This document shows positions 1 to 64,000 of a stretch of 64,000 bases of DNA, one piece after another. Origin of the DNA: Candolleomyces eurysporus (lineage: Eukaryota > Basidiomycota > Agaricomycetes > Agaricales > Psathyrellaceae); NCBI GenBank assembly GCA_027579435.1, contig JANBPK010000703.1:1-64000 (forward strand). The letters run 5' to 3'. Numbering within the stretch: the stretch's first letter is position 1; each line of letters begins with the position of its first letter. The notes below the pieces were generated by a model. The model was not told the DNA's origin and made no database searches. It saw only the letters and a list, made by a program, of their open reading frames with translations. Made by a program: the position numbers and the translations under genes.

Positions 1-799
1 GCGACTGACGAACCACGAAATCTTGACTGAGTGAAGCAGTCCAGACTCGGATATCAGTAGACTTGGACCAAGTATATGTATGGTCAGTGAGATGAAGATG
101 AGNGTATGTGAGATAAACAAAAAGGAAAGGAGAAAGACGCGAAATGGGGAGCAGAAATAAGAAAAAAGAGAAATGCAAAAAACCGAAGCGAGCCCTCTAG
201 CATGGTCGAACTCGAAGCCCTTTGAACCCCACCGCAAACGGATGCCTCAGGCCTAGAAATACCGAGAGAAACAGACGGTCGACAAGGCCTCGGGCGTAGC
301 CATACACTCGATGCGATCGCAAGGTATAGTTCTCCTAGTGCACGATTGAGAAACCCACGGACCGGCTTAAGCTTCTGGGAGGCAGCTGAAAGCTTGGGCG
401 ATCGTTTCTCTCCCAGTTTGAGTTTCCGGAGCTTAGCCACACTTTCCGTTTAAAGTTCGCATCCTGAAGTAGGTCTTCATGAAAATTCAAGCTGATCTAC
501 GGATCCAGTATAAGCGTATGGATCGACAGTTGGCGAAGAACTCGTCACGGTAAGCCTATAAATGAATAAACGGATTTCGGCAGAACCGGCCTATATCGAC
601 GTGCCGTGGCCACAATCAACGTCCTAGGTTACAAAGTAGGTTGTCGTCTATATAAATCACCGTATCGACGTTGTCTAATTCAAGAATATGAAGAGAGAAC
701 ATTGCGTTGCCCATGAAACATTCTGTCAATGCTGTATGGAGAGAGATAAAGGGTGACAGTTAGACATGACGGACCTTGTGGAGATGGTACGCAGGACAC
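1..799. other. Gene-free left edge with a repeat fragment
   Basis: I see no convincing gene here. Around 271-320 lies a short stretch matching the repeat found at about 55185-55235 and 62680-62730 (shared core TCGGGCGTAGCCAT followed by ACTCGATG). The open frame on the minus strand over this stretch is explained by that repeat and has no recognisable domain. One undetermined base is at 103. Confidence 0.5.
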
Positions 800-3700
800 T
801 CACGCAATGATGTCTGGATGGTGTGAAAAGTCGATGGGCTCACCAAAGTCTGGAATCTGAAGATCATGGAGCGCCCACTGAGGGAGAGAGGCCAACCAGT
901 CGGGTTCATACGCTCCTCGCGGAAGTTTGGCGACAGGAGACGCTTCTGACACGGCAGCACCCGTCTGTCGGTCACGGGGTTGTGCCCCGGGTCCTGCCCT
1001 TCGCAATGGGCCCATCCGACGAAATCGATGCACTGAGTCCAGAACGTGAAAGCATTCGGAGGCTGCGGGATGTCTCCATCTCTGCTCGCGGATAATATAT
1101 GTGGGAGCGCCCAGCCCATGCTGACCATGATCACTTTCGTCGGAGCTCATACCATCGACCCCGTATGAGGCTAATATCGGCAGGAAGCGCCTTGCTTCTG
1201 GATGCCATTGTGCGACTTTGAGCCTCCTTCGGAAAAGCTTGGAGATCAATGGAATCAGCAACAACTTCTGATGAACCGGAGGAAGGGTGTATGCTCACTC
1301 TCATCTTCCTCTCTCGACGCCGGTTCCCGCGTTCTGCCCTGGTCTTTTCAACCTGATCTCTCTGCCATTTTCGTGAACGTCGCAACGACCGTAAACGTGC
1401 GTTGTAAAGGCGTTTGACATCGTCTCTGCTGGCGTTTACAGCTTCCGGTATGTCCGAGGCCAGGAAATGTTCAATGAAAACGGCAGCCACAGACTTGTTC
1501 CATGGTGTCCCAGGGGGACGAGTAAGGTCTGGCCGAAAGTTCTCGATGGTGCATGCTCGACCTTGTGCCGGATGCCAGCGAGATATGGTTTCTGCATCCG
1601 GCGGGATAGGGCTCAATATCCTCTCGAGATACCTTCGAATGCATCGCTGTCGAGCTAGCTCGTCAACGGGGAGCGATCGGCAACAGACGCGTTCATATCA
1701 CTCACCGCCAGTGCGTTCTGGTCAGCGGGTCGACCGGCCGATTCCATTCGTGGCTGTGGATTTTGGGGGACCGTGGGCTCGTTCAATGGGAGTTGCTGGA
1801 TCTGGACCTCCCGAAGGAGACGAGTATTTTCCTCCAGATTCATGGAAATACCACCAATTTGCTGACGCATTCCATCCCATTCTAACATTGCCCGGGGAAC
1901 GTCGTGCAGCAGACGATTCACTTGTTCATGATACCTGCGAAGTTCTTCCAGCATATGTTGCGCAGACTAATGTAATGCTAATGAGATGGGTTCCAAACAG
2001 CAACAGTAGGGGTCTGTACCTCAGGGATTGAAGGGACACTAGAACGGTCCCCAATCGTTGGTTGGGACGAAGACGCCATACCGGCGCTTGAATTTGCGAA
2101 CGAGGTCGGTTGCGTAGTCTAGCGAGATGCTGCTGAGGATAAATTGTAAACAGAATGAGAAGGGGTCCGTACTGCAGGCACTGGTGGGATACTGGAATTG
2201 TTCCCAATCGTTGGTTGGGACGAAGGCGCCACACCGGCATTTGCGAACGAGGCCGTGTAGTTGTAATTGTAAGGCTGTACGTCAACTCCTGTCAGCCATC
2301 TATCGTGAGATGAAGAGTGTACCCATACATTCGTGACCGGAAGAACACCATGATGAGCGAGACCAGACGCGGTTGGATGGCGGGAACTCGAAGCACGGAC
2401 ACCAGCGGTGTTGGCTGGAAGATAAGGCTCGCCGACACGCGGAGGGTGTCTGACGTTGATGGACGGCTGCAAGGACCATCGAGAGGGAACAGTGACGATG
2501 AGCACTCCTGCTTGGAAGGTAGAAAAGAGCATACCCTTGTCGATGTGACATGTTCATCCGTTNCAAGGTTTTGCGGCGGCGGCGCGTTGGAATAGATATG
2601 ATTCTGCAACTGGCTCTCGTCATCCGGAATGTCAGGACCATGATCATTGCCAAGCGCGTCGTCCTCGGGAATATCTACCATGTCGATGTCACCACGCGTT
2701 TCCCCGTCTTCGTGATCAGAAAACACGAGACTTCCATTTTCTGGCACGTATTCGGGAGACTCTCGACGCGGCGGGATGGTAGGTAGAGCAGACGTCGTAG
2801 CTGCATGGACAGGCCTGCCTGAAAGATAATATCCGCTAACTGTCGTTCTTCCCTCCGAAGCACTGGATAATGCCTTTGGGTACAGTCAACGAGAAAACCC
2901 GATACAGCGGATTGAGGAGCACGTACAGGAGGTCCTTGCGTCTGGACTTGACCACTGCCATGAACCACGCCAGAGGGGGCTGCAGGGACGTGTCCTTGTC
3001 CCAACGACTGCAAATCAGAGGTGCCGACGATAGGAACCAAAGCTGGCACGGTTTCATCACCTGTTGAGAAGGATTGAGCAGGTCTCGCTTCACCATTGGC
3101 GTTCGGCGCAACTTCCGCATCGGGAGCAGGAGAAGGGGGGAGATGGGTGGACTGGCCACGGATGTCATTCGAGCTAGAACCGCCGCCACCATGATCACGA
3201 TGCTCGATGTCCATCGTATCAGGACTGCCAGGACTGGGGACGGCAACGACCTGTCTCGGATGCACTTGGGAGGAGGGGAAGCTCTCAGGAAGATTGGGGG
3301 AGCTTGTAAAGCTCGGCTGGCCCGTGAGTTCGGTTGCTTGACCACCCGGGGGAGGACGTCCGGAAAGTTGATGTTGCAGGCGATCCAGCACCTCATGGTC
3401 GTAATACTGGAGAAAGCGGGACAAGGGAAGGGCGTGGTTATCACATCTTCCAGCTCAAAGATACAGAGGGAGGCTTACACGATGATTCCGGATGCTAGAG
3501 ATGAGGGCATCAAGGGGATCTTGCGAATTGTGATCATGATTGGCATTGCTCGAACTCGCCACTGCTAGAATTAAGGCTGGATCAGACGACAGCTTGAAGC
3601 GAGAACTGGCCACCAGACCTTGTATGGAGTCTGGAGCGGAATGCGGGGTGGCAGCAGGAGCCAAAGAGGCATTGGGCTCGCCTACAGAACGATCCTGAGA

Positions 3701-3931
3701 ATTCAATTGAGGAAATTCGAAAACGGGGATTCCTGGGCGGGCTAGTACGTAGAAAAATGAGAAAGGGAGCTGGAAAAATGTATTTGGAAATGAAACGGGT
3801 CAAAACTCACTCAATCCGATTGTGTTACCTCGCCCGACCTGAGGGTATGGGTGGAAGCGGTGCACACCTGACTGAGACGAGTCCGATTCATGATCGTCTC
3901 CAGAGGGATCCCGACGGCTTCTACTTGACAT
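800..3931 (-). CDS. Ten-exon protein of a widespread agaricomycete family of unknown function
   Basis: Reconstruction: complement(join(800..1237,1299..1561,1633..1654,1706..1966,2020..2118,2173..2466,2535..2818,2884..3406,3479..3741,3811..3931)). Every junction keeps phase and gives about 855 aa. The N-terminal two thirds are proline/serine-rich low complexity. A coiled-coil segment follows (exon 1706-1966, around LEWDGMRQQIGG), then a conserved C-terminal module with PGTPWNKSVAAVF, a basic helix and the motif GVDGMSSDESD. I recall that C-terminal arrangement as common in agaricomycete proteins without known function; no reaction can be assigned. Exons 2173-2466 and 2020-2118 carry a tandemly repeated unit (SSQPTIG twice). 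A TATAAAT box lies about 40 bp before the start near 3970. The undetermined base at 2563 reads T in the second copy at 57 kb. The 22-nt exon is the least certain part. Confidence 0.75.
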
Positions 3932-4306
3932 GGTGAATAGTTGGGAGTCCAATGTCGAGACGCCTTTGATTTATAGCCATTGCGGAACGACCGGTGTGGA
4001 ACACGAGAACAGAGCAAAGCGACTGGATTGTGATCATTTCGAGAGGGACCCATGGTTGACCATCACATCGAGATCTGGCACCCTTGGCTTGCCAAAAGCG
4101 GGTGTTCCATATTTGGATGTGATGGCCATGGGGGGTAAGCACTAGGTGATAGTCGAGTGTCGCTCTTTGCAATATTACTGCTACTACCCTGCGGCTAACA
4201 TGGTGCGTTCTACCTTGTATGGAAATGAAAGACCGGAAAAACATATAAATACAGTCCCTCTGCCTCCTCAGAATCGTACAACTCGCTCCCGACCCCGTCT
4301 ACGATC

Positions 4307-5037
4307 ATGTGGCCTGCATGCGGAATTTGCTTCGAAGCGCTTCATCCGGTGCACAAACCTGCCTGTACACTTCCTTGTGGTCCGTCGTGCGCGAATCTTG
4401 GAAATTTTCCGCCTGATTCCCAACCTATCTTTCGCAGGTCATGTCCTCTGCGAGCCTTGCTGCCTGGCGCTGACAGAGAACAGCTCCTCCTGCCCTCTCA
4501 AGTGCCGCAATCCTCTACCCCTCCGACAGAGAGACGTGAGGCCTCTCTCCATCTCCCTTTTTCCGCTCGACCAATCCGAGGACTCTGCGTCCCTTCTCCA
4601 GTAAGCAAACTGCCCGTTTTTTGTCTTCGCTTCATCTCGGTGCTTACCTCCCTCCCTTTCAATATAGGTCCATTGACTCCTCTGACATAGTGCAGAAGTG
4701 TTATCAGTTTAATTGTGGTCGGCTCTCAGAAAGCATCGGTGATCTGCTTTGGAAGCTCCGACGAGACGCGGACAACAACGCGACTTACTGTGAAATTTTG
4801 TCTCAAGCCGTTCAACGGTATCGCGATGCTGTTGCGTCGGTCCAATCTTCCTACGGCGGCCTTCAAGCAGCGCTTGAGGACGGTGATAGATATGCCGAGA
4901 AAATCCTGGCTCTGAGGCGACGTGTGCGTTAATTTTTTTATGATCTCGTCTCGCACGCACTTACATGCACCGAACAGCTGCGAACCTTGCAAATGCTCAA
5001 GGACCAGGCTCACTCTCACCACGAATTCCGACAGTAA
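4307..5037 (+). CDS. RING-like/coiled-coil protein, subtype R1, intact
   Basis: Reconstruction: join(4307..4379,4438..4600,4668..4923,4978..5037), 183 aa, all phases consistent. Residues 1-40 form a RING-like finger: CGICFEALH, then CTLPCGHVLCEPCC and CPLKC, so C-x2-C, C-x3-C-G-H-x2-C-x2-C and a final C-x3-C. The 256-nt third exon encodes an amphipathic helix rich in Q, R, E and L (about residues 80-165), a likely coiled coil. RING fingers commonly bind E2 enzymes in ubiquitin ligases; activity of this variant is inferred, not shown. A TATA box (ATATAAATA) lies near 4241, 65 bp before the start. The gene is absent from the second copy of this segment at 57 kb, where a deletion removes it. The introns split the finger in phase 1 and precede the coiled coil in phase 2, as in its relatives. 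Confidence 0.8.
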
Positions 5038-5179
5038 TAAAGCTTAGATGTCCGAGTCGTTACCACCGGCTCTCGTCCTTGTCACTCGAGCCTTGAATCT
5101 GAAGATGACTTCTAATAGAGATGATCAAGTACTTCTCTCATTTCTAAGAATTATTAAGGATCGTATACAATGGGTGATC

Positions 5180-6240
5180 TAGGTTTTTGCATACGAGTAA
5201 GTGGACAAATGCAGCTCTAGTAAGTCGCTAACCGATGAGCTGCCGTCGTCGATTTGAAGGACACATCCGGTAATGGCCTCGAAACTTGTCCCTAGACAAC
5301 TTCTGCAACAGAAAATGATGCACAGAGGATATAAATTGAGTGCTATAATTCTCCATGTCGCTCCAGATGATTCGCGCAATCTGGGGATCAGTGCAATCCC
5401 AACAGACGCTATAGACGAAATCCACTCTGCCCTCGACGCCAGGCGGATTGAATACGTTAAGTGGGTACAAGGAACTACGGACGAAAGGGTTTAGAGACGA
5501 CTCACCGTGGTCAAGCAGGTCGGAGGCAAGCCGCTTGGTGCATACGATGTGCCGATGGAAATTGATGAGAGGCCGGCAAATTTAAAGATGCGAGGGAGAA
5601 GGTAGAATGGAGACTCACGACACCGTTGACATCCTTGAGAGCGTCTGCGGGCTGACGCTCAGAGCGTCGTTCGGACTGTAACGAGAGCTTGAGAGTACAG
5701 ATGACGTCGCGCATGTCGGCTTTATCTCTTGATAGGGCCATGTTCCTCACATCCAGGTCGTTCGCGATGCAGGACAAGTGGTTGTTGATGGTCTGCGCAA
5801 TTTTGATGGACCGAAGAAGGGAGTCGCATTGGGCCTCGAGGAGCTCGTGTCGGGTCGCACTGGCGGCGACGGCCCTGAATACCATCACGAGAGGGGTTAG
5901 GAAGAGTCAACAAGGGCGAAGATGGGAAGGAGGAAGTACTCATTGGAGACTCGCTGCGATATCACCTGAAGAGGCCGAGGCACCGGTAGAAAGCTCGAGA
6001 GAGCACACGTCTCTTGAGCGTATGAAGTCGAGACGACCGCACTTGAAGGGACAACGCGCACGACCAACTAAGGCACGGCAGCAGCCTGTGCAGAAAACAT
6101 GACCTGAGAAGGGGGACACACAGTGAGAGACTGGCCAGCTGAACCAGATAGTGATCATGAGCAACGCACCACAGGTTAGATAGCTTGCAGGACACTGCGT
6201 CGGATCAAAGAGACTGTAACATACCACAAGAGGCCAGCAT
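5180..6240 (-). pseudogene. Decayed R1 RING-like/coiled-coil copy
   Basis: Reading the minus strand from 6240, this copy aligns with the R1 genes. The finger parts CPASYLTC and GHVFCTGCC and the coiled-coil part RHELLEAQCDSLL can be read, but in shifted frames. Compared with the copy at 58.6 kb, two bases are missing after the first cysteines, which breaks the finger frame. The splice acceptor before the fourth exon reads AC in place of AG (near 5546). The 3' exon region (5240-5340) is shared with the copies at 43.4 and 57.7 kb. It forms part of a larger direct duplication with 57.6-59.6 kb. I consider it inactive. Confidence 0.7.
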
Positions 6241-6289
6241 GGGTGAGAAAGTCGAAGCAGGGGCAACGCTGAGACGTACATCGGCGGAG

Positions 6290-7030
6290 GGGAGGAACCT
6301 GAGATTATTTAGGGTGCCGTTGGCTAGATGTGCTTTGACACTGAGCGTTGATGCCATTGTTGCATACAAACTGACATTGTGGCCACTGGTATGGGTACGT
6401 TGATCGTCGACTGCGGATGTTGTCCGCCGGATCCAGATTGTATACGATGATATAAACGTCACAGATCGTCGCTGTGGACTATTGTTTGTCTTCCACGCCC
6501 ATTACACACACACACATCCACACAACCTGCACCAAAGACAGGCGATAGGCCATCGTATCTCCACCTTGACCACCATCTCGAATCCAATGCGCTCCATGAA
6601 TTCATTCCAGACAGCGTCGGTAGGTTTAACTCAGTGCTTACAGCCCGCGAACTCCTGGTCTGCTCAAAACTTCTGCACACATCTCGCTCCTAGACAATTG
6701 CACTCATCGCATATTTATAATGGGCCTCTAGCCCCCAGGAATATACACCTGGTCGTACTTTAATCCCTTGCCATCTTTTTTCATGGCCTCAGGCAGACAT
6801 TGTGAGTTTGGGTGTCTTACTTCTGTCTTGATGGACTCTTACGATGAATCCGGGTGTCCTTATGCCTGGCTCTCACTTGTCATGCTTCGTTACCCGGCTC
6901 GTTCACCACGAGATCAGTCCCATTTCAAACCTAGTCGCTATTATCGCTGTCCGCACAAACGCCTTGAGATTTGTGTCCCAACTGCCCATGCATCCCAATC
7001 ATTGTGACCTTGTTCAAATGCTTTTCTCAC
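6290..7030 (-). repeat. 5' module of the R1 repeat with CA microsatellite
   Basis: Upstream of the decayed copy (minus strand sense) lies the module shared with 11.7-12.1, 22.1-22.5, 27.6-28.1, 42.1-42.5 and 58.7-59.1 kb: a TATA-like box, the stretch TTGACACTGAGCGTTGATGCC (split here by small changes), a CA microsatellite around 6503-6520 and the block with CCATGAATTCATTCCA. Beyond it, to about 7027, the sequence continues to match 59.1-59.6 kb. No separate gene is supported in it. Confidence 0.6.
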
Positions 7031-7117
7031 TAGTACTACTACTTCCTGTTGATTCTTTTCAAATACATGTATTCAACTACTGACGGCTTCTGTACAACCC
7101 CGGGTCGAATCCTGCAA

Positions 7118-7869
7118 CTAATGTTCCCCACTCGTATTCATGCCTTCCATGGTCAGAACCTGAGTGACCCAATCAGTCTCGACAATCTACCAACTGCAGA
7201 TCCGTACGCTTACCTTCCGGTACAATTGCTCCACCCCTTCCTCGAGTCTCCTATTCGAGTCTCTTAAGTTTGTCGTTTTCGCTTCCAGACTATCTTTCAG
7301 GTGTTGGTATTGTTTGACCATGTCTGACAGATTCTTCAAGTGGGATATCTGTTGAAAAGCCGTTTCATCGTTTAGTCGGTGCTGTTCCTGAAGACTTGAC
7401 AACTGCGAAGTCTGTGTCTGCAGCATTTCTCCAAGGACGTCCAGCTCCGCGCGACAACACTGCGAGTTGCGATCGCTGATCGATTGTTCATATGTATGAA
7501 TACTCAGCGATGGCTAGGATTGACTCACCTTTCGAAGGATTCCCTTCTTTCTCTGTCGCGCTCCGATGACAGTGCATTCATGAACATTGGCTGAGTTGAA
7601 TCGGCCGTCCAGCTAAGAACTGTCGGACATGCAGGGCACTTCTTCACGACCCTGCCATTGGGAACAAGCGGGAGAACCGTTGCTGCACAAGCACGGCAGA
7701 TGGCAGTATCTGCGACTGATTGAGAAGGCATACCGCGAATCCATATAAGCTTCTACTTACTGCAGCAGGGGGTCTTCCTCAGACCATCATCCTGAAATAA
7801 ATGGCGCTCACAGCCTGCACAAGTGACGGTGAGCTCCCATGAGCTGGGATCCGGGGTCGGTGCTTGCAT
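7118..7869 (-). CDS. RING-like/coiled-coil protein, subtype R2, intact
   Basis: Reconstruction: complement(join(7118..7159,7214..7475,7529..7709,7761..7869)), 197 aa, all junctions in phase. The finger starts CAGCERHLF and continues TPCC, ICRACAAT and CPACPTVLSW: C-x2-C, Cys-Cys, C-x2-C and C-x2-C. No histidine stands where R1 proteins have C-G-H, so this looks like an all-cysteine RING variant; metal binding is inferred. The 262-nt third exon gives a long Q/E/L/R-rich coiled coil (about residues 95-183, with YQHLKDSLEAK). The C-terminus is a short 13-residue exon. A TATTTAAA box lies near 7930. The gene is the closest relative in layout of the gene at 51969. Confidence is high for the model and moderate for the ubiquitin-ligase type role. 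Confidence 0.78.
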
Positions 7870-8289
7870 TAGAATTCGGAATAATTTGGGGAGTGTCGTG
7901 TTGATAAGCCTCCAACTTTTGGAAGGGTTTAAATAGTTGGGCGTTGAGCTCCATTCTAGGAGGAAATGTGTCGAAGACAATGTTACCAACTGGAAGTACA
8001 AGTATCTTTGAAAATACCAGGCCAATGCAATTGACGGCGTCTTAGCACAGACGGGGCCAGTGTACCTAGCGGGGACTGGCACTCGAAAGAATTACAAACT
8101 CTTTCCGATCGTTGTCTTGCCAGCACTTACGCTTTGTATTTGTTCCCGGAGTAATCCTTCAGAAACTGAGATCGTCTCCTGGCCTTATATATCACAATAC
8201 AAAGGAGACAATAAATGAGCCACTAGCTGTCATGCAATCTGACAGCTGCGGCGAGCCAGGCACAACGAAGCAACGCTTGCACAACGACC
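7870..8289. other. Intergenic, promoters of two divergent genes
   Basis: No gene is seen. The stretch carries a TATTTAAA box for the minus-strand gene (near 7930) and a TATATAT box near 8185 that can serve the plus-strand gene starting at 8290 or 8358. Confidence 0.45.
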
Positions 8290-9433
8290 ATGAAACCCAA
8301 CTTATACACCAGCTCTCAGGATGACAGCCTCCATATCTACCCTTCTCTGAACCATCTATGCCCTCTCAGTCTCAGAACCTCAGCGTCACCGACACTCCAA
8401 TTGCTGCCACTCCAGGTAACAACGAGCTTGGTAATAAATCTCTGCCTCAAAAACNTTTGCGACGATGCTGGTCAGAATCACACCGCTCGAAAAGCAGAGT
8501 TGAAGAAGTTCGCAGATATCCTCGTTCATCGGTTTGGCCTGTCGTCCTGGGCTGAAGAAACTCTGGATGAGTTTGTCGAGGTATGATTTCGTCAGTTTGA
8601 ACTAAAAGATAAAGATGACGGTGCTCACAACACTCAAGGCAAAGTCGATCGAAGAGCAGATGATGATTCTTTTTTGTTCCATGTGCTCACTCCAAGGCGA
8701 GCATGAACAGTGGTCCATGTCCGAAAGGCTCAAGGTGAGTGTTTGTGGAATCGTCGGATTTTCTTTTAGACACTGAGTATGCTGCGCCTAGGCTACGATT
8801 GAGCAGTACTCTCGCGCAATGATTCTCGCCCCTGATATTTCTGCCTATCGTGGGACTCTCGACATTCAAGTTCTGGTATGGGCTTCTTTTGGTTCTGGAG
8901 ACCGTGACTCATTCAGTCGCGCATTTATCCAGGGGGCAATGCGTGCTTTAGGGGTCAAAGGCTTACCGCAGACTCATGACTCTGACAACTTGAAACTCTT
9001 ACTGAAAGAGATCAGTCACGTTCTCACCGCCTTTCGAAGCACTGTCAAGGGTCTGGTAAGTGGTTGGCGCTGTACTTCCGAGAGATGTTTTATAGGGTTG
9101 CCTCTTCAGATTTCGCAGTCAAGGAGCAATTCTTCTGGCACGAGAAACCTCGCTTCCCTCGTCAACGCTCTTATTCGCAATACCCAAGTGCCGCCCACGC
9201 TGCAGCTCTATCGCCGTGTCGCCTTCCTTGTAATTGTCCATTTACCATCCATGTTCTGGCCCCACGCTAACAAGGCCTTCCAGCGCTGGTTGATGGATAC
9301 TTATCCTCAAAGTACTACTAGCGAATGGTGGATCAAAGTAGACGAGAAACTCGCGAAAACCTACCAAGGACTGGACCCTGAGCAGATCGATCGGTACGCT
9401 TTCACGCCTATTACTGCCACCACAGCCAATTAA
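8290..9433 (+). CDS. Conserved agaricomycete hypothetical protein
   Basis: Reconstruction: join(8290..8415,8476..8580,8639..8734,8792..9055,9110..9433), 304 aa with every junction in phase. Conserved-looking parts are ELKKFADILVHRFGL in exon 2, EQYSRAMILAPDISAYR and the basic-aliphatic C-terminal part with RNLASLVNALI and LYRRVAFLVIVH. I recall similar short-exon proteins in other agaricomycetes, always unnamed. No enzymatic motif is visible. The first exon is uncertain: an ATG at 8358 in another frame is possible, and an undetermined base at 8455 lies inside the first intron. A further well-formed coding stretch, 9463-9627 (VYKDDVAKFGDPSEIES, ending KRKLAPE), follows an AG acceptor but is in a different phase. 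The true C-terminus may therefore include it if there is a one-base error nearby. Confidence 0.6.
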
Positions 9434-9826
9434 ACTGTTGCCTCGTTAGCCTCTTTACTCAGGTATACAAAGATGATGTGGCAAAGTTTGGCGATCCATC
9501 GGAAATCGAATCCCAAATTGTTGAACCCGCAGCTCTTCCTGGATGGATCCAAGTTATTAATCAGTACGCAACCTCCGTTGTCTCCCAAAAATCCAGATCG
9601 AACAAACGCAAACTTGCCCCCGAATGATTTTCTGTTTTCGATCATCCCTAGCGAAGCTTACACATTTAAACCATTTTCATCTGCATGTCTGATATATATT
9701 TGTATGTGCCTCGCATTGGAGTTAAATCGATGATGTTCTAATGCTAGATGAACGTTTGGCTCACGAGATGGATCTATAGCGATGGTCATATGATCATACT
9801 ATCAAAATACAGTGGGCGAAAGCTGG

Positions 9827-11720
9827 TTAAAGATCTCTGAGGGGCTGGGCGTGTCGAGCAGGGTCTTCCGCTTGCAAGTCGGCGATTGCAGCTCTGATAG
9901 AATCTAGCCATGTGACGAGGCGGTCAATGACCCATGGGAGACTAGTTCTCACATGGCGACGAAGCCACCCAGATATTAATTCCGTGAGGGGAACAGCGAT
10001 ATCCTGGACTCATGAGTTATTAGCAAATCGGCAATGACTTTCATCAGCCCTATTGACCATCAGATATTTGAGTTTACCTTCATGATACAAAATATCACCG
10101 CCCCAGCAATTACGGTGAATATGAACTTGGGAAGGTCGTTGGCCATGCGTATGCGCATGGTAGACACGCTAGTCGCTGATTGGGCGCCTCCCTGCTTGAA
10201 ATCCGCATGCGATTCGGAGAGGCGGACGTGACCCGATGCGCTTGAACTTGGGTCATGATCGTACTTCATCGTTGGGAGACGTGCACGTGAGACGTTTGTC
10301 AATGCTGCTGCTTGATTCTCGAGAACTGTCATGATAATAGGAATTAATGCGAATCGTCCCGGTGCAGTGGGAGAAGTACAGACCAAGAGCTTTCCCACTG
10401 GCTCTGCGCCAAAGAGTTATAGACGCCGATTTACCACGACTGGAGGTCCCAGTCGCTACCATCGTGTTTGCATCATCGCCAAAACTCTCCCAATAGCTCT
10501 AGAAAAGCATTCTCAGCTAATTTAGCTGAGTAGCACGTCCAGATAACGTACCACTGTTTGAACTATTTCTGTTCCTATGGGTTGGATTGTTAGTCAGAAG
10601 TGATGCACGTCGCGGGCATTGAGAGCTCACCATGAGAAAGTACTTCGAAGTTGCTGTCTCTATCAAGGGACACGATTCGGACGGCCCCCCCNAGAGGCAC
10701 CAAGAAGGATTGCCTGGCCTCGATGGACGAAGCAGGAGCCAAGGGAGACATTCGCCCGAATTTGCCCAATACATATAGTACGTATGAATTCCCGCCCGAC
10801 AAGGTCGTAGAGATCAAAGCCATTATACAGGTTCGAGCACAACATCAATGATTTGGATGAGTTGACCACCGAAGTGCCTCTACAAATCACCAAAGAATGA
10901 ATGCATGTTGGCTGTAATTTGAGCAATCACTTACATGCGATACGAATTAGATCGAATGGACCAGTCCTCCGCTTTGGTACGGAGGTTCCAGCAGCGTATT
11001 CCATGATGTAAATAGGTGACCAAAAGGAATAGGTCACCTAGATAGTGGGCTGCACGAGCTTCGAGCTTCAGGGGTGAGGGGCTTCCTGGTGTAGTTGCTC
11101 CATTACCCGCCTCGTTGATTAAGGTGAGGTTAAGCACTTCTTGATAAGTCCCTACAACAGATTTGTTGAGCAAGCCTTGGTATCGGCACCGAGTGGTGGT
11201 CGCGCACCTTTTCTGACCTCCTTCAAAGACACACACACGACATCGCTCCCGAAGGTGATCGCAAGCATATTTCCAGAATCGTCGAGTTGAAGAGAAAGTA
11301 TTTCCTCAGCAAAGTTGTGAATGGGGGTAGCCTTGCCCTTTTGCTGAGGGGGATGGAGAGTCGCCTCATTATCCTGACCCCAGGCAACTTGCGAACCCTA
11401 CCGGCCGGACAATTCAGTCATTGCGCGTTTCGCATAACAAACAAAACAAAACTTGCCGCGGCCACTGGGATAGCATATAGCTCCCCGTTGGAAAGTCCGG
11501 CGACTAGAACGTTGGAATCGTACGACCATGCCAGAGCTGTCACAGCTGCAGACAGCGCAAAGTGATCGCCCAAGGCCAAGGTCTCACAATTAAATATTTT
11601 AATCGTAGCATCGTCGCTGCCTGATGCAAGAAAAAGTCCGTTCGGAGAGAAAGCAACGCAATTTACGGCGTCTGTGTGCTCATTGGAGAAGGTGTGAGCA
11701 CAATAGTAGCCAGCTGCCAT
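9827..11720 (-). CDS. WD40-repeat protein with C-terminal membrane segment
   Basis: Reconstruction: complement(join(9827..10003,10078..10325,10399..10498,10552..10574,10631..10879,10935..11151,11208..11343,11457..11720)), about 470 aa. WD-type blades are readable: VNCVAFSPNGLFLASGSDD followed by IKIF at the N-terminus, then LYNGFDLYDL and SASITLW. Near the C-terminus a hydrophobic run (FIFTVIAGAVIFCIM) predicts one membrane helix, followed by a 58-residue tail. The intron after the first exon uses a GC-AG pair (GCAAGT donor). One undetermined base at 10692 sits after a run of seven cytosines; removing it restores the frame exactly. WD40 propellers act as protein-binding scaffolds; the partner here is unknown. 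The upstream sequence is the same module that precedes the R1 RING genes. Confidence 0.75.
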
Positions 11721-12100
11721 ACCAGGATGAAGGGAAAGAGTGGGAGCGAGTGAGCAAATTGGACAGATTGGAACGCAATGCGAGATGGATCAAGAGTGCA
11801 CAAACAGTGATCAACAGCGACAATTGTGGCGTCGACCGGTGCATGCGCTCTACCGATGCTAGTAGACTCTACCTCCTCCGACATGCGTGAGTGAATCATC
11901 ACAGCTGCTTCCTGACCAAGCCCTGTTGACTTTGAGTTCTCCGCTGCATGGCCCTGACAGCTGGAGTGACATCCAGTGGGTGTTCAATGGCACCAACGCT
12001 CGGTGTCAAAGCACATCTAGCTATCAGCACCCTATATAATCCTAGGTTCCTCCGCTGCGGCCGATGTACGTCTCGACTTTGCCTCTTGCTTCGACTTTCT
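11721..12100. promoter_or_regulatory. Shared 5' module between WD40 gene and R1 copy
   Basis: Between the two divergent genes lies a variant of the R1 5' module. 11800-11890 matches 42.11-42.24 kb (shared blocks AACAGTGA.CAACAGCGA, GGATGCTCTCTACC-like and TACCTCCT.CGACATG). 11990-12045 contains the promoter-proximal part (GGCACCAACGCTC, GTGTCAAAGCACATCTAGC, ACCCTATATAAT). The TATA box points to the plus-strand R1 copy. The same DNA is the only upstream sequence available to the WD40 gene. Confidence 0.55.
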
Positions 12101-12105
12101 CACTA

Positions 12106-12535
12106 ATGCTCCTCTTGTGGTATATGTTGCAGTCTCTTGCACCCGACACTGCGTCCTGTGAGCTATCTAACCTGTTGTGCATCGCTCATGCACGAGCTCC
12201 TCGAGGCCCAATGCAACTCCCTTCTTCGGTCGATCAAAATTGCGCAGAATGTCACCAGCCATTTTTCCTACATCGCGAATGGCCGGGATTGAAGAGTGAC
12301 GCTTTGAGCGGATGTCAATGGTATTGTGAGCTCCTGATTCTGCCTCTTCCCTCGCATCTCCGCAAACCTCTCATTCTTTCCCATCGGCAGATCGTTTGCA
12401 CCAAGCGGCTTGCTTCCAACTTGACCACGCTGAGTGTAGAGCACTTGATGAATGCCTCCGGGAATACGGCACAGCGATCGAGCCCATCGTGTTCAGAGAA
12501 AACTGTAATACAGTGTATTCAACAGGAATTATGAC
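12106..12535 (+). pseudogene. R1 copy lacking the second half of the finger
   Basis: The start and first finger half correspond to the 58.6-kb copy, but two bases are lost near the start codon. Sequence then jumps at about 12190 from the end of exon 1 into the coiled-coil exon (ACGAGCTCCTCGAGGCCCAATGC), so the C-G-H-C-C part is missing. The coiled-coil exon is itself shortened before the 3' exon (ATCGTTTGCACCAAGCGGC). It cannot encode the family protein. Confidence 0.65.
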
Positions 12536-12560
12536 ACATGTAAAATGAATGTTCATTTAT

Positions 12561-13465
12561 TTAACGTATTTGCTTCCCCTTGAGAATAATGACGAGGTGT
12601 CCTTCTTTCGGTGCTGTCGAACAATCTATCACCCGAACGCTGTCCAAGGGTGTGCCGCCGTTGTACAGACCTCGAAATCCAAGGTCCACACAAAGCGACT
12701 CTCTAGATCTCCCTCTCCTTCCCTTTGTTGCTACGTTTGCTTCGAGNCTTTTTTGAACGAATTGCATTGATTTAGTCCAACTGGAAGAATGATGCACGGA
12801 GAAACATACCAGCATCACTGATGTGCTGCAGAGTGCGAATGCGGCGCTGGGCAAGCACTGTTTTCTCCTCCAGAGCATCCCTGTCACTCCACGCACTCTC
12901 GACGTGCAGCCGCAATGATTCCAAGTCTCCAATCAGGTCACGATGTGTGACGGCGATCTGAGCAATAAGCTGACTGTTGTTCATCACCTCATTGGCTTGC
13001 ACTCCCAGAACTCCTGCAGCCTCATTGATCTGTTGACAGAGCGCCCCGATACTGGCCTCATGGAACCTATGAACGCGGTCTAATGACTGAATTTCTCTAG
13101 CAGGGGCAGCGCTGCATAATGAGGTTATGCATGATCTGCTAAATAAAGCACTCACTGAAGGACAGCAGTCACGTCTTCTTCAATACGGTCATAGCGAATG
13201 ACCAGGTGAACCAATTCCTCGTATATTAGACTCGCGCCATCGCGGCACTTGAGCGGACAGGGTAAGGAACCACGAAGAAGTTCCATGCAGCATCCTTCGC
13301 AGAGGATGTGTCCTAGAGTAAACAGTGGGAGTAAGCCGAAAATTTGTGGATCGTCAGTAAATCTCAGCCACCCGCACCGCAAGGTAGATGAATGGGTCTC
13401 TTCCCAGTAGCAGTCGTAGCATGATCATGAAAGGCGTCGAAGCAAATGCCACAAGCTGGCAACAT
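12561..13465 (-). CDS. RING-like/coiled-coil protein, subtype R1, intact
   Basis: Reconstruction: complement(join(12561..12739,12810..13111,13156..13312,13378..13465)), 241 aa in phase throughout. The finger reads CGICFDAFH, then HLPCGHILCEGCC and CPLKC; a short insertion (about five residues) lengthens the first loop compared with the gene at 4307. The third exon, 302 nt and longer than in relatives, encodes a heptad-like helix (about residues 85-180, with NSQLIAQIAVTH and QRRIRTLQHI). A basic 58-residue C-terminal exon (TKGRRGRSRES) ends with KGKQIR. The acceptor of the last intron is the weak point: it lies beside an undetermined base at 12747. A TATAAAT box stands about 35 bp upstream near 13500. 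The neighbouring gene on the same strand, at 13669-14596, is a relative. Confidence 0.72.
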
Positions 13466-13668
13466 ACGAATCACCAAACATGTACAGAGAGCCTTGATTT
13501 ATATGGTTGTGATCCTTTTCCCAGGCTCTCATCTAGAGCTTTCGAACTGAAGCATGACCAAGATCGAGTGGCTTAGGGGTTGGAGTGCACCTCGTACATT
13601 AATTATACATAATATCTCGCAATATGTAATTGGCAGGATCTACCAAACAATTCATTTCTACCGATTTA

Positions 13669-14596
13669 TTAGCCCATCGTCAGGATTCGTGCGCGGGTCC
13701 TACGCCCTTGGTCAGCCTCCGAGTCCCGTTCAACTGTCGAAGATCTAGAATGGGAACGCTTGACCCCAGCGGCGACGGCGTCTGAATCTCCTAAGGCTGA
13801 AGGCTGTTAGCGTCATAGGACATGTTTTGAGAAGGTATTGCTCACCTGGAAACGTGCGGAGAGCGGACCTCGTTTCTTTGAATTGCTCCAGGCTGCGAAG
13901 CTAGGGACTATGATCACAATCTCAGCCGGCCAAATAGAAACAGTCGACGTACACGAGCAAGCAGAGCTATTCGCCGTTGGTGCAGAAGGGTCTCCTTGTC
14001 CACTTGAGCGCGATAAGCAGTTTGAACAACGTGGAGAGCTGAAGCGACCCTCCCCTCAGATACGCAAGCCACGGCAATCTGCTCCGACATATTGACCAAA
14101 AACACCTGTTGCTCTTCCACCTGCTTGAGGAGGTTGCCTATCTCCCTACGCGTCAGAAGTAAGCTCGCCTTTTGAATCTCTTGTTCCATGTCGACGGCAT
14201 AGCGTGCTCTAGACATATTAATGATTCGGAATCAGTCATGCTGGCTCTTAGGGGAGCGGAATGTGGGTTAAATGAGAATATGAACGTGCCCACTTACTGC
14301 TGCACTGCCGTCAAGTCATCTTTCTGGGAGGAATAATCCCAAGAGAAACATAGAGATGTTATTTCTGAACCAACGATGATAGTATTTTGACGACATTGGT
14401 ACGGGCAAGGCTTTTGGTTAACCAGGGCCTCGACGCAATTCGAGCACAATACATGGCCTATGAAACATCAATAATTAGAAATGTCTTCACGGGGCGAGAA
14501 TCATGAGCACCGTGAACCGAGCTCACCGCAAGGAAAATGGCATGCATGTCGGCCTTGACCGAGGGTCTCAAAACATACCAAGCACTGAGGAATCAT
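13669..14596 (-). CDS. RING-like/coiled-coil protein, subtype R1, intact
   Basis: Reconstruction: complement(join(13669..13790,13846..13892,13942..14208,14298..14457,14527..14596)), 221 aa. The finger is CLVCFETLG, then CHFPCGHVLCSNC and CPYQC. The coiled-coil exon (about residues 78-165) contains REIGNLLKQVEEQQVFL and QRRIALLARVRRL. The last two exons give FKETRSALRTFPG and a serine/arginine-rich end (VKRSHSRSS) that could be a nuclear localisation signal. The first two introns are canonical. The donor at 13941 (GTTTCT) is not, and two alternative readings of the last two exons are open, so the C-terminal 55 residues are tentative. It lies head-to-tail behind the gene at 12561-13465, about 200 bp apart. 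Confidence 0.65.
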
Positions 14597-15440
14597 GGAA
14601 GGGATGCTCGAAGGGGTCTGCATTGACGTGAGCTGCGATCGGGGTTTAATTTCCGGGTACTTCCTATGGGAAACACTTTCTCAAAACATTGGGGAAAACC
14701 CTTATAACGGCGATTGTGATCACGTCTGCCAAATATCCCCAAGGCCGGCTGTCAGCAGTCCCCACCTGACCTCAACACGGTATACCACGGTTCCTGGGGC
14801 GGAGTCTCTAGGACATGAACGCAATCATGATCTTAATCAGGGGAAGCCTTATAGTCGACGTTGACGTCCTCAGAATGTTCCATGTGTCAGGTTGAGCGGG
14901 GTATCTCTCAACAAATTGCTGGTGATGTAAACCCAATTGTGACCATGGAGTGGCCTTCACTGGCCAATATATATATATATATATAACCTTGGAAACTTAC
15001 ACACACACGCACACTGGGCCCGTGCTTGGACCATGCGTTGACAGATTGACAGGCCGTTCGAATCAAACAAAGGACAACAAATGCTAGGGATGGCGTTGCC
15101 CGATAGATCTATAATATCATAGGGAGCACACTCCCATGTTCCGGAAGATTCACATCCTTATCTGACGCCCCTTATCATTGGGATCTGGTGCTGGCACCCT
15201 ACCTATCTACTACTAGAGACTACTAGTACCTCATTTTTTCGTCTTGTCCTTGTTACCTGCCAGTGGTGAGTTGGTGGGACCCTGTACCGCATTAGGCCGG
15301 TCACTCTCCTTTCATATCCCCTAATGGTAAACTGGTGCAGGATACAATGATGTTCCTTTATGGTAAACTGGCCTCCCACCGCTTTCCGACTGGGGAGCCA
15401 TCACCCCTCCCTGTGCAGCTGCATCTCTCCTGACGCGCTG
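14597..15440. other. Intergenic with TA and CA microsatellites
   Basis: No gene is seen in 840 bp. There is a TATAAG box for the minus-strand gene near 14705, a run of alternating TA near 14968-14985 directly followed by a CA-rich stretch near 15000-15016, and a repeated phrase TGGTAAACTGG (near 15325 and 15361). Confidence 0.5.
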
Positions 15441-16619
15441 ATGTCGGTATCTCCCATGCACCCTCCCGCCTCGAATCCTTCTCTCAGTAGTCCAGGCGAT
15501 GCCTCTGAGGTGCAGCTTACCATCGGATGTGACGTCTGCAAATGTCCTGCCTTTGACCCTTGCGACCAGTTTGGTACCCTAAGATGCTGTGGTGAGCTCT
15601 ATTCCCCCCNGTAGTCTATATTTATATCCTTACTCCACACTCAGGAAGGCTTCTTTGCAAGACATGCCTTGCTCTTGCAGAGGTCCAGGCATCTGCTGGT
15701 GAAGAAAGCAAGGAGTGTCCATACTGCCGGCTGTCATTCACTTCCGAAGATATACAGGCCGTCTTCTTCACTCACTACGTCGAAGATTCAAGCACAGAGA
15801 TTTTTGATGCTCGTAGACGACAACACGCAGCAAAGTCAGCTTTCGACTCATTGTCGTGCTATGGGAGAGGTCACTGACTGTTCCAAAAGTGATCCAGATC
15901 ATCAAGCTCGTTTGCGCAATATCGCGGTACTTGAGACCGGGAGGAACGAATTATCAGACCAACGTAGCTCTATACAACGTGAAAGATGGGAAGTCGAGAG
16001 GCAGATTCTGACGGGCTCCCGCTCCCAAATAGCTCTGGATGCAAGTTTGGGAGCTGTCGGAATTTCGAAATCTTACCTGGAGAAATCCATCGAAGAACAG
16101 AGGCAGAAAAACGATTCGCGGAGGGAATTGATTCGACAGGCCAGACAAGAGGTCAGTTGCACCTTCCGATTCCTCTCACTTATTCTTCTATGTTTATCTT
16201 TATAATCCTAGCTCGAGGCTGCACAACTCCAAACCAAAGCGATTTATTCCTTGGCGTCGTACGTCGATGGGCTAACTCTGGACCATAGGTCTTATTCCCC
16301 CGAGGCCACTTCTGCCTCAATTCAAGGCGAAGATAGAGACTCCCAGCTATCTGATTCTTCCTCAGGCAGTACGTTAAGCCTTCCTTCGGATGCCTTCAGC
16401 ATCTGGGAGCACGAGCTAGTAGCCAGAGAATCTCACCCTGGAATCGAGATGGATGGAGAACCTGATGATATAGGTCGCCGCGGGGAGAGTGACATGGGCA
16501 GGCAATCAGAGTATCAATCTGAATTCTCCGACGAAAATACGGGGGCTAGCGACGACGCATGGACAGATACGAGCTCAAACTACGTGGACGCTAATGAAGA
16601 CAGCTCACACGTTAATTAG
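15441..16619 (+). CDS. RING-like/coiled-coil protein, subtype R2, with acidic tail
   Basis: Exons that I can place: 15441..15591, 15645.. to about 15820, a coiled-coil exon ending 16151, and 16212..16619. The finger reads CDVCKCPAF, LRCC, LLCKTCLA and CPYCRLSF, the all-cysteine R2 type. FFTHYVEDS matches FFTRYDDDG of the gene at 23073. The helix (QRERWEVERQI and EKSIEEQRQKND) is a clear coiled coil. The last exon is acidic and serine-rich (SQLSDSSSGSTLS, GASDDAWTDTS), which is unusual for the family. The second intron is not resolved: the coiled-coil frame is one base off the finger frame, and candidate introns of 37 or 85 bp restore it. An undetermined base at 15610 is inside the first intron. 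Confidence 0.65.
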
Positions 16620-17015
16620 TGTTGATTATTGTACCCTAATGGTTAGCCAGAGTTTTATGTGCACTTTCTTTATGATAACCTTCACGACCCGAGTGGCGGC
16701 GTGCTGCGGTGGATGGGTGTCCAAGATTGATCAATGAGAGAGCCTTTGTTCGGTGTCCACCTGTGATCAGCGCTAAGACGACCAATGGGTGGACGAAAAA
16801 TCGTTGTTGGATGCAACGAGAATGTGATTTGTATGCAGGTACAGGTTGTGTAGGAATGTAGATAGAAGGCTCATGTAGTCGCTCTTTGGTGCAATTAGTC
16901 AATTTCAAAGCCGATACTCCTGCTGTCAAACTCGTGCTTGTCACTCTGGCTTGGAGACGCGTAAGTCGTAAATTTAGATGAATGATAGACGGCGTTTCAA
17001 ACGATTCTTGCTGTT
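16620..17015. other. Intergenic, nothing recognised
   Basis: Between two convergent genes (ends at 16619 and 17016) I see no gene or repeat; this is probably their shared 3' flank. Confidence 0.4.
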
Positions 17016-19295
17016 TCAGCTTTCCTGCATTTCAGCAACTTGAGCAAGCGAGGAAGGACCAGCGGCTCCAAATGAGAGGTCTGCCATGAGATAGTCGTTT
17101 TCCGCGTCAGTCGCAGCTTCTAGCGCTTCTGCTGTCATCCTGCAGTCGACGTCAAAGTCCCAAAGATCCTGAAGCAATGGATACGGCGTCGGTCAGACGC
17201 TCGTCGCAGTTATTGTTGTACTGACCGGGAGGAAACCCAAAGTGCTAAGGCTTGTGGGTACGAGAGTACTTGAAAATAGCTGGAATAGATCGGGAGGCTT
17301 CAAACGGTACACCTGCAGGTCAGCAAAAAAGTTAAAGGAGCCGCAAGCAGAGTGGCACCAACCGGAGGGGTAGCATTGAACTCCAAATTCGGACTGGGTA
17401 CGGCCGGTGGGGACTCAGATTCTGGCGGTGTCGGGCTTACAGACTAGGATACAAACGCAGCAGACAGTCAGGCCTGGCGCACTGGTAGCATGACTGTGGT
17501 ACGAACTGGGAAGGTGACGGATCCGTGACTGTGCAAGGAAGCTGGGGCCAGAAGTCCGGGCTGTATGGTGGTCAGCAATTCCTGCCGTTCCGGCCCTTGC
17601 GACTATTCGGACGTCATCCTTATGAGTGTCGATACGGAACAGTTAAACAGTGGTACGAACTGGAGAAAGAGTGAAGGACCCTGAAGTACGAGGAGTCGAG
17701 AACAGCGACAGAGAGGGGCCTGCCGGACGTGGAGTATCCAGCTGTGTCTACAGTTTGATGAGAATGAACCAAAACTCATCACAAGCAGCGATATACCCAC
17801 CAGAGAGGTNAAAAAAAGAATTCGTGCCACACAAAGTCGCTTCCTGTAATGAAGGAGAGCCTACAGACGTCAAGGCCTCTACGGTTGGCGGCTACAAGCA
17901 GGTGAGATGATGACGACGAGAAAGCTTGACGTTGAAAGTGGACAAACCTGAGGTGTTTGCAACGAAGGATAATCTGAAACCTCCCGCAGGTTCTGTGGAG
18001 TCACATTTTGGGATTATCAGTTAAAAATCGGGATCGTCACCCTGACTAATGCCACTTACTCGACGGATGAAGAAAGTAGGAGAAGGAGGACCTGATACAG
18101 TTGGGTCGGAAGGTCCGGGAGCGCCTGGAGATTGCGGTGGCGTGATGTCTTGCGACTACAAGCACCGATGCAGATGGTCAGACTGAGAACGAGTTGTGAA
18201 GTGGTCTCACTGACAGGAGCACCGATAATCGCAGTTGAAGCGTCTGCATGGCATAAAGTTGGAACGCTCAGTGATCGTGACTGTATCAGAACTTGTGACT
18301 ATGATATTAAGTCAGAGGTAGGGCACGTTGGAAACATGAATGGCCACCAACCTCATGAGGGTGGTTATGAGTCCAAAACCCTCCAGTTCCTAGAATCGGC
18401 GATGATGCCCAGTTTGCAGGCATCGATGCATTCGACCATGTATTCCCAGCAGAAGAAACCTACGGAATACATTAAGGAGGTTGCCGCGAGAACTTTAATT
18501 GGGACGTACCTGAAAGGCATTTTGCGTGGCGTAGGGAGCGGCCAACAACGCTTGCGGATTCATGAAGAGCTCTTCCTCCGATCCTCTTTTCAGCTTCAAA
18601 GGACCATTTCAGCGAATTTCAGGAGCTCGGAAAAACGAGATTGTAAACCCACCTGAGATATACAGGAGATCTGCTGATAATGTAACAGAATCATTTGCTT
18701 ATGCTCCTGGCGGAAGGTTATCTGCAAGGCTTGCAAAGCTGGGAGAATTTCTGCAATTTTATTGGTAGCAGAAGATACGTGTCGAACAAGGCGTGTCAAG
18801 TGTGCGCTCTGAAGGTCTATAGATATTCGGAGATCTTCGCTCTGTCGGCGAAGAGTGTTGATGCTATCGAGAAGAAATCGTCGCTCTCTACTAATAGCAG
18901 CCAAGGCACTGGGGAGAGAAAGTAATAAATGGGATAATCAGACGGTGCTCAGGCTCTATCGTTCACCGGTGAATAAACGGCGTACCTTTCAACAACTTCC
19001 TCATCTTCTTGCTGACTCGTTTGCTTGAAGAGGAGAGGGGCTCGTTGGATTTGGTTGGAGGAGACAACGGGTAAGCGATCATCATTGTTTGATTTCTTAC
19101 GATGTTCCAGTCCAGGGCAGCTAGGTCTGCTCAGAGCAGACAGATTCGCACAGGAGAAGCAAAAGAGTACTACAGAATATGTGACGATTTGCGGTTTGAT
19201 GGTAAAGTGGACCACTCACAGCAACAGAAATATTTCGCGGCGTTTTCCTGGGTGGGGTTAATTAGCGCATCGCAATTCATGCAGACTGGTCTCAT
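17016..19295 (-). CDS. RING-like/coiled-coil protein with long Pro/Ser-rich tail
   Basis: A gene of at least 13 exons. Secure part: complement(18060..18155, 18215..18298, 18352..18459, 18510..18593, 18653..18908, 18986..19169, 19220..19295), plus 17948..17992, 17801..17891, 17649..17747 and three final exons ending at 17016. The finger reads CMNCDALIN, FCC, FCFSCANLS and SCPGLEH, an R2-like variant whose last ligand may be histidine. The 256-nt exon 18653-18908 is the family coiled coil (RREL-type helix with LDSINTLRRQSEDLR). Downstream the protein becomes proline/serine-rich (TPPQSPGAPGPSDP, SLSLFSTPRTSG) and ends acidic (DLWDFDVDC, AATDAENDYLM). This looks like a regulator-type tail spliced to a RING/coiled-coil head. 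Exons between 17480 and 17660 have two possible arrangements. An extra N at 17810 must be dropped to keep frame. Confidence 0.6.
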
Positions 19296-19679
19296 GGCCG
19301 CAGAAGAGGTCGCTCTCGAATTGCATCCGGTATGCGAGCAACTTCAAAGCACGGGAACGACAACAGCCTGCATGCCAATCAAGTGTAAACAGCTCAAGTG
19401 TTCTAAATCCGGAAATCTTGGCATTGACCAGTGGACATGAGATGAGGATGCTACCCGGATTCCTGTCCATGAGCTGTGCCCTTTCTGATGCGCCACACTT
19501 CTCAATCTTACCAGACGATTGGCGCAAGTTCGAGGCCCTGCCCCAATGGATTCGATATAAATCCATCCGGCAAAAGGGCCATTAGGTGTTTCCAGAGATA
19601 AGAGGGATCTTTTCATGAGTCGGTTCGAAATTTGACTATCCTGAGCGCCCAGTTCTCCTTAAATTCCGAATCTGCCGTC

Positions 19680-19911
19680 ATGCATTTCTTCTGTTTTCTG
19701 TGCTTCGAACAGCGGGAGCCCAACGTGCTAGTTTGGTATTTTCCTTGTGGTGAGTCCGTGATCCCAATCTTTATCATACGATTGGGAAGGTCACGACCAT
19801 TCACCCTAGGACACCACTTTTTCTGCCAAAACTGCGCGGTGCACTTCTGGGAGCATGGGCTGGCATGGCCCGTTTGCTCTTGCAGCGATCGTGATCAGTG
19901 AGTTTGCGAGT
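19680..19911 (+). pseudogene. Isolated R1-type finger without coiled coil
   Basis: Two exons (19680 to about 19755 and 19811-19900) spell an R1 finger: CFLCFEQRE, then YFPCGHHFFCQNC and VCSC. The phase-1 intron sits at the family position. The next splice donor follows in phase 2, as in relatives, but the exon after the expected acceptor hits a stop at once and no helical region follows. It may be a truncated gene or a very short finger-only protein. Confidence 0.5.
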
Positions 19912-20292
19912 GGTGAGTCCGTCTTTCCATCGGTAGCAGTGAAACCATAATTCCATGGACATAGTACATCTATCTAGGACCCGACTTCCTCTAGAGCTGT
20001 CGGCTGTCCAGCCTTCGTCTGGGGCCATGTTGTTAACGACCGTGATGAGCGGGTAGATAGTTGTGATGGACTTGTACTTTGCACGATAATTAGGATCCGG
20101 AGTGGAACCATTTGCCATTCACCCTTTATTCCCAATTAGGGACAATTGTCCGTTCGAACACCAATTTCCTAGATTCAGAGGGTTCCCCTCATGGCTTGGC
20201 AGGGCATACCCACGTATATCACCCAGACCGGCAGCAACACGTTTAACGTGCTTATAAGCATAAACGTCCTTCGCGTAACGCGGTGAGTGACC

Positions 20293-21329
20293 ATGGACCC
20301 ACCACCCTTGCAGCCCTCAGCACAGAAGAAACCCGTGAAGCTAAGCCCATCCGACAAGGCAGACATTTGCCGTTATCACCTCGAGCACCAGGATGTCCGC
20401 CAAGAAGATATCGCAGCATTTTTTGGGATCGAGCGCTCCACAGTCAGCAAGATTTTGAAGAATAGTACCACCTGGCTCAAAGTGACAACAGGATCTCCAG
20501 CTCGTCCAAAGAGGTAAAGCAAGCCTGACCTCCCGGAAGATCGATTCTTACTAGTACTTCCAGTTTTTCGAGGTTCCCCGACATCGAGGAGTCAATGGAA
20601 AGGTGGTTGCAAAAGTGTGTTGACGATGGCACCCGGATCACAGATTCACGGATCCAGAACGAAGCACTTGCAATTGCAAAGACGTTGAACTATCCCGAAC
20701 AGCAGTTCAAAGCGAGCCCTGGCTGGGTGGAGAACTTCAAGCGTCGACAAAACATCAAATCAGGAAAGTGGAATCGTCAAAGCCACCGCCTTGATTCCTC
20801 TGGCGGTAATAACTCGTCACCCTCGGCTGCATCATCTACCCCGCTTCCACCCGCTGAGCCATCTCCTTCGCCAATGAGTAGCCATTCAAGCGGTTTCGAT
20901 GCCGATGCTTATCCCAGTGGTAGCGGTGGCACTTCGGTGTCGCCAGACGATGGAAGCCTGGTCTCTTCATGGAGGCAATGTCCTGGTGACGACAGCCAGG
21001 GCATATCAACAGCATTTGAGGACGCTTATGCCCCACTTGTTCCTTCAACTAACGGAGCGAACCCCACCGATCCGGATGTGTGGACAACATCGAATAGCCC
21101 TTATCATACGGCGCCGTTGCCGGAGCAATTCTTCATTTGCCCGAAACCCCCGGCCTTGCCAACCCCCGAGCAAGCTGAGGAGGCCTTGGGCGCAGCGATG
21201 GCTTTTATCAATAGCTTGGACCCTCCGATTATTGGAAGAGAGGAACGACAGGCATTGTATTTGACTAGAATCGCCTTGTTCCAGTATATAAGCGGTGTAC
21301 CCTTCAATCGAGAGCTGTATAAGGCCTAG
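20293..21329 (+). CDS. CENP-B-type HTH DNA-binding protein
   Basis: Reconstruction: join(20293..20513,20564..21329), 328 aa. Residues about 15-65 form a Psq/CENP-B N-terminal helix-turn-helix (SPSDKADICRYHLEH, then QEDIAAFFGIERSTVSKIL). Residues about 85-150 form the CENPB/Tc5-type second HTH (MERWLQKCVDDG, GWVENFKRRQNI). The DDE transposase domain that follows in pogo/Tigger elements is absent. In its place is a serine/proline-rich region (SPSPMSSHSSG) and a C-terminal helix (EQAEEALGAAMAFINSL). Such two-HTH proteins without nuclease are thought to be domesticated transposase DNA-binding parts acting as chromatin or transcription factors. A TATAAGC box is near 20248, 45 bp upstream. The start at 20293 is the first ATG in frame. 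The single intron is canonical (GTAAAG ... CCAG). Confidence 0.8.
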
Positions 21330-21734
21330 AGAATAGATGACACGCATGTAACTCCAGTAACGGTAGTGGTTGTTAGACTATCATATTCTGTCATTGGTAA
21401 AGGGCCAAACAAATGAACGCGGTGGGGCACCGAGGTTGAGCCTCAGGGGCTGCCCCGTCAAAGCGCCCTCCTGGTGAGTTGAAAGGTGACTCATCACCGC
21501 ACCGGATCCCCAGTACGTCGTACGACAAGAAGAATGGAGCCCTCCGGATATGAGATGCGCTTGAAGGCTGGGAGTGAGTACATTCAGAGAGCTCAGAAAC
21601 GTAAACGTACGGTTACACGCAGAGGAGNAAAAAACGCGTGACGGCTAGGGGAGACGATTGCGTGGTGACGTCGGAGAATAGTAAAATAGCGAGCCCAGGA
21701 GAGCGAGGGTTCTCGGCCTGACGGGGATTCATGA
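21330..21734. other. Intergenic
   Basis: No gene is seen. An undetermined base lies at 21628 beside a run of adenines. The left arm of the large inverted repeat begins at about 21735. Confidence 0.4.
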
Positions 21735-22865
21735 TCAACCTGAAGTAAGGCACATGCACACGACGTCTGCCCGAAAGGCAGCTGACGAAAGATGGAAAGG
21801 GAAGGCTAAGCATACGAGCTGTGGGATCCAGAGATCCGGGATGCGACATGTGCGCTTATCTAAGTTAACTAGGAGCGAGACAGAGAACGTGAGCCGACAA
21901 GGAAGAGAGATTCAGAGGGAGTCTGCTTACCGCGAGGGACACGGGTATGGACTACTAAAAAAGGCAATGACAATCAGCCTCTCAAGGCAAACGCAAAGGA
22001 TCGCCCTCGGCCCAAGTTCAACCTACCAACGCTGTAGTGGAATGAATTCATGGACCCCGCATTGGATTCGAGATGGTGGTTGAGATGGAGATACGGTCAC
22101 CTCTCGATCGCCTCTATCTTGTGTGTGTGTGTGTGTGTGTGATGGGGATAGAAAACAAACAGGAATCAACAGAGACGATCTACGGTGGCGTCGACTGGCA
22201 GTGGATGCTCTCTACCTCTACCAATTGTACGAGTAGACTTTACTTCCTTCGACATGAGCCAGTAGAGACGGTGGTCAGTTTATTTTATTCCCTCGAATTT
22301 GACCGCCAGCTGACCAAATCATCGTACGTGTATAGTCTGGATCCGGTGGACAACGTCCACAGTCGTGGCTAGCCGCGACGATCAAAGCACCCATGCCAGT
22401 TTGGCTTGGCCGCAATGCCAGATTTGTGTGCAAAAATGGCACCAACGCTCAGTTTCAAAGTACATCTAGCCACAGGCACCCTATATAAATCTCAGGCAGT
22501 GTCCTGCGAGCTATTTAATCTATAGTGTCCGGTCGTCTCGGTTCCATACGCTCAAGAGACGTGTGCTCCCTCGAGCTTTCTACCGTTGCTACGGCCTCTT
22601 CGGGTGATATCGCAGCAGGTCTCCAGTGAGTACTTCCTCCTTCCTCTCCTTCCTCTCCTCATCCTTTTTGACTCTTCCTAACCCCTCTCGTGATTGTATC
22701 AAGTGCCGTCGCCGTCAGTGCGACATGACACGAGCTCCTCGAGGCCCATGCGATTCCCTTCTTCGGTCCATCAAAATTGCGCAGACCATCAGCAACCACT
22801 TGTCCTGTATCACGAACGGCCTGGATGTGAGGAACATGGACATTTCCAGGGAGAAAGCCGACATG
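21735..22865 (+). repeat. Left arm of 1.1-kb inverted repeat
   Basis: This arm matches the reverse complement of about 27285-28390 almost base for base: the stretches around CTTATCTAAGTTAACTAGG, the TG microsatellite at 22122-22141, GGACAACGTCCACAGTCG, the TATATAAAT promoter box near 22482 and the truncated R1 gene all recur in the same order. Small differences (a few substitutions, microsatellite length, a short duplication GTCAGTGGTCAG only in the right arm) show it is not an assembly mirror. Confidence 0.8.
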
Positions 22866-22995
22866 CGTGACGCCATCTGTATTCTCAAGCGCTTGTTACG
22901 GTCCGAACTGCGCTTTGAGCGCCGACTCCATATCGATCACCTGTCCCCACATTCTGACTTCAAAGTAACGCTAAATAACTGTCTTCAAACACTTG
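22480..22995 (+). pseudogene. Truncated R1 copy without finger
   Basis: After the promoter box, the copy keeps only CCTGCGAGCTATTTAATC from exon 1, then jumps to the end of exon 2 (CATACGCTCAAGAGACG) and continues into the coiled-coil exon (DSLLRSIKIAQTISNHLSC readable). The finger cysteines are lost. Beyond 22865 it diverges from the right-arm copy, retaining more of the coiled-coil exon. Confidence 0.65.
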
Positions 22996-23072
22996 TCGTT
23001 GGAAAGTTACAATGATATTAACCAGACCATGGTGTGGTACCCACTACCCGTATATATGACTGTGATATCATC

Positions 23073-24071
23073 CTAATTCGTAACATCCATCATGGTGGCC
23101 TCCACGTCCTGGTGTGCATTTTTGTTCCCTTCTCTGAGAAGATGATTCACGGACCGTGCATCCTCATCGCTGGAGACCGAGCTCTGAAGCATAGCAAGAA
23201 CTGGTACGCTCTCCAGAGAAAGCCCTGGGACATTAGATGCCAACTTATGAACGGTTTCGATCTGGGACCTGGCAGACTGAAGCTATCATCACTCTCGAGT
23301 TAGCAACCAACGAACGCCTGAATCGAGTCCATACTGACCTGCTGATTAGCCAGCCGCAACTTCTCCCTGTCTCTGTGATTGGCGCGTCGTTGCTCTTCCA
23401 CCAAGTACGTCAGTTGAGTCTGCTCTGCCTCGAAATCGTCCATTTCCTGACGGAGGCGAGCCTCGGTTGCCTGAGCTGCAGCAAGGCGGTCACTAGTTTG
23501 AGCCTGTTCTTGCTGGGCTCCTAAAGATTGCTTTGCCAGAGCATCTTTCCTAGATTCTAAGTCGTCAATGTTGCTCACGCGAGTCTGATGCGACAGGTCA
23601 CTATCATGGAAATGTCAGTGACATGAATGACTTCTAACTGGTATGATCATGACCTGTGCACTATTTCTCTCCTCCGAGTATCGATTTTTTGAGACGGTCC
23701 ATCGTCGTCATACCGCGTGAAGAAAAGCTGGAGAACCTTGTGTGCACATATATTCTTGTGGCATCCTGAGCAGCGACGAAGGTCCCTCCTCGCAGATTGT
23801 TGGACTTCTGCTGTCAGCGCGAGACAGACGTCACACAAAAGCGCGTCTAATATTTGATCAGGTGGAATCAGTAGGAGAATATGAGGGACACGGAATTCGC
23901 GATATACTTACTGCAGCAGGTTACGGTTCCAAACCGCTCGTTGGGGTCAAAAAGCTGCCGCTGACACGCAGAGCAGACAAGAGTGGTTGTTCCTCCGCCC
24001 TCAAATTCAGAGTCTGAATCACCGGGAGAGTGGCTGATTTGCAACGCTGAAGAACCTGAAGGAATCTCCAT
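23073..24071 (-). CDS. RING-like/coiled-coil protein, subtype R2, intact
   Basis: Reconstruction: complement(join(23073..23261,23339..23600,23654..23846,23912..24071)), 267 aa, fully in phase. A 35-residue acidic/serine leader precedes the finger CSACQRQLF, VTCC, LLCDVCLA and CSGCHKNICAH: all-cysteine core with extra C/H residues after the last pair. LQLFFTRYDDDG is shared with the gene at 15441. The 262-nt coiled-coil exon encodes a classic E/Q/A/L/R helix (RLRQEMDDFEAEQTQLTYL, about residues 118-205). The last exon adds IETVHKLASNVPGLS and an acidic end. A run of TATATATAT about 50 bp before the start (near 24125) can serve as TATA box. It lies inside the inverted repeat, 80 bp beyond the end of the truncated R1 copy. 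Confidence 0.78.
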
Positions 24072-24434
24072 GGACGCAGGGTGCTCCGGGGGGAAATAAC
24101 CAGGAGGTCAGAATAAGTATAAGAAATATATATATATGATCAATTTTCATCAGATCTAGACGCGAATGAAGCAGTCCTTGTTCGAACTCTGGGCGAATTG
24201 TGATGCATGGATCTGTGAGAATTCTCTACGTGTGCTTTGAGGCCACGACTCCGCCACCAGGGTCAGGTACCCTGCCGGGCTTTATTTTACAAAGAAAGTT
24301 CATTACAATCAGATATTCCCTTGTCCGAAAGGAAATCATTGTTGTCGCTCGAGGGAGGTGGCACTTCCTGTACCCATATCCCGGTTCGCAATATATAAAG
24401 CCGATGTCAAGTCCTGTGCTGTTGCTCCCTTGTC
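24072..24434. other. Intergenic with two promoters
   Basis: The stretch holds the TATA-like run near 24125 for the minus-strand RING-like gene and a TATATAAA box at about 24392 for the small plus-strand gene. Nothing else is recognised. Confidence 0.45.
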
Positions 24435-24807
24435 ATGCCGGAAATGGCGACATCGGATGTTACAAAGTTGCTCAGCGAGTCTGAAAAAACGGGCGGCAGC
24501 GCGAGTCATGGATCATGTGTCGTGCAAGAGTCTGCAACGAAGAAAACNTGTGAGTTTGAGATATATCTCGATGTCACTGATCAGGGTGCACTGATGCTCT
24601 CATTTATAGACCGGCCGCAGGAAAGCTGGATGCGCATATCCTGGTCATGAGGATCCACCAGAGAGCAGTATATCGTCTCCTCGGGCTATGAGGGCATTTC
24701 TGGGATGTTTATCGGATGGTCAAGCCCCATCGTCCAAGAAATTCGACTATTACTACATGATGCCACGAACAGAAAGACCAAATTTCCGGCCAGAGTGGGG
24801 GTGCTGA
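24435..24807 (+). CDS. Small novel protein, two exons
   Basis: Reconstruction: join(24435..24549,24610..24807), about 103 aa if the undetermined base at 24548 is ignored. The intron is canonical (GTGAGT ... TATAG). Support comes from the TATATAAA box about 43 bp before the ATG, the in-phase splice and plausible composition in both exons (SDVTKLLSESEKTGG; then GRRKAGCAYPGHEDPP, FDYYYMMPRTERP). No known domain, signal peptide or membrane segment is seen. It is transcribed away from the R2 gene at 23073. The reading may be chance, as no relative is present in the window. Confidence 0.4.
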
Positions 24808-25506
24808 GATCCAACATCTTCGTTCCTCGAGTCAAAGAACGTCGAAGCGCACAGTGATTCGTGTATAGAAAATGCTATCTTATACTGCCTACTTGTCTTA
24901 TAATGATAATGGGACATTATGTTAGACTTTAGGTGCCAGCTCCATTGAAAGGCGCAATTGGGTGACAACAACAGCGGGGGCTTGGAGGCTTGACTTCCCA
25001 TGCCCGAGAATAGCAATCGTGTCCCTTGACGTACGCAGTACGCCAAGCTACATATCAAACCCCCCTTCAGTCAGAATTACCAACCACTTTGGCAATTATT
25101 GCTTTCAGACCTATGAACACCGAATATCACGAATATGTGTGGAGGATGTGGATTCTGAGGGGCTAACGAAGCTGCATCCATACAGTTCACTCTCAATTGC
25201 CCATACAGGGCAGAGAGCGCCATATTGAGAAAAAAGCGTAGTTGCGACAGCCGCGTACGGCCTGTAGTCACCCTTGGTTTCTGCATCAATCTAGCCGCAC
25301 GATGTGGTTGCGAAGAGAATGTGATAGGGCGGGACCGGACTCGGAGCAGTATCAGCACCATCAGATCACATCCAAATATATGTGTATGGTGCGTCTACTT
25401 ATAATGGCAGTCTGTCCCTCGACGGATCACGCTTGGGTACTCTCATCGTCGTCTTCCTCTCTCAGAGCCACCGACCGAGTGCCTACGTCTCTGCTAACCT
25501 TCCAGT
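24808..25506. other. Intergenic with exon copy of the oxidase gene
   Basis: No gene is seen, but 25033-25145 duplicates about 115 bp of the oxidase exon at 25815-25930 (see separate entry), and about 25360-25470 carries the short interspersed block with ATCACATCCAAATAT seen at several other places. Confidence 0.5.
25033..25145 (+). repeat. Partial copy of D-amino-acid oxidase exon
   Basis: CAAGCTACATATCAAACCC and ATTGCTTTCAGACCTATGAAC occur here and again at about 25838-25915 in the same order with about 80-85 percent identity by eye. The copy lacks flanking coding exons and looks like a remnant of an older tandem copy. Confidence 0.6.
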
Positions 25507-26993
25507 ATGGCAGCACACTCGCCCCGTAGTCATATCATTGTAATTGGTGCCGAGATCGTCGGCCTCACAGTCGCAGTTCGCTTGCAGCGACGACACCACG
25601 TTACGATTGTAGGAGAGGTCCAACCTCATGACACAGATGTAACGCGATGGACTACCTATGTCTCGGTAATTTTTTCTTCCTTCTCTCAATTCGATTTTGT
25701 CCTCCAAATTCACCTCTTTTTACAGCACGCGCATTTAGGATCGTTTCCACCACTTCACCAGGACCCGTGTATGCGCACTCTTTCCCTCCACGGATAAGCT
25801 CAGGACCTGACGTCGTGTCTCTTGACGTATGAAGTGCGCCAAGCTACATATCAAACCCTCCTTCAGTCCGCACAACCAAACACTTCAGCAAACTATTGCT
25901 TTCAGACCTATGAACACAAAGAATATTACGAACAAGATGTCGACTTGTCAAATCCTCCCTCGCAACTAATAGTAAGCACTATTTTCGATTTCTCCTGTAG
26001 AATCCGCTAAACATCGTCCACATAGCGTACACGAACTGTACCTCCTGAGGTCATTGGATTTCATTCTGCGGTCACATTTTCCACGGTGTCTGTCGACCCC
26101 AAAAGGTACCTTCTTTACCTGTTGTCGGTCTTCCGAAAACAAGGAGGCAGGGTTGTTCGAGGACACGTTCGTCATCTGGACCAGGTTGCGAAGCATGGAG
26201 CAGCAATATTCCACGGGCCAAACAGATCAAACAGATCCAGTGATTCACATTGGTCCATGTCCAGGCCCGTGGCCATCGTTGTATGCGCTGGTCTAGGAAC
26301 CAGATACCTAGGTGGGGTAGAGGACCAGAGCGTACAACCCAGAAGAAGAATTTGGGTATCCATCCAGGCCCCCTGGATCATATCAGGATCGTCCATCATA
26401 AGTGGTGGCAAGCAGGTGCTGTCGATAGTGCCAGCCGGCCACGGTGTAGTGAGTAATCATCCCTCAGTACTTTGATCCTGTTCTTCCGTGCTAAGCCATT
26501 ACTTCTTCTAGGCAATCGTTTCTCGATTGGAAGATTCTGGGGATTGGTGTGTAATGTTCATACTGGCTTCCCTCGTCTGACACACGGTCATCCCACAGGT
26601 CTCCGTGCTTGGCTCAGGATGAAGAAGTAGATATCCTCCGTATGGCGCTCCGTGTCTTCCCATCACTGCTTCCGGCAGATCGGCAAGGACCAGATGAATT
26701 TAGAACGACACAAGTAGCATATATTCAAACTTTAGTGATTGAGCGCGGATGTGACCTTTTCGACGAACGGCCTGACGGATTGCGGCTCAGCTGGGAATGG
26801 AAAGAACTATCAGAAGATAGCAGAGTCGCAGTAATATACAATTACGGGTACGCCAACACTTGGAAGAATCGTTGCGTTTTTGTAACTGATCGATTATGTT
26901 AGTCACGGGATGGATCGACTTCAACTGTCCTGGGGTTGTGCAGACGCCATCGATTCTGTGCTCTCCGATATATTGGACCCAGAGGGGAATTGA
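25507..26993 (+). CDS. D-amino-acid oxidase homologue, probably impaired
   Basis: Reconstruction: join(25507..25665,25804..25971,26026..26448,26512..26546,26599..26847,26903..26993), 374 aa, close to the usual length of about 350-370 for D-amino-acid oxidases (FAD enzymes, often peroxisomal, that deaminate D-amino acids). Recognisable parts are the N-terminal Rossmann strand HIIVIGAEIVGLTVAVRLQ, VSVDPKRYLLYLLSVF, IVVCAGLGTRYLGGVED, EWKELSEDSRVAVIYNYG and the end HGMDRLQLSWGCAD. Two defects stand out. The GxGxxG motif reads G-A-E-I-V-G, with Glu in place of the second Gly. The segment normally reading SPWAGAHH is missing between exons 1 and 2. No peroxisomal SKL-type end is seen. All introns are in phase, so it could still be expressed; FAD binding is doubtful. 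Confidence 0.65.
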
Positions 26994-27174
26994 TACTTAG
27001 TAGAGCGCACTCGCGTTTGGAGTCGCTTGGGGGACCGGTACTTGAGGCTGAGGATTGGGACGTACGACAGATTGAAGGATTAGGTCCACACCTGTATTGA
27101 CTTGGGTGCATTTAGAGCAAGATCGAATGATAACATTGATCGTCTTGCAAGTGCGTTTAGTGGATACAAAGAAA

Positions 27175-27650
27175 CTAAAAAACCAGTTCACGAGAAAAGA
27201 AGTTGGAAGCTAAATCATTCGATGAGGAGAGCGAGAAAGCGAAAGTGTTTAAAGACGACTCACCATGGTTGAGTGTGTCGGAAGCAAGCCTGTTCCTCAC
27301 ATCCAGGTCGTTCGTGATACAGGACAAGTGGTTGCTGATGGTCTGCGCAATTTTGATGGACCGAAGAAGGGAATCGCATGGGCCTCGAGGAGCTCGTGTC
27401 ATGTCGCACTGACGGCGACGGCACTTGATACAATCACGAGAGGGGTTAGGAAGAGTCAAAAAGGACGAGGAGGGGAAGGAGAGGAAGGAGGAAGTACTCA
27501 CTGGAGACTTGCTGCGATATCACCCGAAGAGGCCGTAGCAACGGTAGAAAGCTCGAGGGAGCACACGTCTCTTGAGCGTATGGAACCGAGACGACCGGAC
27601 ACTATAGATTAAATAGCTCGCAGGACACTGCCTGAGATTTATATAGGGTG
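27175..27650 (-). pseudogene. Truncated R1 copy in right arm
   Basis: Minus-strand counterpart of the copy at 22480: same deletion of the finger and the same promoter-proximal text, ending in the same start of the coiled-coil exon. In addition most of the coiled-coil exon is deleted: sequence passes at about 27300 from GATGTGAGGAAC directly to the 3' exon text (GCTTGCTTCCGACAC). Confidence 0.65.
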
Positions 27651-28390
27651 CCTGTGGCTAGATGTACTTTGAAACTGAGCGTTGGTGCCATTTTTGCACA
27701 CAAATCTGGCATTGCAGCCAAGCCAAACTGGCATGGGTGCTTTGATCGTCGCGGCTAGCCACGACTGTGGACGTTGTCCACCGGATCCAGACTATACACG
27801 TACGATGATTTGGTCAGCTGGCGGTCAAATTCGAGGGAATAAAATAAACTGACCACTGACCACCGTCTCTACTGGCTCATTTCGAAGGAAGTAAAGTCTA
27901 CTCGTACAATTGGTAGAGGTAGAGAGCATCCACTACCAGTCGACGCCACCGTAGATCGTCTCTGTTGATTCCTGTTTGTTTTCTATCCCCATCACACACA
28001 CACACACACACAACTGGACCAAAGACAGAGGCGATCGAGAGGCGACCGTATCTCCATCTCAACCACCATCTCGAATCCAATGCGGGGTCCATGAATTCAT
28101 TCCACTACAGCGTTGGTAGGTTGAACTTGGGCCGAGGGCGATCCTTTGCGTTTGCGAGGCTGATCGGTACTCATTGCCTTCTTTAGTAGTCCATACCCGT
28201 GTCCGTCGCGGTAAGCAGACTCCCTCTGAATCTCTCTTCCTTGTCGGCTCACGTTCTCTGTCTCGCTCCTAGTTAACTTAGATAAGCGCACACGTCGCAT
28301 CCCGGATCTCTAGATCCTACGGGTCGTATGCTTAGCCTTCCCTTTCCATCTTTCGTCAGCTGCCGTTCGGATAGACGTCGTGAGTTTCGT
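27285..28390 (-). repeat. Right arm of 1.1-kb inverted repeat
   Basis: Reverse-complement partner of about 21735-22865; the loop between the arms is about 4.4 kb and holds the genes at 23073, 24435 and 25507. The CA microsatellite is at about 27992-28012. Arm ends do not show an obvious terminal motif or target-site duplication by eye. Confidence 0.8.
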
Positions 28391-29596
28391 GCATGCGTCT
28401 TACTTCGCCTTGGCTGATGCTGATCATGAATTCTCGTTCGGCTCTGTGCCTTCTGGTTGCTCAGCCTGAGACCATGTATTTTATATTGTACCATCCGTGG
28501 ATAAGCAATTGGAAAATCTATGCGTAATAATGTCCCCATCTTTCCGTACCCCAGCACCCCTCATCATGACCTTTCATGTCCGTGAATAAATGAGTTCCTA
28601 AATCGTCTCAAATCACAGGCTGGTAGCACACGTTCGGTTTACCGCGGATACACCTGGGTATGCTACCTGCCCGGCGATTGCCGAGGCACGTAGCCTCACT
28701 CGAACTCACTCCAGCTCTCGTCCGGTTGCAGGCCTCAGCCTCTGGTTTAAACTCATGAATTTGTGGTTTATTCCTTCTATGTAGAGTAGCCATCTTGAAT
28801 ATGAAACTATTATGCTGAGGTATGGCCACCCCACCGCACGCGGAGGAAATTCTTTTCGTGTGGCAGGTAACATCCGGTTCCGGGCCGGGATGCTACCTGC
28901 CTGCTACCTGCCAGGTCGCGGTGGTACCGCCTGCAAATAAAAATTCAGAGCATTACCGCGCCTATCAACACTCAGAATGACCACGCTAGGGCTATCTTAG
29001 CATGATGGAGAGCATGTATTTGGTTAATTTGAAGCTCAAGCATGTGTGCTGAGCTATTGGATTTGACATTTCGTAGGGGTGCTCCTGCGGCACCTTTCGC
29101 AAAGGGCACGCCGCGAGGCGCCGAAAATTTTGATTTCTGAGGTGCAAAACAAGTAAAATGGGTCTATTTACAACGTTTAATTATCCCGCAACCTCCCCAG
29201 AAAGCCTCTGGAAGCGCGCGATTTGAATTCTTTTTTATTGCAATTGTCCCGATCTTCACCCAGGTGCATGGGGGGTAAACCACACGTTCGACCACCTGAT
29301 GTCTGGCGCGCCACATCCTCCACACTGTCAGGTAATTTGGCCTGGCACCACTGGTAGACAGGAGACTGGTGACTGATCAATCATTATCAGTCTATGACAC
29401 CGGTTGTAACGGCTCAACGTCGAGGGCTATACAAGGAGTCCAACATTACATTTGGTGAGTTTCGAGTCCTGGATTCGGAGGCACAGACGTGCTATGTAAC
29501 ATCTGGTGTGTGATCGCGATCAAATTAGTCTCTTTGATGAACCGTGGCTTCCTGCATTTGTATCCAGCCCATCGTTCATAACTTGCTGGCTCAGTC
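28391..29596. other. Gene-free stretch with TACCTGCC palindromes
   Basis: No gene is supported. At about 28861-28915 TGGCAGGTAACATCCGG faces CCGGGATGCTACCTGCC, forming an imperfect stem, followed by a further TGCTACCTGCCAGG; the same GTATGCTACCTGCCCGG phrase occurs at about 28657. A GC-rich block GGCACGCCGCGAGGCGCCG lies near 29105. This may be the flank or one end of the transposon that follows, but no terminal repeat partner was found. Confidence 0.5.
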
Positions 29597-32500
29597 ATGT
29601 CATCTCATCAAAAAATCCATTGCTTTTGCAACGCATGTGGTGGCGCTCTCGTTGCCAGGTCTGTCGCTCGCAGCCACCAAGAATTTGCAGAAGTATCCAC
29701 CATCCTGTCACAGCAACCTCCGCTATTTCCTGCATCTTCCTGGCCGTCACAGTCCCAGACTCATCGGACGACCAATTTGTCCTTGATTTCTCGCACCGGT
29801 CTGTAAATTTTCTGACTTCCTTGCTTTCACATTTAACGCCCTCTCTGCGTATTTAGAAGCCCAGATTAGTTCTACACAACAACAACTCCCAAGATTAACC
29901 ACTCTGCCTCCATGGCCTGTCAATTCTTCTTTCAAGAAACATCCGAAGGATTTCCTCGATCTGCAAGCGTCCAGTGAGCCGCCCGTCCACGATGGTAACT
30001 ACAACTTATGTCCACCATACGACCTTGATGAAGCCTACCCGCCCAATCTTCCCCTGTTGGCACTCGAAAAGGAATTGTGCCAGCACCTTCGCTCCCTATC
30101 GGGCCTCCAGCTTCCTTCTCCATCGGACGGCAATTACCAGCTGCGAATCTCTGCCCTAACTGTAGATATTCAAGGTTGTCTTGACCGTATTCTAAGCTGG
30201 AAGCATGGGCAATGGACCGCTAAGCAAGCTACCATCGTCCATCACGAACGGGCTTGTGGAGGTCTTGTTGTTGATACTGGTAGGCGACTCCCCTACACTT
30301 AACCGACCGGTCGCTGATCGTTTCACAGCCCGCTTCCTTGAAGCGCCGGGCTACAATCTACCGCCACGCATTCTCGCACCCTATATCCAGGTTGCAGCTC
30401 TCAACACCGTCTTCAAAGTGCCTCGTAGGATCTGTGAAGTCGTTTTAGCCGGATGCCGCGATCAGGAAAATGCATTTGCTGCAGAGCAGCAGCGTCCTCC
30501 CTACCCCATCCCCAAAACCATTGACCCTATTTTGAAGTTATTCGACCTCAAACCCTCCGATAAACGTTTCATCCACTGCAAGGCTTGTGGCGCTCTCTAC
30601 TCATATCCCTACCCCGATTCAACGGCACGTCGCAATAATCCTACCCATGAACAGCAACTACCCCTTCGTTGCACCTTCAGAGTGTCGCACGATTCCTTGC
30701 CCTGCAACGCCCTGTTGTTGAAAAGCCGGTCGAATAAACCGAAGAGCGTCTATTATCATCAAAATTTCCATGAATGGATAGGCCGTTTGTTATCGCGGCC
30801 GGGCATCGAGGGTCACATTCAGCAATCCGCAGAACTTGCACGTTCCGCATCTCCTGACGTCGTCCACGATATCATGCAATCTCAAGAAATCCGAAATTTC
30901 AGGTGGCCCGATGGAACGAGCATCACCAATTGCCCGCCTGATGAAATCAGGCTGTTTTTTGCTCTGTCGGTCGATGGGTTCAATCCTTTCGGGAATGGGC
31001 AAGCCAAGCAGAATTCCACATCCACCGGGATCTACCTGACATGCCTGAATCTACCCCTCGCCTTGCGCCAACGACCCGAAAACATGCATCTCTGCGGTAC
31101 GATTCCAGGGCCAGAGAAACCTACCGACGCACAAATGGATCATTTCTTGGATTTGGTTGTCAATGATTTTCTGAAGTTGTGGAATCCGGGCGTTTACTAC
31201 ACTCACACTCCTGGTTTTGCAACCGGTGTGAAGTGCAAAGCCGCGTTGATTCCAGTAATATGCGATGCCTTGGCAGCTCGTCAAATTTCCGGCTTTCCGG
31301 TAGTGACAGCGAGACTCCTTTGTACATGCTGTTACACCCCAATTTCCGATCTTGAAAACACCACCATCGAGACCTGGCCTCTACGGACGAACGAGACGCA
31401 TCGGGAATGGGCGGAACGTTGGAGGATGGGTTCAGGTCCCCAACGAGAGCAGATTCGCCATGAGCAAGGAGTTCGTTTCACCCCCTTGCTCAGACTACCG
31501 TACTTCGATCCTATCAGACACACGGTCATCGACACCATGCACAACCTGTTTCTGGGATTATTGCAAAGGCATTGTCGCGAAATCTGGCAGATGAACATCC
31601 GCCTTGATGAAGCAGATCGACAGCGGCTGGGACGTGGCTCTGATTCAGGGCCGCCTTCGCTGGCTGTGATGACTAGAGCTAGAGCGAAGCTCTTCGGCCC
31701 GCGACGAAGCGCGCTGAACGACGAGTCTGTTTCTGTTCTGTTCTATCTATGTTTGGAGAATGATCTACGTCGTGGTGGGAAAAAGCGTGACCTTTTGAGG
31801 GCTCTTACACAATTCGTACGCCTTTCTTCTTCGGCCGTGGCTTTCGCTAATTGGAAGTTTCTAGCGTGTGGCGAGGGGAATCATCGCAGACAGCATTGAA
31901 GGGCAATTGACGCACAATCATTTGAGGCGTCTGAAAGCTTTGGAGCAAGATCTTGCCTCACCAAGTGTTGTTGTCGATGACAGTGTGATCAACCGTCGGG
32001 CGACGCTTTCTATGCTTCATGCGATGCTTCGTATGCGTGGTTTACCTATTCCAGCTGGGAACAAAAGGGAATTGATAATTATCCTTTTAGCTTGGGTGAG
32101 TTTAGCTGTGTGCCATCGCGATCGATACCCTCACTGAAACCGGAGCAGAAAGGACGACCAGCAAATTCGAACTGGAATTTTGTCCCGGCATTTGAAGAGC
32201 TGGAGACTCGCTGCCTTGCGTATATTCAACAATCCCATGAACCTCCCCAACCTCCAGAGGAGTATCTCACATCCCAGCCCCGAACCAGGGTCACATCGGT
32301 CGTCCTGGGCAGGCGTGTTCTTGCAGAGTACCGAATGGACCGTAAGAATGTGGAGTTGCCTCCTTGGGTTGACCCTGCGCCTACACAGGCTGGTTCTCCG
32401 GGCCACGGTAAACTCAGCGCCGATCAATGGCGGACGTTTTGTTGCGTCCATTTAGTGGCGACACTGGGCCGCTTGTGGGGTATGGACCAGGGAACGCAGG

Positions 32501-33726
32501 AGTTCAGGATGCTGTGTAACTTCATGGATCTGATCTGCGCTGTTGAAGTTGCAAGCACAATGTCAATTTCCGAAGCAGATATCCAAGTCTACGAGCTTCA
32601 TATGCGAAGATACGTTGAAGGGGTAAAATCAGTTTACCCTGAAGCAAGGATTGTGCCAAATCACCACATTGCCTTGCACGTCCCGGCATTCCTTCGGTCA
32701 TTTGGCCCAGGCCCCAATCAGAGAACGTTTGGCACAGAACGTTTCAACTACGAGTTGCAACAGACCAACACAAATAGGCATCCCGGTACGTATTTAACAT
32801 GATTGAAGAATATTCAGCGACGTAACGTGTCCATATTAGGTGAAATCGAGAAAGCTTTTATGAAAGCTTCCGCAGGCCGCGCAAACACGCTCCCCTTGCT
32901 TGAGAATCCGGCCATTCGTAATACCATCGGAGAATTATACTCCAAGATCAACAAAGTTATGAATGAAGATCAACGTGGAACGCGCATTCACGACGTCCTC
33001 ACTCTGGATTTAAACGTCACTCAAGAGCCAATTCCTTTGAAATCCAAAGATGTAGCCCTCGGACAGCCTGCCCTCCACGAACTTGCATCTCTTCTGAACA
33101 ACGAGCTAGGAGAGCAGGCTTATGTATCGCACTTTCACCCAGCGAGCTTGCCAACGCAAACGCGGGTTTGGCCGGAGGCGAAAGGGTTCGATAGCCTCGT
33201 CATTCGAGGTGTACGCTATAAAACTGCCCAACGACACCCAGGTGCGAGCAACGTCCTCGCACAATGCCACGGCTTCACCCATCTTCGCCCTGCGCGAATC
33301 GTTGCTATATTTTCTCATCGTCGAGTTGAACATCAGGTCCGATCGGCCATCGAAGAGGTGTTCTTAGAGGTCCAGCTTTTGAAGCCTATAAGCTTGGAAG
33401 ACGAGGGTCGTAACCCGTATTGTCATTTCAACGGACTTGCTGGTACATTGTGGATGGCAGAGTATGAAAACACGACAAGAGTAATTCGACCTGCCCAAAT
33501 TCATTGCCATTTCGCCAAAACACATGTACAAATTCCTGGCTTTGGTCATGATTGCTTTCATGCATTACCTTTGAACCGAGTAAGTCACATTTATCCTCAG
33601 TTCCATCACTCACAGCTGACACGGTTCGGCTAGATGTGGACACAAACAACAATGCTCTGCGCCGTGCAAGGTACATCACCCCCGGCAGATCACACTGAAG
33701 AATATGAGATGGTGGTTGGAGTATAA
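29597..33726 (+). CDS. Tnp2/CACTA-type (EnSpm-like) transposase, intact, seven exons
   Basis: Reconstruction: join(29597..29798,29857..30279,30329..31815,31865..32095,32149..32785,32840..33579,33634..33726), 3813 nt, 1270 aa; all six introns (49-58 bp) keep phase. The N-terminus holds a Cys-rich motif (CFCNACGGAL). The transposase core includes LFFALSVDGFNPFGN (first catalytic Asp of the Tnp2 type), GTIPGPEKPTDAQMDHFL, CCYTPISDLENT and YFDPIRHTVIDTMHNLF. After it come GHGKLSADQW, NHHIALHVPAFLRSFGPG and a long C-terminal region. This matches agaricomycete CACTA-like DNA transposon proteins that cut and paste DNA. The first donor (GTCTGT) is the only non-canonical site. No stop or frameshift is present, so it may be recent and functional. 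Alternative: a domesticated copy. Confidence 0.85.
29597..33726 (+). mobile_element. CACTA-like DNA transposon, ends not found
   Basis: The element is inferred from the transposase gene. I looked for CACT(A/G)-type terminal inverted repeats and short target duplications on both sides (28.4-29.6 and 33.7-33.85 kb) and found none by eye. The next gene on the other strand ends only about 120 bp downstream at 33847, so it may lie inside the element as a second open frame, or the 3' end is lost. Confidence 0.55.
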
Positions 33727-33846
33727 TACTATCATGGTTGATCATCGATCGGCAGGAAGTCATTATTTCTGTGGCTACTGCACCAACTGAAATGTATCTG
33801 AATTTGAGCGTAAACGATTGAAGAAAAGCATTGTGAAAGGTTAGAA

Positions 33847-35384
33847 TTAAAATCGCTTGACAGCATGATTGGAGTTATTCTTCCTCTTGTTCCAACTAGG
33901 CTGGCCAGACGGCCGTATGTGAAGCACTCGACTCCGTAGAACTGGGTGTGGGTACCCTTCTCGCGCTGCAATCCAGCCATCACTCTTGACCCACACTTGA
34001 TATCCACCAGTGTATGTGTGAACGTAGAGATCAGCAACCTGGCAAATAAGGTGGGGTGGGGGGAACTTGATGGGGCTTGCAGAGGACGATTCGTACCACA
34101 ATGTACTGCCGGCTTCATGGAGGAATGGGCGCACATGCTTGACGATGCAAAAAGGTGGATAGTCGCCGGCGATTTGGCCATCTGATTTGGATGGAGAGGT
34201 CAATCGGTGTGAGACCAAATATATGAATGTGATCTCACCTGTGGCAGACGTAGATGCGTGAAATTCAGGTTGAGAGGGCGTGTAGAGCACTCTGCTTGAC
34301 GACGGCTCCCAAGGGTTGTGAAAAACAACTCTTTGGGTCGGCTGAGGAAGTATTGACGATTGTTCAGGGTGGCTCGATACAGCAGGAGCGATCAGCGGTT
34401 GCTCCAAGTGGCTATCGCCAGCAGAAGCAGTGAAAGGGGTCGGTGAGCAAGACGCTCTGGCATTCAGGTCTTCTGTTTCTGGGGTATAAGAGTACGGCGA
34501 TAGAATAAATCCCGTTTGGTGAGAAGCTGGGTTCGTGGGAGGAACGGCTATCTGGCGGCATATACTCTGCTCGCAGGCAGATGTGCGAGTGTTCGGGTTG
34601 TATCCAGAGGGGGAGTCATGAGAGGCTGGCCCTTTGGGTGTACGGACGATGTCCGGCTGAGTGGTCTGCTCTCGAGCAGGCAAGAATGATGTTGTGGCTC
34701 CGGATGCATGGTGGTAATCAGAGACTCCTTCCAGTGGCGGGATGATGACGCCTGACTGAATCACCTCCTCGACAGCGGACGAAGGAGTGCTTGGATAGGA
34801 GCTGGGAAGAGCATCCCGAGTGGATGGAGAGCTGGGAGGATGTCGGCAATCATTCAGTTGTTGGGGAGATTGGACGTACGGGTTGAGAGCAGTGATTTGT
34901 TCCAGTTCATCCAAAGGGTCAAGGTGAAAGCCTTGTTGAATTAATGACGCTTGTGGGGATGGAGGCAAATGAGCTGAACAGGGGCCCGCCGAGGTAGTGA
35001 GTGACAAGGGAGGGACAGGCGGATGGAGGCCTGGAGACGGTTGTGGCGAGTATTCTCGGCGTAGTTGAGATTTTTTTGCATGCTATCAATCTCTGAGCGT
35101 TGAATGAATGAAGCAGGAAGGATAATTTACTCACCGCGTTGAGGTAGAGTAGTCTAGCGATTGAACGATCGACTGCCTCAAGTTTCGCCCCTGGGAGAGC
35201 TCCAGGACCAGGAAGAGGGGAGAAAACTGTTCTGGCAACGGAAGGAGGAGAAATTTGAACCTGTATGTTGTCAGACAAAACTGGTTACTGAGCATGCATG
35301 AAGGCCTACGTTGGAAGGCGGGCGGTGATAAGGAGAGGCAATGAAAATGACGGCTACGGCCTTGGGGCGGCGGACAGGCGGCAT
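33847..35384 (-). CDS. Proline/serine-rich protein, unknown
   Basis: Reconstruction: complement(join(33847..35082,35135..35260,35310..35384)), 478 aa; a possible further intron at about 34183-34239 (GTGAGA ... TCAG, 57 bp, in frame) would make it 459. It starts MPPVRRPKAVAVIF, followed by a helix (LEAVDRSIARLLYLNAHAK) and about 250 residues of P/S/T-rich low complexity. It ends in a compact tryptophan/tyrosine-rich part (YTGGYQVWVKSDGWIAAREG, then RPSGQPSW) and a basic tail. No known domain is recognised. It lies tail-to-tail with the transposase, 120 bp apart, so it may belong to the transposon or be the host gene next to it. Confidence 0.6.
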
Positions 35385-35589
35385 AGAGAGAAGGAGGTGA
35401 GTGAATGCGCTCTGCCCATCCCAGTTATATAGGAATGAGAGTTCGCTGCGAAAATCAGCTTCGACAAGCCGGAGGATGGGAGGAAGTGCATGGAGTGTCC
35501 GTCACACCGAGATTTGATCTTTACTCGAAGCCATCACATCTCCTTTTGGCAGTGTTACCCTTTTGACCATCACTCAACTACCCTCGTCG
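35385..35589. promoter_or_regulatory. Short interspersed intergenic block
   Basis: About 35515-35600 carries CCATCACATC, TTTTGGCAGTGTTACCC and CATCACTCAACTACCCTCGTCGATCAC. The same series, whole or in part, occurs near 4090 and 53870 (both reversed), 25360, 41755 and 50215. It often lies next to acidic-protein gene copies, so it may be their upstream region. Confidence 0.45.
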
Positions 35590-36650
35590 ATCACAGATCA
35601 CACCTCCGAAGACGCCAACCATGTCCTTTGCACTTAAGGCCAGTTAAGGCCTGAGTATTCAAGAGGTTAAAAGAGATGAAGCTCATTTTTTTTACTCCCC
35701 CAAGTATCCTCCCATTCCTCTCCGGTGTAGTTTTGATCGACGAAGAATCCACATGGTGCCCAGGATGCTGACCATACCGACATTCACCTTCCTCCATCCC
35801 TTTCGAGGGCTATCTTCCGGCTCATCCATCGACGTAAGGAGCCAAAATCAAGTGTGAAGGGCGTCAAACACTCTCCCATCCGGTCTCCGAAGGCATGGGC
35901 TGCCTCCAGTTCGCGAGTGTTAGGCCTCCTTCAACGCCGAGGGTCTGTTCTCCTTCTCGTTATTCAATGCTAATGCTGACATCGTGGACGTAAGCTGTCT
36001 CGGCGTCGACGCATGGGAGTACACCCTGCTACTCCCCGATCTGGGCCGAACAGCAACACAGGGACGAGAAAGAGCACGGACATCAAGACGAGCACTCCCA
36101 GAAAGTTCAATTCTCTCTCGACCAGGACATTCGGTCCCCATACGAGTCGTTCAGTCGCTCTCAGTACGATCAGGACACCAACGAGTCGTTCAGTTACACC
36201 CAAGACGTTCAGTGTCCTCGCAACCGGGACGACCAAGACCGTGGCTAACCGACCGTCGTCCTTATGCATCACGACACTCGTGGCCACCATCTCCCCACTA
36301 CCAATTATACCACCTCTACCAATTCTTTTGCCAGTAATGACGAGGACTATCCTATGCACGAGCCCGAAAGTGAGAAACTTCAGGCGGACGTGATATCGAA
36401 CACTGTGACCTCCCTCCGCCTCCGCCTTGTGACGTAAGAGTTATCTTCTACGTTCAGTTTTCGTGGTCGAGCTAACAATCTCTGTATCAGCATCTGATTC
36501 TTCTTCAAGATGTTGTGGAAGCTATTCACGCCCTCGATGAGACCGTTAACCACGCCTTTAAATTGGTCGCTACGATCCTTGCTGGTCCTTTTGAGCGATC
36601 ATTTTCTCCCTTGCAACTGCACCTATCAACATTCTTCATTCCTTGACTCC
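35590..36650 (+). pseudogene. Broken copy of the acidic protein gene
   Basis: It corresponds exon by exon to the intact gene at 52818-53684 on the other strand. The main exon reads EHGHQDEHSQKVQFSLDQDI and YESFSRSQYDQDTNESFSY, but a codon that is CAA in the intact gene (after DDQDR) is TAA here, a premature stop near 36245. The 3' exon (HLILLQDVVEAIHALDE) follows a canonical intron and is then extended by another frame. The 5' part lacks a convincing start. Confidence 0.65.
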
Positions 36651-37009
36651 ATTCACATCGCGGGTACCACACAATTATCATTCGAACTTAATACTATCAG
36701 GATTCCCTTTGTTCGTACAAACTCTTGAGAGTCGGCTGGAACGACAGATTCTTTGGGCTGTCCTGTTCATTAATACTGCTGTGCTAACCGTATGCTATGA
36801 AGCATTGCTTGATTTAGAAAGTTGGTAAATTATCTATAACCCGACTCAATCAATGGTCCAAGGCCCTGACCTGGGACTAGGGTGAGATGAAAAGAAGTAA
36901 GAACCGCTCGGGGTTGAGGACTAGTCAAACACCGACGAAGAACGGGTCAAGGATGGCCGTCGCTGCAATATACTGCATTGCAAGTACGCTAGGTGGGTAC
37001 AAGAAAGCT

Positions 37010-37545
37010 ACGAAACCGGTTCATGAGAAAAGAAGTTGGAGGCTAATCCATTCGATGAGAAGAGCGAGAAAGCCAAAGGGTTTAGAGACGACTCGCCGTG
37101 GTCGAGCAGGTCGGAGGCAAGCCATACGATCTGCCGATGGAAATCAACTAGAGGCCGGTAAACATGCGAGCGAGAAGGTAGGATAGAAACTCACGACACC
37201 ATTGACATCCTCTAGAGCGTCTGCGAGCTGGCGCTCAGAGCGTCCACATCCAGGTCGTTCGCGATGCAGGACAAGTGGTTGCTGATGCTCTGCGCAATTT
37301 TGACGGACCGAAGAAGGGAATCGTATCGGTCCTCGAGGAGCGCGTGTCGGGTCGCACCGGCGGCGACGGCCTAAATACAATCACGAACAAGGGCGAGGAT
37401 GAGAAGGAAGAAGTACTCACTGGAGACTCGCTGCGATATCACCTGAGGAGGCCAAGGCACCAGTAGAAAGCTCGAGGGAGCACACGTTGCTTGAACGTAT
37501 GACCAGCTAAACCAGATAGTGATCATGAGCGACGCACCACAGGTT
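37010..37545 (-). pseudogene. Truncated R1 copy
   Basis: Minus-strand fragments of an R1 gene: 3' exon text, a shortened coiled-coil exon and the exon-2 end (CTCGAGCTTTCTACTGG). The finger core between about 37500 and 37540 is missing. It is convergent with the broken acidic gene copy; the same pair, inverted, is at 48.1-49.0 kb. Confidence 0.6.
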
Positions 37546-38819
37546 GGATAGTACGGCAGGGCTCACTGAACAGACATGGAACTGGGCCGAACAGGGCCGC
37601 TTTTGGCTTGGGTTGAATCTGGCGGCCTGGTCAGTGCGAAAAAAAGGCGGAAAGGAGAGAGAGAAAGGTAGCGCACGGCTGCCAAGTTCGACTGGTCTAA
37701 TTATCGAGCGAGAGATGAGATTAGGAAATTAAACGGAAGTACGGATGCATATACTGACGGTGCTACGAATGTCCTCCGATTCTTCCGTGAGCTGCAACAT
37801 TCTTAATGGTCATGACGAAAGGGAGAATATCCTGTAATCAACATCAACCTGTTCGCGACTTTGACGATCTCGGCCAGTCTGACAGAACGAGGGAAGTACA
37901 CTGCGGTTTGCGAAGTTCCTGGGGAGTCTGGGTGTTGGTCTTGACTCTGGAATGAAGATAATTATGAATGCGAGGACGACGAAAGTGAGCGATTGGAAAG
38001 AGAACGTACGAGAGAACATCGACGAGGCCGCCGTCCACTGGCCATGGTACAAAGACTGAAGGCGCATGAGTCGGTACGAGGTTGCACGGCCGGCTAAGGC
38101 ACGGCAACAGGTGGTGCAGTAGAGGTGACCTATAGTAGGAGAAGCTCAGCTCAGCAGAGGCTCGATGGCCATGGAGGAAGAGGAGAGCGAATCGCGAATC
38201 ACACCAACATATATAACGCGGAGAAAATATATTCCCAGCCGGGGGGTGGGAGCTGCTTTGGCTCCAGTGCATTGTGCTTTGCGTTTTGCTCGAAGAGACA
38301 ATGGACTGAGTTAAGCACACGTCCACGATGGCCACCGAATTTTCTGGGCTCTCATTGATGATGACAGTCGCTGATCGTGCTGAGGATATACAATGAATAT
38401 CAAACAGAATGAAGTGGAAGGAGCTCACCAAGCTATGATCATGATAATAGCACGGTATTATAATTGTGTTATTGCTGACCATGGCCATTGTACGTATCCA
38501 GGAGGTGAGCGATAGCAGGAAGGGAACGAGGATAAGAAGAGGTCGAGAAGCAAGATGATTGATGGTCACTGTTTGGTCACTGTTGCCATCATGAGTATTT
38601 GTTGCCGCTTGTCGATCGCAGCGCAAACCTACACGACCACGACTGCGACCACCCCGAACTCGCCATGGATTGATCACAACTAATATGTCAGTCTGGCCCC
38701 CGTCATGGTAGAAGCTCCAGGAGCGGGCGGCTCAGCTCGTCTTCCTACATTTGCCATTGACGCCAATGCTCAACGCTCAGCGCTCCCTGAGGCAGAGTTT
38801 TAATTCGTGAGTTGCTCAT
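37546..38819. other. Gene-poor stretch with R1 exon scrap
   Basis: A long open frame on the minus strand (37844-38677) has poor protein character. At about 38075-38125 its DNA contains a scrap of R1 exon 2 (minus sense: TGTTGCCGTGCCTTAGCCGG). A TATATAA box stands near 38210. No gene is supported. Confidence 0.45.
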
Positions 38820-39310
38820 GATTTCGACCGCTCAACATCAATTGACTTTTTCTCCCATCGACGTGGGTGGTAGCCTCACTCTATTTCCTGTTGGTACAGG
38901 TCCACGCTCCAGGTGCCAGCACTCTCCTGCACACCCTGTATGTCACTCGTGACTTCTTCGCCCTTCGTCGCCGTCAACTGTGCTCTCATTCTTCCATGAA
39001 CCCGCCGTCGTTAATCTTCACCATGATTTCCGTCGCTAGACTGTTATGAAAGCTCTGACCTCCATTTAAGACTATTATCATTCGGAAAACATTATTTCTG
39101 CAGATCCGAAGGTATGAGGTGGCCTTCCTATAATTTTGGACAGATGCTGATTTCTTTCGACAGAGGCCTCAGAGCAGTTCTCACTTCCAAGGCGCATTTG
39201 TAAGTTGCTCCCCTTTCGACCGCTCGGTGCCGATTGACATTTTCTCTTATCAATTCAGGTGGTAGCCTCACTTCGTTCCCTGCTGGTGCAGGTGCCAGCA
39301 GTCTCCTACG
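38820..39310. repeat. Direct duplication of about 90 bp
   Basis: 38815-38915 and 39195-39290 share the series AGTTGCTC, TTTCGACCGCTC, ATTGACTTTTTCTC/ATTGACATTTTCTC, GGTGGTAGCCTCACT, CAGGTGCCAGCA. The copies are about 380 bp apart, in the same orientation. Function is unknown; they lie upstream of the F-box gene. Confidence 0.55.
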
Positions 39311-39643
39311 GTGCTTCCCGAACGTCAAACGGGGAACCCCAAAATCTCATCGGTATAAAAGATTATTGTCTTCTGGTAGATCTGGCATTGTATTCCGGGT
39401 CGGGAGTGCTTGTTTTTACGCGGTGTTTCCACGTTTGCGATTACTCCCTTCACTAAACCTTTGTATTCGCGGTATCTTGGGATCTTGTTGTGATACCTCT
39501 CTGACAGTTCCTTGGCAACGGACGATACTCCTTGTACCCCTTTTCTAGTTTTTCAATCAATCATTTTAAAGGTGCATACAGCGGCTCTGGTATCCAGACA
39601 TTCTGTCAATCCCAAGCTCCACCCTCAACGATTGTGAATAGCC

Positions 39644-41525
39644 ATGCTTCCTGGGATCCCACTCAACTCAGATACGGGTCTTGGGCTTGGTGCTGTTGAT
39701 CCATCGGAGCGACAAACATCTCTCTGCTCATTATTGAAGGGCGAATCTTGGGGTCGCGATCCCAAACCCAGTAAACAAGATGGAAACACCAGCCTGCAAG
39801 GGGAGGTGGGTCTACTACCTTCGATTCCAAATATCGTCTCGAAACTGATCTGCTGGGATCGCAAGGTGCAGGCATCATCCCCCCCCGCCACTTGAACCGC
39901 CAATTGAACGCATACCAAACGAACTATTGGAGCGCATCTTCCTCGAAGCCCTCGAGCTCCCTGCCGAAGACAAGTTTTATTACTCCCGGAGAAGCCTAGA
40001 AGCTCTCTTCAAACTGAGTCTTGTTGGCTCACGTTGGAGAGAGATAGTTCGCCGTTACCCGTTTCTCTGGGCCAAAGTCTTCGACCCGCGCGAACCGTCG
40101 TATGCAATATTCGAACGTGTCCTCCAGCTTTCGGGGGGTATCGCACCTCTGGAAATCAGGGCTGAGGGGCTGCAGTGCGCTTCGCTGTGTGAACCTCAGT
40201 GGCAAACCACTCTAGCCAACATGGGAAGGGTGAGGCGTCTGGAACTTATGCTTGTTGGGAAACGAACGAAGGAAGGCCTGGATATATTGGAAGATGTCCT
40301 CGGGAAGGAAGCTGCAGAAATGGAGAGCTTGTGCCTTTCGTTCGCGTCAGATGTTGACACTCAGCCCGGAGGTCTACTCAAGGTTCCTTTGACGCTCATG
40401 CCCGGCCATGTCCTATTCAATGGCCAAGCACCCAGGCTGAAGACCTTGAAGTTTATCAATTGCGATTTGGTGTCGACTCTCAATTCTGAACTCAACTGTG
40501 TCTTTCAAAATCTCGTCACGCTGGAATTGGATCATTGCCTCATGGACTTCCTCGAGCTCGACGATGCGTTCAAGTGGTGGGATTTATGTCGATCGGGTGG
40601 GATGCCTCGGCTCGAAAACCTTTCGTTGAGGTTTTTGACAAGATCGGTAGATCCCAAACCTTTACCACCATCACCAGGTGGTCGGACCCCATCAAGGAGG
40701 GGAACTTCACCCTCATCCCTCAAATTTCTCTGCTTGGAAGGGTTGGTGGAACCTTGTATCGCCCTACTCGGCCTCATGGAGGTACCTACCTCATGCACGG
40801 TCCATCTATATGTGGAAGCCGCTAACCCCAACCGGCCCGAAGAGGCCCTGGTCAGTCGGACTGTGACCCCGCAAAGCGAACCTACGGCACTCGTTTCTGC
40901 GCTCTCACGTATGTGGAGGGACAATACGACTCCTTGTGCAGAGTTAAGCGTGACCCTCAAGCAAAACGAGACGCTTCGTTTGTTGCATCGTTCCCCTGCG
41001 CGGGAAATTATGGTGCTCATCGAGCCTTCTTATGAGGGCGAGTATCCAGATCCAGATGGGACTTGGGATGTATTGGACTTTTATCGCCCCTTTTTCAATC
41101 ACATCGCGCGGCCCGAGCATCTACCAGACCTCTCAGAAGACAACGGAGCTTCGTTGACCTTGGATATTGCGCACAAGGAAAAACCGATCCTGGACTCAGC
41201 ATTTGCCCAGTTTTTGATGCAATTCCGGAAGGTAGCGAGGTTGCGTTTGATGGGCTGGGTTCCGTACGTCCTCACTGCGAACGGGGAGACCAGGGATTTA
41301 TTTCGGATTACGCCCGCTGATATTGCCTGCGGTTCTGCTTCCTCTATTTCCGTCCGTTCGGACCTGTTCTCGTCCACACTGCTCTTGCCATCTATAAGGC
41401 AGATGACGGTTCCGGATCATTGGCTGCTCCACGACACCTTTAGGAGTCGTTTGAAGAGGTTCATCGACGAGAGAGGTTCACCTGCCGGGTTCACTGTTAT
41501 TGGGACAAAGTCTGATTATTCGTAG
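39644..41525 (+). CDS. F-box/leucine-rich-type protein
   Basis: The frame 39866-41525 gives a long protein that begins with an F-box core, RIPNELLERIFLEALEL followed by LVGSRWREIVRRYPFLW, and continues with leucine-rich strand/helix repeats (RRLELMLVG, LKTLKFINCDLV, LVTLELDHCLMD, PRLENLSLRFL). F-box proteins connect substrates to SCF ubiquitin ligases through Skp1; this family is much expanded in agaricomycetes. No ATG exists in frame before the F-box. An upstream frame from the ATG at 39644 reads into a run of eight cytosines (39879-39886), and one cytosine fewer would fuse both frames into a protein of about 627 aa. I favour a sequence error or a fresh frameshift there; no intron fits. The role in a RING-gene-rich region is suggestive of ubiquitin-related gene expansion. 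Confidence 0.75.
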
Positions 41526-41639
41526 GATGTTTTCGGGTAATCTTCAATAAACTTAGAGTTTGAATGTACCGGGCATCTAAGCTTACCTACTAATTAGAAA
41601 GCAAGGCTATAATCCCCCAGCAAAAGGTAAATCTTTTCA

Positions 41640-42000
41640 GTTACGTCGATGCAGAGGGGGATAATAGTCCCCGTTCACCAAGCGCCATGGAAGAAAGGAG
41701 CCGCAATGAGAGCGAGAGCATAAGCAAAGGACTCGAGTGACTCGACACCTTCACATCTAGATATGGTGCAGCCCACCTTTTGGTAGTACTACCCTCTTAA
41801 CAGCCTCATTGAGAGCGTGAATGGCATGGTGTCCTGATCGTACTGAGAGCGACGTCCTGGCCAAGAGATAACTGGACCTCTTGGGAGTGCTCGTCTTGAC
41901 TCAGATATCCGTGCTCTTTCTCGTCCTTGTGTTGCTGTTTGGCCCAGATTGGGGAGCTCCCAGAACACCATGCACCGACGTCGAAGGAGATAGGGGATAG
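41640..42000 (-). pseudogene. Internal fragment of the acidic protein gene
   Basis: Minus-strand text matches parts of the intact gene at 52818-53684: the 3' exon (INTERNAL part around AACAGCCTCATTGAG in plus sense) joined directly to the main exon, with a large internal deletion near 41830. It lies divergent from the R1 gene at 42542. Confidence 0.6.
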
Positions 42001-42059
42001 CCTAGATGAGAGCGTGCTTGACGCCCGTCGTATATATATATATCCGGGTCATCGTCGCC

Positions 42060-42480
42060 TATCGCCTTCTTTGATCCAGTTGTGTATGTGTGTGTGTGTG
42101 TGATGGGCGTAGAAAACAAACAGTGACCAACAGCGATGATCTGTGAGGTCGTTGCGCATGCGCAGGCAGTGGATGCTCTCTACCTCTACCGACGAATACG
42201 AGTAGACTTTACCTCCTTCGACATGAGCTAGTGAATACGGTGGGCTATTTCTGTTACCCCCTCGAATTCGACCACCAGCTGACCATATCATGACCGCGTA
42301 CAGTCTGGATCCGGATCCAGAGGACAACGTCCACAGTCGTGGCCTAGCCACGACGATCAAAGCACTCATACCGGTTTGGCCTGGCCACAATGCCAGATTG
42401 TGTGCAAAAATGGCACACTAACGCTCAGTGTCAAAGCACAACCAGCTACCGGCACCCTATATAACTTCAGGTTCCTCCGC
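42060..42480 (+). promoter_or_regulatory. 5' module of R1 gene with TG microsatellite and TATA box
   Basis: Best preserved copy of the module in front of a usable gene: TG repeat at about 42084-42101, GTGACCAACAGCGATGATC, GAGTAGACTTTACCTCCTTCG, GGACAACGTCCACAGTCGTGG (inverted half sites GGACAACGTCC), CAATGCCAGATTGTGTGC, ACGCTCAGTGTCAAAGCAC and CACCCTATATAAC about 85 bp before the ATG. The same order holds in five other places in the window. Confidence 0.6.
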
Positions 42481-42541
42481 TGCCGCCGACGTACGTCTCA
42501 GCCTTGTCCCCCTTCGCCCCCCTGCTTCGACTTTCTCACCC

Positions 42542-43501
42542 ATGCTGGCCTCTTGTGGTATGTTGCTCATGATCATGATCACTATCTGGTTCAGCTGGCC
42601 AGTCTCTCACTGTGTGTCCCCCTTCTCAGGTCATGTTTTCTGCACAAGCTGCTGCCGTGCCTTGGTCGGCCGTGCGCGTTGTCCCTTCAAGTGCGGTCGT
42701 CTCGACTTCATACGCTCAAGAGACGTGTGCTCCCTCGAGCTTTCTACCGGTGCCTCGGCCTCTTCAGGTGGTATCGCAGCGAGTCTCCAGTGAGTACTTC
42801 CTCCTTCCCATCTTGGCCCTTGTTGACTCTTCCTAATCCCTCTCGTGATGGTACTCAGGGCCGTCGCCGCCAGTGCGACCCGACACGAGCTTCTCGAGGC
42901 CCAATGCGACTCCCTTCTTCGGTCCATCAAAATTGCGCAAACCGTCAGCAACCATATGTCCTCCATCGCGAACGACCTGGATGTGAGGAACATGGCCCTA
43001 TCCAGGGAGAAAGCCGACATGCGCGACGCCATCTGTACTCTCAAGCTCTCGTTACAGTCCGAACGACGCTCTGAGCGTCAGCTCGCAGACGCTCTCGAGG
43101 ATGTCAATGGTGTCGTGAGTTTCTATCCTACCTTCTCCCTCGCATCTTTGCCGGCCTCTCATCGATTTTCATCGGCAGATCGTATGCACCAAGCGGCTTG
43201 CCTCCGACCTGCTTGACCACGGTGAGTCGTCTCTAAACCCTTTCGCTTTCTCGCTCTTCTCATCGAATGGTTTAGCCTCCAACTTCTTTTCTCCGTAGTT
43301 CTTTGTACCCGCTTAACATATTCAATCCACCTTGCGTTGAGGACGGGGCGGATTTCGTCGATAGCGTCTGTTCGACGACCTGACATGAAGAATCATAACA
43401 CTTATTTTACATCGTCCGTGCATCACTTTCCTGTTGCAGAAATTGTCTCGGGAGATTCGTCCTTCAAATCGACGACGGCAGCTCCGATAAGACGTCGGTG
43501 A
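42542..43501 (+). CDS. R1 protein with finger half replaced by hydrophobic segment
   Basis: Reconstruction: join(42542..42789,42859..43114,43179..43221,43440..43501), 202 aa in phase. The second finger half is present (GHVFCTSCC, CPFKCGRLDF) and the coiled-coil exon has the family length of 256 nt (TRHELLEAQCDSLLRSIK, SERRSERQLADAL). The third family cysteine pair and first loop are deleted. Because of this deletion the former first intron is now read in frame, giving LLMIMITIWFSW, a hydrophobic stretch at residues about 8-20 that resembles a signal anchor. The C-terminal exons read IVCTKRLASDLLDH and IVSGDSSFKSTTA. It is the only repeat-borne R1 copy with a continuous frame. Whether it makes a folded finger is doubtful. 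Confidence 0.55.
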
Positions 43502-44024
43502 GCTGCATACGTCCACTCGCCCGTACGCCAAAACCAAGATCGCCCGTCCAGCCCCTTTCTTTCCTTTACCTTTACGTTCCGGATATCTCTCAGTAAAAAT
43601 CTAATGTCCTTTGACGATCCTCGATGATTTTCGTGTGCTTCAAGAATATGACAAAATGCGACAAGAACTGAGATGTATACATGAAAGCTGTCCGACCATA
43701 CAGCAAAAAGGATCGATCTACAAGTAAAGCAGCGTGCTTGATGGTCAAGAATCAAAATTCGAATCAACATCGTCAATCATTCAAGAAATGAGAAACTGGA
43801 ACCGAGTGTTCTCGACCAGGGAACCCTCCACGATCGAAGTCGCCCATTTGCGTTACCACGTTGAGGGTTCGCCACCGGCATTGAGTGATTTTAACTGACG
43901 CCCGCGTTGCCTATTCAGGTGGTCCATATTCATAGCCGGAGATATCGAAGAACGCCCGCGAACGGCCTGAATGTACAGCGGTAAGTAGGTCTTGGATGGG
44001 GAGCCCGCTCTCATCCCGTTTGGT
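43502..44024. other. Intergenic
   Basis: No gene is supported. A minus-strand open frame at 43853-44080 could be an alternative C-terminal exon of the gene starting at 44492, but the splice is not clear. Confidence 0.35.
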
Positions 44025-44492
44025 TTAAAGTGGGGGAGTCGTCGTCTCGATTGTTCTCTTGCGACACCGACGGACGACACCTCGTTTGATCATTCGAATG
44101 CGATAACTTATATGCTTATAGAGCTGGAGAAAGAAAGCGAAAAAAGCAATAAAATCAACGTATGCCCTTGACCGTAAAAAGACAAAATTTTGATAACTTA
44201 CCAACTTCATTGCAGAGCACCGTTCGCCATGCTTCCCGTACCTCCCGGGATACCTTCTTTCCTCCTCCACCACAGTCCTTTCATCGTATTCGATGTCGCT
44301 CATCGCGTAGATGGCTTGGATGGTAGCCTTCAATTTCATGAGACCACCAGGCTCGTTCAGAACATCAGCGAGAGATGGAGGTGGTTTCGGGAACACATTC
44401 ATAGATGAGCTGGCTTGGGCCGTGGACAAGACGCTAGACGGGGACGGGGAAGGCTGAGAGGATGAAGGGCTTCGAGTTGTGATGGAAGGCAT
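44025..44492 (-). CDS. Small Pro/Ser-leader protein, unknown
   Basis: Reconstruction: complement(join(44025..44123,44202..44492)), 129 aa, with one canonical intron (GTAAGT ... CTCCAG). It starts with a proline/serine leader (SPSSSQPSPSPSSVL), then a helical part LADVLNEPGGLMKLKATIQ and an acidic stretch YDERTVVEEERRYPG; the last exon is basic (RRCRKRTIETT). No known domain is recognised. The model rests on composition and the in-phase intron only; other C-terminal splicing is possible. Confidence 0.4.
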   Translation of the reverse strand: MPSITTRSPSSSQPSPSPSSVLSTAQASSSMNVFPKPPPSLADVLNEPGGLMKLKATIQAIYAMSDIEYDERTVVEEERRYPGRYGKHGERCSAMKLVSYQNFVFLRSRAYVDFIAFFAFFLQLYKHISYRIRMIKRGVVRRCRKRTIETTTPPL

Positions 44493-47400
44493 CAGAACGT
44501 AGAGAATTGTTGCTGTAGTCCGTCGGTAGAAGAGTTTCTCAGCGCCGGGTCTTGGATCGTTGAGCAGAAGAGTGAAACAGATGGCGGGAGTAGACGTGGT
44601 GGATATGGCGCCAGTTGGTGCCTGTATAGGTGCCAGTGCGTGAATTAAGGGCGAGCGAACAAATCATGGGTGACCAAACACCGCCCTACAACTCTGGCCG
44701 CTGATATAGACCACGAACGGGTACCAGAAGAATGACCGAATATCGAAAACACGTCCTGCGCGTTGGGCAAATGCCAGAAAGCATCCACGGTCCGTAGATG
44801 GGAAAGAAACGAGGAAAGCAGGAGTCAAGACGGGGATAGGTGACCTGCTGTAATTAGCAAGACGCGCAGATCTTCACTGACGGTGGGGAAGGGTTCGGGG
44901 TGGCAGGTGCGTCCCGATCGACTCGACCGTAGATGGATGTTCATTCCTTCCAGCTTCAACCAGGTCCCATATGATTCTAATGGAAGGCAATCGGCAATCC
45001 TTCGTCGAGCCCAGCCTTCCATCATGGATACTCCATCGTAACGCCTCCGACAGCAACCTCGCGCCCTCGCCTTTCCATCCCTATGCCTTCCATCCCGCCA
45101 ACTGCCCGTTCATCTCGACAATCCCATTTCAACTCTGGGAGGAGCGAGGTCTGCTCGCACCAGCATCTAGAAAAGAGCATCCACCCTTCCTTCTCTGTTG
45201 GGATATCGCGAAAGCTCGCTCCATTGCACGATGCTTCCCCACTCCAACCTTCCTCAACCCAAAGCAGTTGAAGTCATTGACAAATCCAAGCACCCTTCCA
45301 TCCTCACAACTGTCTTTACCATCCTCTCAAACACACACTCGTCCCAACCCAATCCTTATCCCCAAAATTCGATGACCTCCATCCGAGCCTCATCCGCCTG
45401 CTCATTCAGTCCAACACACCTGGGAGCACCCGCCCATTCCATACACATCCAAGACTCGCTCTCCAGGCCGTCACTACGCCGTCCTAGATACTGTCTGCCT
45501 AGTACACTTTTCCGGGCTCTTCCATTCATCCTCCAAATTACGCATCCCTTCCACTTATCCCTCGACTCGATTGGCCAACCCGTCCGATTTGTCACGACGA
45601 TGAAAGGCAGATAGTAGCACTGGAGGGCTACGTCGTCTCTGACACTCGCCACGGGGACGGTACAGCTGATTTTCTAATGAAACCTCTCGTCTAATTGTTG
45701 ACCAGCACGCCGCCGGGCCTAGGACTGCAGGAGGAGGGGGGGTACAGAAGGCAAGCCCATCCATCTCTCGCGACCCTGCTAAGCAGTTCGCTGACCCAAG
45801 CACACAGGCTCGCCACGGACAAGGGCCAGCCTGGTGGAATGACGTCACGAACAGGAGGGGAGGCTGGACGAGTGTCGAAAATCGGTCAGTGACCGTTTCC
45901 TTGGTTTGCGACAGATGGATTAACGCCAGGGTACCTGCTCAGACTCCTGGTCAAAGCGGAGAAGAACCCTCGAGTTCGGGAGGGAATATAATTGGCCGAG
46001 CCCGGCTGCTGGAAGCCATGTGCGCTTGTTGGACCATGGCGACTGTACCTCGAGCTGGAGTAGAGGACACAAGTCGAAGAATCAATCCCAAGAAAACCAG
46101 CGAATGGTGAACCTCAGGCGAAACTGGAAGATACCCAAATGTTCCTCGAAGCTCTACCCCTCCAAAACCATGTTTCGGGTGCGACGAGAACACAGCGGTC
46201 ACGTTCAGCATCCAAGGGCTCCCCACCGCAGTCCAAGGCACGCCGGAGGAGCAAGATTTACTTCCGACCGCCTCGGTCAAGGACTGGCGACAGTTTCGCC
46301 ACTTTCCCTGCGCGGAGCATCCGTTCGTACGAGGGGCGCAGTTACGCTGCCTGCATGGCATGTATAAAGGGGCGCTTTGGCAACCAAGTTCGAGTGCTGA
46401 ACACATCCTGGGAAACGCCCGAGTGAGCTCGAGCGAGGTGGCAAGGGGCACCGTGCAAGAAATGAAGACAAGGGGGATATGGTAGAAAATGGATGGGTTC
46501 CCTTCGAACTGACTCTTGAGCTCCCTGCACTTGAGCTCGGTTGGCTGACGAGAATGTGGGACGGTTCCAGCTAGGGTGGTTGACTTTACGTCCTCGAGCT
46601 CGACCTGTCAGCACGTTGAACTTCACTATGTGCGGGAGCACTAGGACTGGAAAGGGGAGGGGAGGAAGAAGGATTGATGCATTTCGTTAAGAGTTTCTAG
46701 AAGCGTCCTGGAGCGTCAACGACGGGTTTTGTCTTCTGCTGGTGTTCGAGCCTTCGGGAGCCTGACCCAAAACAAGCATCGGATTCGGGAGGGTTACTTT
46801 GCAACTAGGTGCAGTTGTTATGAATTATGAACGAAACGCGGTGTATTCTGCATGAACCTTCGAGTCGAACAGGAGATTCTACGGGGACAGGAGGTAAGAG
46901 TTGTTGGAACTCGTGGACGATTCGTGTACTGATGCATGTGGCAAGCGCTGCGATTTTCGTCGGTATGGGTGACGTGAAGATCCTGCCTGCTTCAGCGAGC
47001 TGGCAGGGCGATGAGAGCGTCAGCGAGGAAATAAAAAAGAAGAGGACGAGCTCAAAGAAAATTGAAGACTTACCCCTTTTCAACACCGGTTTCATGGGGA
47101 GGCTGCAGGCTACCTCTCTCTACCTCTCCTCTGCCTCTCCTTTCTCCCTCTGCCTCTCCTTCCCTTTGGCTCCTTCTACCCTTCTAAGGACACGCATCTT
47201 TGAAAAGACTGTTTGCCATTCGGCGAGCTATCCTTCATTTCAGGGGGCCTTGAGCCTCATCCTCTGACATTCTTCGCCTCATACACAAGCAACTCGTGAA
47301 CATCGCTGAAGAGTTCGCGTTATGGGGAAGTTGTGGAATGTGGTTTCAAGCTGCACGGTCGAAATGACGGTGAAGGTGGTTGGAAGTGGAGGGAAGAGGT

Positions 47401-48084
47401 CGTCGCGCCGGCTGACCGGACAAATTCCGGACCTTTTTTGTTTTCGCTAATTTTTGGAAAATGCTCCTCAACCTCGCAGCTCCTTCTCTCCTGTTCTCGA
47501 GTCCCTGCTTTTGCTCAATTTCTCCCCCTTTTCCCTCCAACGTCTACTCAAGCGTCGGCCATACACGAGCCCCTAGGGCCCAACATTCCTATGGCCCGAG
47601 CCATTACAGCTCACAGCCCTCGATTCTCTGTGGCTACTTCGAGAAGCTGAAGGAATGTGGTTTCACGTTGCACAGTCGAAATGACGGTGGAGGTGGAGGA
47701 AGACGAGGAAAGAGGTCGTCGTGGGCTCACGCCGATGGCGAGCCGGACGAACTCCGGACCTTCTCAGTTGTCGCTCAATTTTGGAAACCCTCCTCGGACG
47801 ATCTTAACCGCTGGCCCGGAGAATTTCGAGTACCCCTCTCTGCCGAATTTCTGGGGTCCTCCGCACTCGCCACACCCATAGACAACGCGCTCACAGTCCA
47901 CAAACTTCGATTCCCTGTGGCTCCCCCTCTTGCTCTCCCCGCATACTAGAGGGGCACTAGCAGCATCTCAAGCGATGATATAGGAGGATTTCAGTCGTTT
48001 GCAGTCGCCTTTCCCTCGATATCATAACATATGGGGACTTGAAAGCGCCCTCCCCCTCCTCACTCCACACACCACTTGAATTCT
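44493..48084. other. 3.5 kb without a convincing gene
   Basis: Several short open frames exist on both strands, but none shows a domain or a consistent splice series. The most protein-like are on the plus strand at about 45330-45670 (parts such as FDDLHPSLIRLLIQ and EGYVVSDTRHGDGTADF) and a minus-strand two-exon reading at 46805-47095. 47100-47175 is a pyrimidine-rich CT microsatellite-like stretch. The base composition and lack of family repeats differ from the flanks. Confidence 0.4.
47330..47940 (+). repeat. Two tandem copies of about 310 bp
   Basis: 47335-47440 and 47650-47765 share GAATGTGGTTTCA, GTCGAAATGACGGTG, GAAAGAGGTCGTCG-like text and AACTCCGGACCTT-like text. The following parts (47440-47640 and 47765-47940) also align loosely and both end in a phrase with TTCGATTC.CTGTGGCT. 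Neither copy carries a clear gene. Confidence 0.6.
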
Positions 48085-48680
48085 TTCATGTGCCTCCCAG
48101 CTTCCACCGTACGTTCAAGGAGACGTGTGCTCTCTCGAGCTTTCTACCGGTGCCTCGACCTCTTCAGGTGGTACCGCGGTGAGCTTCCAGTGAGTACTTC
48201 CTCCTCCGATCCTCGCCTTGTTGACTCCTCCCAACCCCTCTCCAGGGCCGTCGCTGCCAGTGCGACCCGACACGAGCTCCTCGAGGTCCAATGTGACTCC
48301 CTTCTTCGGTCCATCAAAATTGCATAGAACATCAGCAACCATTTGTCCTGCATCGCGAACGACCTGGATGTGAGGAACACTCTCAATCTCGTTACACTCC
48401 GAACGACGCTCTGGGCGTCAGCTCGCAGACGCTCTCGTGGATGTCAATGGTATCGCGAATTTCCATTCTACCTTCTCCCTCGCATCTTTGCCGGCCTCTC
48501 ATCGATTTCCATCGGCAGATCGTCTGCACCAAGCGGCTTGCCTCCGACCTGCTTGACCACGGTGAGTCGTCGCTAAACTCTTTCGCTTTCTCGCTTTTCT
48601 CATCGAATGATTTAGCCTCCATATCCTTTTCTCATGAACCGGTCCCGTAGCTTTCTCGTACCCACCTAGCGTACTTGCAA
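48085..48680 (+). pseudogene. Truncated R1 copy with internal stop
   Basis: It begins in exon 2 after the finger, keeps the acceptor and the coiled-coil exon start, then shows a TAG where relatives read CAG (AAAATTGCATAGAACATC near 48320) and a deletion of the central coiled-coil part after GATGTGAGGAACAC. The 3' exon text follows. It cannot encode the family protein. Confidence 0.65.
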
Positions 48681-48757
48681 TGATATCTCTATTGCAGCCA
48701 TGGTCTCATTATAGTCCCAGGTCAGGGCCTTTGAGCATTGATCAAATCGGGTTATAG

Positions 48758-49015
48758 TTATATCATCGGCTGTTCCAGCCCACCCTCTAAAAAGGGATAC
48801 ATATCGGGAGCGGGGAGAATTTGTACGAAGAAAGGAAATCCTGATAGCATTGAAGTTCGAATGGTAGGTTGTGTGGTACTCGCGAAGTGAACGGAGTCGA
48901 GGGATGCAGAATGTTCATAGGTACAATTGCAACGGAGAAAACGATTCAAAGGCGTTGTTAACGGCCTCATGGAGGGCATGAATGGCTTGCACGACGACTG
49001 ATACAGAGACCGTCA
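48758..49015 (-). pseudogene. 3' fragment of the acidic protein gene
   Basis: Minus-strand text matches the last intron and exon of the acidic gene (AVVQAIHALHEAVNNAFES readable) plus 3' flank also found at 36.6-36.85 kb. It is convergent with the truncated R1 copy, mirroring the 35.6-37.5-kb arrangement. Confidence 0.6.
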
Positions 49016-49089
49016 GCTTGATTATGAAAACTGACTCTAAAGTTGTAAGACTAAGGCGTACTTGCAATTGAGCTTAACGAAACATCATG

Positions 49090-50021
49090 CTACCCTTGAC
49101 ACCCTTTGCCGCCGATGAGGTCTTTCAATGGTATCGACCTGATCCTCTTCGAAAGCGTCCGACCGGGGTCGTTTCTGTCCAGATCCTTCTGAAACCCTTC
49201 TTGATCAGCGATCGTGACCAATGATAATCTAGTAGGGAGGAGTCGCACCTGATACTGTAGCTCCAGGTCTGGGGCGACGGGCAAGTTGATGGCTCCGAGC
49301 CTGAAGTGTTTCCATGGTTCGTATCTGAATAACGGATGCCTTGGTCAGCAATATATCGGAGTATTGAAAGAAAGTGCTTTTGACTCACACAACGTCGCAT
49401 AAACATGATATGTTCCGCGGTACGGTCGCCCTCTGCGAGCGCTTTTTGTAGCTCGTCGTGAGCGGATTCAACAGAAAGAATAACCTCTTTTTGTGTTTGA
49501 ATAGCCTGCGACATATCTTCAGCGAACGCTGCCACTGCGGATTCCCTCCCAAGCAAGTCGAGGAGCATATCGTCGATACGTTGACAAAGCTCTTTGCAGT
49601 TGGTGTCGTAGAACTTGTGCGCTGTGTCCAGGGATTGCATGGCCCTAGAGAGTGCCCAAGGGTAACAGGTCAGAGGACCAAATGCATCGAGGTCGAACGG
49701 CCGCATTTGTGTCAACTTACTGAGCAATGGATCCGGATTCAGCATCCTCAGATTGTCGGATAGGGACAAGAGAGATTGCGAGAGGTCTGATGTGCCTGTG
49801 GCGGAGAGGAGCACCTTCCCTGCATTTAAGTGGGCAGGAGGAGCCGCTCTCGATCAGCGTCAGGCAGCAAGGCTCGCAGAGGACGTGACCTGCGGAGTGT
49901 TATGGCCTATNTTAGAAACCACGNAGCTGAAAGCAACGANACACGNACCACAAGAAAGTCGATGAGGAGGTGTGNGCACAGGATGAAGTGCGTCGAAGCA
50001 AACTCCACAAGCAGGCCACAT
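49090..50021 (-). CDS. RING-like/coiled-coil protein, subtype R1, intact
   Basis: Reconstruction: complement(join(49090..49199,49249..49324,49389..49644,49721..49889,49949..50021)), 227 aa, all in phase. First exon (73 nt) and coiled-coil exon (256 nt) have exactly the sizes of the gene at 4307. The finger reads CGVCFDALHP, LSCGHVLCEPCC and CPLKC, and the following linker (ISLVPIRQSED) also matches 4307 (ISLFPLDQSED). The coiled coil contains KELCQRIDDMLLDLLG and SAHDELQKALAEGD. A basic C-terminal pair of exons (ARSHQLARRPR, LSKRIRSIPLK) is added. Five undetermined bases fall at 49911-49975, one of them in the first finger loop. A TATAAAT box is near 50103. This is the closest relative of the gene at 4307, 45 kb away. 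Confidence 0.77.
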
Positions 50022-50535
50022 GATGCGACTGGGACTAGTCTTGGAACTGGTCGATAGGAAGGGTGCGAAGAGGGTGTGGATTCTGAGGAACTAAAAAGCT
50101 GCATTTATATCTTCCACACACAGAGGGCGCCATGCTAATGAAGTCGCAAAGAGATCTAAAGGGACAAAGAGTAGCAACTTGACATGATCACCAGCACTTC
50201 GACATGATCACATCTCAAGGCCATCACATCCAAATATGGTGCATCTACTTTTGGCAGTTTTGCACCCCTCTGGATCGATCACTCGACTACCTCTCGCCAT
50301 CACCTCAAAGACCTTTCGAATTCCCCGCTCGGGCTGACTGTGACAGACGCAAGCACCCGTTGTAACACATACAGGCCTCGAAACCTGTACAGCGTCGTTC
50401 CAAGTTCTTCCTATTCTCGAGTTGTCGATCCCCGAGATTTCTGGAGTTTCAAACGTAAACCTCATTCAGCCGACCGAAATATTTATTCAGGTGCCTATTA
50501 ACACATGTACAATAAGATACGTCTTGATTATCACC
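50022..50535. other. Intergenic with short interspersed block
   Basis: No gene is supported. 50200-50300 carries GGCCATCACATCCAAATATGG followed by TGCATCTACTTTTGGCAGTTTTGCACCCC and TCACTCGACTACC, the block seen also near 4090, 25360, 35520, 41755 and 53870. Confidence 0.45.
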
Positions 50536-51352
50536 TCAAGCCAAATCACTCTCAGTAACGCTTGAGCTGCTCCTTGACCCAGGAGCAAATATTTCGCTGT
50601 CCAATTGGACTATCTATAATCGTTATGAGTAAAAGAAAGCTTATTGAGTTGGTCATCACCCACTCTGTCGTAAAGAGCTTCCAACGCTTCTTTCCTCTTC
50701 TCGTTGCTCTCCAGAGCCGTCCTAAGCTTCGAATCCAGATCTTCTTTCATCCCCTCATATTTACCAGTCAACTCCTTCAACTCATCCAAACGAACCGCGT
50801 TTTCCCGAGTGATTTCCTCGTTAAGCTTGAATCTTTCCTTCATTTCTTCGAGTCTTCGACCCCTGGACTCGTGCAATGAGCGAAGGAACGCCACCTCGTC
50901 TGCACAGGCTTGATAAACGGGGTTTCTATAAAGCATCGATCGGTCAGTTAGCGTAATCTTGTCAAGTCGACATGGATAACCGTACCTGGAAGACATGTCC
51001 TTTCTTTTCTGATCACATCTCACAATTTCGGGCTCAGTGACAAACCGTGTGAAGTACACGGGCTGCAAAGATGTACCTGTCCAGGTCCTCGAGAGAGTGC
51101 AGATGGGGCATGATTTGGTGACAGATCCCTTCGGAGTCAAGGGCAGCAGGAGAGCGCAACACCCTTCACATAGCAAGCCATCTGGATGCACAGAATGAGA
51201 TATCATTTGCTAGAATTGCAAGGCCATTATTACGCACCGCAGCAAGGGGTCTTCTTGATGGGTTGCTCCTCATCGAACAGCTGTCTTTCGCAGCCTGAGC
51301 AAGCTAAAGTCAATGGGGGCTCTCTGTCCTCTAGCGAGTCTGGGGTATTCAT
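50536..51352 (-). CDS. RING-like/coiled-coil protein, subtype R2, intact
   Basis: Reconstruction: complement(join(50536..50613,50664..50925,50986..51181,51238..51352)), 216 aa in phase. The finger reads CSGCERQLF, TPCC, LLCEGCCALL and CPICTLSRTW: all-cysteine R2 type with D/G where the histidine of classical RINGs would be. The 262-nt exon forms a strong coiled coil (MKERFKLNEEITREN, DLDSKLRTALESNEKRKEAL). The last exon is serine-rich and acidic (RSSSSVTESDL). It is divergent from its relative at 51969, with about 615 bp between the starts; the two share the finger spacing and the exon plan. A TATAAT-type box lies near 51420. Confidence 0.78.
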
Positions 51353-51968
51353 TGCGGTGAGAATGGAGAATTAGTGACGGTTTGATAGCGGAGTGGTGTG
51401 ATCAACTTCCTTCAGCCCAGCCGATTATATGCTATTTTTTGTCTTTGTATTTCGAATCCTTCGCGAACAGAAACACATCCTTATATGTACACAAGGTCAA
51501 CCATTATGGTCAAAAATATACAAGGAAAGGCACGATTAATGGCACCACATGACAATCCAGGGTGAAAGAGGCGTGCCTGATAAGTGCGAAACCGGCGGCG
51601 TCTGTGGGCGCTTGTCGGAGGCTGCTTCCATGCCCACGATGGAGCGCCTTAACAAAGTTGAGAGCGTAATTTGACGAAAATAGCAAGTCAAAGCGCGGTT
51701 GCCATGATAGCTCGCCATTTTCGAACTACATACGTCTCGCACTGCGCTGGTGAGTACCCGTTTGATCATGAGCTATTCCGCTGGCTTGTTCGCGAGAAGG
51801 TGGCGCCAAGCCATACCAACGCAGATCAACAGAGAGAGCCCTTTGTACTTTGAATTATAATAGCCCGGTTACGTACCAACGAAACGAGAAGAACCACCGA
51901 TAGCAGCCACTCCTGGCGCTGGTTTAAGTAGTCCTCCAAAATTTCCTGCACCCTGTTGTACGGGCCAA
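51353..51968. other. Divergent promoter region of two R2 genes
   Basis: No gene is supported. AT-rich boxes near 51420 and 51850 could serve the minus- and plus-strand genes respectively. A bidirectional control region for the pair is possible. Confidence 0.4.
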
Positions 51969-52672
51969 ATGGCAACTTCTAGCGACCATTACGAGCTCAC
52001 TGTAGCTTGTGCAGGGTGCCAGCGTCCTCTGTTCTACGAGAGCGACTCGGATCTGAGGAAGACGCGCTGTTGTGGTGAGTGGGTTCAACAAATCCGAGTC
52101 CCTTTGTTTGACCGTCTTCAAACTTCTCCTTGATCCATCCTTTAATTCAGACGCAATCATATGCAGAGCCTGCGTAGTGACCGTCCTTCCTTTGAGTCCA
52201 GGCAGCTCCAAGATTGAGAAGTGTCCTGTATGCACGACTGTTGGTGCATGGACGGAAGAGACACTACAACTCGTACACATGAAGTTCCAATACTCAGAAC
52301 GTGACCACGTAAAACAGAAAGATCTGGGTGTAGGGTGAGTAACTATATAAGCCGGCGATAGCTACGAGTCAGGTTCAGTACCTAACAGTTGTTCGCATTC
52401 GCAGTGATGCCCCGGCTCCCACCCTCCAGGAACTGGAGATTCTTCGTAAACTTCGGGAAGAACTGGCCTGGGAAGTCGCAAGTCTAAAGGAGCAACAGGA
52501 ACTGAATGAAGAAGCGCTTCAACACTACTGCTCTCGCTACAAAGGTTTGACGGAGACGGCTAAGCGATATCAGGATTTGAAAAGCGACATCGACCATAAG
52601 ATTGGTCTCTTACAAGACATGAATGGAGTCTCGTCCAAGCGGGTGGACAGGTTTTATAAGGAGGCACTATGA
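51969..52672 (+). CDS. RING-like/coiled-coil protein, subtype R2, intact
   Basis: Reconstruction: join(51969..52074,52151..52334,52405..52672), 185 aa in phase. The finger reads CAGCQRPLF, TRCC, IICRACVVTVLPLSPG and CPVCTTVGAW; it matches the gene at 7118 closely (LTV-CAGC, ICRAC, TVLPL). The last exon encodes a coiled coil of about 85 residues (EILRKLREELAWEV, LKEQQELNEEAL, KRYQDLKSDIDHK) and ends the protein, without the extra tail exon of its relatives. Finger intron in phase 1 and coiled-coil intron in phase 2, as in the whole family. It faces away from the gene at 50536. Confidence 0.8.
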
Positions 52673-52817
52673 GATCCAAGGAGCACGTTCTCGTGATCAC
52701 ACAACACAAAGGAGCCAGTTATAAAGAACATGTAGATGTGTATTGGTTTTTATATCTTGATAATATCAAGTTCGAATGATAATTGTGTAGTACCCACGAC
52801 GAGGGAGCAAAGATTGC

Positions 52818-53684
52818 TCAAACTGAGCAGCGAAGATCGTAGCGGCCAAAGGCGTTGTTAACGGCCTCATTGAGGGCGTGAATAGCTTGCACGACTTCTT
52901 GAAGGAGGACCAAATGCTGATATAGAGACTGTCAGCTTGACCACAAGAACTGACTGTAAAGGATGAATCTTACATCGCAAGGCGGAGGCGGAGGGAGGTC
53001 ACGGCGTTCGATATCCACGTCCGCCTGGAGTTCCTCGCTGTCGGGATCATGCATGGGATAGTCCTCGTCATTACTGGCAAACAGGTTGGTAGAGGTGGTA
53101 TAATTGGTAGTGGGGAGATGGTGACCGCGAGTATCGGGATGCATGAGGACGAAGGTCGGTTGACTACGGTCTTGGTCGTCCTGGTTGCGAGGAGGCTGAA
53201 CGTCTTGAGTGTCACTGAACGACTCGTCGGCGTCCTGATCGTACTGAGAGCGACTGAACGATTCGTATGGGTACCGAATGTCCTGGCCGAGAGAGAATTG
53301 GACCTCCTGGGAGTCCTCGCTTTGAGATCCGTGCTCCCTCTCGTCCTTGTCTTGCTGTTCGTCCCAGATCGGGGAATGGCAGAGCCGAGGTGTGCTCCCT
53401 CCCAGAACGCCACGCACCAATGCCGACGCCGAAGGAGAGACGGCCTACGTCCACAATGTCAGTACTAAGATTGAATAATGAGAGGGAGAACAGACCCTCG
53501 GCGTCGAAGGCGGACTCATGGTGGACGCTCGCGAACTGGAGGCAGCCCGTGCCTTTGGAGACCGGATGGGAGCGTGTTTCACACCCTTCAGACTTGATTT
53601 TGACCTCTTACGTCGACGAATGAGCCAGAGGATAGCCCTCGAAAGAGATGGAGGAAGGTGAATGTCGGACTTTATGGTCAACAT
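52818..53684 (-). CDS. Acidic Asp/Gln/Ser-rich protein, four exons
   Basis: Reconstruction: complement(join(52818..52916,52974..53354,53418..53444,53496..53684)), 231 aa, all phases consistent. The N-terminus is basic (LIRRRKRSKSSLKG), which could be a nuclear localisation signal. The centre is acidic and repetitive (SFSRSQYDQDADESFSD, DNDEDYPMHDPDSEE-like), with a proline run (LPPPPPC). The last exon forms a short helix (LVLLQEVVQAIHALNEAV). No known domain is recognised. Broken relatives lie at 35.6-36.65, 41.64-42.0 and 48.76-49.0 kb, mostly beside R1 copies, so gene and R1 module seem to have spread together. An undetermined base at 53779 is upstream of the start. Confidence 0.6.
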
Positions 53685-54139
53685 CCTGGGCCCTGCCGTG
53701 TGGAGTTTAGGATCAAGACTAGTCCTGGAGAGAAGTCGGGGGAATGGGAGATTGACTTCACCCCTTTTAAATCCCCCCNTTTTATCTTGTTGAGGACCTC
53801 TGTCGATAGCTGTCATACTCAAGCCTGGCGAAGGACATGTCTTCGGAGGTGTGATCGACGAAAGGTAGTCGAGTGATGGTCAGGAGGGTAAGACTACCAA
53901 AAGCGGGTTGCACCATATTTGGATGTGATCGAGGGCGATCAGGTGTGATGGTGTCGAGGTGCTCTCCCCTATGCTCTCGCTTTCATTGCAGGACCTTTCC
54001 TCAATCAACATGGCGCTCTCTGTCTCATATGGGAGGGAGGAAGACCGCCCCTCAAGTTCAGCTCTATAAACACAGCTCCTTTACCTCCTCAGAATCCCCA
54101 CGTCCCGGACCCCGTCGCCTGGCACCCGTCCTGCGCATT
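53685..54139. other. Intergenic with interspersed block and TATA box
   Basis: 53860-53960 carries the reversed form of the short block (ACTACCAAAAGCGGGTTGCACC, ATATTTGGATGTGATCGAGG). A TATAAAC box near 54064 precedes the plus-strand gene. The same combination (block, then box, then R1 gene) occurs at 4060-4307. Confidence 0.5.
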
Positions 54140-55018
54140 ATGCTGGTTGCCTGTGGAATTTGTTTCGATGCACTCCACCATGCTCATAGACCTGCCTGTC
54201 GTTTGGTCTGCGGTATGTATACATTCTGTCTCTATTCTGTCAATCACTCCCTCACTTTTGACCGAGAGCAGGGCACGTTTTCTGTGCGTCATGTTGCGAC
54301 CGCCTCATCGTCGCTGGACACTCTTGCGCCTTCAAATGCTCAGGCAACTTCCCCTTGGACTATCGGCATGTCAAGTCCCTGCATCTATCCGTGTTTCCCA
54401 TCAAAGTAAAGGATAGACGTCGTGCCGAGCTCTATTACACCTTCCTGAAGGACGCGGTCGGGACGTGTAATTTCTTTTCCGGCCCTATACCAGACGACGA
54501 TGCATCAGCGGCCTTACAGTGAGCCTTCGTATCCTTGAAACTTTTCCTTCCGCTTACGGCTTTCACTTTTAGATCCATCGCGTCCAACAAAGTTCGAGAA
54601 GGCCTTCTCCAGGAACAGTGTGCTTCCCTCGTGCATGCTCTGAAGCTCGAGAGAATGGTTACAGAACGTCTCTCTCAAGTTCTGAAGCGGAACGAAGCTC
54701 AGTTGCTTATTCTTGCCAGAGAAGAAGCCGATTTGCGTGTCACCATCATGAACCACCGCCAAACATTACTTGCGGAAGAGGTGATTGGTCAAGATCTCAA
54801 AATCGAGCTAGGCCGTCTCCGGGGAAAGGTTCGTATCTTATAATTAACGCTTGAAAGTCGTCGATCCTGATTTTTTGGGGCTTCGCATCATCGAAGATTG
54901 ACCGCGAGCGGAAACTGGTCTCTCATCTCCTCCAACAAGGTATGGCTCACCTCCATGATCAATGGCAGTCGTGTATGCTTACCACCTCTCGACAGCCGGC
55001 GCCCATTTCCATAACTGA
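54140..55018 (+). CDS. RING-like/coiled-coil protein, subtype R1, intact
   Basis: Reconstruction: join(54140..54212,54272..54518,54573..54828,54897..54939,54996..55018), 213 aa in phase. Exon 1 (73 nt), coiled-coil exon (256 nt) and fourth exon (43 nt) have the same sizes as in other R1 genes. The finger reads CGICFDALHH, CRLVCGHVFCASCC and CAFKC. Exon 2 is longer than in relatives and adds a segment with LHLSVFPIKVKDRR and FFSGPIPDDD. The coiled coil contains QEQCASLVHALKLERM and REEADLRVTIMNHRQ. Its upstream region matches that of the gene at 4307. A RING-type ligase or adaptor role is inferred only. Confidence 0.77.
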
Positions 55019-55177
55019 CTGGACTTAGTTCGCTGAACCTCAAGTCTACGAGAGAAGTGTTGTACGAGACTATCATAGCAGTATTTCGTCAATGTTACGC
55101 GCTTGTAGTTCAGAGAACTCGTGTACCTGAACTTCCTCAAACGGGATCGGCGTTGATCAAGGTATGAACTTGTGCCC

Positions 55178-55848
55178 GGCAGCTTCGACAAGGTCTTGGG
55201 CGTAGCCATATACTCGATGCGAGCGAATGAGTCTTCGACATCGCCACGCTGCGGACAGTCTGAGAGAGCCCTGAACAGCTCAAACCACGTTCACTCATCG
55301 AAGGTGACAGCGCTTGGACTCGAAGGGCCGTGTTAAATTTCAAGCACCTCAGCCACTCAGCCACTCGTGCCGTTAGAGTCCAGAGTTCCAATGAAAGAGT
55401 TCTTGGACTCTAATCCTTCAAAACTAGCCACCATGATTGTAGGCGCTGGTGATCATGTTTTCGCCGGCAAGTGCCCTCCCTGCCAGGACGACTTTCATAT
55501 TGTGGTAAGTCCATTTTCGATAATGATACTACGCTAGTCCCTCCAATTCTTATCTAAAATGATCTGTATCTATCTCGAAAAGCTGATCATATGGCCGGCT
55601 ACTCAAACTCTCAAACAAATCATAGCTGTGCGATCAGCGTGGCTGACCCAAAGGGCTCACCCATCACGCGCGCTAGCCTCGGCGCCAAAATCTCTCAACA
55701 TGTGTATCGTTATGTTGCAGACTGTCACCTCGAGCCTCGCATCCAATTCGAACACCTGGTCCTGGTGGGCTTGCACCTCGTTAAGGCAAAGTCTGGCAGG
55801 TCGATATCGCCTACGGCGCTCTGTAGATATTATATATTTGCATAGATA
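55178..55848 (+). pseudogene. Broken copy of the gene at 63135
   Basis: 55178-55390 matches the sequence before the minisatellite at 62.68 kb, and 55395-55650 matches 63345-63620, so the 5' half of the gene (MAYTSS... part) is deleted. The remaining frame begins MKEFLDSNPSKLATMIVG and has the same intron donor, but two extra bases after the acceptor shift the frame before the conserved GYSNSQTNHSCAISV. The downstream part not kept at 63.6 kb reads well in the correct frame (HVYRYVADCHLEP, FEHLVLVGLHLVKAK). Confidence 0.6.
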
Positions 55849-56037
55849 AATCTAGTAACAACGGCCACAGTTCCCGTTTAAGCTCGTTTCTAAACTTCTG
55901 TCTCTCCCCTCAATTTAATCATGACTTTTTTCTATTCTTGCTTTTCCTTTATTTGACCACTTCCCGTTTCCTCCCGATCGACCGATTGTCAAGTCGGTGG
56001 ACCATTTTTTATATCGCCCTGAAGATGACTTGGAAGA
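55849..56037. other. Pyrimidine-rich intergenic stretch
   Basis: CT-rich text (CTCTCCCCTCAATTTAATC and CCCGTTTCCTCCCG) without a gene. Confidence 0.35.
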
Positions 56038-57590
56038 TTATTCCTTCGAAGTCCCCGATTTTTTGCTCGAAAGTAGTTGTGACCTCGGTTCTTCCTCAAT
56101 TTCCATCAGTTGGTCGGTTCCAACGGTCTCGGCGCCGATGGAGAAGCAGTCATGATACCTTCGAATGCATAGCTGTCGAGCTAGCTCGTCAACGGAGCGA
56201 TCGGCAACAGACGCGTTCATATCACTCACCGCCAGTACGTTCTGTTCAGCGAGTCGACCGGCTGATTCCGTTCGCAGCTGTGGATTTTGGGGAACCGTGG
56301 GCTCGTTCAATGGGAGTTGCTGGATCTGGACCTCCCGAAGGAGACGAGTATTTTCCTCCAGGTTCATGGAAATGCCACCAATTTGCTGACGCATTCCATC
56401 CCATTCTAACATTGCCCGGGGAACGTTGTGCAGCAGACGATTCACTAATTCATGATACCTGCGAAATTCTTCCAGCATATGTTGCGCAGACTAATGTAAT
56501 GCTAATGAGATGGGTTCCAAACAGCAACAGTAGGGCTCCGTACCTCAGGGATCGAAGGGACACTAGAACGGTCCCCAATCCCCCAATCGTTGCTTACAAA
56601 GGCGCCATACCGGCGTTGAAATTTGCGAACGAGGTCGGTTGCGTAGTCTAGCGAGATGCTGCTGAGGATAAATTGTAAACAGAATGAGAAGGAGTCCGTA
56701 CTGCAGGCACTGCTGGGATACTGGAGTTGTTCCCAATCGTTGGTTGAGACGAAGGCGCCACACCGGCATCTGCGAACGAGGCCGTGTAGTTGTAATTGTA
56801 AGGCTGTAAGTCAACTCCTGTCAGCCATCTATCGTGAGATGAAGGATGTAACCATACATTTATGACCGGAAGATCACCATGATGAGCGAGACCAGACGCG
56901 GTTGGATGGCGGGAACTCGAAGCACGGACACCAGCAGCGTTGGCTGGAAGATAAGGCTCACCGACACGCGGAGGGTGTCTGACGTTGATGGACGGCTGCA
57001 AGGACCATCGAGAGGGAACAGTGACGATGAGTACTCCTGCTTGGAAGGTAGAAAAAGCATACCCTTGTCGATGTGACATGTTCATCCGTTTCAAGGTTTT
57101 GCGGCGGCGGCGCGTTGGAATAGAGATGATTCTGCAACTGGCTCTCGTCATACGGAATGTCAGGACCATGATCATTGCCAAGCGCGTCGTCCTCGGGAAT
57201 ATCTAACATGTCGATGTCACCACGCGTTTCCCCGTCTTCGTGATCAGAAAACACGAGACTTCCATTTTCTGGCACGTATTCGGGAGACTCTCGACGCGGC
57301 GGGATGGTAGGTAGAGCAGACGTGGTAGCTGCATGGACAGGCCTGCCTGCAAGAGAATATCCGCTAACTGTCGTTCTTCCCTCCGAAGCACTGGATAATG
57401 CCTTTGGGTACAGTCAACGAGAAAACCCGATACAGCGGATTGAGGAGTACGTACAGGAAGTCCTTGCATCTGGACTTGGCCATTGCCATGAACCACGCCA
57501 GAGGGGGCTGCAGGGACGTGTCCTTGTCCCAACGACTGCAAATCAGAGGTGCCGACGATAGGAACCGAAGCTGGCACGGTTCCATCCCCT
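56038..57590 (-). pseudogene. Partial duplicate of the ten-exon gene at 800-3931
   Basis: About 1.43 kb (56155-57590) is over 90 percent identical by eye to 1628-3058 in the same orientation. It keeps the middle exons (APPPQNL, GEPYLPANAAGVRASSS, EWDGMRQQIGG) but lacks exons 1 and 2, most of exon 3 and the whole conserved C-terminal module. The 51-bp intron at 1655-1705 is 49 bp here. It cannot make the full protein. Confidence 0.75.
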
Positions 57591-57609
57591 TGGGCAATCT
57601 TGGTTGATG

Positions 57610-58613
57610 CGTACGGGTGAGTGGACGTATGCAGCTCTAGTAAGGCGCTAACCGGTGTCTCATCGGAGCTGCCGTCGTCGCGATTTGAAGGTCAAAGATT
57701 CGACGAATCTCCCTAGACAATTTCTGCGACAGGAAAATGATGCACGGACGATATAAAATAAGTATTATAACTCTCCATGTCAGGTCGTCGAACAGACGCT
57801 ATCGACGAAATTCACTCTGTCCTCGACGCCAGGCGGATTGAATACGTTAAGTGCGTACAAGGAACCACGGAGAAAAGAAGCTGGAGGCTAAATCTTTCGA
57901 TCCGGAGAGCGAGAAAGCGAAAGGGTTTAGAGACGACTCACCGTGGTCAAGCAGGTCGGAGGCAAGCCGCTTGGTGCGTACGAATCGCCGATGGAAATCG
58001 ATGAGAGGCCGGCAAAGATGCGAGGGAGAAGGTAGGATAGAAACTCACGACACCATCGACATCGTCGAGAGCGTCTGCGAGCTGACGCTCAGAGCGTCGT
58101 TCGGACTGTAACGAGAGCTTGAGAGTACAGATGGCGTCGCGCATGTCGGCTTTCTCCCTGGATAGGGCCATGTTCCTCGCATCCAGGTCGTTCGCGATGG
58201 AGGACATATAATTGCTGATGGTCTGCGCAATTTTGATGGACCGAAGAAGGGCCTCGAGGAGCTCGTGTCGGGTCGCACTGGCGTTAGGAAGAGTCAACAA
58301 GGGCGAAGATGGGAAGGAAGAATTACTCACTGGAGACTCACTACGATACCACCTGAAGAGGCCGAGGCACCGGTAGAAAGCTCAAGGGAGCACACGTCTC
58401 TTGAGCGTATGGAGTCGAGACGACCGCGCCGACCAAGATACAGCAGCAGCTTGTGCAGAATACATGACCTGAGAAGGGGGACACATGTACACAGTAAGAG
58501 ACTGGCCAGCTGAACCAGATAGTGATCATGAGCAACGCACCACAGGTTAGATAGCTCGCAGGACAATGCGTCGGGTGAAAGAAACTGTAACATATACCAC
58601 AAGAGGACAGCAT
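57610..58613 (-). pseudogene. R1 copy with 22-bp deletion in the finger
   Basis: Reading from the ATG at 58613, the first finger half is intact (SCGICYSFFHPTHCPASYLTC) in two pieces and splices into GHVFC-type text (GHVFCTSCC as GHVFC..), but about 22 bp that encode RARCPFKC in relatives are missing, which also shifts the frame. The coiled-coil exon and 3' exons are recognisable. It is the direct duplicate of the copy at 5180-6240, whose first finger half is the part that is broken. Confidence 0.65.
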
Positions 58614-58689
58614 GAGTGAGAAAGTCAAAGCAGAGGGGCGAAGGAGGGGCAAGGCTGAGACGTACATCGGCGGCAGCGGAGGAACCTGA

Positions 58690-59610
58690 GATTATATAAA
58701 GTGCCGATAGCTAGATGTGCTTTGACACGGAGCATTGATGCCATTGTTGCACACAAACTACCGGTATGGGTGCTTTGATCGTCACGGCTAGGCCACGACT
58801 GTGGACGTTGTCCACCGGATCCAGACTGTATACAGTGATATGGTCAGCTGGCGGTCGAATTCGAGGGAGTAACAGAATTACCTAATTCACTGGCTCATGT
58901 CCAAGGAGGTAAAGTCTACTCGTATTCGTATTGGCAGATGTAGAAAGCAGTCGACGTCACAGATCGTCGCTGTTGATTTCTGTTTGTTTTCTACGCCTAT
59001 CACACACACACATGCACACAACTGGAGCCGAGGAGACGGAGGTGACAGTCACGCTATCTCCACCTTATTCACGGTCTCAAAACCAATACACCCTATGAAG
59101 TCATACCACCACAGCGTCGGTAGGTCGAACTCAGTGCTGACAGTGATCAGCTCCTGATCTGCTCAAAATTTCTGTACATGTCTCGCTCGTAGACAATTAC
59201 GCTCATCACGTATATTGGGCTTCTAGCGTTCAGGAATACGCTCGTCGTACTTCCGCTTGCCGTCTTTCTTCATGGTCTAGGGCAGACCGTATTGTGAATT
59301 TAGGTGTCTTATCTCCGTCCCGGTGGATTCTTATGATGAATCCTCGTGTCGAACATAGTGCCTACAGGAGGTCTTGCGTTTACCCTCAAATGCCACGGCT
59401 GGTGTCGCGGCCCCATCGCATTGGGCCTCTAGATTTCAGCGGTCAGTTGTATTGGCCGTATACCTGGCTTTTACTTGCCATCCTTCGTTGCCCTCGTTCA
59501 CCACGAGATCAGGCCCATTTCTAAACCTGGTCGCAATCTTTGCTATTGGCACATTTGTGTTTCAACTGCCCATGTATCCCAATCATCGTGACCTTGTTCA
59601 AATGCTTTTA
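58690..59610 (-). repeat. 5' module and extended flank of R1 copy
   Basis: It matches 6290-7027 in order and orientation, including the promoter box near 58690, the CA repeat at about 58999-59020 and the downstream text up to ACCTTGTTCAAATGCTTTT (59600). An extra segment with CAAATGCCACGGCTGG near 59385 is present only here. Confidence 0.65.
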
Positions 59611-60301
59611 TATTTTAGACTGTAGATACCACTGTCGTCAATTGGTCTGGAACCTGCTGCTCTAGTGGAGTTGTGGATCTGCCAGAGGCTCGTTTCCACA
59701 TCCTGGTCTCATACACAACACAGCCTAAAAAGGAAGGGCTGGAGCCTTGGTCGGAAGTCGAACGATCTAATGAGGCGGTAGACCTTTTCAGTCTGTGTCG
59801 AGGTTTTGAAAATAACCATTATCGGTATGTATGAGTTATGGATACAGGTTTTCATGAACTAGTAAGCAAGTAATAGCAGCGTGAATGTCTGGCCGAGCAA
59901 AGTTGGGCGTGTCCGAAGTAGGCTGACGCATCCTCTAGACTTTGTGAAGGGACATCCGGCGCACCGATGATTGATACCGAAGGAGGTAACCTGGCTTTGT
60001 TCTCGATCCTTATTGAAGGAGGAGTTATTGTTTCTGTTGTTTTTCTTTCGTTGCCCACTTAGGATAGCAACTCTTGTGCTTTGATTCTTCTCTTAATCCT
60101 TTCCATTGAGGATGATGCTTGCTTTTTCTGCTTATCCTGCTATCCCTCTTTGATCTTCATAACACATTTGCCCCTGGGTATTTTCTTTTGACCCCTCTCA
60201 AGTGAGTACCCGCAGCGACGGCTTGGGTTTCGTATTTGCTTCTTACAGGCGTAACTCACGCCAAAAGAGCTTATCAACGACTCTCAGTCTTCTACACCTC
60301 A
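59611..60301. other. Intergenic, nothing recognised
   Basis: No gene or family repeat is seen; the end is the 5' flank of the gene starting at 60302. Confidence 0.4.
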
Positions 60302-61990
60302 ATGGATCCAGACCCCAAAATATGGCCGACCACATGGACCGAGTACACCATGTTAGAGGAGTGGTTTGACAGAACCCTTCCGGTACTTGAATATTCTGCC
60401 GTGAGCTTCCAAGCAAAGAGAATGCTCAAGGCAGCTTGCAACAAGTACCCCCAAGTGTGGCCAGAAAAAGGTTGGGAGCGTAATTGGGCCAGGTTGGACG
60501 AGTATTTCCAAGAGAGATTGAAGATTGAGGCTTCGATAAGAGACGCTAGAAGTAAAGGGAAATCGGAATTAGGTAGACAGTCGGTGGGGTGGGTAGCCCA
60601 GAAGAAGCTGCCACGACTCAAAGCCAAGTTGGAGGATAGACTTTCGAGTGGCGGGGTCACGGTGCGATATGCCCTTCCATGACAGTCATCATCGCTAACT
60701 GTGACTTTCCGTCTCCTCCAGCCTCCCATCAGTGGGCCCTCCGCGTCAGCTGGAATACAGGGATGCCAGGACGCGAACTTACCAATCATTCAGGCTCGGC
60801 GCTCGGACACGCACGTGCACCCTGGCATGGTTCAAGTGAGAACACCTCAGCTTCAGCCTCTCCCTAACCTCAAGCGAAAGCTGGGTACAGAGCAACCGCT
60901 ACTTTTCAAGAAGAGAGTCAAAGTATCCTCTGACCAGGAACCACTGGCATCACCTTGTCCCCATGTCCTGGTGGCGAACGCGAGCAGTGCACTTTCTATC
61001 CCACAAGTTATCTCCAATATCAACTGCGGATCGACACCAGCCCTTGGCAATCAACAGACCAGAGTGCCCGGTAGAAAAGCGAATTCATCCATCAGCCGTC
61101 AGGGAAACAACTATCAGCCTGCCATACACAATGGTGGTGCGCCTTCGTCCTACGTTGTTCCTCGAGATTCTCAGCACCTGGATGTCAGCGCTGTTTCGAG
61201 CTCGAATTTGAACTGGACTTCTCCTTTTAGTACCAGTGCGCTGGCTATCCCCTCACCTTGTGTTATCATGTCAAGGACGTCTTCCGTCTTTTCAGGTGCG
61301 CCTGAAAGTCAGATAATGAATCCCAACTCGCTCTTCTCGTCTCCTAGTGCCGCTGTTGAGACTCATCCAGCTCTAGCTCAGAATGCTCGCACAATGCCCA
61401 CAGGTTTCATGTCTGGCTACCAGCACCCGGCTTGGCTTGCCCTCCAAGGGATGAGATTTATTCCTGACTTCCAACAAGTTATCGCTAGCCGGGCTGGTGC
61501 ATGGCTTGCGACTGTTCCTGAAGTCATCGACCTTGTCACTCCACCTCCGGCCACTGAGTACGCAAAGAATCTAGAGGACGCTCCGGTACCAACACGACCG
61601 ACGATTGCTGGTTTACCAGCCGAGAACGTAACTCAGCCTGAACCTGACCATCCTCCTTCAAGGGAGGTGGGAGACCAGGTTCCGGAGCCAGCGACCCTGC
61701 CGCAGGTCAAGGTGCACCTTCCTCTGGAGCTCGAAGACCTTTTCAACGAGGAATTCTTCAAGACATTCGTGACAGTGGACGAGACGGGATCGGAGATTTA
61801 CTGGGGTCCTTCGAACGAAGACGAGGAATCGAGCTCCTCCGTTCAATACCCTGATGTGCCCCCTATTTCAAGCCCTGCGGCCGAAGATTTGAAGAATTGG
61901 TTTCCAATTGCAATTTTAGATCTGTCGGCGGGAAATGCATGTAATTCGCAATCACCCTGCACAATGCCTGCAGTTGAATCCCCTCTCTGA
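60302..61990 (+). CDS. Putative nuclear regulator, unknown family
   Basis: Reconstruction: join(60302..60661,60722..61990), 542 aa, one canonical in-phase intron (GTGCGA ... CTCCAG). Residues 1-120 are helical and rich in W, K and R (WPTTWTEYTMLEEWFDR, KGWERNWARLDEYFQERLK), a compact domain that I do not recognise. A likely nuclear localisation signal follows (LKRKLG with FKKRVK). The next 300 residues are S/P/N-rich low complexity, and the C-terminal part is acidic with hydrophobics (LELEDLFNEEFFKTF), typical of activation regions. This is the layout of a transcription regulator, but no DNA-binding fold is proven. The start at 60302 is the first ATG after an in-frame upstream region without ATG. 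Confidence 0.6.
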
Positions 61991-62679
61991 ACTGCAAAGT
62001 GCTATAGCATGACGACATATTTACCTTACACACCCCTAGTTCCAAATTTCAATTCCCCTTACTCTATCGTAATCTGAATCGCCCGAAGCCCAAANCCCCC
62101 CTTTTGCTGGGAGATCGACGGATCGCTTCAGCTCGCGACTTTGCGCAGCCTCTTCCAACTGATTGAAGTGACGTTGTTATAACTTGGGGAACGTGATTTT
62201 TGAGTGGCGAGATACAGTCTGAAGACGATGACACTCCCTCTGGAAGTTCTCCCCCGCTTGAGATTTAGGAGGTATGGGAGCACGATTGTCTTCGGAACGG
62301 AGGTGATCCCGTTTCTGAAGATAATTCAGCGATGAACTTTGAGCAACGGGTCTGATCGGATGTTCAGTGGCCTTACCTACAGCGCGCCGAACACAAGAAT
62401 TCCGTTCCTGCTTAAGCTTCTCCCCGTGCTGCACATTAATTACAAACAAGGGTATACCTTGACTTGACAGCTTTCATCAGCGACATAGACTACAACTGAT
62501 TGAGGAGACGTCGGATGAGGGGGTCTTTGACGAATTCCGCCGATTAACCTGGGTATCCAGCGCTGTAGTCCGTCTGCTATGCGGTTTGTACCAGAGTGAG
62601 ACGACAATACCATTGAGTTCTGATGGTAACGGGAGCTCATGAGAGAGCAGGTGGCGTCACGCAGATATGTGACCGCTAG
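61991..62679. other. Intergenic
   Basis: No gene is supported; an undetermined base at 62095 lies between an A run and a C run. Confidence 0.4.
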
Positions 62680-62960
62680 CTTCGACAAGGTCTCGGGCGT
62701 AGCCATAGACTCGATGAGAGTGAATGAGTCCTCGACATCGCCACGCTGCGGACAGTCTGAGGGAGACGTTCGCTCATGATCATCGAAGGTGACTGCTTGG
62801 ACTCGAAGGGCCGTGGTGCCGGCGCCGTTAGAGTCCAAGCACCTCAGCTATTGGTGCCGTTAGCGTCAAAGCACCTCAGCCACTCGAAGGGGCTGTGTTA
62901 GAGTCCAAGCACCTCAGCCATTGGTGCCGTTAGCGTCCAAGCACCTCATTCACGTCCGGA
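62680..62960 (+). repeat. Short repeat plus 35-bp minisatellite
   Basis: 62680-62815 matches 55185-55320 (core TCGACAAGGTCTCGGGCG, ACATCGCCACGCTGCGGACAG). It runs into about four tandem units of roughly 35 bp, 62816-62956, each built on (GTTAGAGTCC or GTTAGCGTCC)AAGCACCTCAGC. At 55.35 kb only one degenerate unit remains. Confidence 0.7.
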
Positions 62961-63134
62961 GCTAGGGGCACCGTCATTGTGCTTTAGAGACAAAGCACAG
63001 TACGAGCCTTCTGTATATATACTGGGGGACTCCCGTTCCCCTTGGTCTAATACTCATCCCCCCCCCCCAGTCCTGCGAGTAGATCGACGACCTGCACTCG
63101 TAACTACCCTAGCCCACCAGCACCATTTCAAACA

Positions 63135-63707
63135 ATGGCCTATACAAGCTCCATTCACAATAATCTTTACAGTACTTCAGCGTACTCCTCTCTGACCGGG
63201 GCCACTTCTGAGTTTACTTGTCCTCGCCGCCACCGCATCGATCTAGCCTCTGCTGTCCCTGTTCCACCTGCTAGTGGCCATCCACAGAGAAAGCCTTCAA
63301 ACTCTGTCTTGTTTGATTACAATGGCCACAGGGGACAAGGAGTTCCAATGAAAGAGTTCTTGGACTCTAATCCTTCAAAACTAGCCACCATGATTGTAGG
63401 TGCTGGTGATCACGTTCTCGCCGGCAGGTGCACTCCCTTCCAGGAAAACTTTCACATTATGGTAAGTCCAAATTCGATAATTATAACACGCCGGTCCCTC
63501 CAATGCTTATCAAAAATGATCTTTATCTATCTCGAAAAGCTGAGCATGGTCGGCTACTCAAACTCTGAAACAAATCATAGCTGTGCGATCAGCGTTGTTG
63601 ACCCGAACGGCTCACCCATCTTCCAATTCCCATCTCCCAGCGCTAAGAGTGCAGCAGATACTGCGCCTTCGACTTCGGGGATCTTCGAGATGTATTTCAC
63701 AGTCTAG
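63135..63707 (+). CDS. Repeat-associated protein, unknown
   Basis: The exon from 63135 (MAYTSSIHNNLYSTS) to the donor GTAAGT at about 63462, then a 78-bp intron, then GYSNSETNHSCAISVVDPN. Parts FLDSNPSKLATMIVGAGDHV are shared with the broken copy at 55.4 kb. After about 63620 the frame runs into DNA that is an EXO70-like exon on the other strand, so the last 30 residues are not original, and the conserved end seen at 55.7 kb is missing. No known domain is recognised. The copy is thus probably 3'-truncated although open. Confidence 0.45.
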   Translation: MAYTSSIHNNLYSTSAYSSLTGATSEFTCPRRHRIDLASAVPVPPASGHPQRKPSNSVLFDYNGHRGQGVPMKEFLDSNPSKLATMIVGAGDHVLAGRCTPFQENFHIMVSPNSIIITRRSLQCLSKMIFIYLEKLSMVGYSNSETNHSCAISVVDPNGSPIFQFPSPSAKSAADTAPSTSGIFEMYFTV

Positions 63708-64000
63708 AATACCCTCGTCAGTGTTTGCTCCCTCTAACCAATCACAGAGACGAAAGAACGCCACTCGAAGGGAAGAGAGGCAACACGTACCTCGACTGTG
63801 AAATCCAAAACCTTCGTGCTAACGTCCGCGTTCACGTTGGCGCCTCCTTTCCCTACAGCAGTCGGAAGGGCAGCCAACTTGATATCCGCCAAAAACTCTG
63901 GGAAGCTTCTGAGACACAAACTCCGGAGGGTGGTTAAACCCTCTTTGAGGATGTCGTGGCCGGTTTTGTCGCCCACCATCGCTCCTCCGCCTGCGCCTTT
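63616..64000 (-). CDS. EXO70-like exocyst subunit, truncated fragment
   Basis: Exons complement(63616..63703) and complement(63791..beyond the window edge). The edge exon reads DKTGHDILKEGLTTLRSL, CLRSFPEFLADIKLAALP and STKVLDFTVE; after an in-phase 87-bp intron (GTACGT ... TCTAG) follow VKYISKIPEVEGAVSAALL and ALGDGNWKM. This resembles the middle of fungal Exo70 (exocyst component tethering secretory vesicles to the plasma membrane). Coding text stops where homology to the repeat-borne gene begins (about 63620), so the C-terminal part seems to have been cut off by the repeat. Identification is from memory of the family and is moderate. Confidence 0.5.

Follow-up and report, generated by a model that had tools for sequence, protein, structure and literature searches.

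A local cluster of RING-like and all-cysteine finger, coiled-coil genes in Candolleomyces eurysporus

INTRODUCTION

The RING, F-box and BTB proteins of mushroom-forming fungi come in sets that have been tied to the complex development of these organisms; few have an assigned function. We analysed a 64,000-nucleotide stretch of the Candolleomyces eurysporus (Psathyrellaceae) assembly, hereafter the window, asking whether its many finger-and-coil reading frames constitute a real gene family, whether their fingers are RINGs, and what such a cluster might do. A preliminary description, made from the sequence, had proposed a fast-evolving family with a TRIM-like layout.

RESULTS AND DISCUSSION

A local gene family and its relics

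Spliced gene modelling yielded 12 usable finger genes with GT-AG introns between 4307 and 55018 (Table 1), in line with the preliminary count of about twelve in 51 kb, and confirmed that the local family is real. Genes A1–A5 encode a C3HC4 RING-like finger and a coil, C1–C5 an all-Cys finger and a coil; the remaining two are C6, of intermediate type, and E1, which is a finger only. The whole-window spliced scan comprised 1749 alignments, one third of them against the reversed window as a null (null maximum 73). The ten template genes scored 937–1353 against themselves, trivially, and a cross-template score of 424 was obtained for the A1 region with the A4 template. Scores were just 94 for C6 and 72 for E1, the latter not above the null; these two calls therefore rest on counterparts on another contig, C1272, rather than on the scan. 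The C6 call rests also on the deposited protein for its counterpart (H1R20_g9517, P0007), and the E1 call on a RING Pfam match just below cut-off (zf-C3HC4_3, E = 8e–6, 26.0 bits against 27). The E1 counterpart on C1272 ends at the same residues.

In all 12 window models the first intron has phase 1 and directly follows the third ligand. The coil exon measures 256 nt in A1, A3, A4, A5 and C6 and 262 nt in C1–C4, while A2 and C5 deviate from both lengths. The A and C types share a common ancestor: their profiles align across finger and coil (hhalign 95.6%, E = 1.1e–8). An N-terminal finger followed by a coil is present in 11 of the 12 genes, E1 having no coil. Heptad periodicity beat 400 shuffles per coil exon at p < 0.05 in six of the 11 coil exons and was not significant in the other five (A2, A3, A5, C3 and C4); the coil is therefore supported for the family, not for every member.

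Eight B copies in the window are relics, B8 lying beyond 55018, where the family had been thought to end. None of the eight has an intact frame with all eight finger ligands; on C189, a likely allelic contig, the finger and coil exons of one B copy are intact. B copies are not a genome-wide transposon, since the assembly search found DNA-level matches only on C980 (the window contig), C39, C189 and C1272 and at one place on C234; more distant protein-level matches occur on C1014, C431 and other contigs. The B copies differ too little among themselves for dN/dS.

Table 1. Family genes, relics and other elements of the window
Feature	Position	Strand	Exons or further positions	Description
A1	4307..5037	+	4307-4379, 4438-4600, 4668-4923, 4978-5037	183 aa; RING-like C3HC4 finger + coil
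B1 relic	5482..6337	-		exon 1 frame broken, no intron 2 donor; otherwise legible in finger exon 2 and the coil exon
C1	7118..7869	-	7869-7761, 7709-7529, 7475-7214, 7159-7118	197 aa; all-Cys finger + coil
WD40-repeat protein region	10000..12000	-	ORF 11418-11789	non-family, inside cluster; Pfam WD40 7.8e-17 for the ORF
B2 relic	11985..12435	+		pieces resembling exon 1 and the coil; no finger exon 2 found
A2	12731..13465	-	13465-13378, 13312-13156, 13111-12810, 12780-12731	198 aa; RING-like finger + coil; one residue N in assembly
A3	13669..14596	-	14596-14527, 14457-14298, 14208-13953, 13900-13846, 13790-13669	220 aa; RING-like finger + coil + basic tail
C2	15441..16619	+	15441-15591, 15645-15834, 15890-16151, 16212-16619	336 aa; all-Cys finger + coil + acidic Ser-rich tail
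C6	18653..19295	-	19295-19220, 19169-18986, 18908-18653	model partial at 3' end; A-like 256 nt coil exon, His-less finger
E1	19680..19901	+	19680-19749, 19810-19901	53 aa; finger only
B3 relic	22426..22928	+	22271-22836 / 27291-27856	within one arm of 99% inverted duplication
C3	23073..24071	-	24071-23912, 23846-23654, 23600-23339, 23282-23073	274 aa; all-Cys finger + coil
B4 relic	27182..27701	-	22271-22836 / 27291-27856	other arm of the 99% inverted duplication
B5 relic	37025..38136	-	38136-38057	plus finger fragment at the positions given
B6 relic	42416..43461	+		open frames in finger exon 2 and the coil exon; exon 1 without its finger part
B7 relic	48110..48661	+		relic copy
A4	49229..50021	-	50021-49949, 49889-49721, 49644-49389, 49324-49229	197 aa; RING-like finger + coil; one finger residue N in assembly
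Upstream block CACCATATTTGGATGTGATSG	50221..50241	-	4105-4125 (+, two mismatches), 53911-53931 (+)	conserved; CArG-like CCATATTTGG within
C4	50536..51352	-	51352-51238, 51181-50986, 50925-50664, 50613-50536	216 aa; all-Cys finger + coil
C5	51969..52672	+	51969-52074, 52151-52334, 52405-52672	185 aa; all-Cys finger + coil; head to head with C4
A5	54140..55018	+	54140-54212, 54272-54518, 54573-54828, 54897-54939, 54996-55018	213 aa; RING-like finger + long linker + coil
B8 relic	57651..58754	-		exon 1 intact; internal deletion in finger exon 2

A second, diverged cluster

The family is concentrated in this cluster and in a second, diverged one; other contigs carry more distant members. C1272 holds diverged counterparts of 11 of the 12 window genes (the stretches of C1272 examined yielded no counterpart of C3), one block being collinear but inverted, and dS between paired genes is 0.6–1.05. 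The WD40 region also occurs there, at 76%, and marks synteny; it has just two occurrences in the assembly. Closer copies lie on likely allelic contigs: A1 is 98.9% identical on C39 as against 79% on C1272, and a C5 copy on C184 is at 97%. A5 has copies on C184, C189 and C1272, all with identical exon lengths. Over its entire length the C4 model agrees with EST38_g13489, a C. aberdarensis protein deposited independently; identity is 94% across all 216 aa, as against 76% for the C1272 copy; judged by these identities, the second cluster predates the split between C. eurysporus and C. aberdarensis.

A separate question is how the two clusters are related. It is conceivable, though we think it rather improbable, that those of the window and C1272 are not paralogous but ancient haplotypes of a single locus, maintained by balancing selection. 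That would suit the presence of the WD40 region once on each contig and nowhere else in the assembly, as well as the compared non-family stretches, whose divergence equals that of the family genes (68–78%). However, C39, C184 and C189 already provide a second A1, C4, C5 and A5 with 2–3% mismatches, the range of haplotig pairs, so that an organism with two nuclei would have three versions; moreover, the right-hand flank has a 94% full-length partner on C69 and an 87% partial one on C652, and elsewhere only partial matches of 66–72%.

A-type and C-type fingers

In an alignment of 13 A-type proteins (A4, with an N in its finger, was left out and its C1272 counterpart included) the only invariant columns are the eight C3HC4 ligands and one Gly; the A4 gene model itself also carries the eight ligands. 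Each of the 13 rows closes its ligand set with C-x3-C, never with the canonical C-x2-C. With E limited to 0.01, an A profile matched 69 different PDB sequences, and the best 60 of these are all RING proteins by name, mostly E3 ligases; the matches include RNF4 (6.6e–11), RCHY1 (4.5e–7) and AMFR (5.1e–7). With these three the A-type finger shares the C3HC4 order and the core C-x2-C ... CGH-x2-C-x2-C ... CP; it differs in that its last two ligands stand one residue further apart, and the rest of the proteins is unmatched. Pfam RING models match all four window A-type proteins submitted (A1, A2, A3 and A5, without A4; best E 9.3e–6 to 5.9e–4), one of which passes a cut-off (A2, zf-RING_UBOX, 26.0 vs. 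25.2 bits) while A1, A3 and A5 fall below; the deposited relatives P0001 and P0002 each exceed one RING cut-off. At the position preceding the second ligand Cys, which we take to contact the E2, all 13 rows have I or V; in nine of the 13, Arg directly follows the eighth ligand, presumably as the linchpin. These comparisons support A-type fingers as RING-like, apparently akin to those of RING E3 ligases, and add a documented RING variant with C-x3-C spacing.

The ligand His is absent from C1–C6, six of the 12 window fingers, so that the Cys/His finger of the preliminary description stands for A1–A5 and E1 but not for these; C6 also lacks the eighth Cys. I or V precedes the second Cys in only two of 11 C rows. 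The C-type Pfam set consisted of C1, C3, C4, C5, C6 and three deposited relatives, C2 being left out: C1, C3, C4 and C5 gave no significant RING match (best E 0.067), and C6, P0005, P0006 and P0007 gave none at E up to 0.1. Against the PDB the best RING match of a C profile, at E = 0.073, was likewise not significant. CNOT4-type C4C4 RINGs presumably resemble C-type fingers in their all-Cys ligands and C-x4-C-x2-C middle; they differ in that the third and fourth Cys are adjacent in C-type fingers, and the CNOT4-type Pfam model zf-RING_4 did not match C1, C3, C4 or C5, matching only A3 (E = 8.4). The link of C-type fingers to RINGs is indirect, via homology to the A profile; Pfam and the PDB profile search support the RING-like label for the A type, while the C-type half of the fingers are not demonstrably RINGs.

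A RING similarity of fold only, the fingers being zinc modules that bind proteins or nucleic acids within coiled-coil adaptors or nuclear regulators, strikes us as unlikely. The C-x3-C pair, the six His-less fingers, the sub-threshold Pfam scores of A1, A3 and A5 and the basic tails of A3, P0001 and P0002 would all be at home there, but the uniformly RING identity of the best 60 of 69 A-profile matches and the presence of I or V on the E2 side in every row point instead to ligases, the reading we prefer for the A type.

Selection on the tested genes

Between window genes and their C1272 counterparts dN/dS was 0.14–0.26 in 10 of 10 pairs, a set excluding C3 (no partner) and E1. Values were 0.19, 0.15, 0.26, 0.22 and 0.17 for A1–A5, and 0.19, 0.24, 0.14 and 0.19 for C1, C2, C4 and C5, that for C5 covering only exons 1–2 (95 codons; exon 3 on C1272 has an ambiguous base and a frame problem, and the full-length value of 0.30 was dropped). 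By part, dN/dS was 0.17 for fingers, 0.18 for coils and 0.28 for tails. The tested A and C genes are therefore constrained, under purifying selection: neither fast evolution, as first proposed, nor pseudogene status holds for these ten, and a ratio near 1 is excluded for them. Six comparisons of near-identical copies gave 29 synonymous and 29 non-synonymous differences (0.30 pooled), too few to read, as are three single comparisons at 0.58–0.63 with only 3, 3 and 12 differences. The C type would then be a RING-derived finger minus its ligand His, in genes still under selection.

Relatives and known systems

Profile searches of protein databases found named relatives only in Candolleomyces, and a single-sequence protein search with A1 (180 candidates) gave none at E up to 10. 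One deposited fragment, H1R20_g1889, matches A3 but without the finger. No paper on a comparable fungal RING and coiled-coil cluster was found in the open literature searched; in PMC10182949, zinc-finger and F-box are absent from the main text, and the lone 'ring' is an author name.

TRIM (RBCC) proteins are described from animals and, for subfamily A, also from a few fungi (PMC3503706). Like them, the present family is multigene, with an N-terminal RING-like finger and then a probable coiled coil; unlike them, it has a short linker between the two, a His-less finger in half of the window genes, and no match to B-box, MATH or SPRY. No B-box model was matched in Pfam by eight members at E up to 10 or by seven more proteins at E up to 0.1 (a scan without A4, C2 and B), nor did the members submitted match MATH, SPRY or any other C-terminal domain. 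We accordingly reject TRIM membership, which agrees with the original proposal of analogy to TRIMs without homology. RING, F-box and BTB proteins of Agaricomycetes fall into groups of genes restricted to fungi with complex multicellularity (PMC8893723); they share with this family RING-like proteins of mushrooms and a probable role in protein ubiquitination, and differ in that this one is clustered and, in the protein searches, gave no named relative outside Candolleomyces.

A proposed role for the family

We favour, with moderate confidence, a lineage-restricted family in which A and B would be RING ligases dimerised through their coils and the His-less C paralogues would join them as partners without catalytic activity. 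The A members, along with any intact B copy, would most likely be RING-type E3 ubiquitin ligases, the finger holding two zinc ions and recruiting an E2, the coil of ~85 residues dimerising the protein, and linker and tail conferring target (substrate) or location specificity. C members share their ancestor with A and have no ligand His, which an adjacent extra Cys may replace; most are also without the hydrophobic residue presumed to contact the E2, and they are most likely non-catalytic partners in the same coiled-coil assemblies as A.

Gene content differs between likely allelic contigs (A5 is on both C184 and C189), which is compatible with self/non-self recognition or genome defence. An array recognising self/non-self or mobile elements in a TRIM-like role, variable between the nuclei of the dikaryon and yielding the B relics by gain and loss, would also agree with the intact B exons on C189 as against none intact in the window, with local birth and death of B copies, and with a single assembly carrying two versions of the cluster that are deeply diverged. 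Nonetheless, purifying selection extends over finger, coil and tail with no hypervariable segment, and no further recognition domain was matched in the members submitted to Pfam; we regard such an array as improbable. Improbable as well is a clustered TRIM-like system evolved independently of animals, in which active A and B ligases would form obligate mixed coils with E2-blind C members, the mix differing between nuclei by presence–absence, as a recognition or developmental compatibility array with two anciently diverged copies.

Read as ligases with non-catalytic partners, the cluster would be a compact, so far genus-restricted set in which one finger occurs in forms that look active (A, B) and in others that are probably inactive (C); with these, clear purifying selection and a shared promoter block, family function is therefore testable at one locus.

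That block, CACCATATTTGGATGTGATSG, lies upstream and is common to a subset of the family genes.

Gene models

Contig C980 is 78,579 bases long, of which the window takes bases 1–64000, in an assembly of 65.85 Mb and 1296 contigs. Ten genes of consistent architecture emerged from hand splicing and a check by spliced alignment: five (A1–A5) encode a C3HC4 RING-like finger followed by a coil, and five (C1–C5) an all-cysteine finger followed by a coil. Reading the weakly scoring region at 18.6–20 kb added genes 11 and 12, namely C6, with an A-like coil exon and a finger lacking His, and E1, with a finger only. The first cysteines of the finger are encoded by exon 1, which stops in phase 1 directly after the third ligand in all 12 models; exon 2 encodes the remaining finger and a linker, and exon 3 the coil. 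The coil exon is 256 nt long in A1, A3, A4, A5, C6 and their counterparts (diverged copies on contig C1272), and 262 nt in C1–C4 and the C1272 counterparts of C2 and C4; the exceptions are A2 (302 nt), C5 (last exon of 268 nt) and E1, which has no coil. The C4 model, with a last exon preferred over an alternative one, matches the Candolleomyces aberdarensis protein EST38_g13489 end to end (216 aa, 94% identical). The sole deposited protein returned from contig C980, H1R20_g1889 (116 aa), spans A3 without its finger.

Finger types and putative function

An alignment of 13 A-type proteins is invariant only at the eight C3HC4 ligands and at one Gly; the last ligand pair is C-x3-C in all 13, the usual spacing being one residue shorter. 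Searched against PDB, the A profile found RING proteins, the best being RNF4 at 6.6e-11 (one chain with two RINGs), with single-RING matches starting at 4.5e-7; the C profile gave no significant RING match there, its best hits being coiled-coil proteins (E of 0.004–0.02). The A profile nonetheless matches the C profile across both finger and coil. In the 11 aligned C-type rows seven finger cysteines are invariant, and an eighth is found in every row except C6 and its counterpart. With the shared phase-1 intron as alignment anchor, the position of the A ligand His holds a variable residue in the C-type, which carries an extra Cys immediately before the third ligand; we infer that this Cys takes the place of the His. 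In a 24-protein tree C6 is placed among the A-type proteins, subject to a long-branch warning; if that grouping is right, the ligand His was lost more than once.

Judged from sequence, the A proteins and the related B subfamily are most likely coiled-coil RING ligases, and the C proteins non-catalytic partners. PMC8893723 counts RING, F-box and BTB proteins among the gene groups confined to complex multicellular fungi, and such groups would make a natural frame for this finger-plus-coil family. A defence role is conceivable but unsupported.

Range of the family

A single-protein search with A1 gave no match at E up to 10 among 180 candidates. The A profile found four proteins at E up to 1 (6827 candidates), three from C. 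eurysporus and one unnamed 102-aa fragment; the C profile found three among 7610 candidates, two from C. eurysporus and one from C. aberdarensis. Because these searches depend on five-residue words in common and on deposited gene models, they may miss relatives in other organisms. The same genome also has more distant A-type members, whose finger is encoded by a single exon, on contigs C557, C602, C16, C230 and C78.

Upstream block

A block lying 202–256 bases upstream of the start codon is common to A1, A4, A5 and their C1272 counterparts, with 0–4 mismatches to a 21-base pattern; its core CCATATTTGG, which resembles a CArG box, is exact in four of the six. In these six upstream regions a TATA-like box lies between −63 and −104. 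The block is absent from the other 13 upstream regions examined (8 or more mismatches at best). The window holds four matches to the pattern, one of them away from these genes, against 0.00 expected.

B relics

Eight relic copies of the A-like B subfamily (B1–B8) lie in the window in both orientations, seven of them matching B6 piecewise at 78–90%; two belong to an inverted duplication, 99% identical where they lie, whose 4.5-kb spacer contains gene C3. None of the eight still encodes every finger ligand in an unbroken frame. A copy on contig C189, matching the window copies at just 85–87%, keeps the full set of eight ligands, and its coil exon is open. DNA-level matches in the assembly are confined to contigs C980, C39, C189 and C1272 and one place on C234, with weaker protein-level relatives on C431, C1014 and others. 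Taken together, B appears to be a genuine subfamily of A-like type, now in decay in this haplotype.

A second cluster and selection

Contig C1272 carries counterparts for 11 of the 12 window genes; none was found for C3 within the parts of the contig read, and in that of C5 the reading frame is disturbed at an ambiguous base. A WD40 region is also present there (76%), as are other non-family stretches (68–78%). The order C1, WD40, B, A2, A3, C2, C6, E1 is kept on C1272 but inverted, and C4 and C5 are again head to head, with A1, A4 and A5 rearranged. For ten window/C1272 gene pairs (C5 by exons 1–2 only), dS was 0.61–1.05 and protein identity 65–81%. The preliminary description had called the family fast-evolving; dN/dS of just 0.14–0.26, with bootstrap upper bounds below 0.4, contradicts this, and the ten tested A and C genes are constrained. 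By segment, dN/dS was 0.17 for the finger, 0.24 for the linker, 0.18 for the coil and 0.28 for the tail.

All nine C1272 copies included in the tree join their window counterparts, that of C2 with weak support (83/53). C4 pairs first with the C. aberdarensis protein and the C1272 copy joins later (97/91), so the split between the two clusters predates the species split.

Versions of A1, C4, C5 and A5 on contigs C39, C184 and C189 show ~2–3% mismatches (92–97% identity with gaps). Haplotig-like pairs elsewhere in the assembly differ by 1.2, 1.5 and 2.7%, and by 1.3, 1.5, 2.0 and 5.5%; C602 and C16, ~10% different, may be paralogues. With C39, C184 and C189 taken as the second haplotype, the best reading is that C1272 is probably a paralogous cluster. 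That the C980 and C1272 clusters are instead old haplotypes of one locus is possible but less probable; in its favour, A5 exists in three close versions, and neither A2, A3, A4, C1, C2 nor the WD40 region showed a close partner.

Other elements in and around the cluster

Features located in the window
Feature	Position	Details
Direct repeat flanking the cluster on both sides	1670–2823 and 56194–57351	~54.5 kb apart; 94–98% identical
21-base block, CArG-like core	4105–4125 (+), 50221–50241 (−), 53911–53931 (+)	~200–230 bases upstream of A1, A4, A5
Fourth match to block pattern	41748–41768	3 mismatches
Stretch adjoining Tc5-type frame	19678–20775	70% conserved on C1272
Open frame with Tc5-type transposase DNA-binding domain	20529–21326	6.5e-18
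Inverted duplication	21759–22836 and 27291–28382	94–99% identity; B relic in each arm
Open frame similar to Transposase_21 (tnp2)	30196–31896	6.8e-13
F-box-like protein gene within cluster	39849–41525	25.0 bits (cut-off 24.3)
Non-family region	60000–62200	

Relatives of the direct repeat lie inside C1272 (68–78%). The F-box-like gene has one other DNA match in the assembly, at 69% on contig C1143. The non-family region is matched at 72–75% by contigs C674 and C1023, which are 98% identical to each other, and partially, at 94%, by C189.
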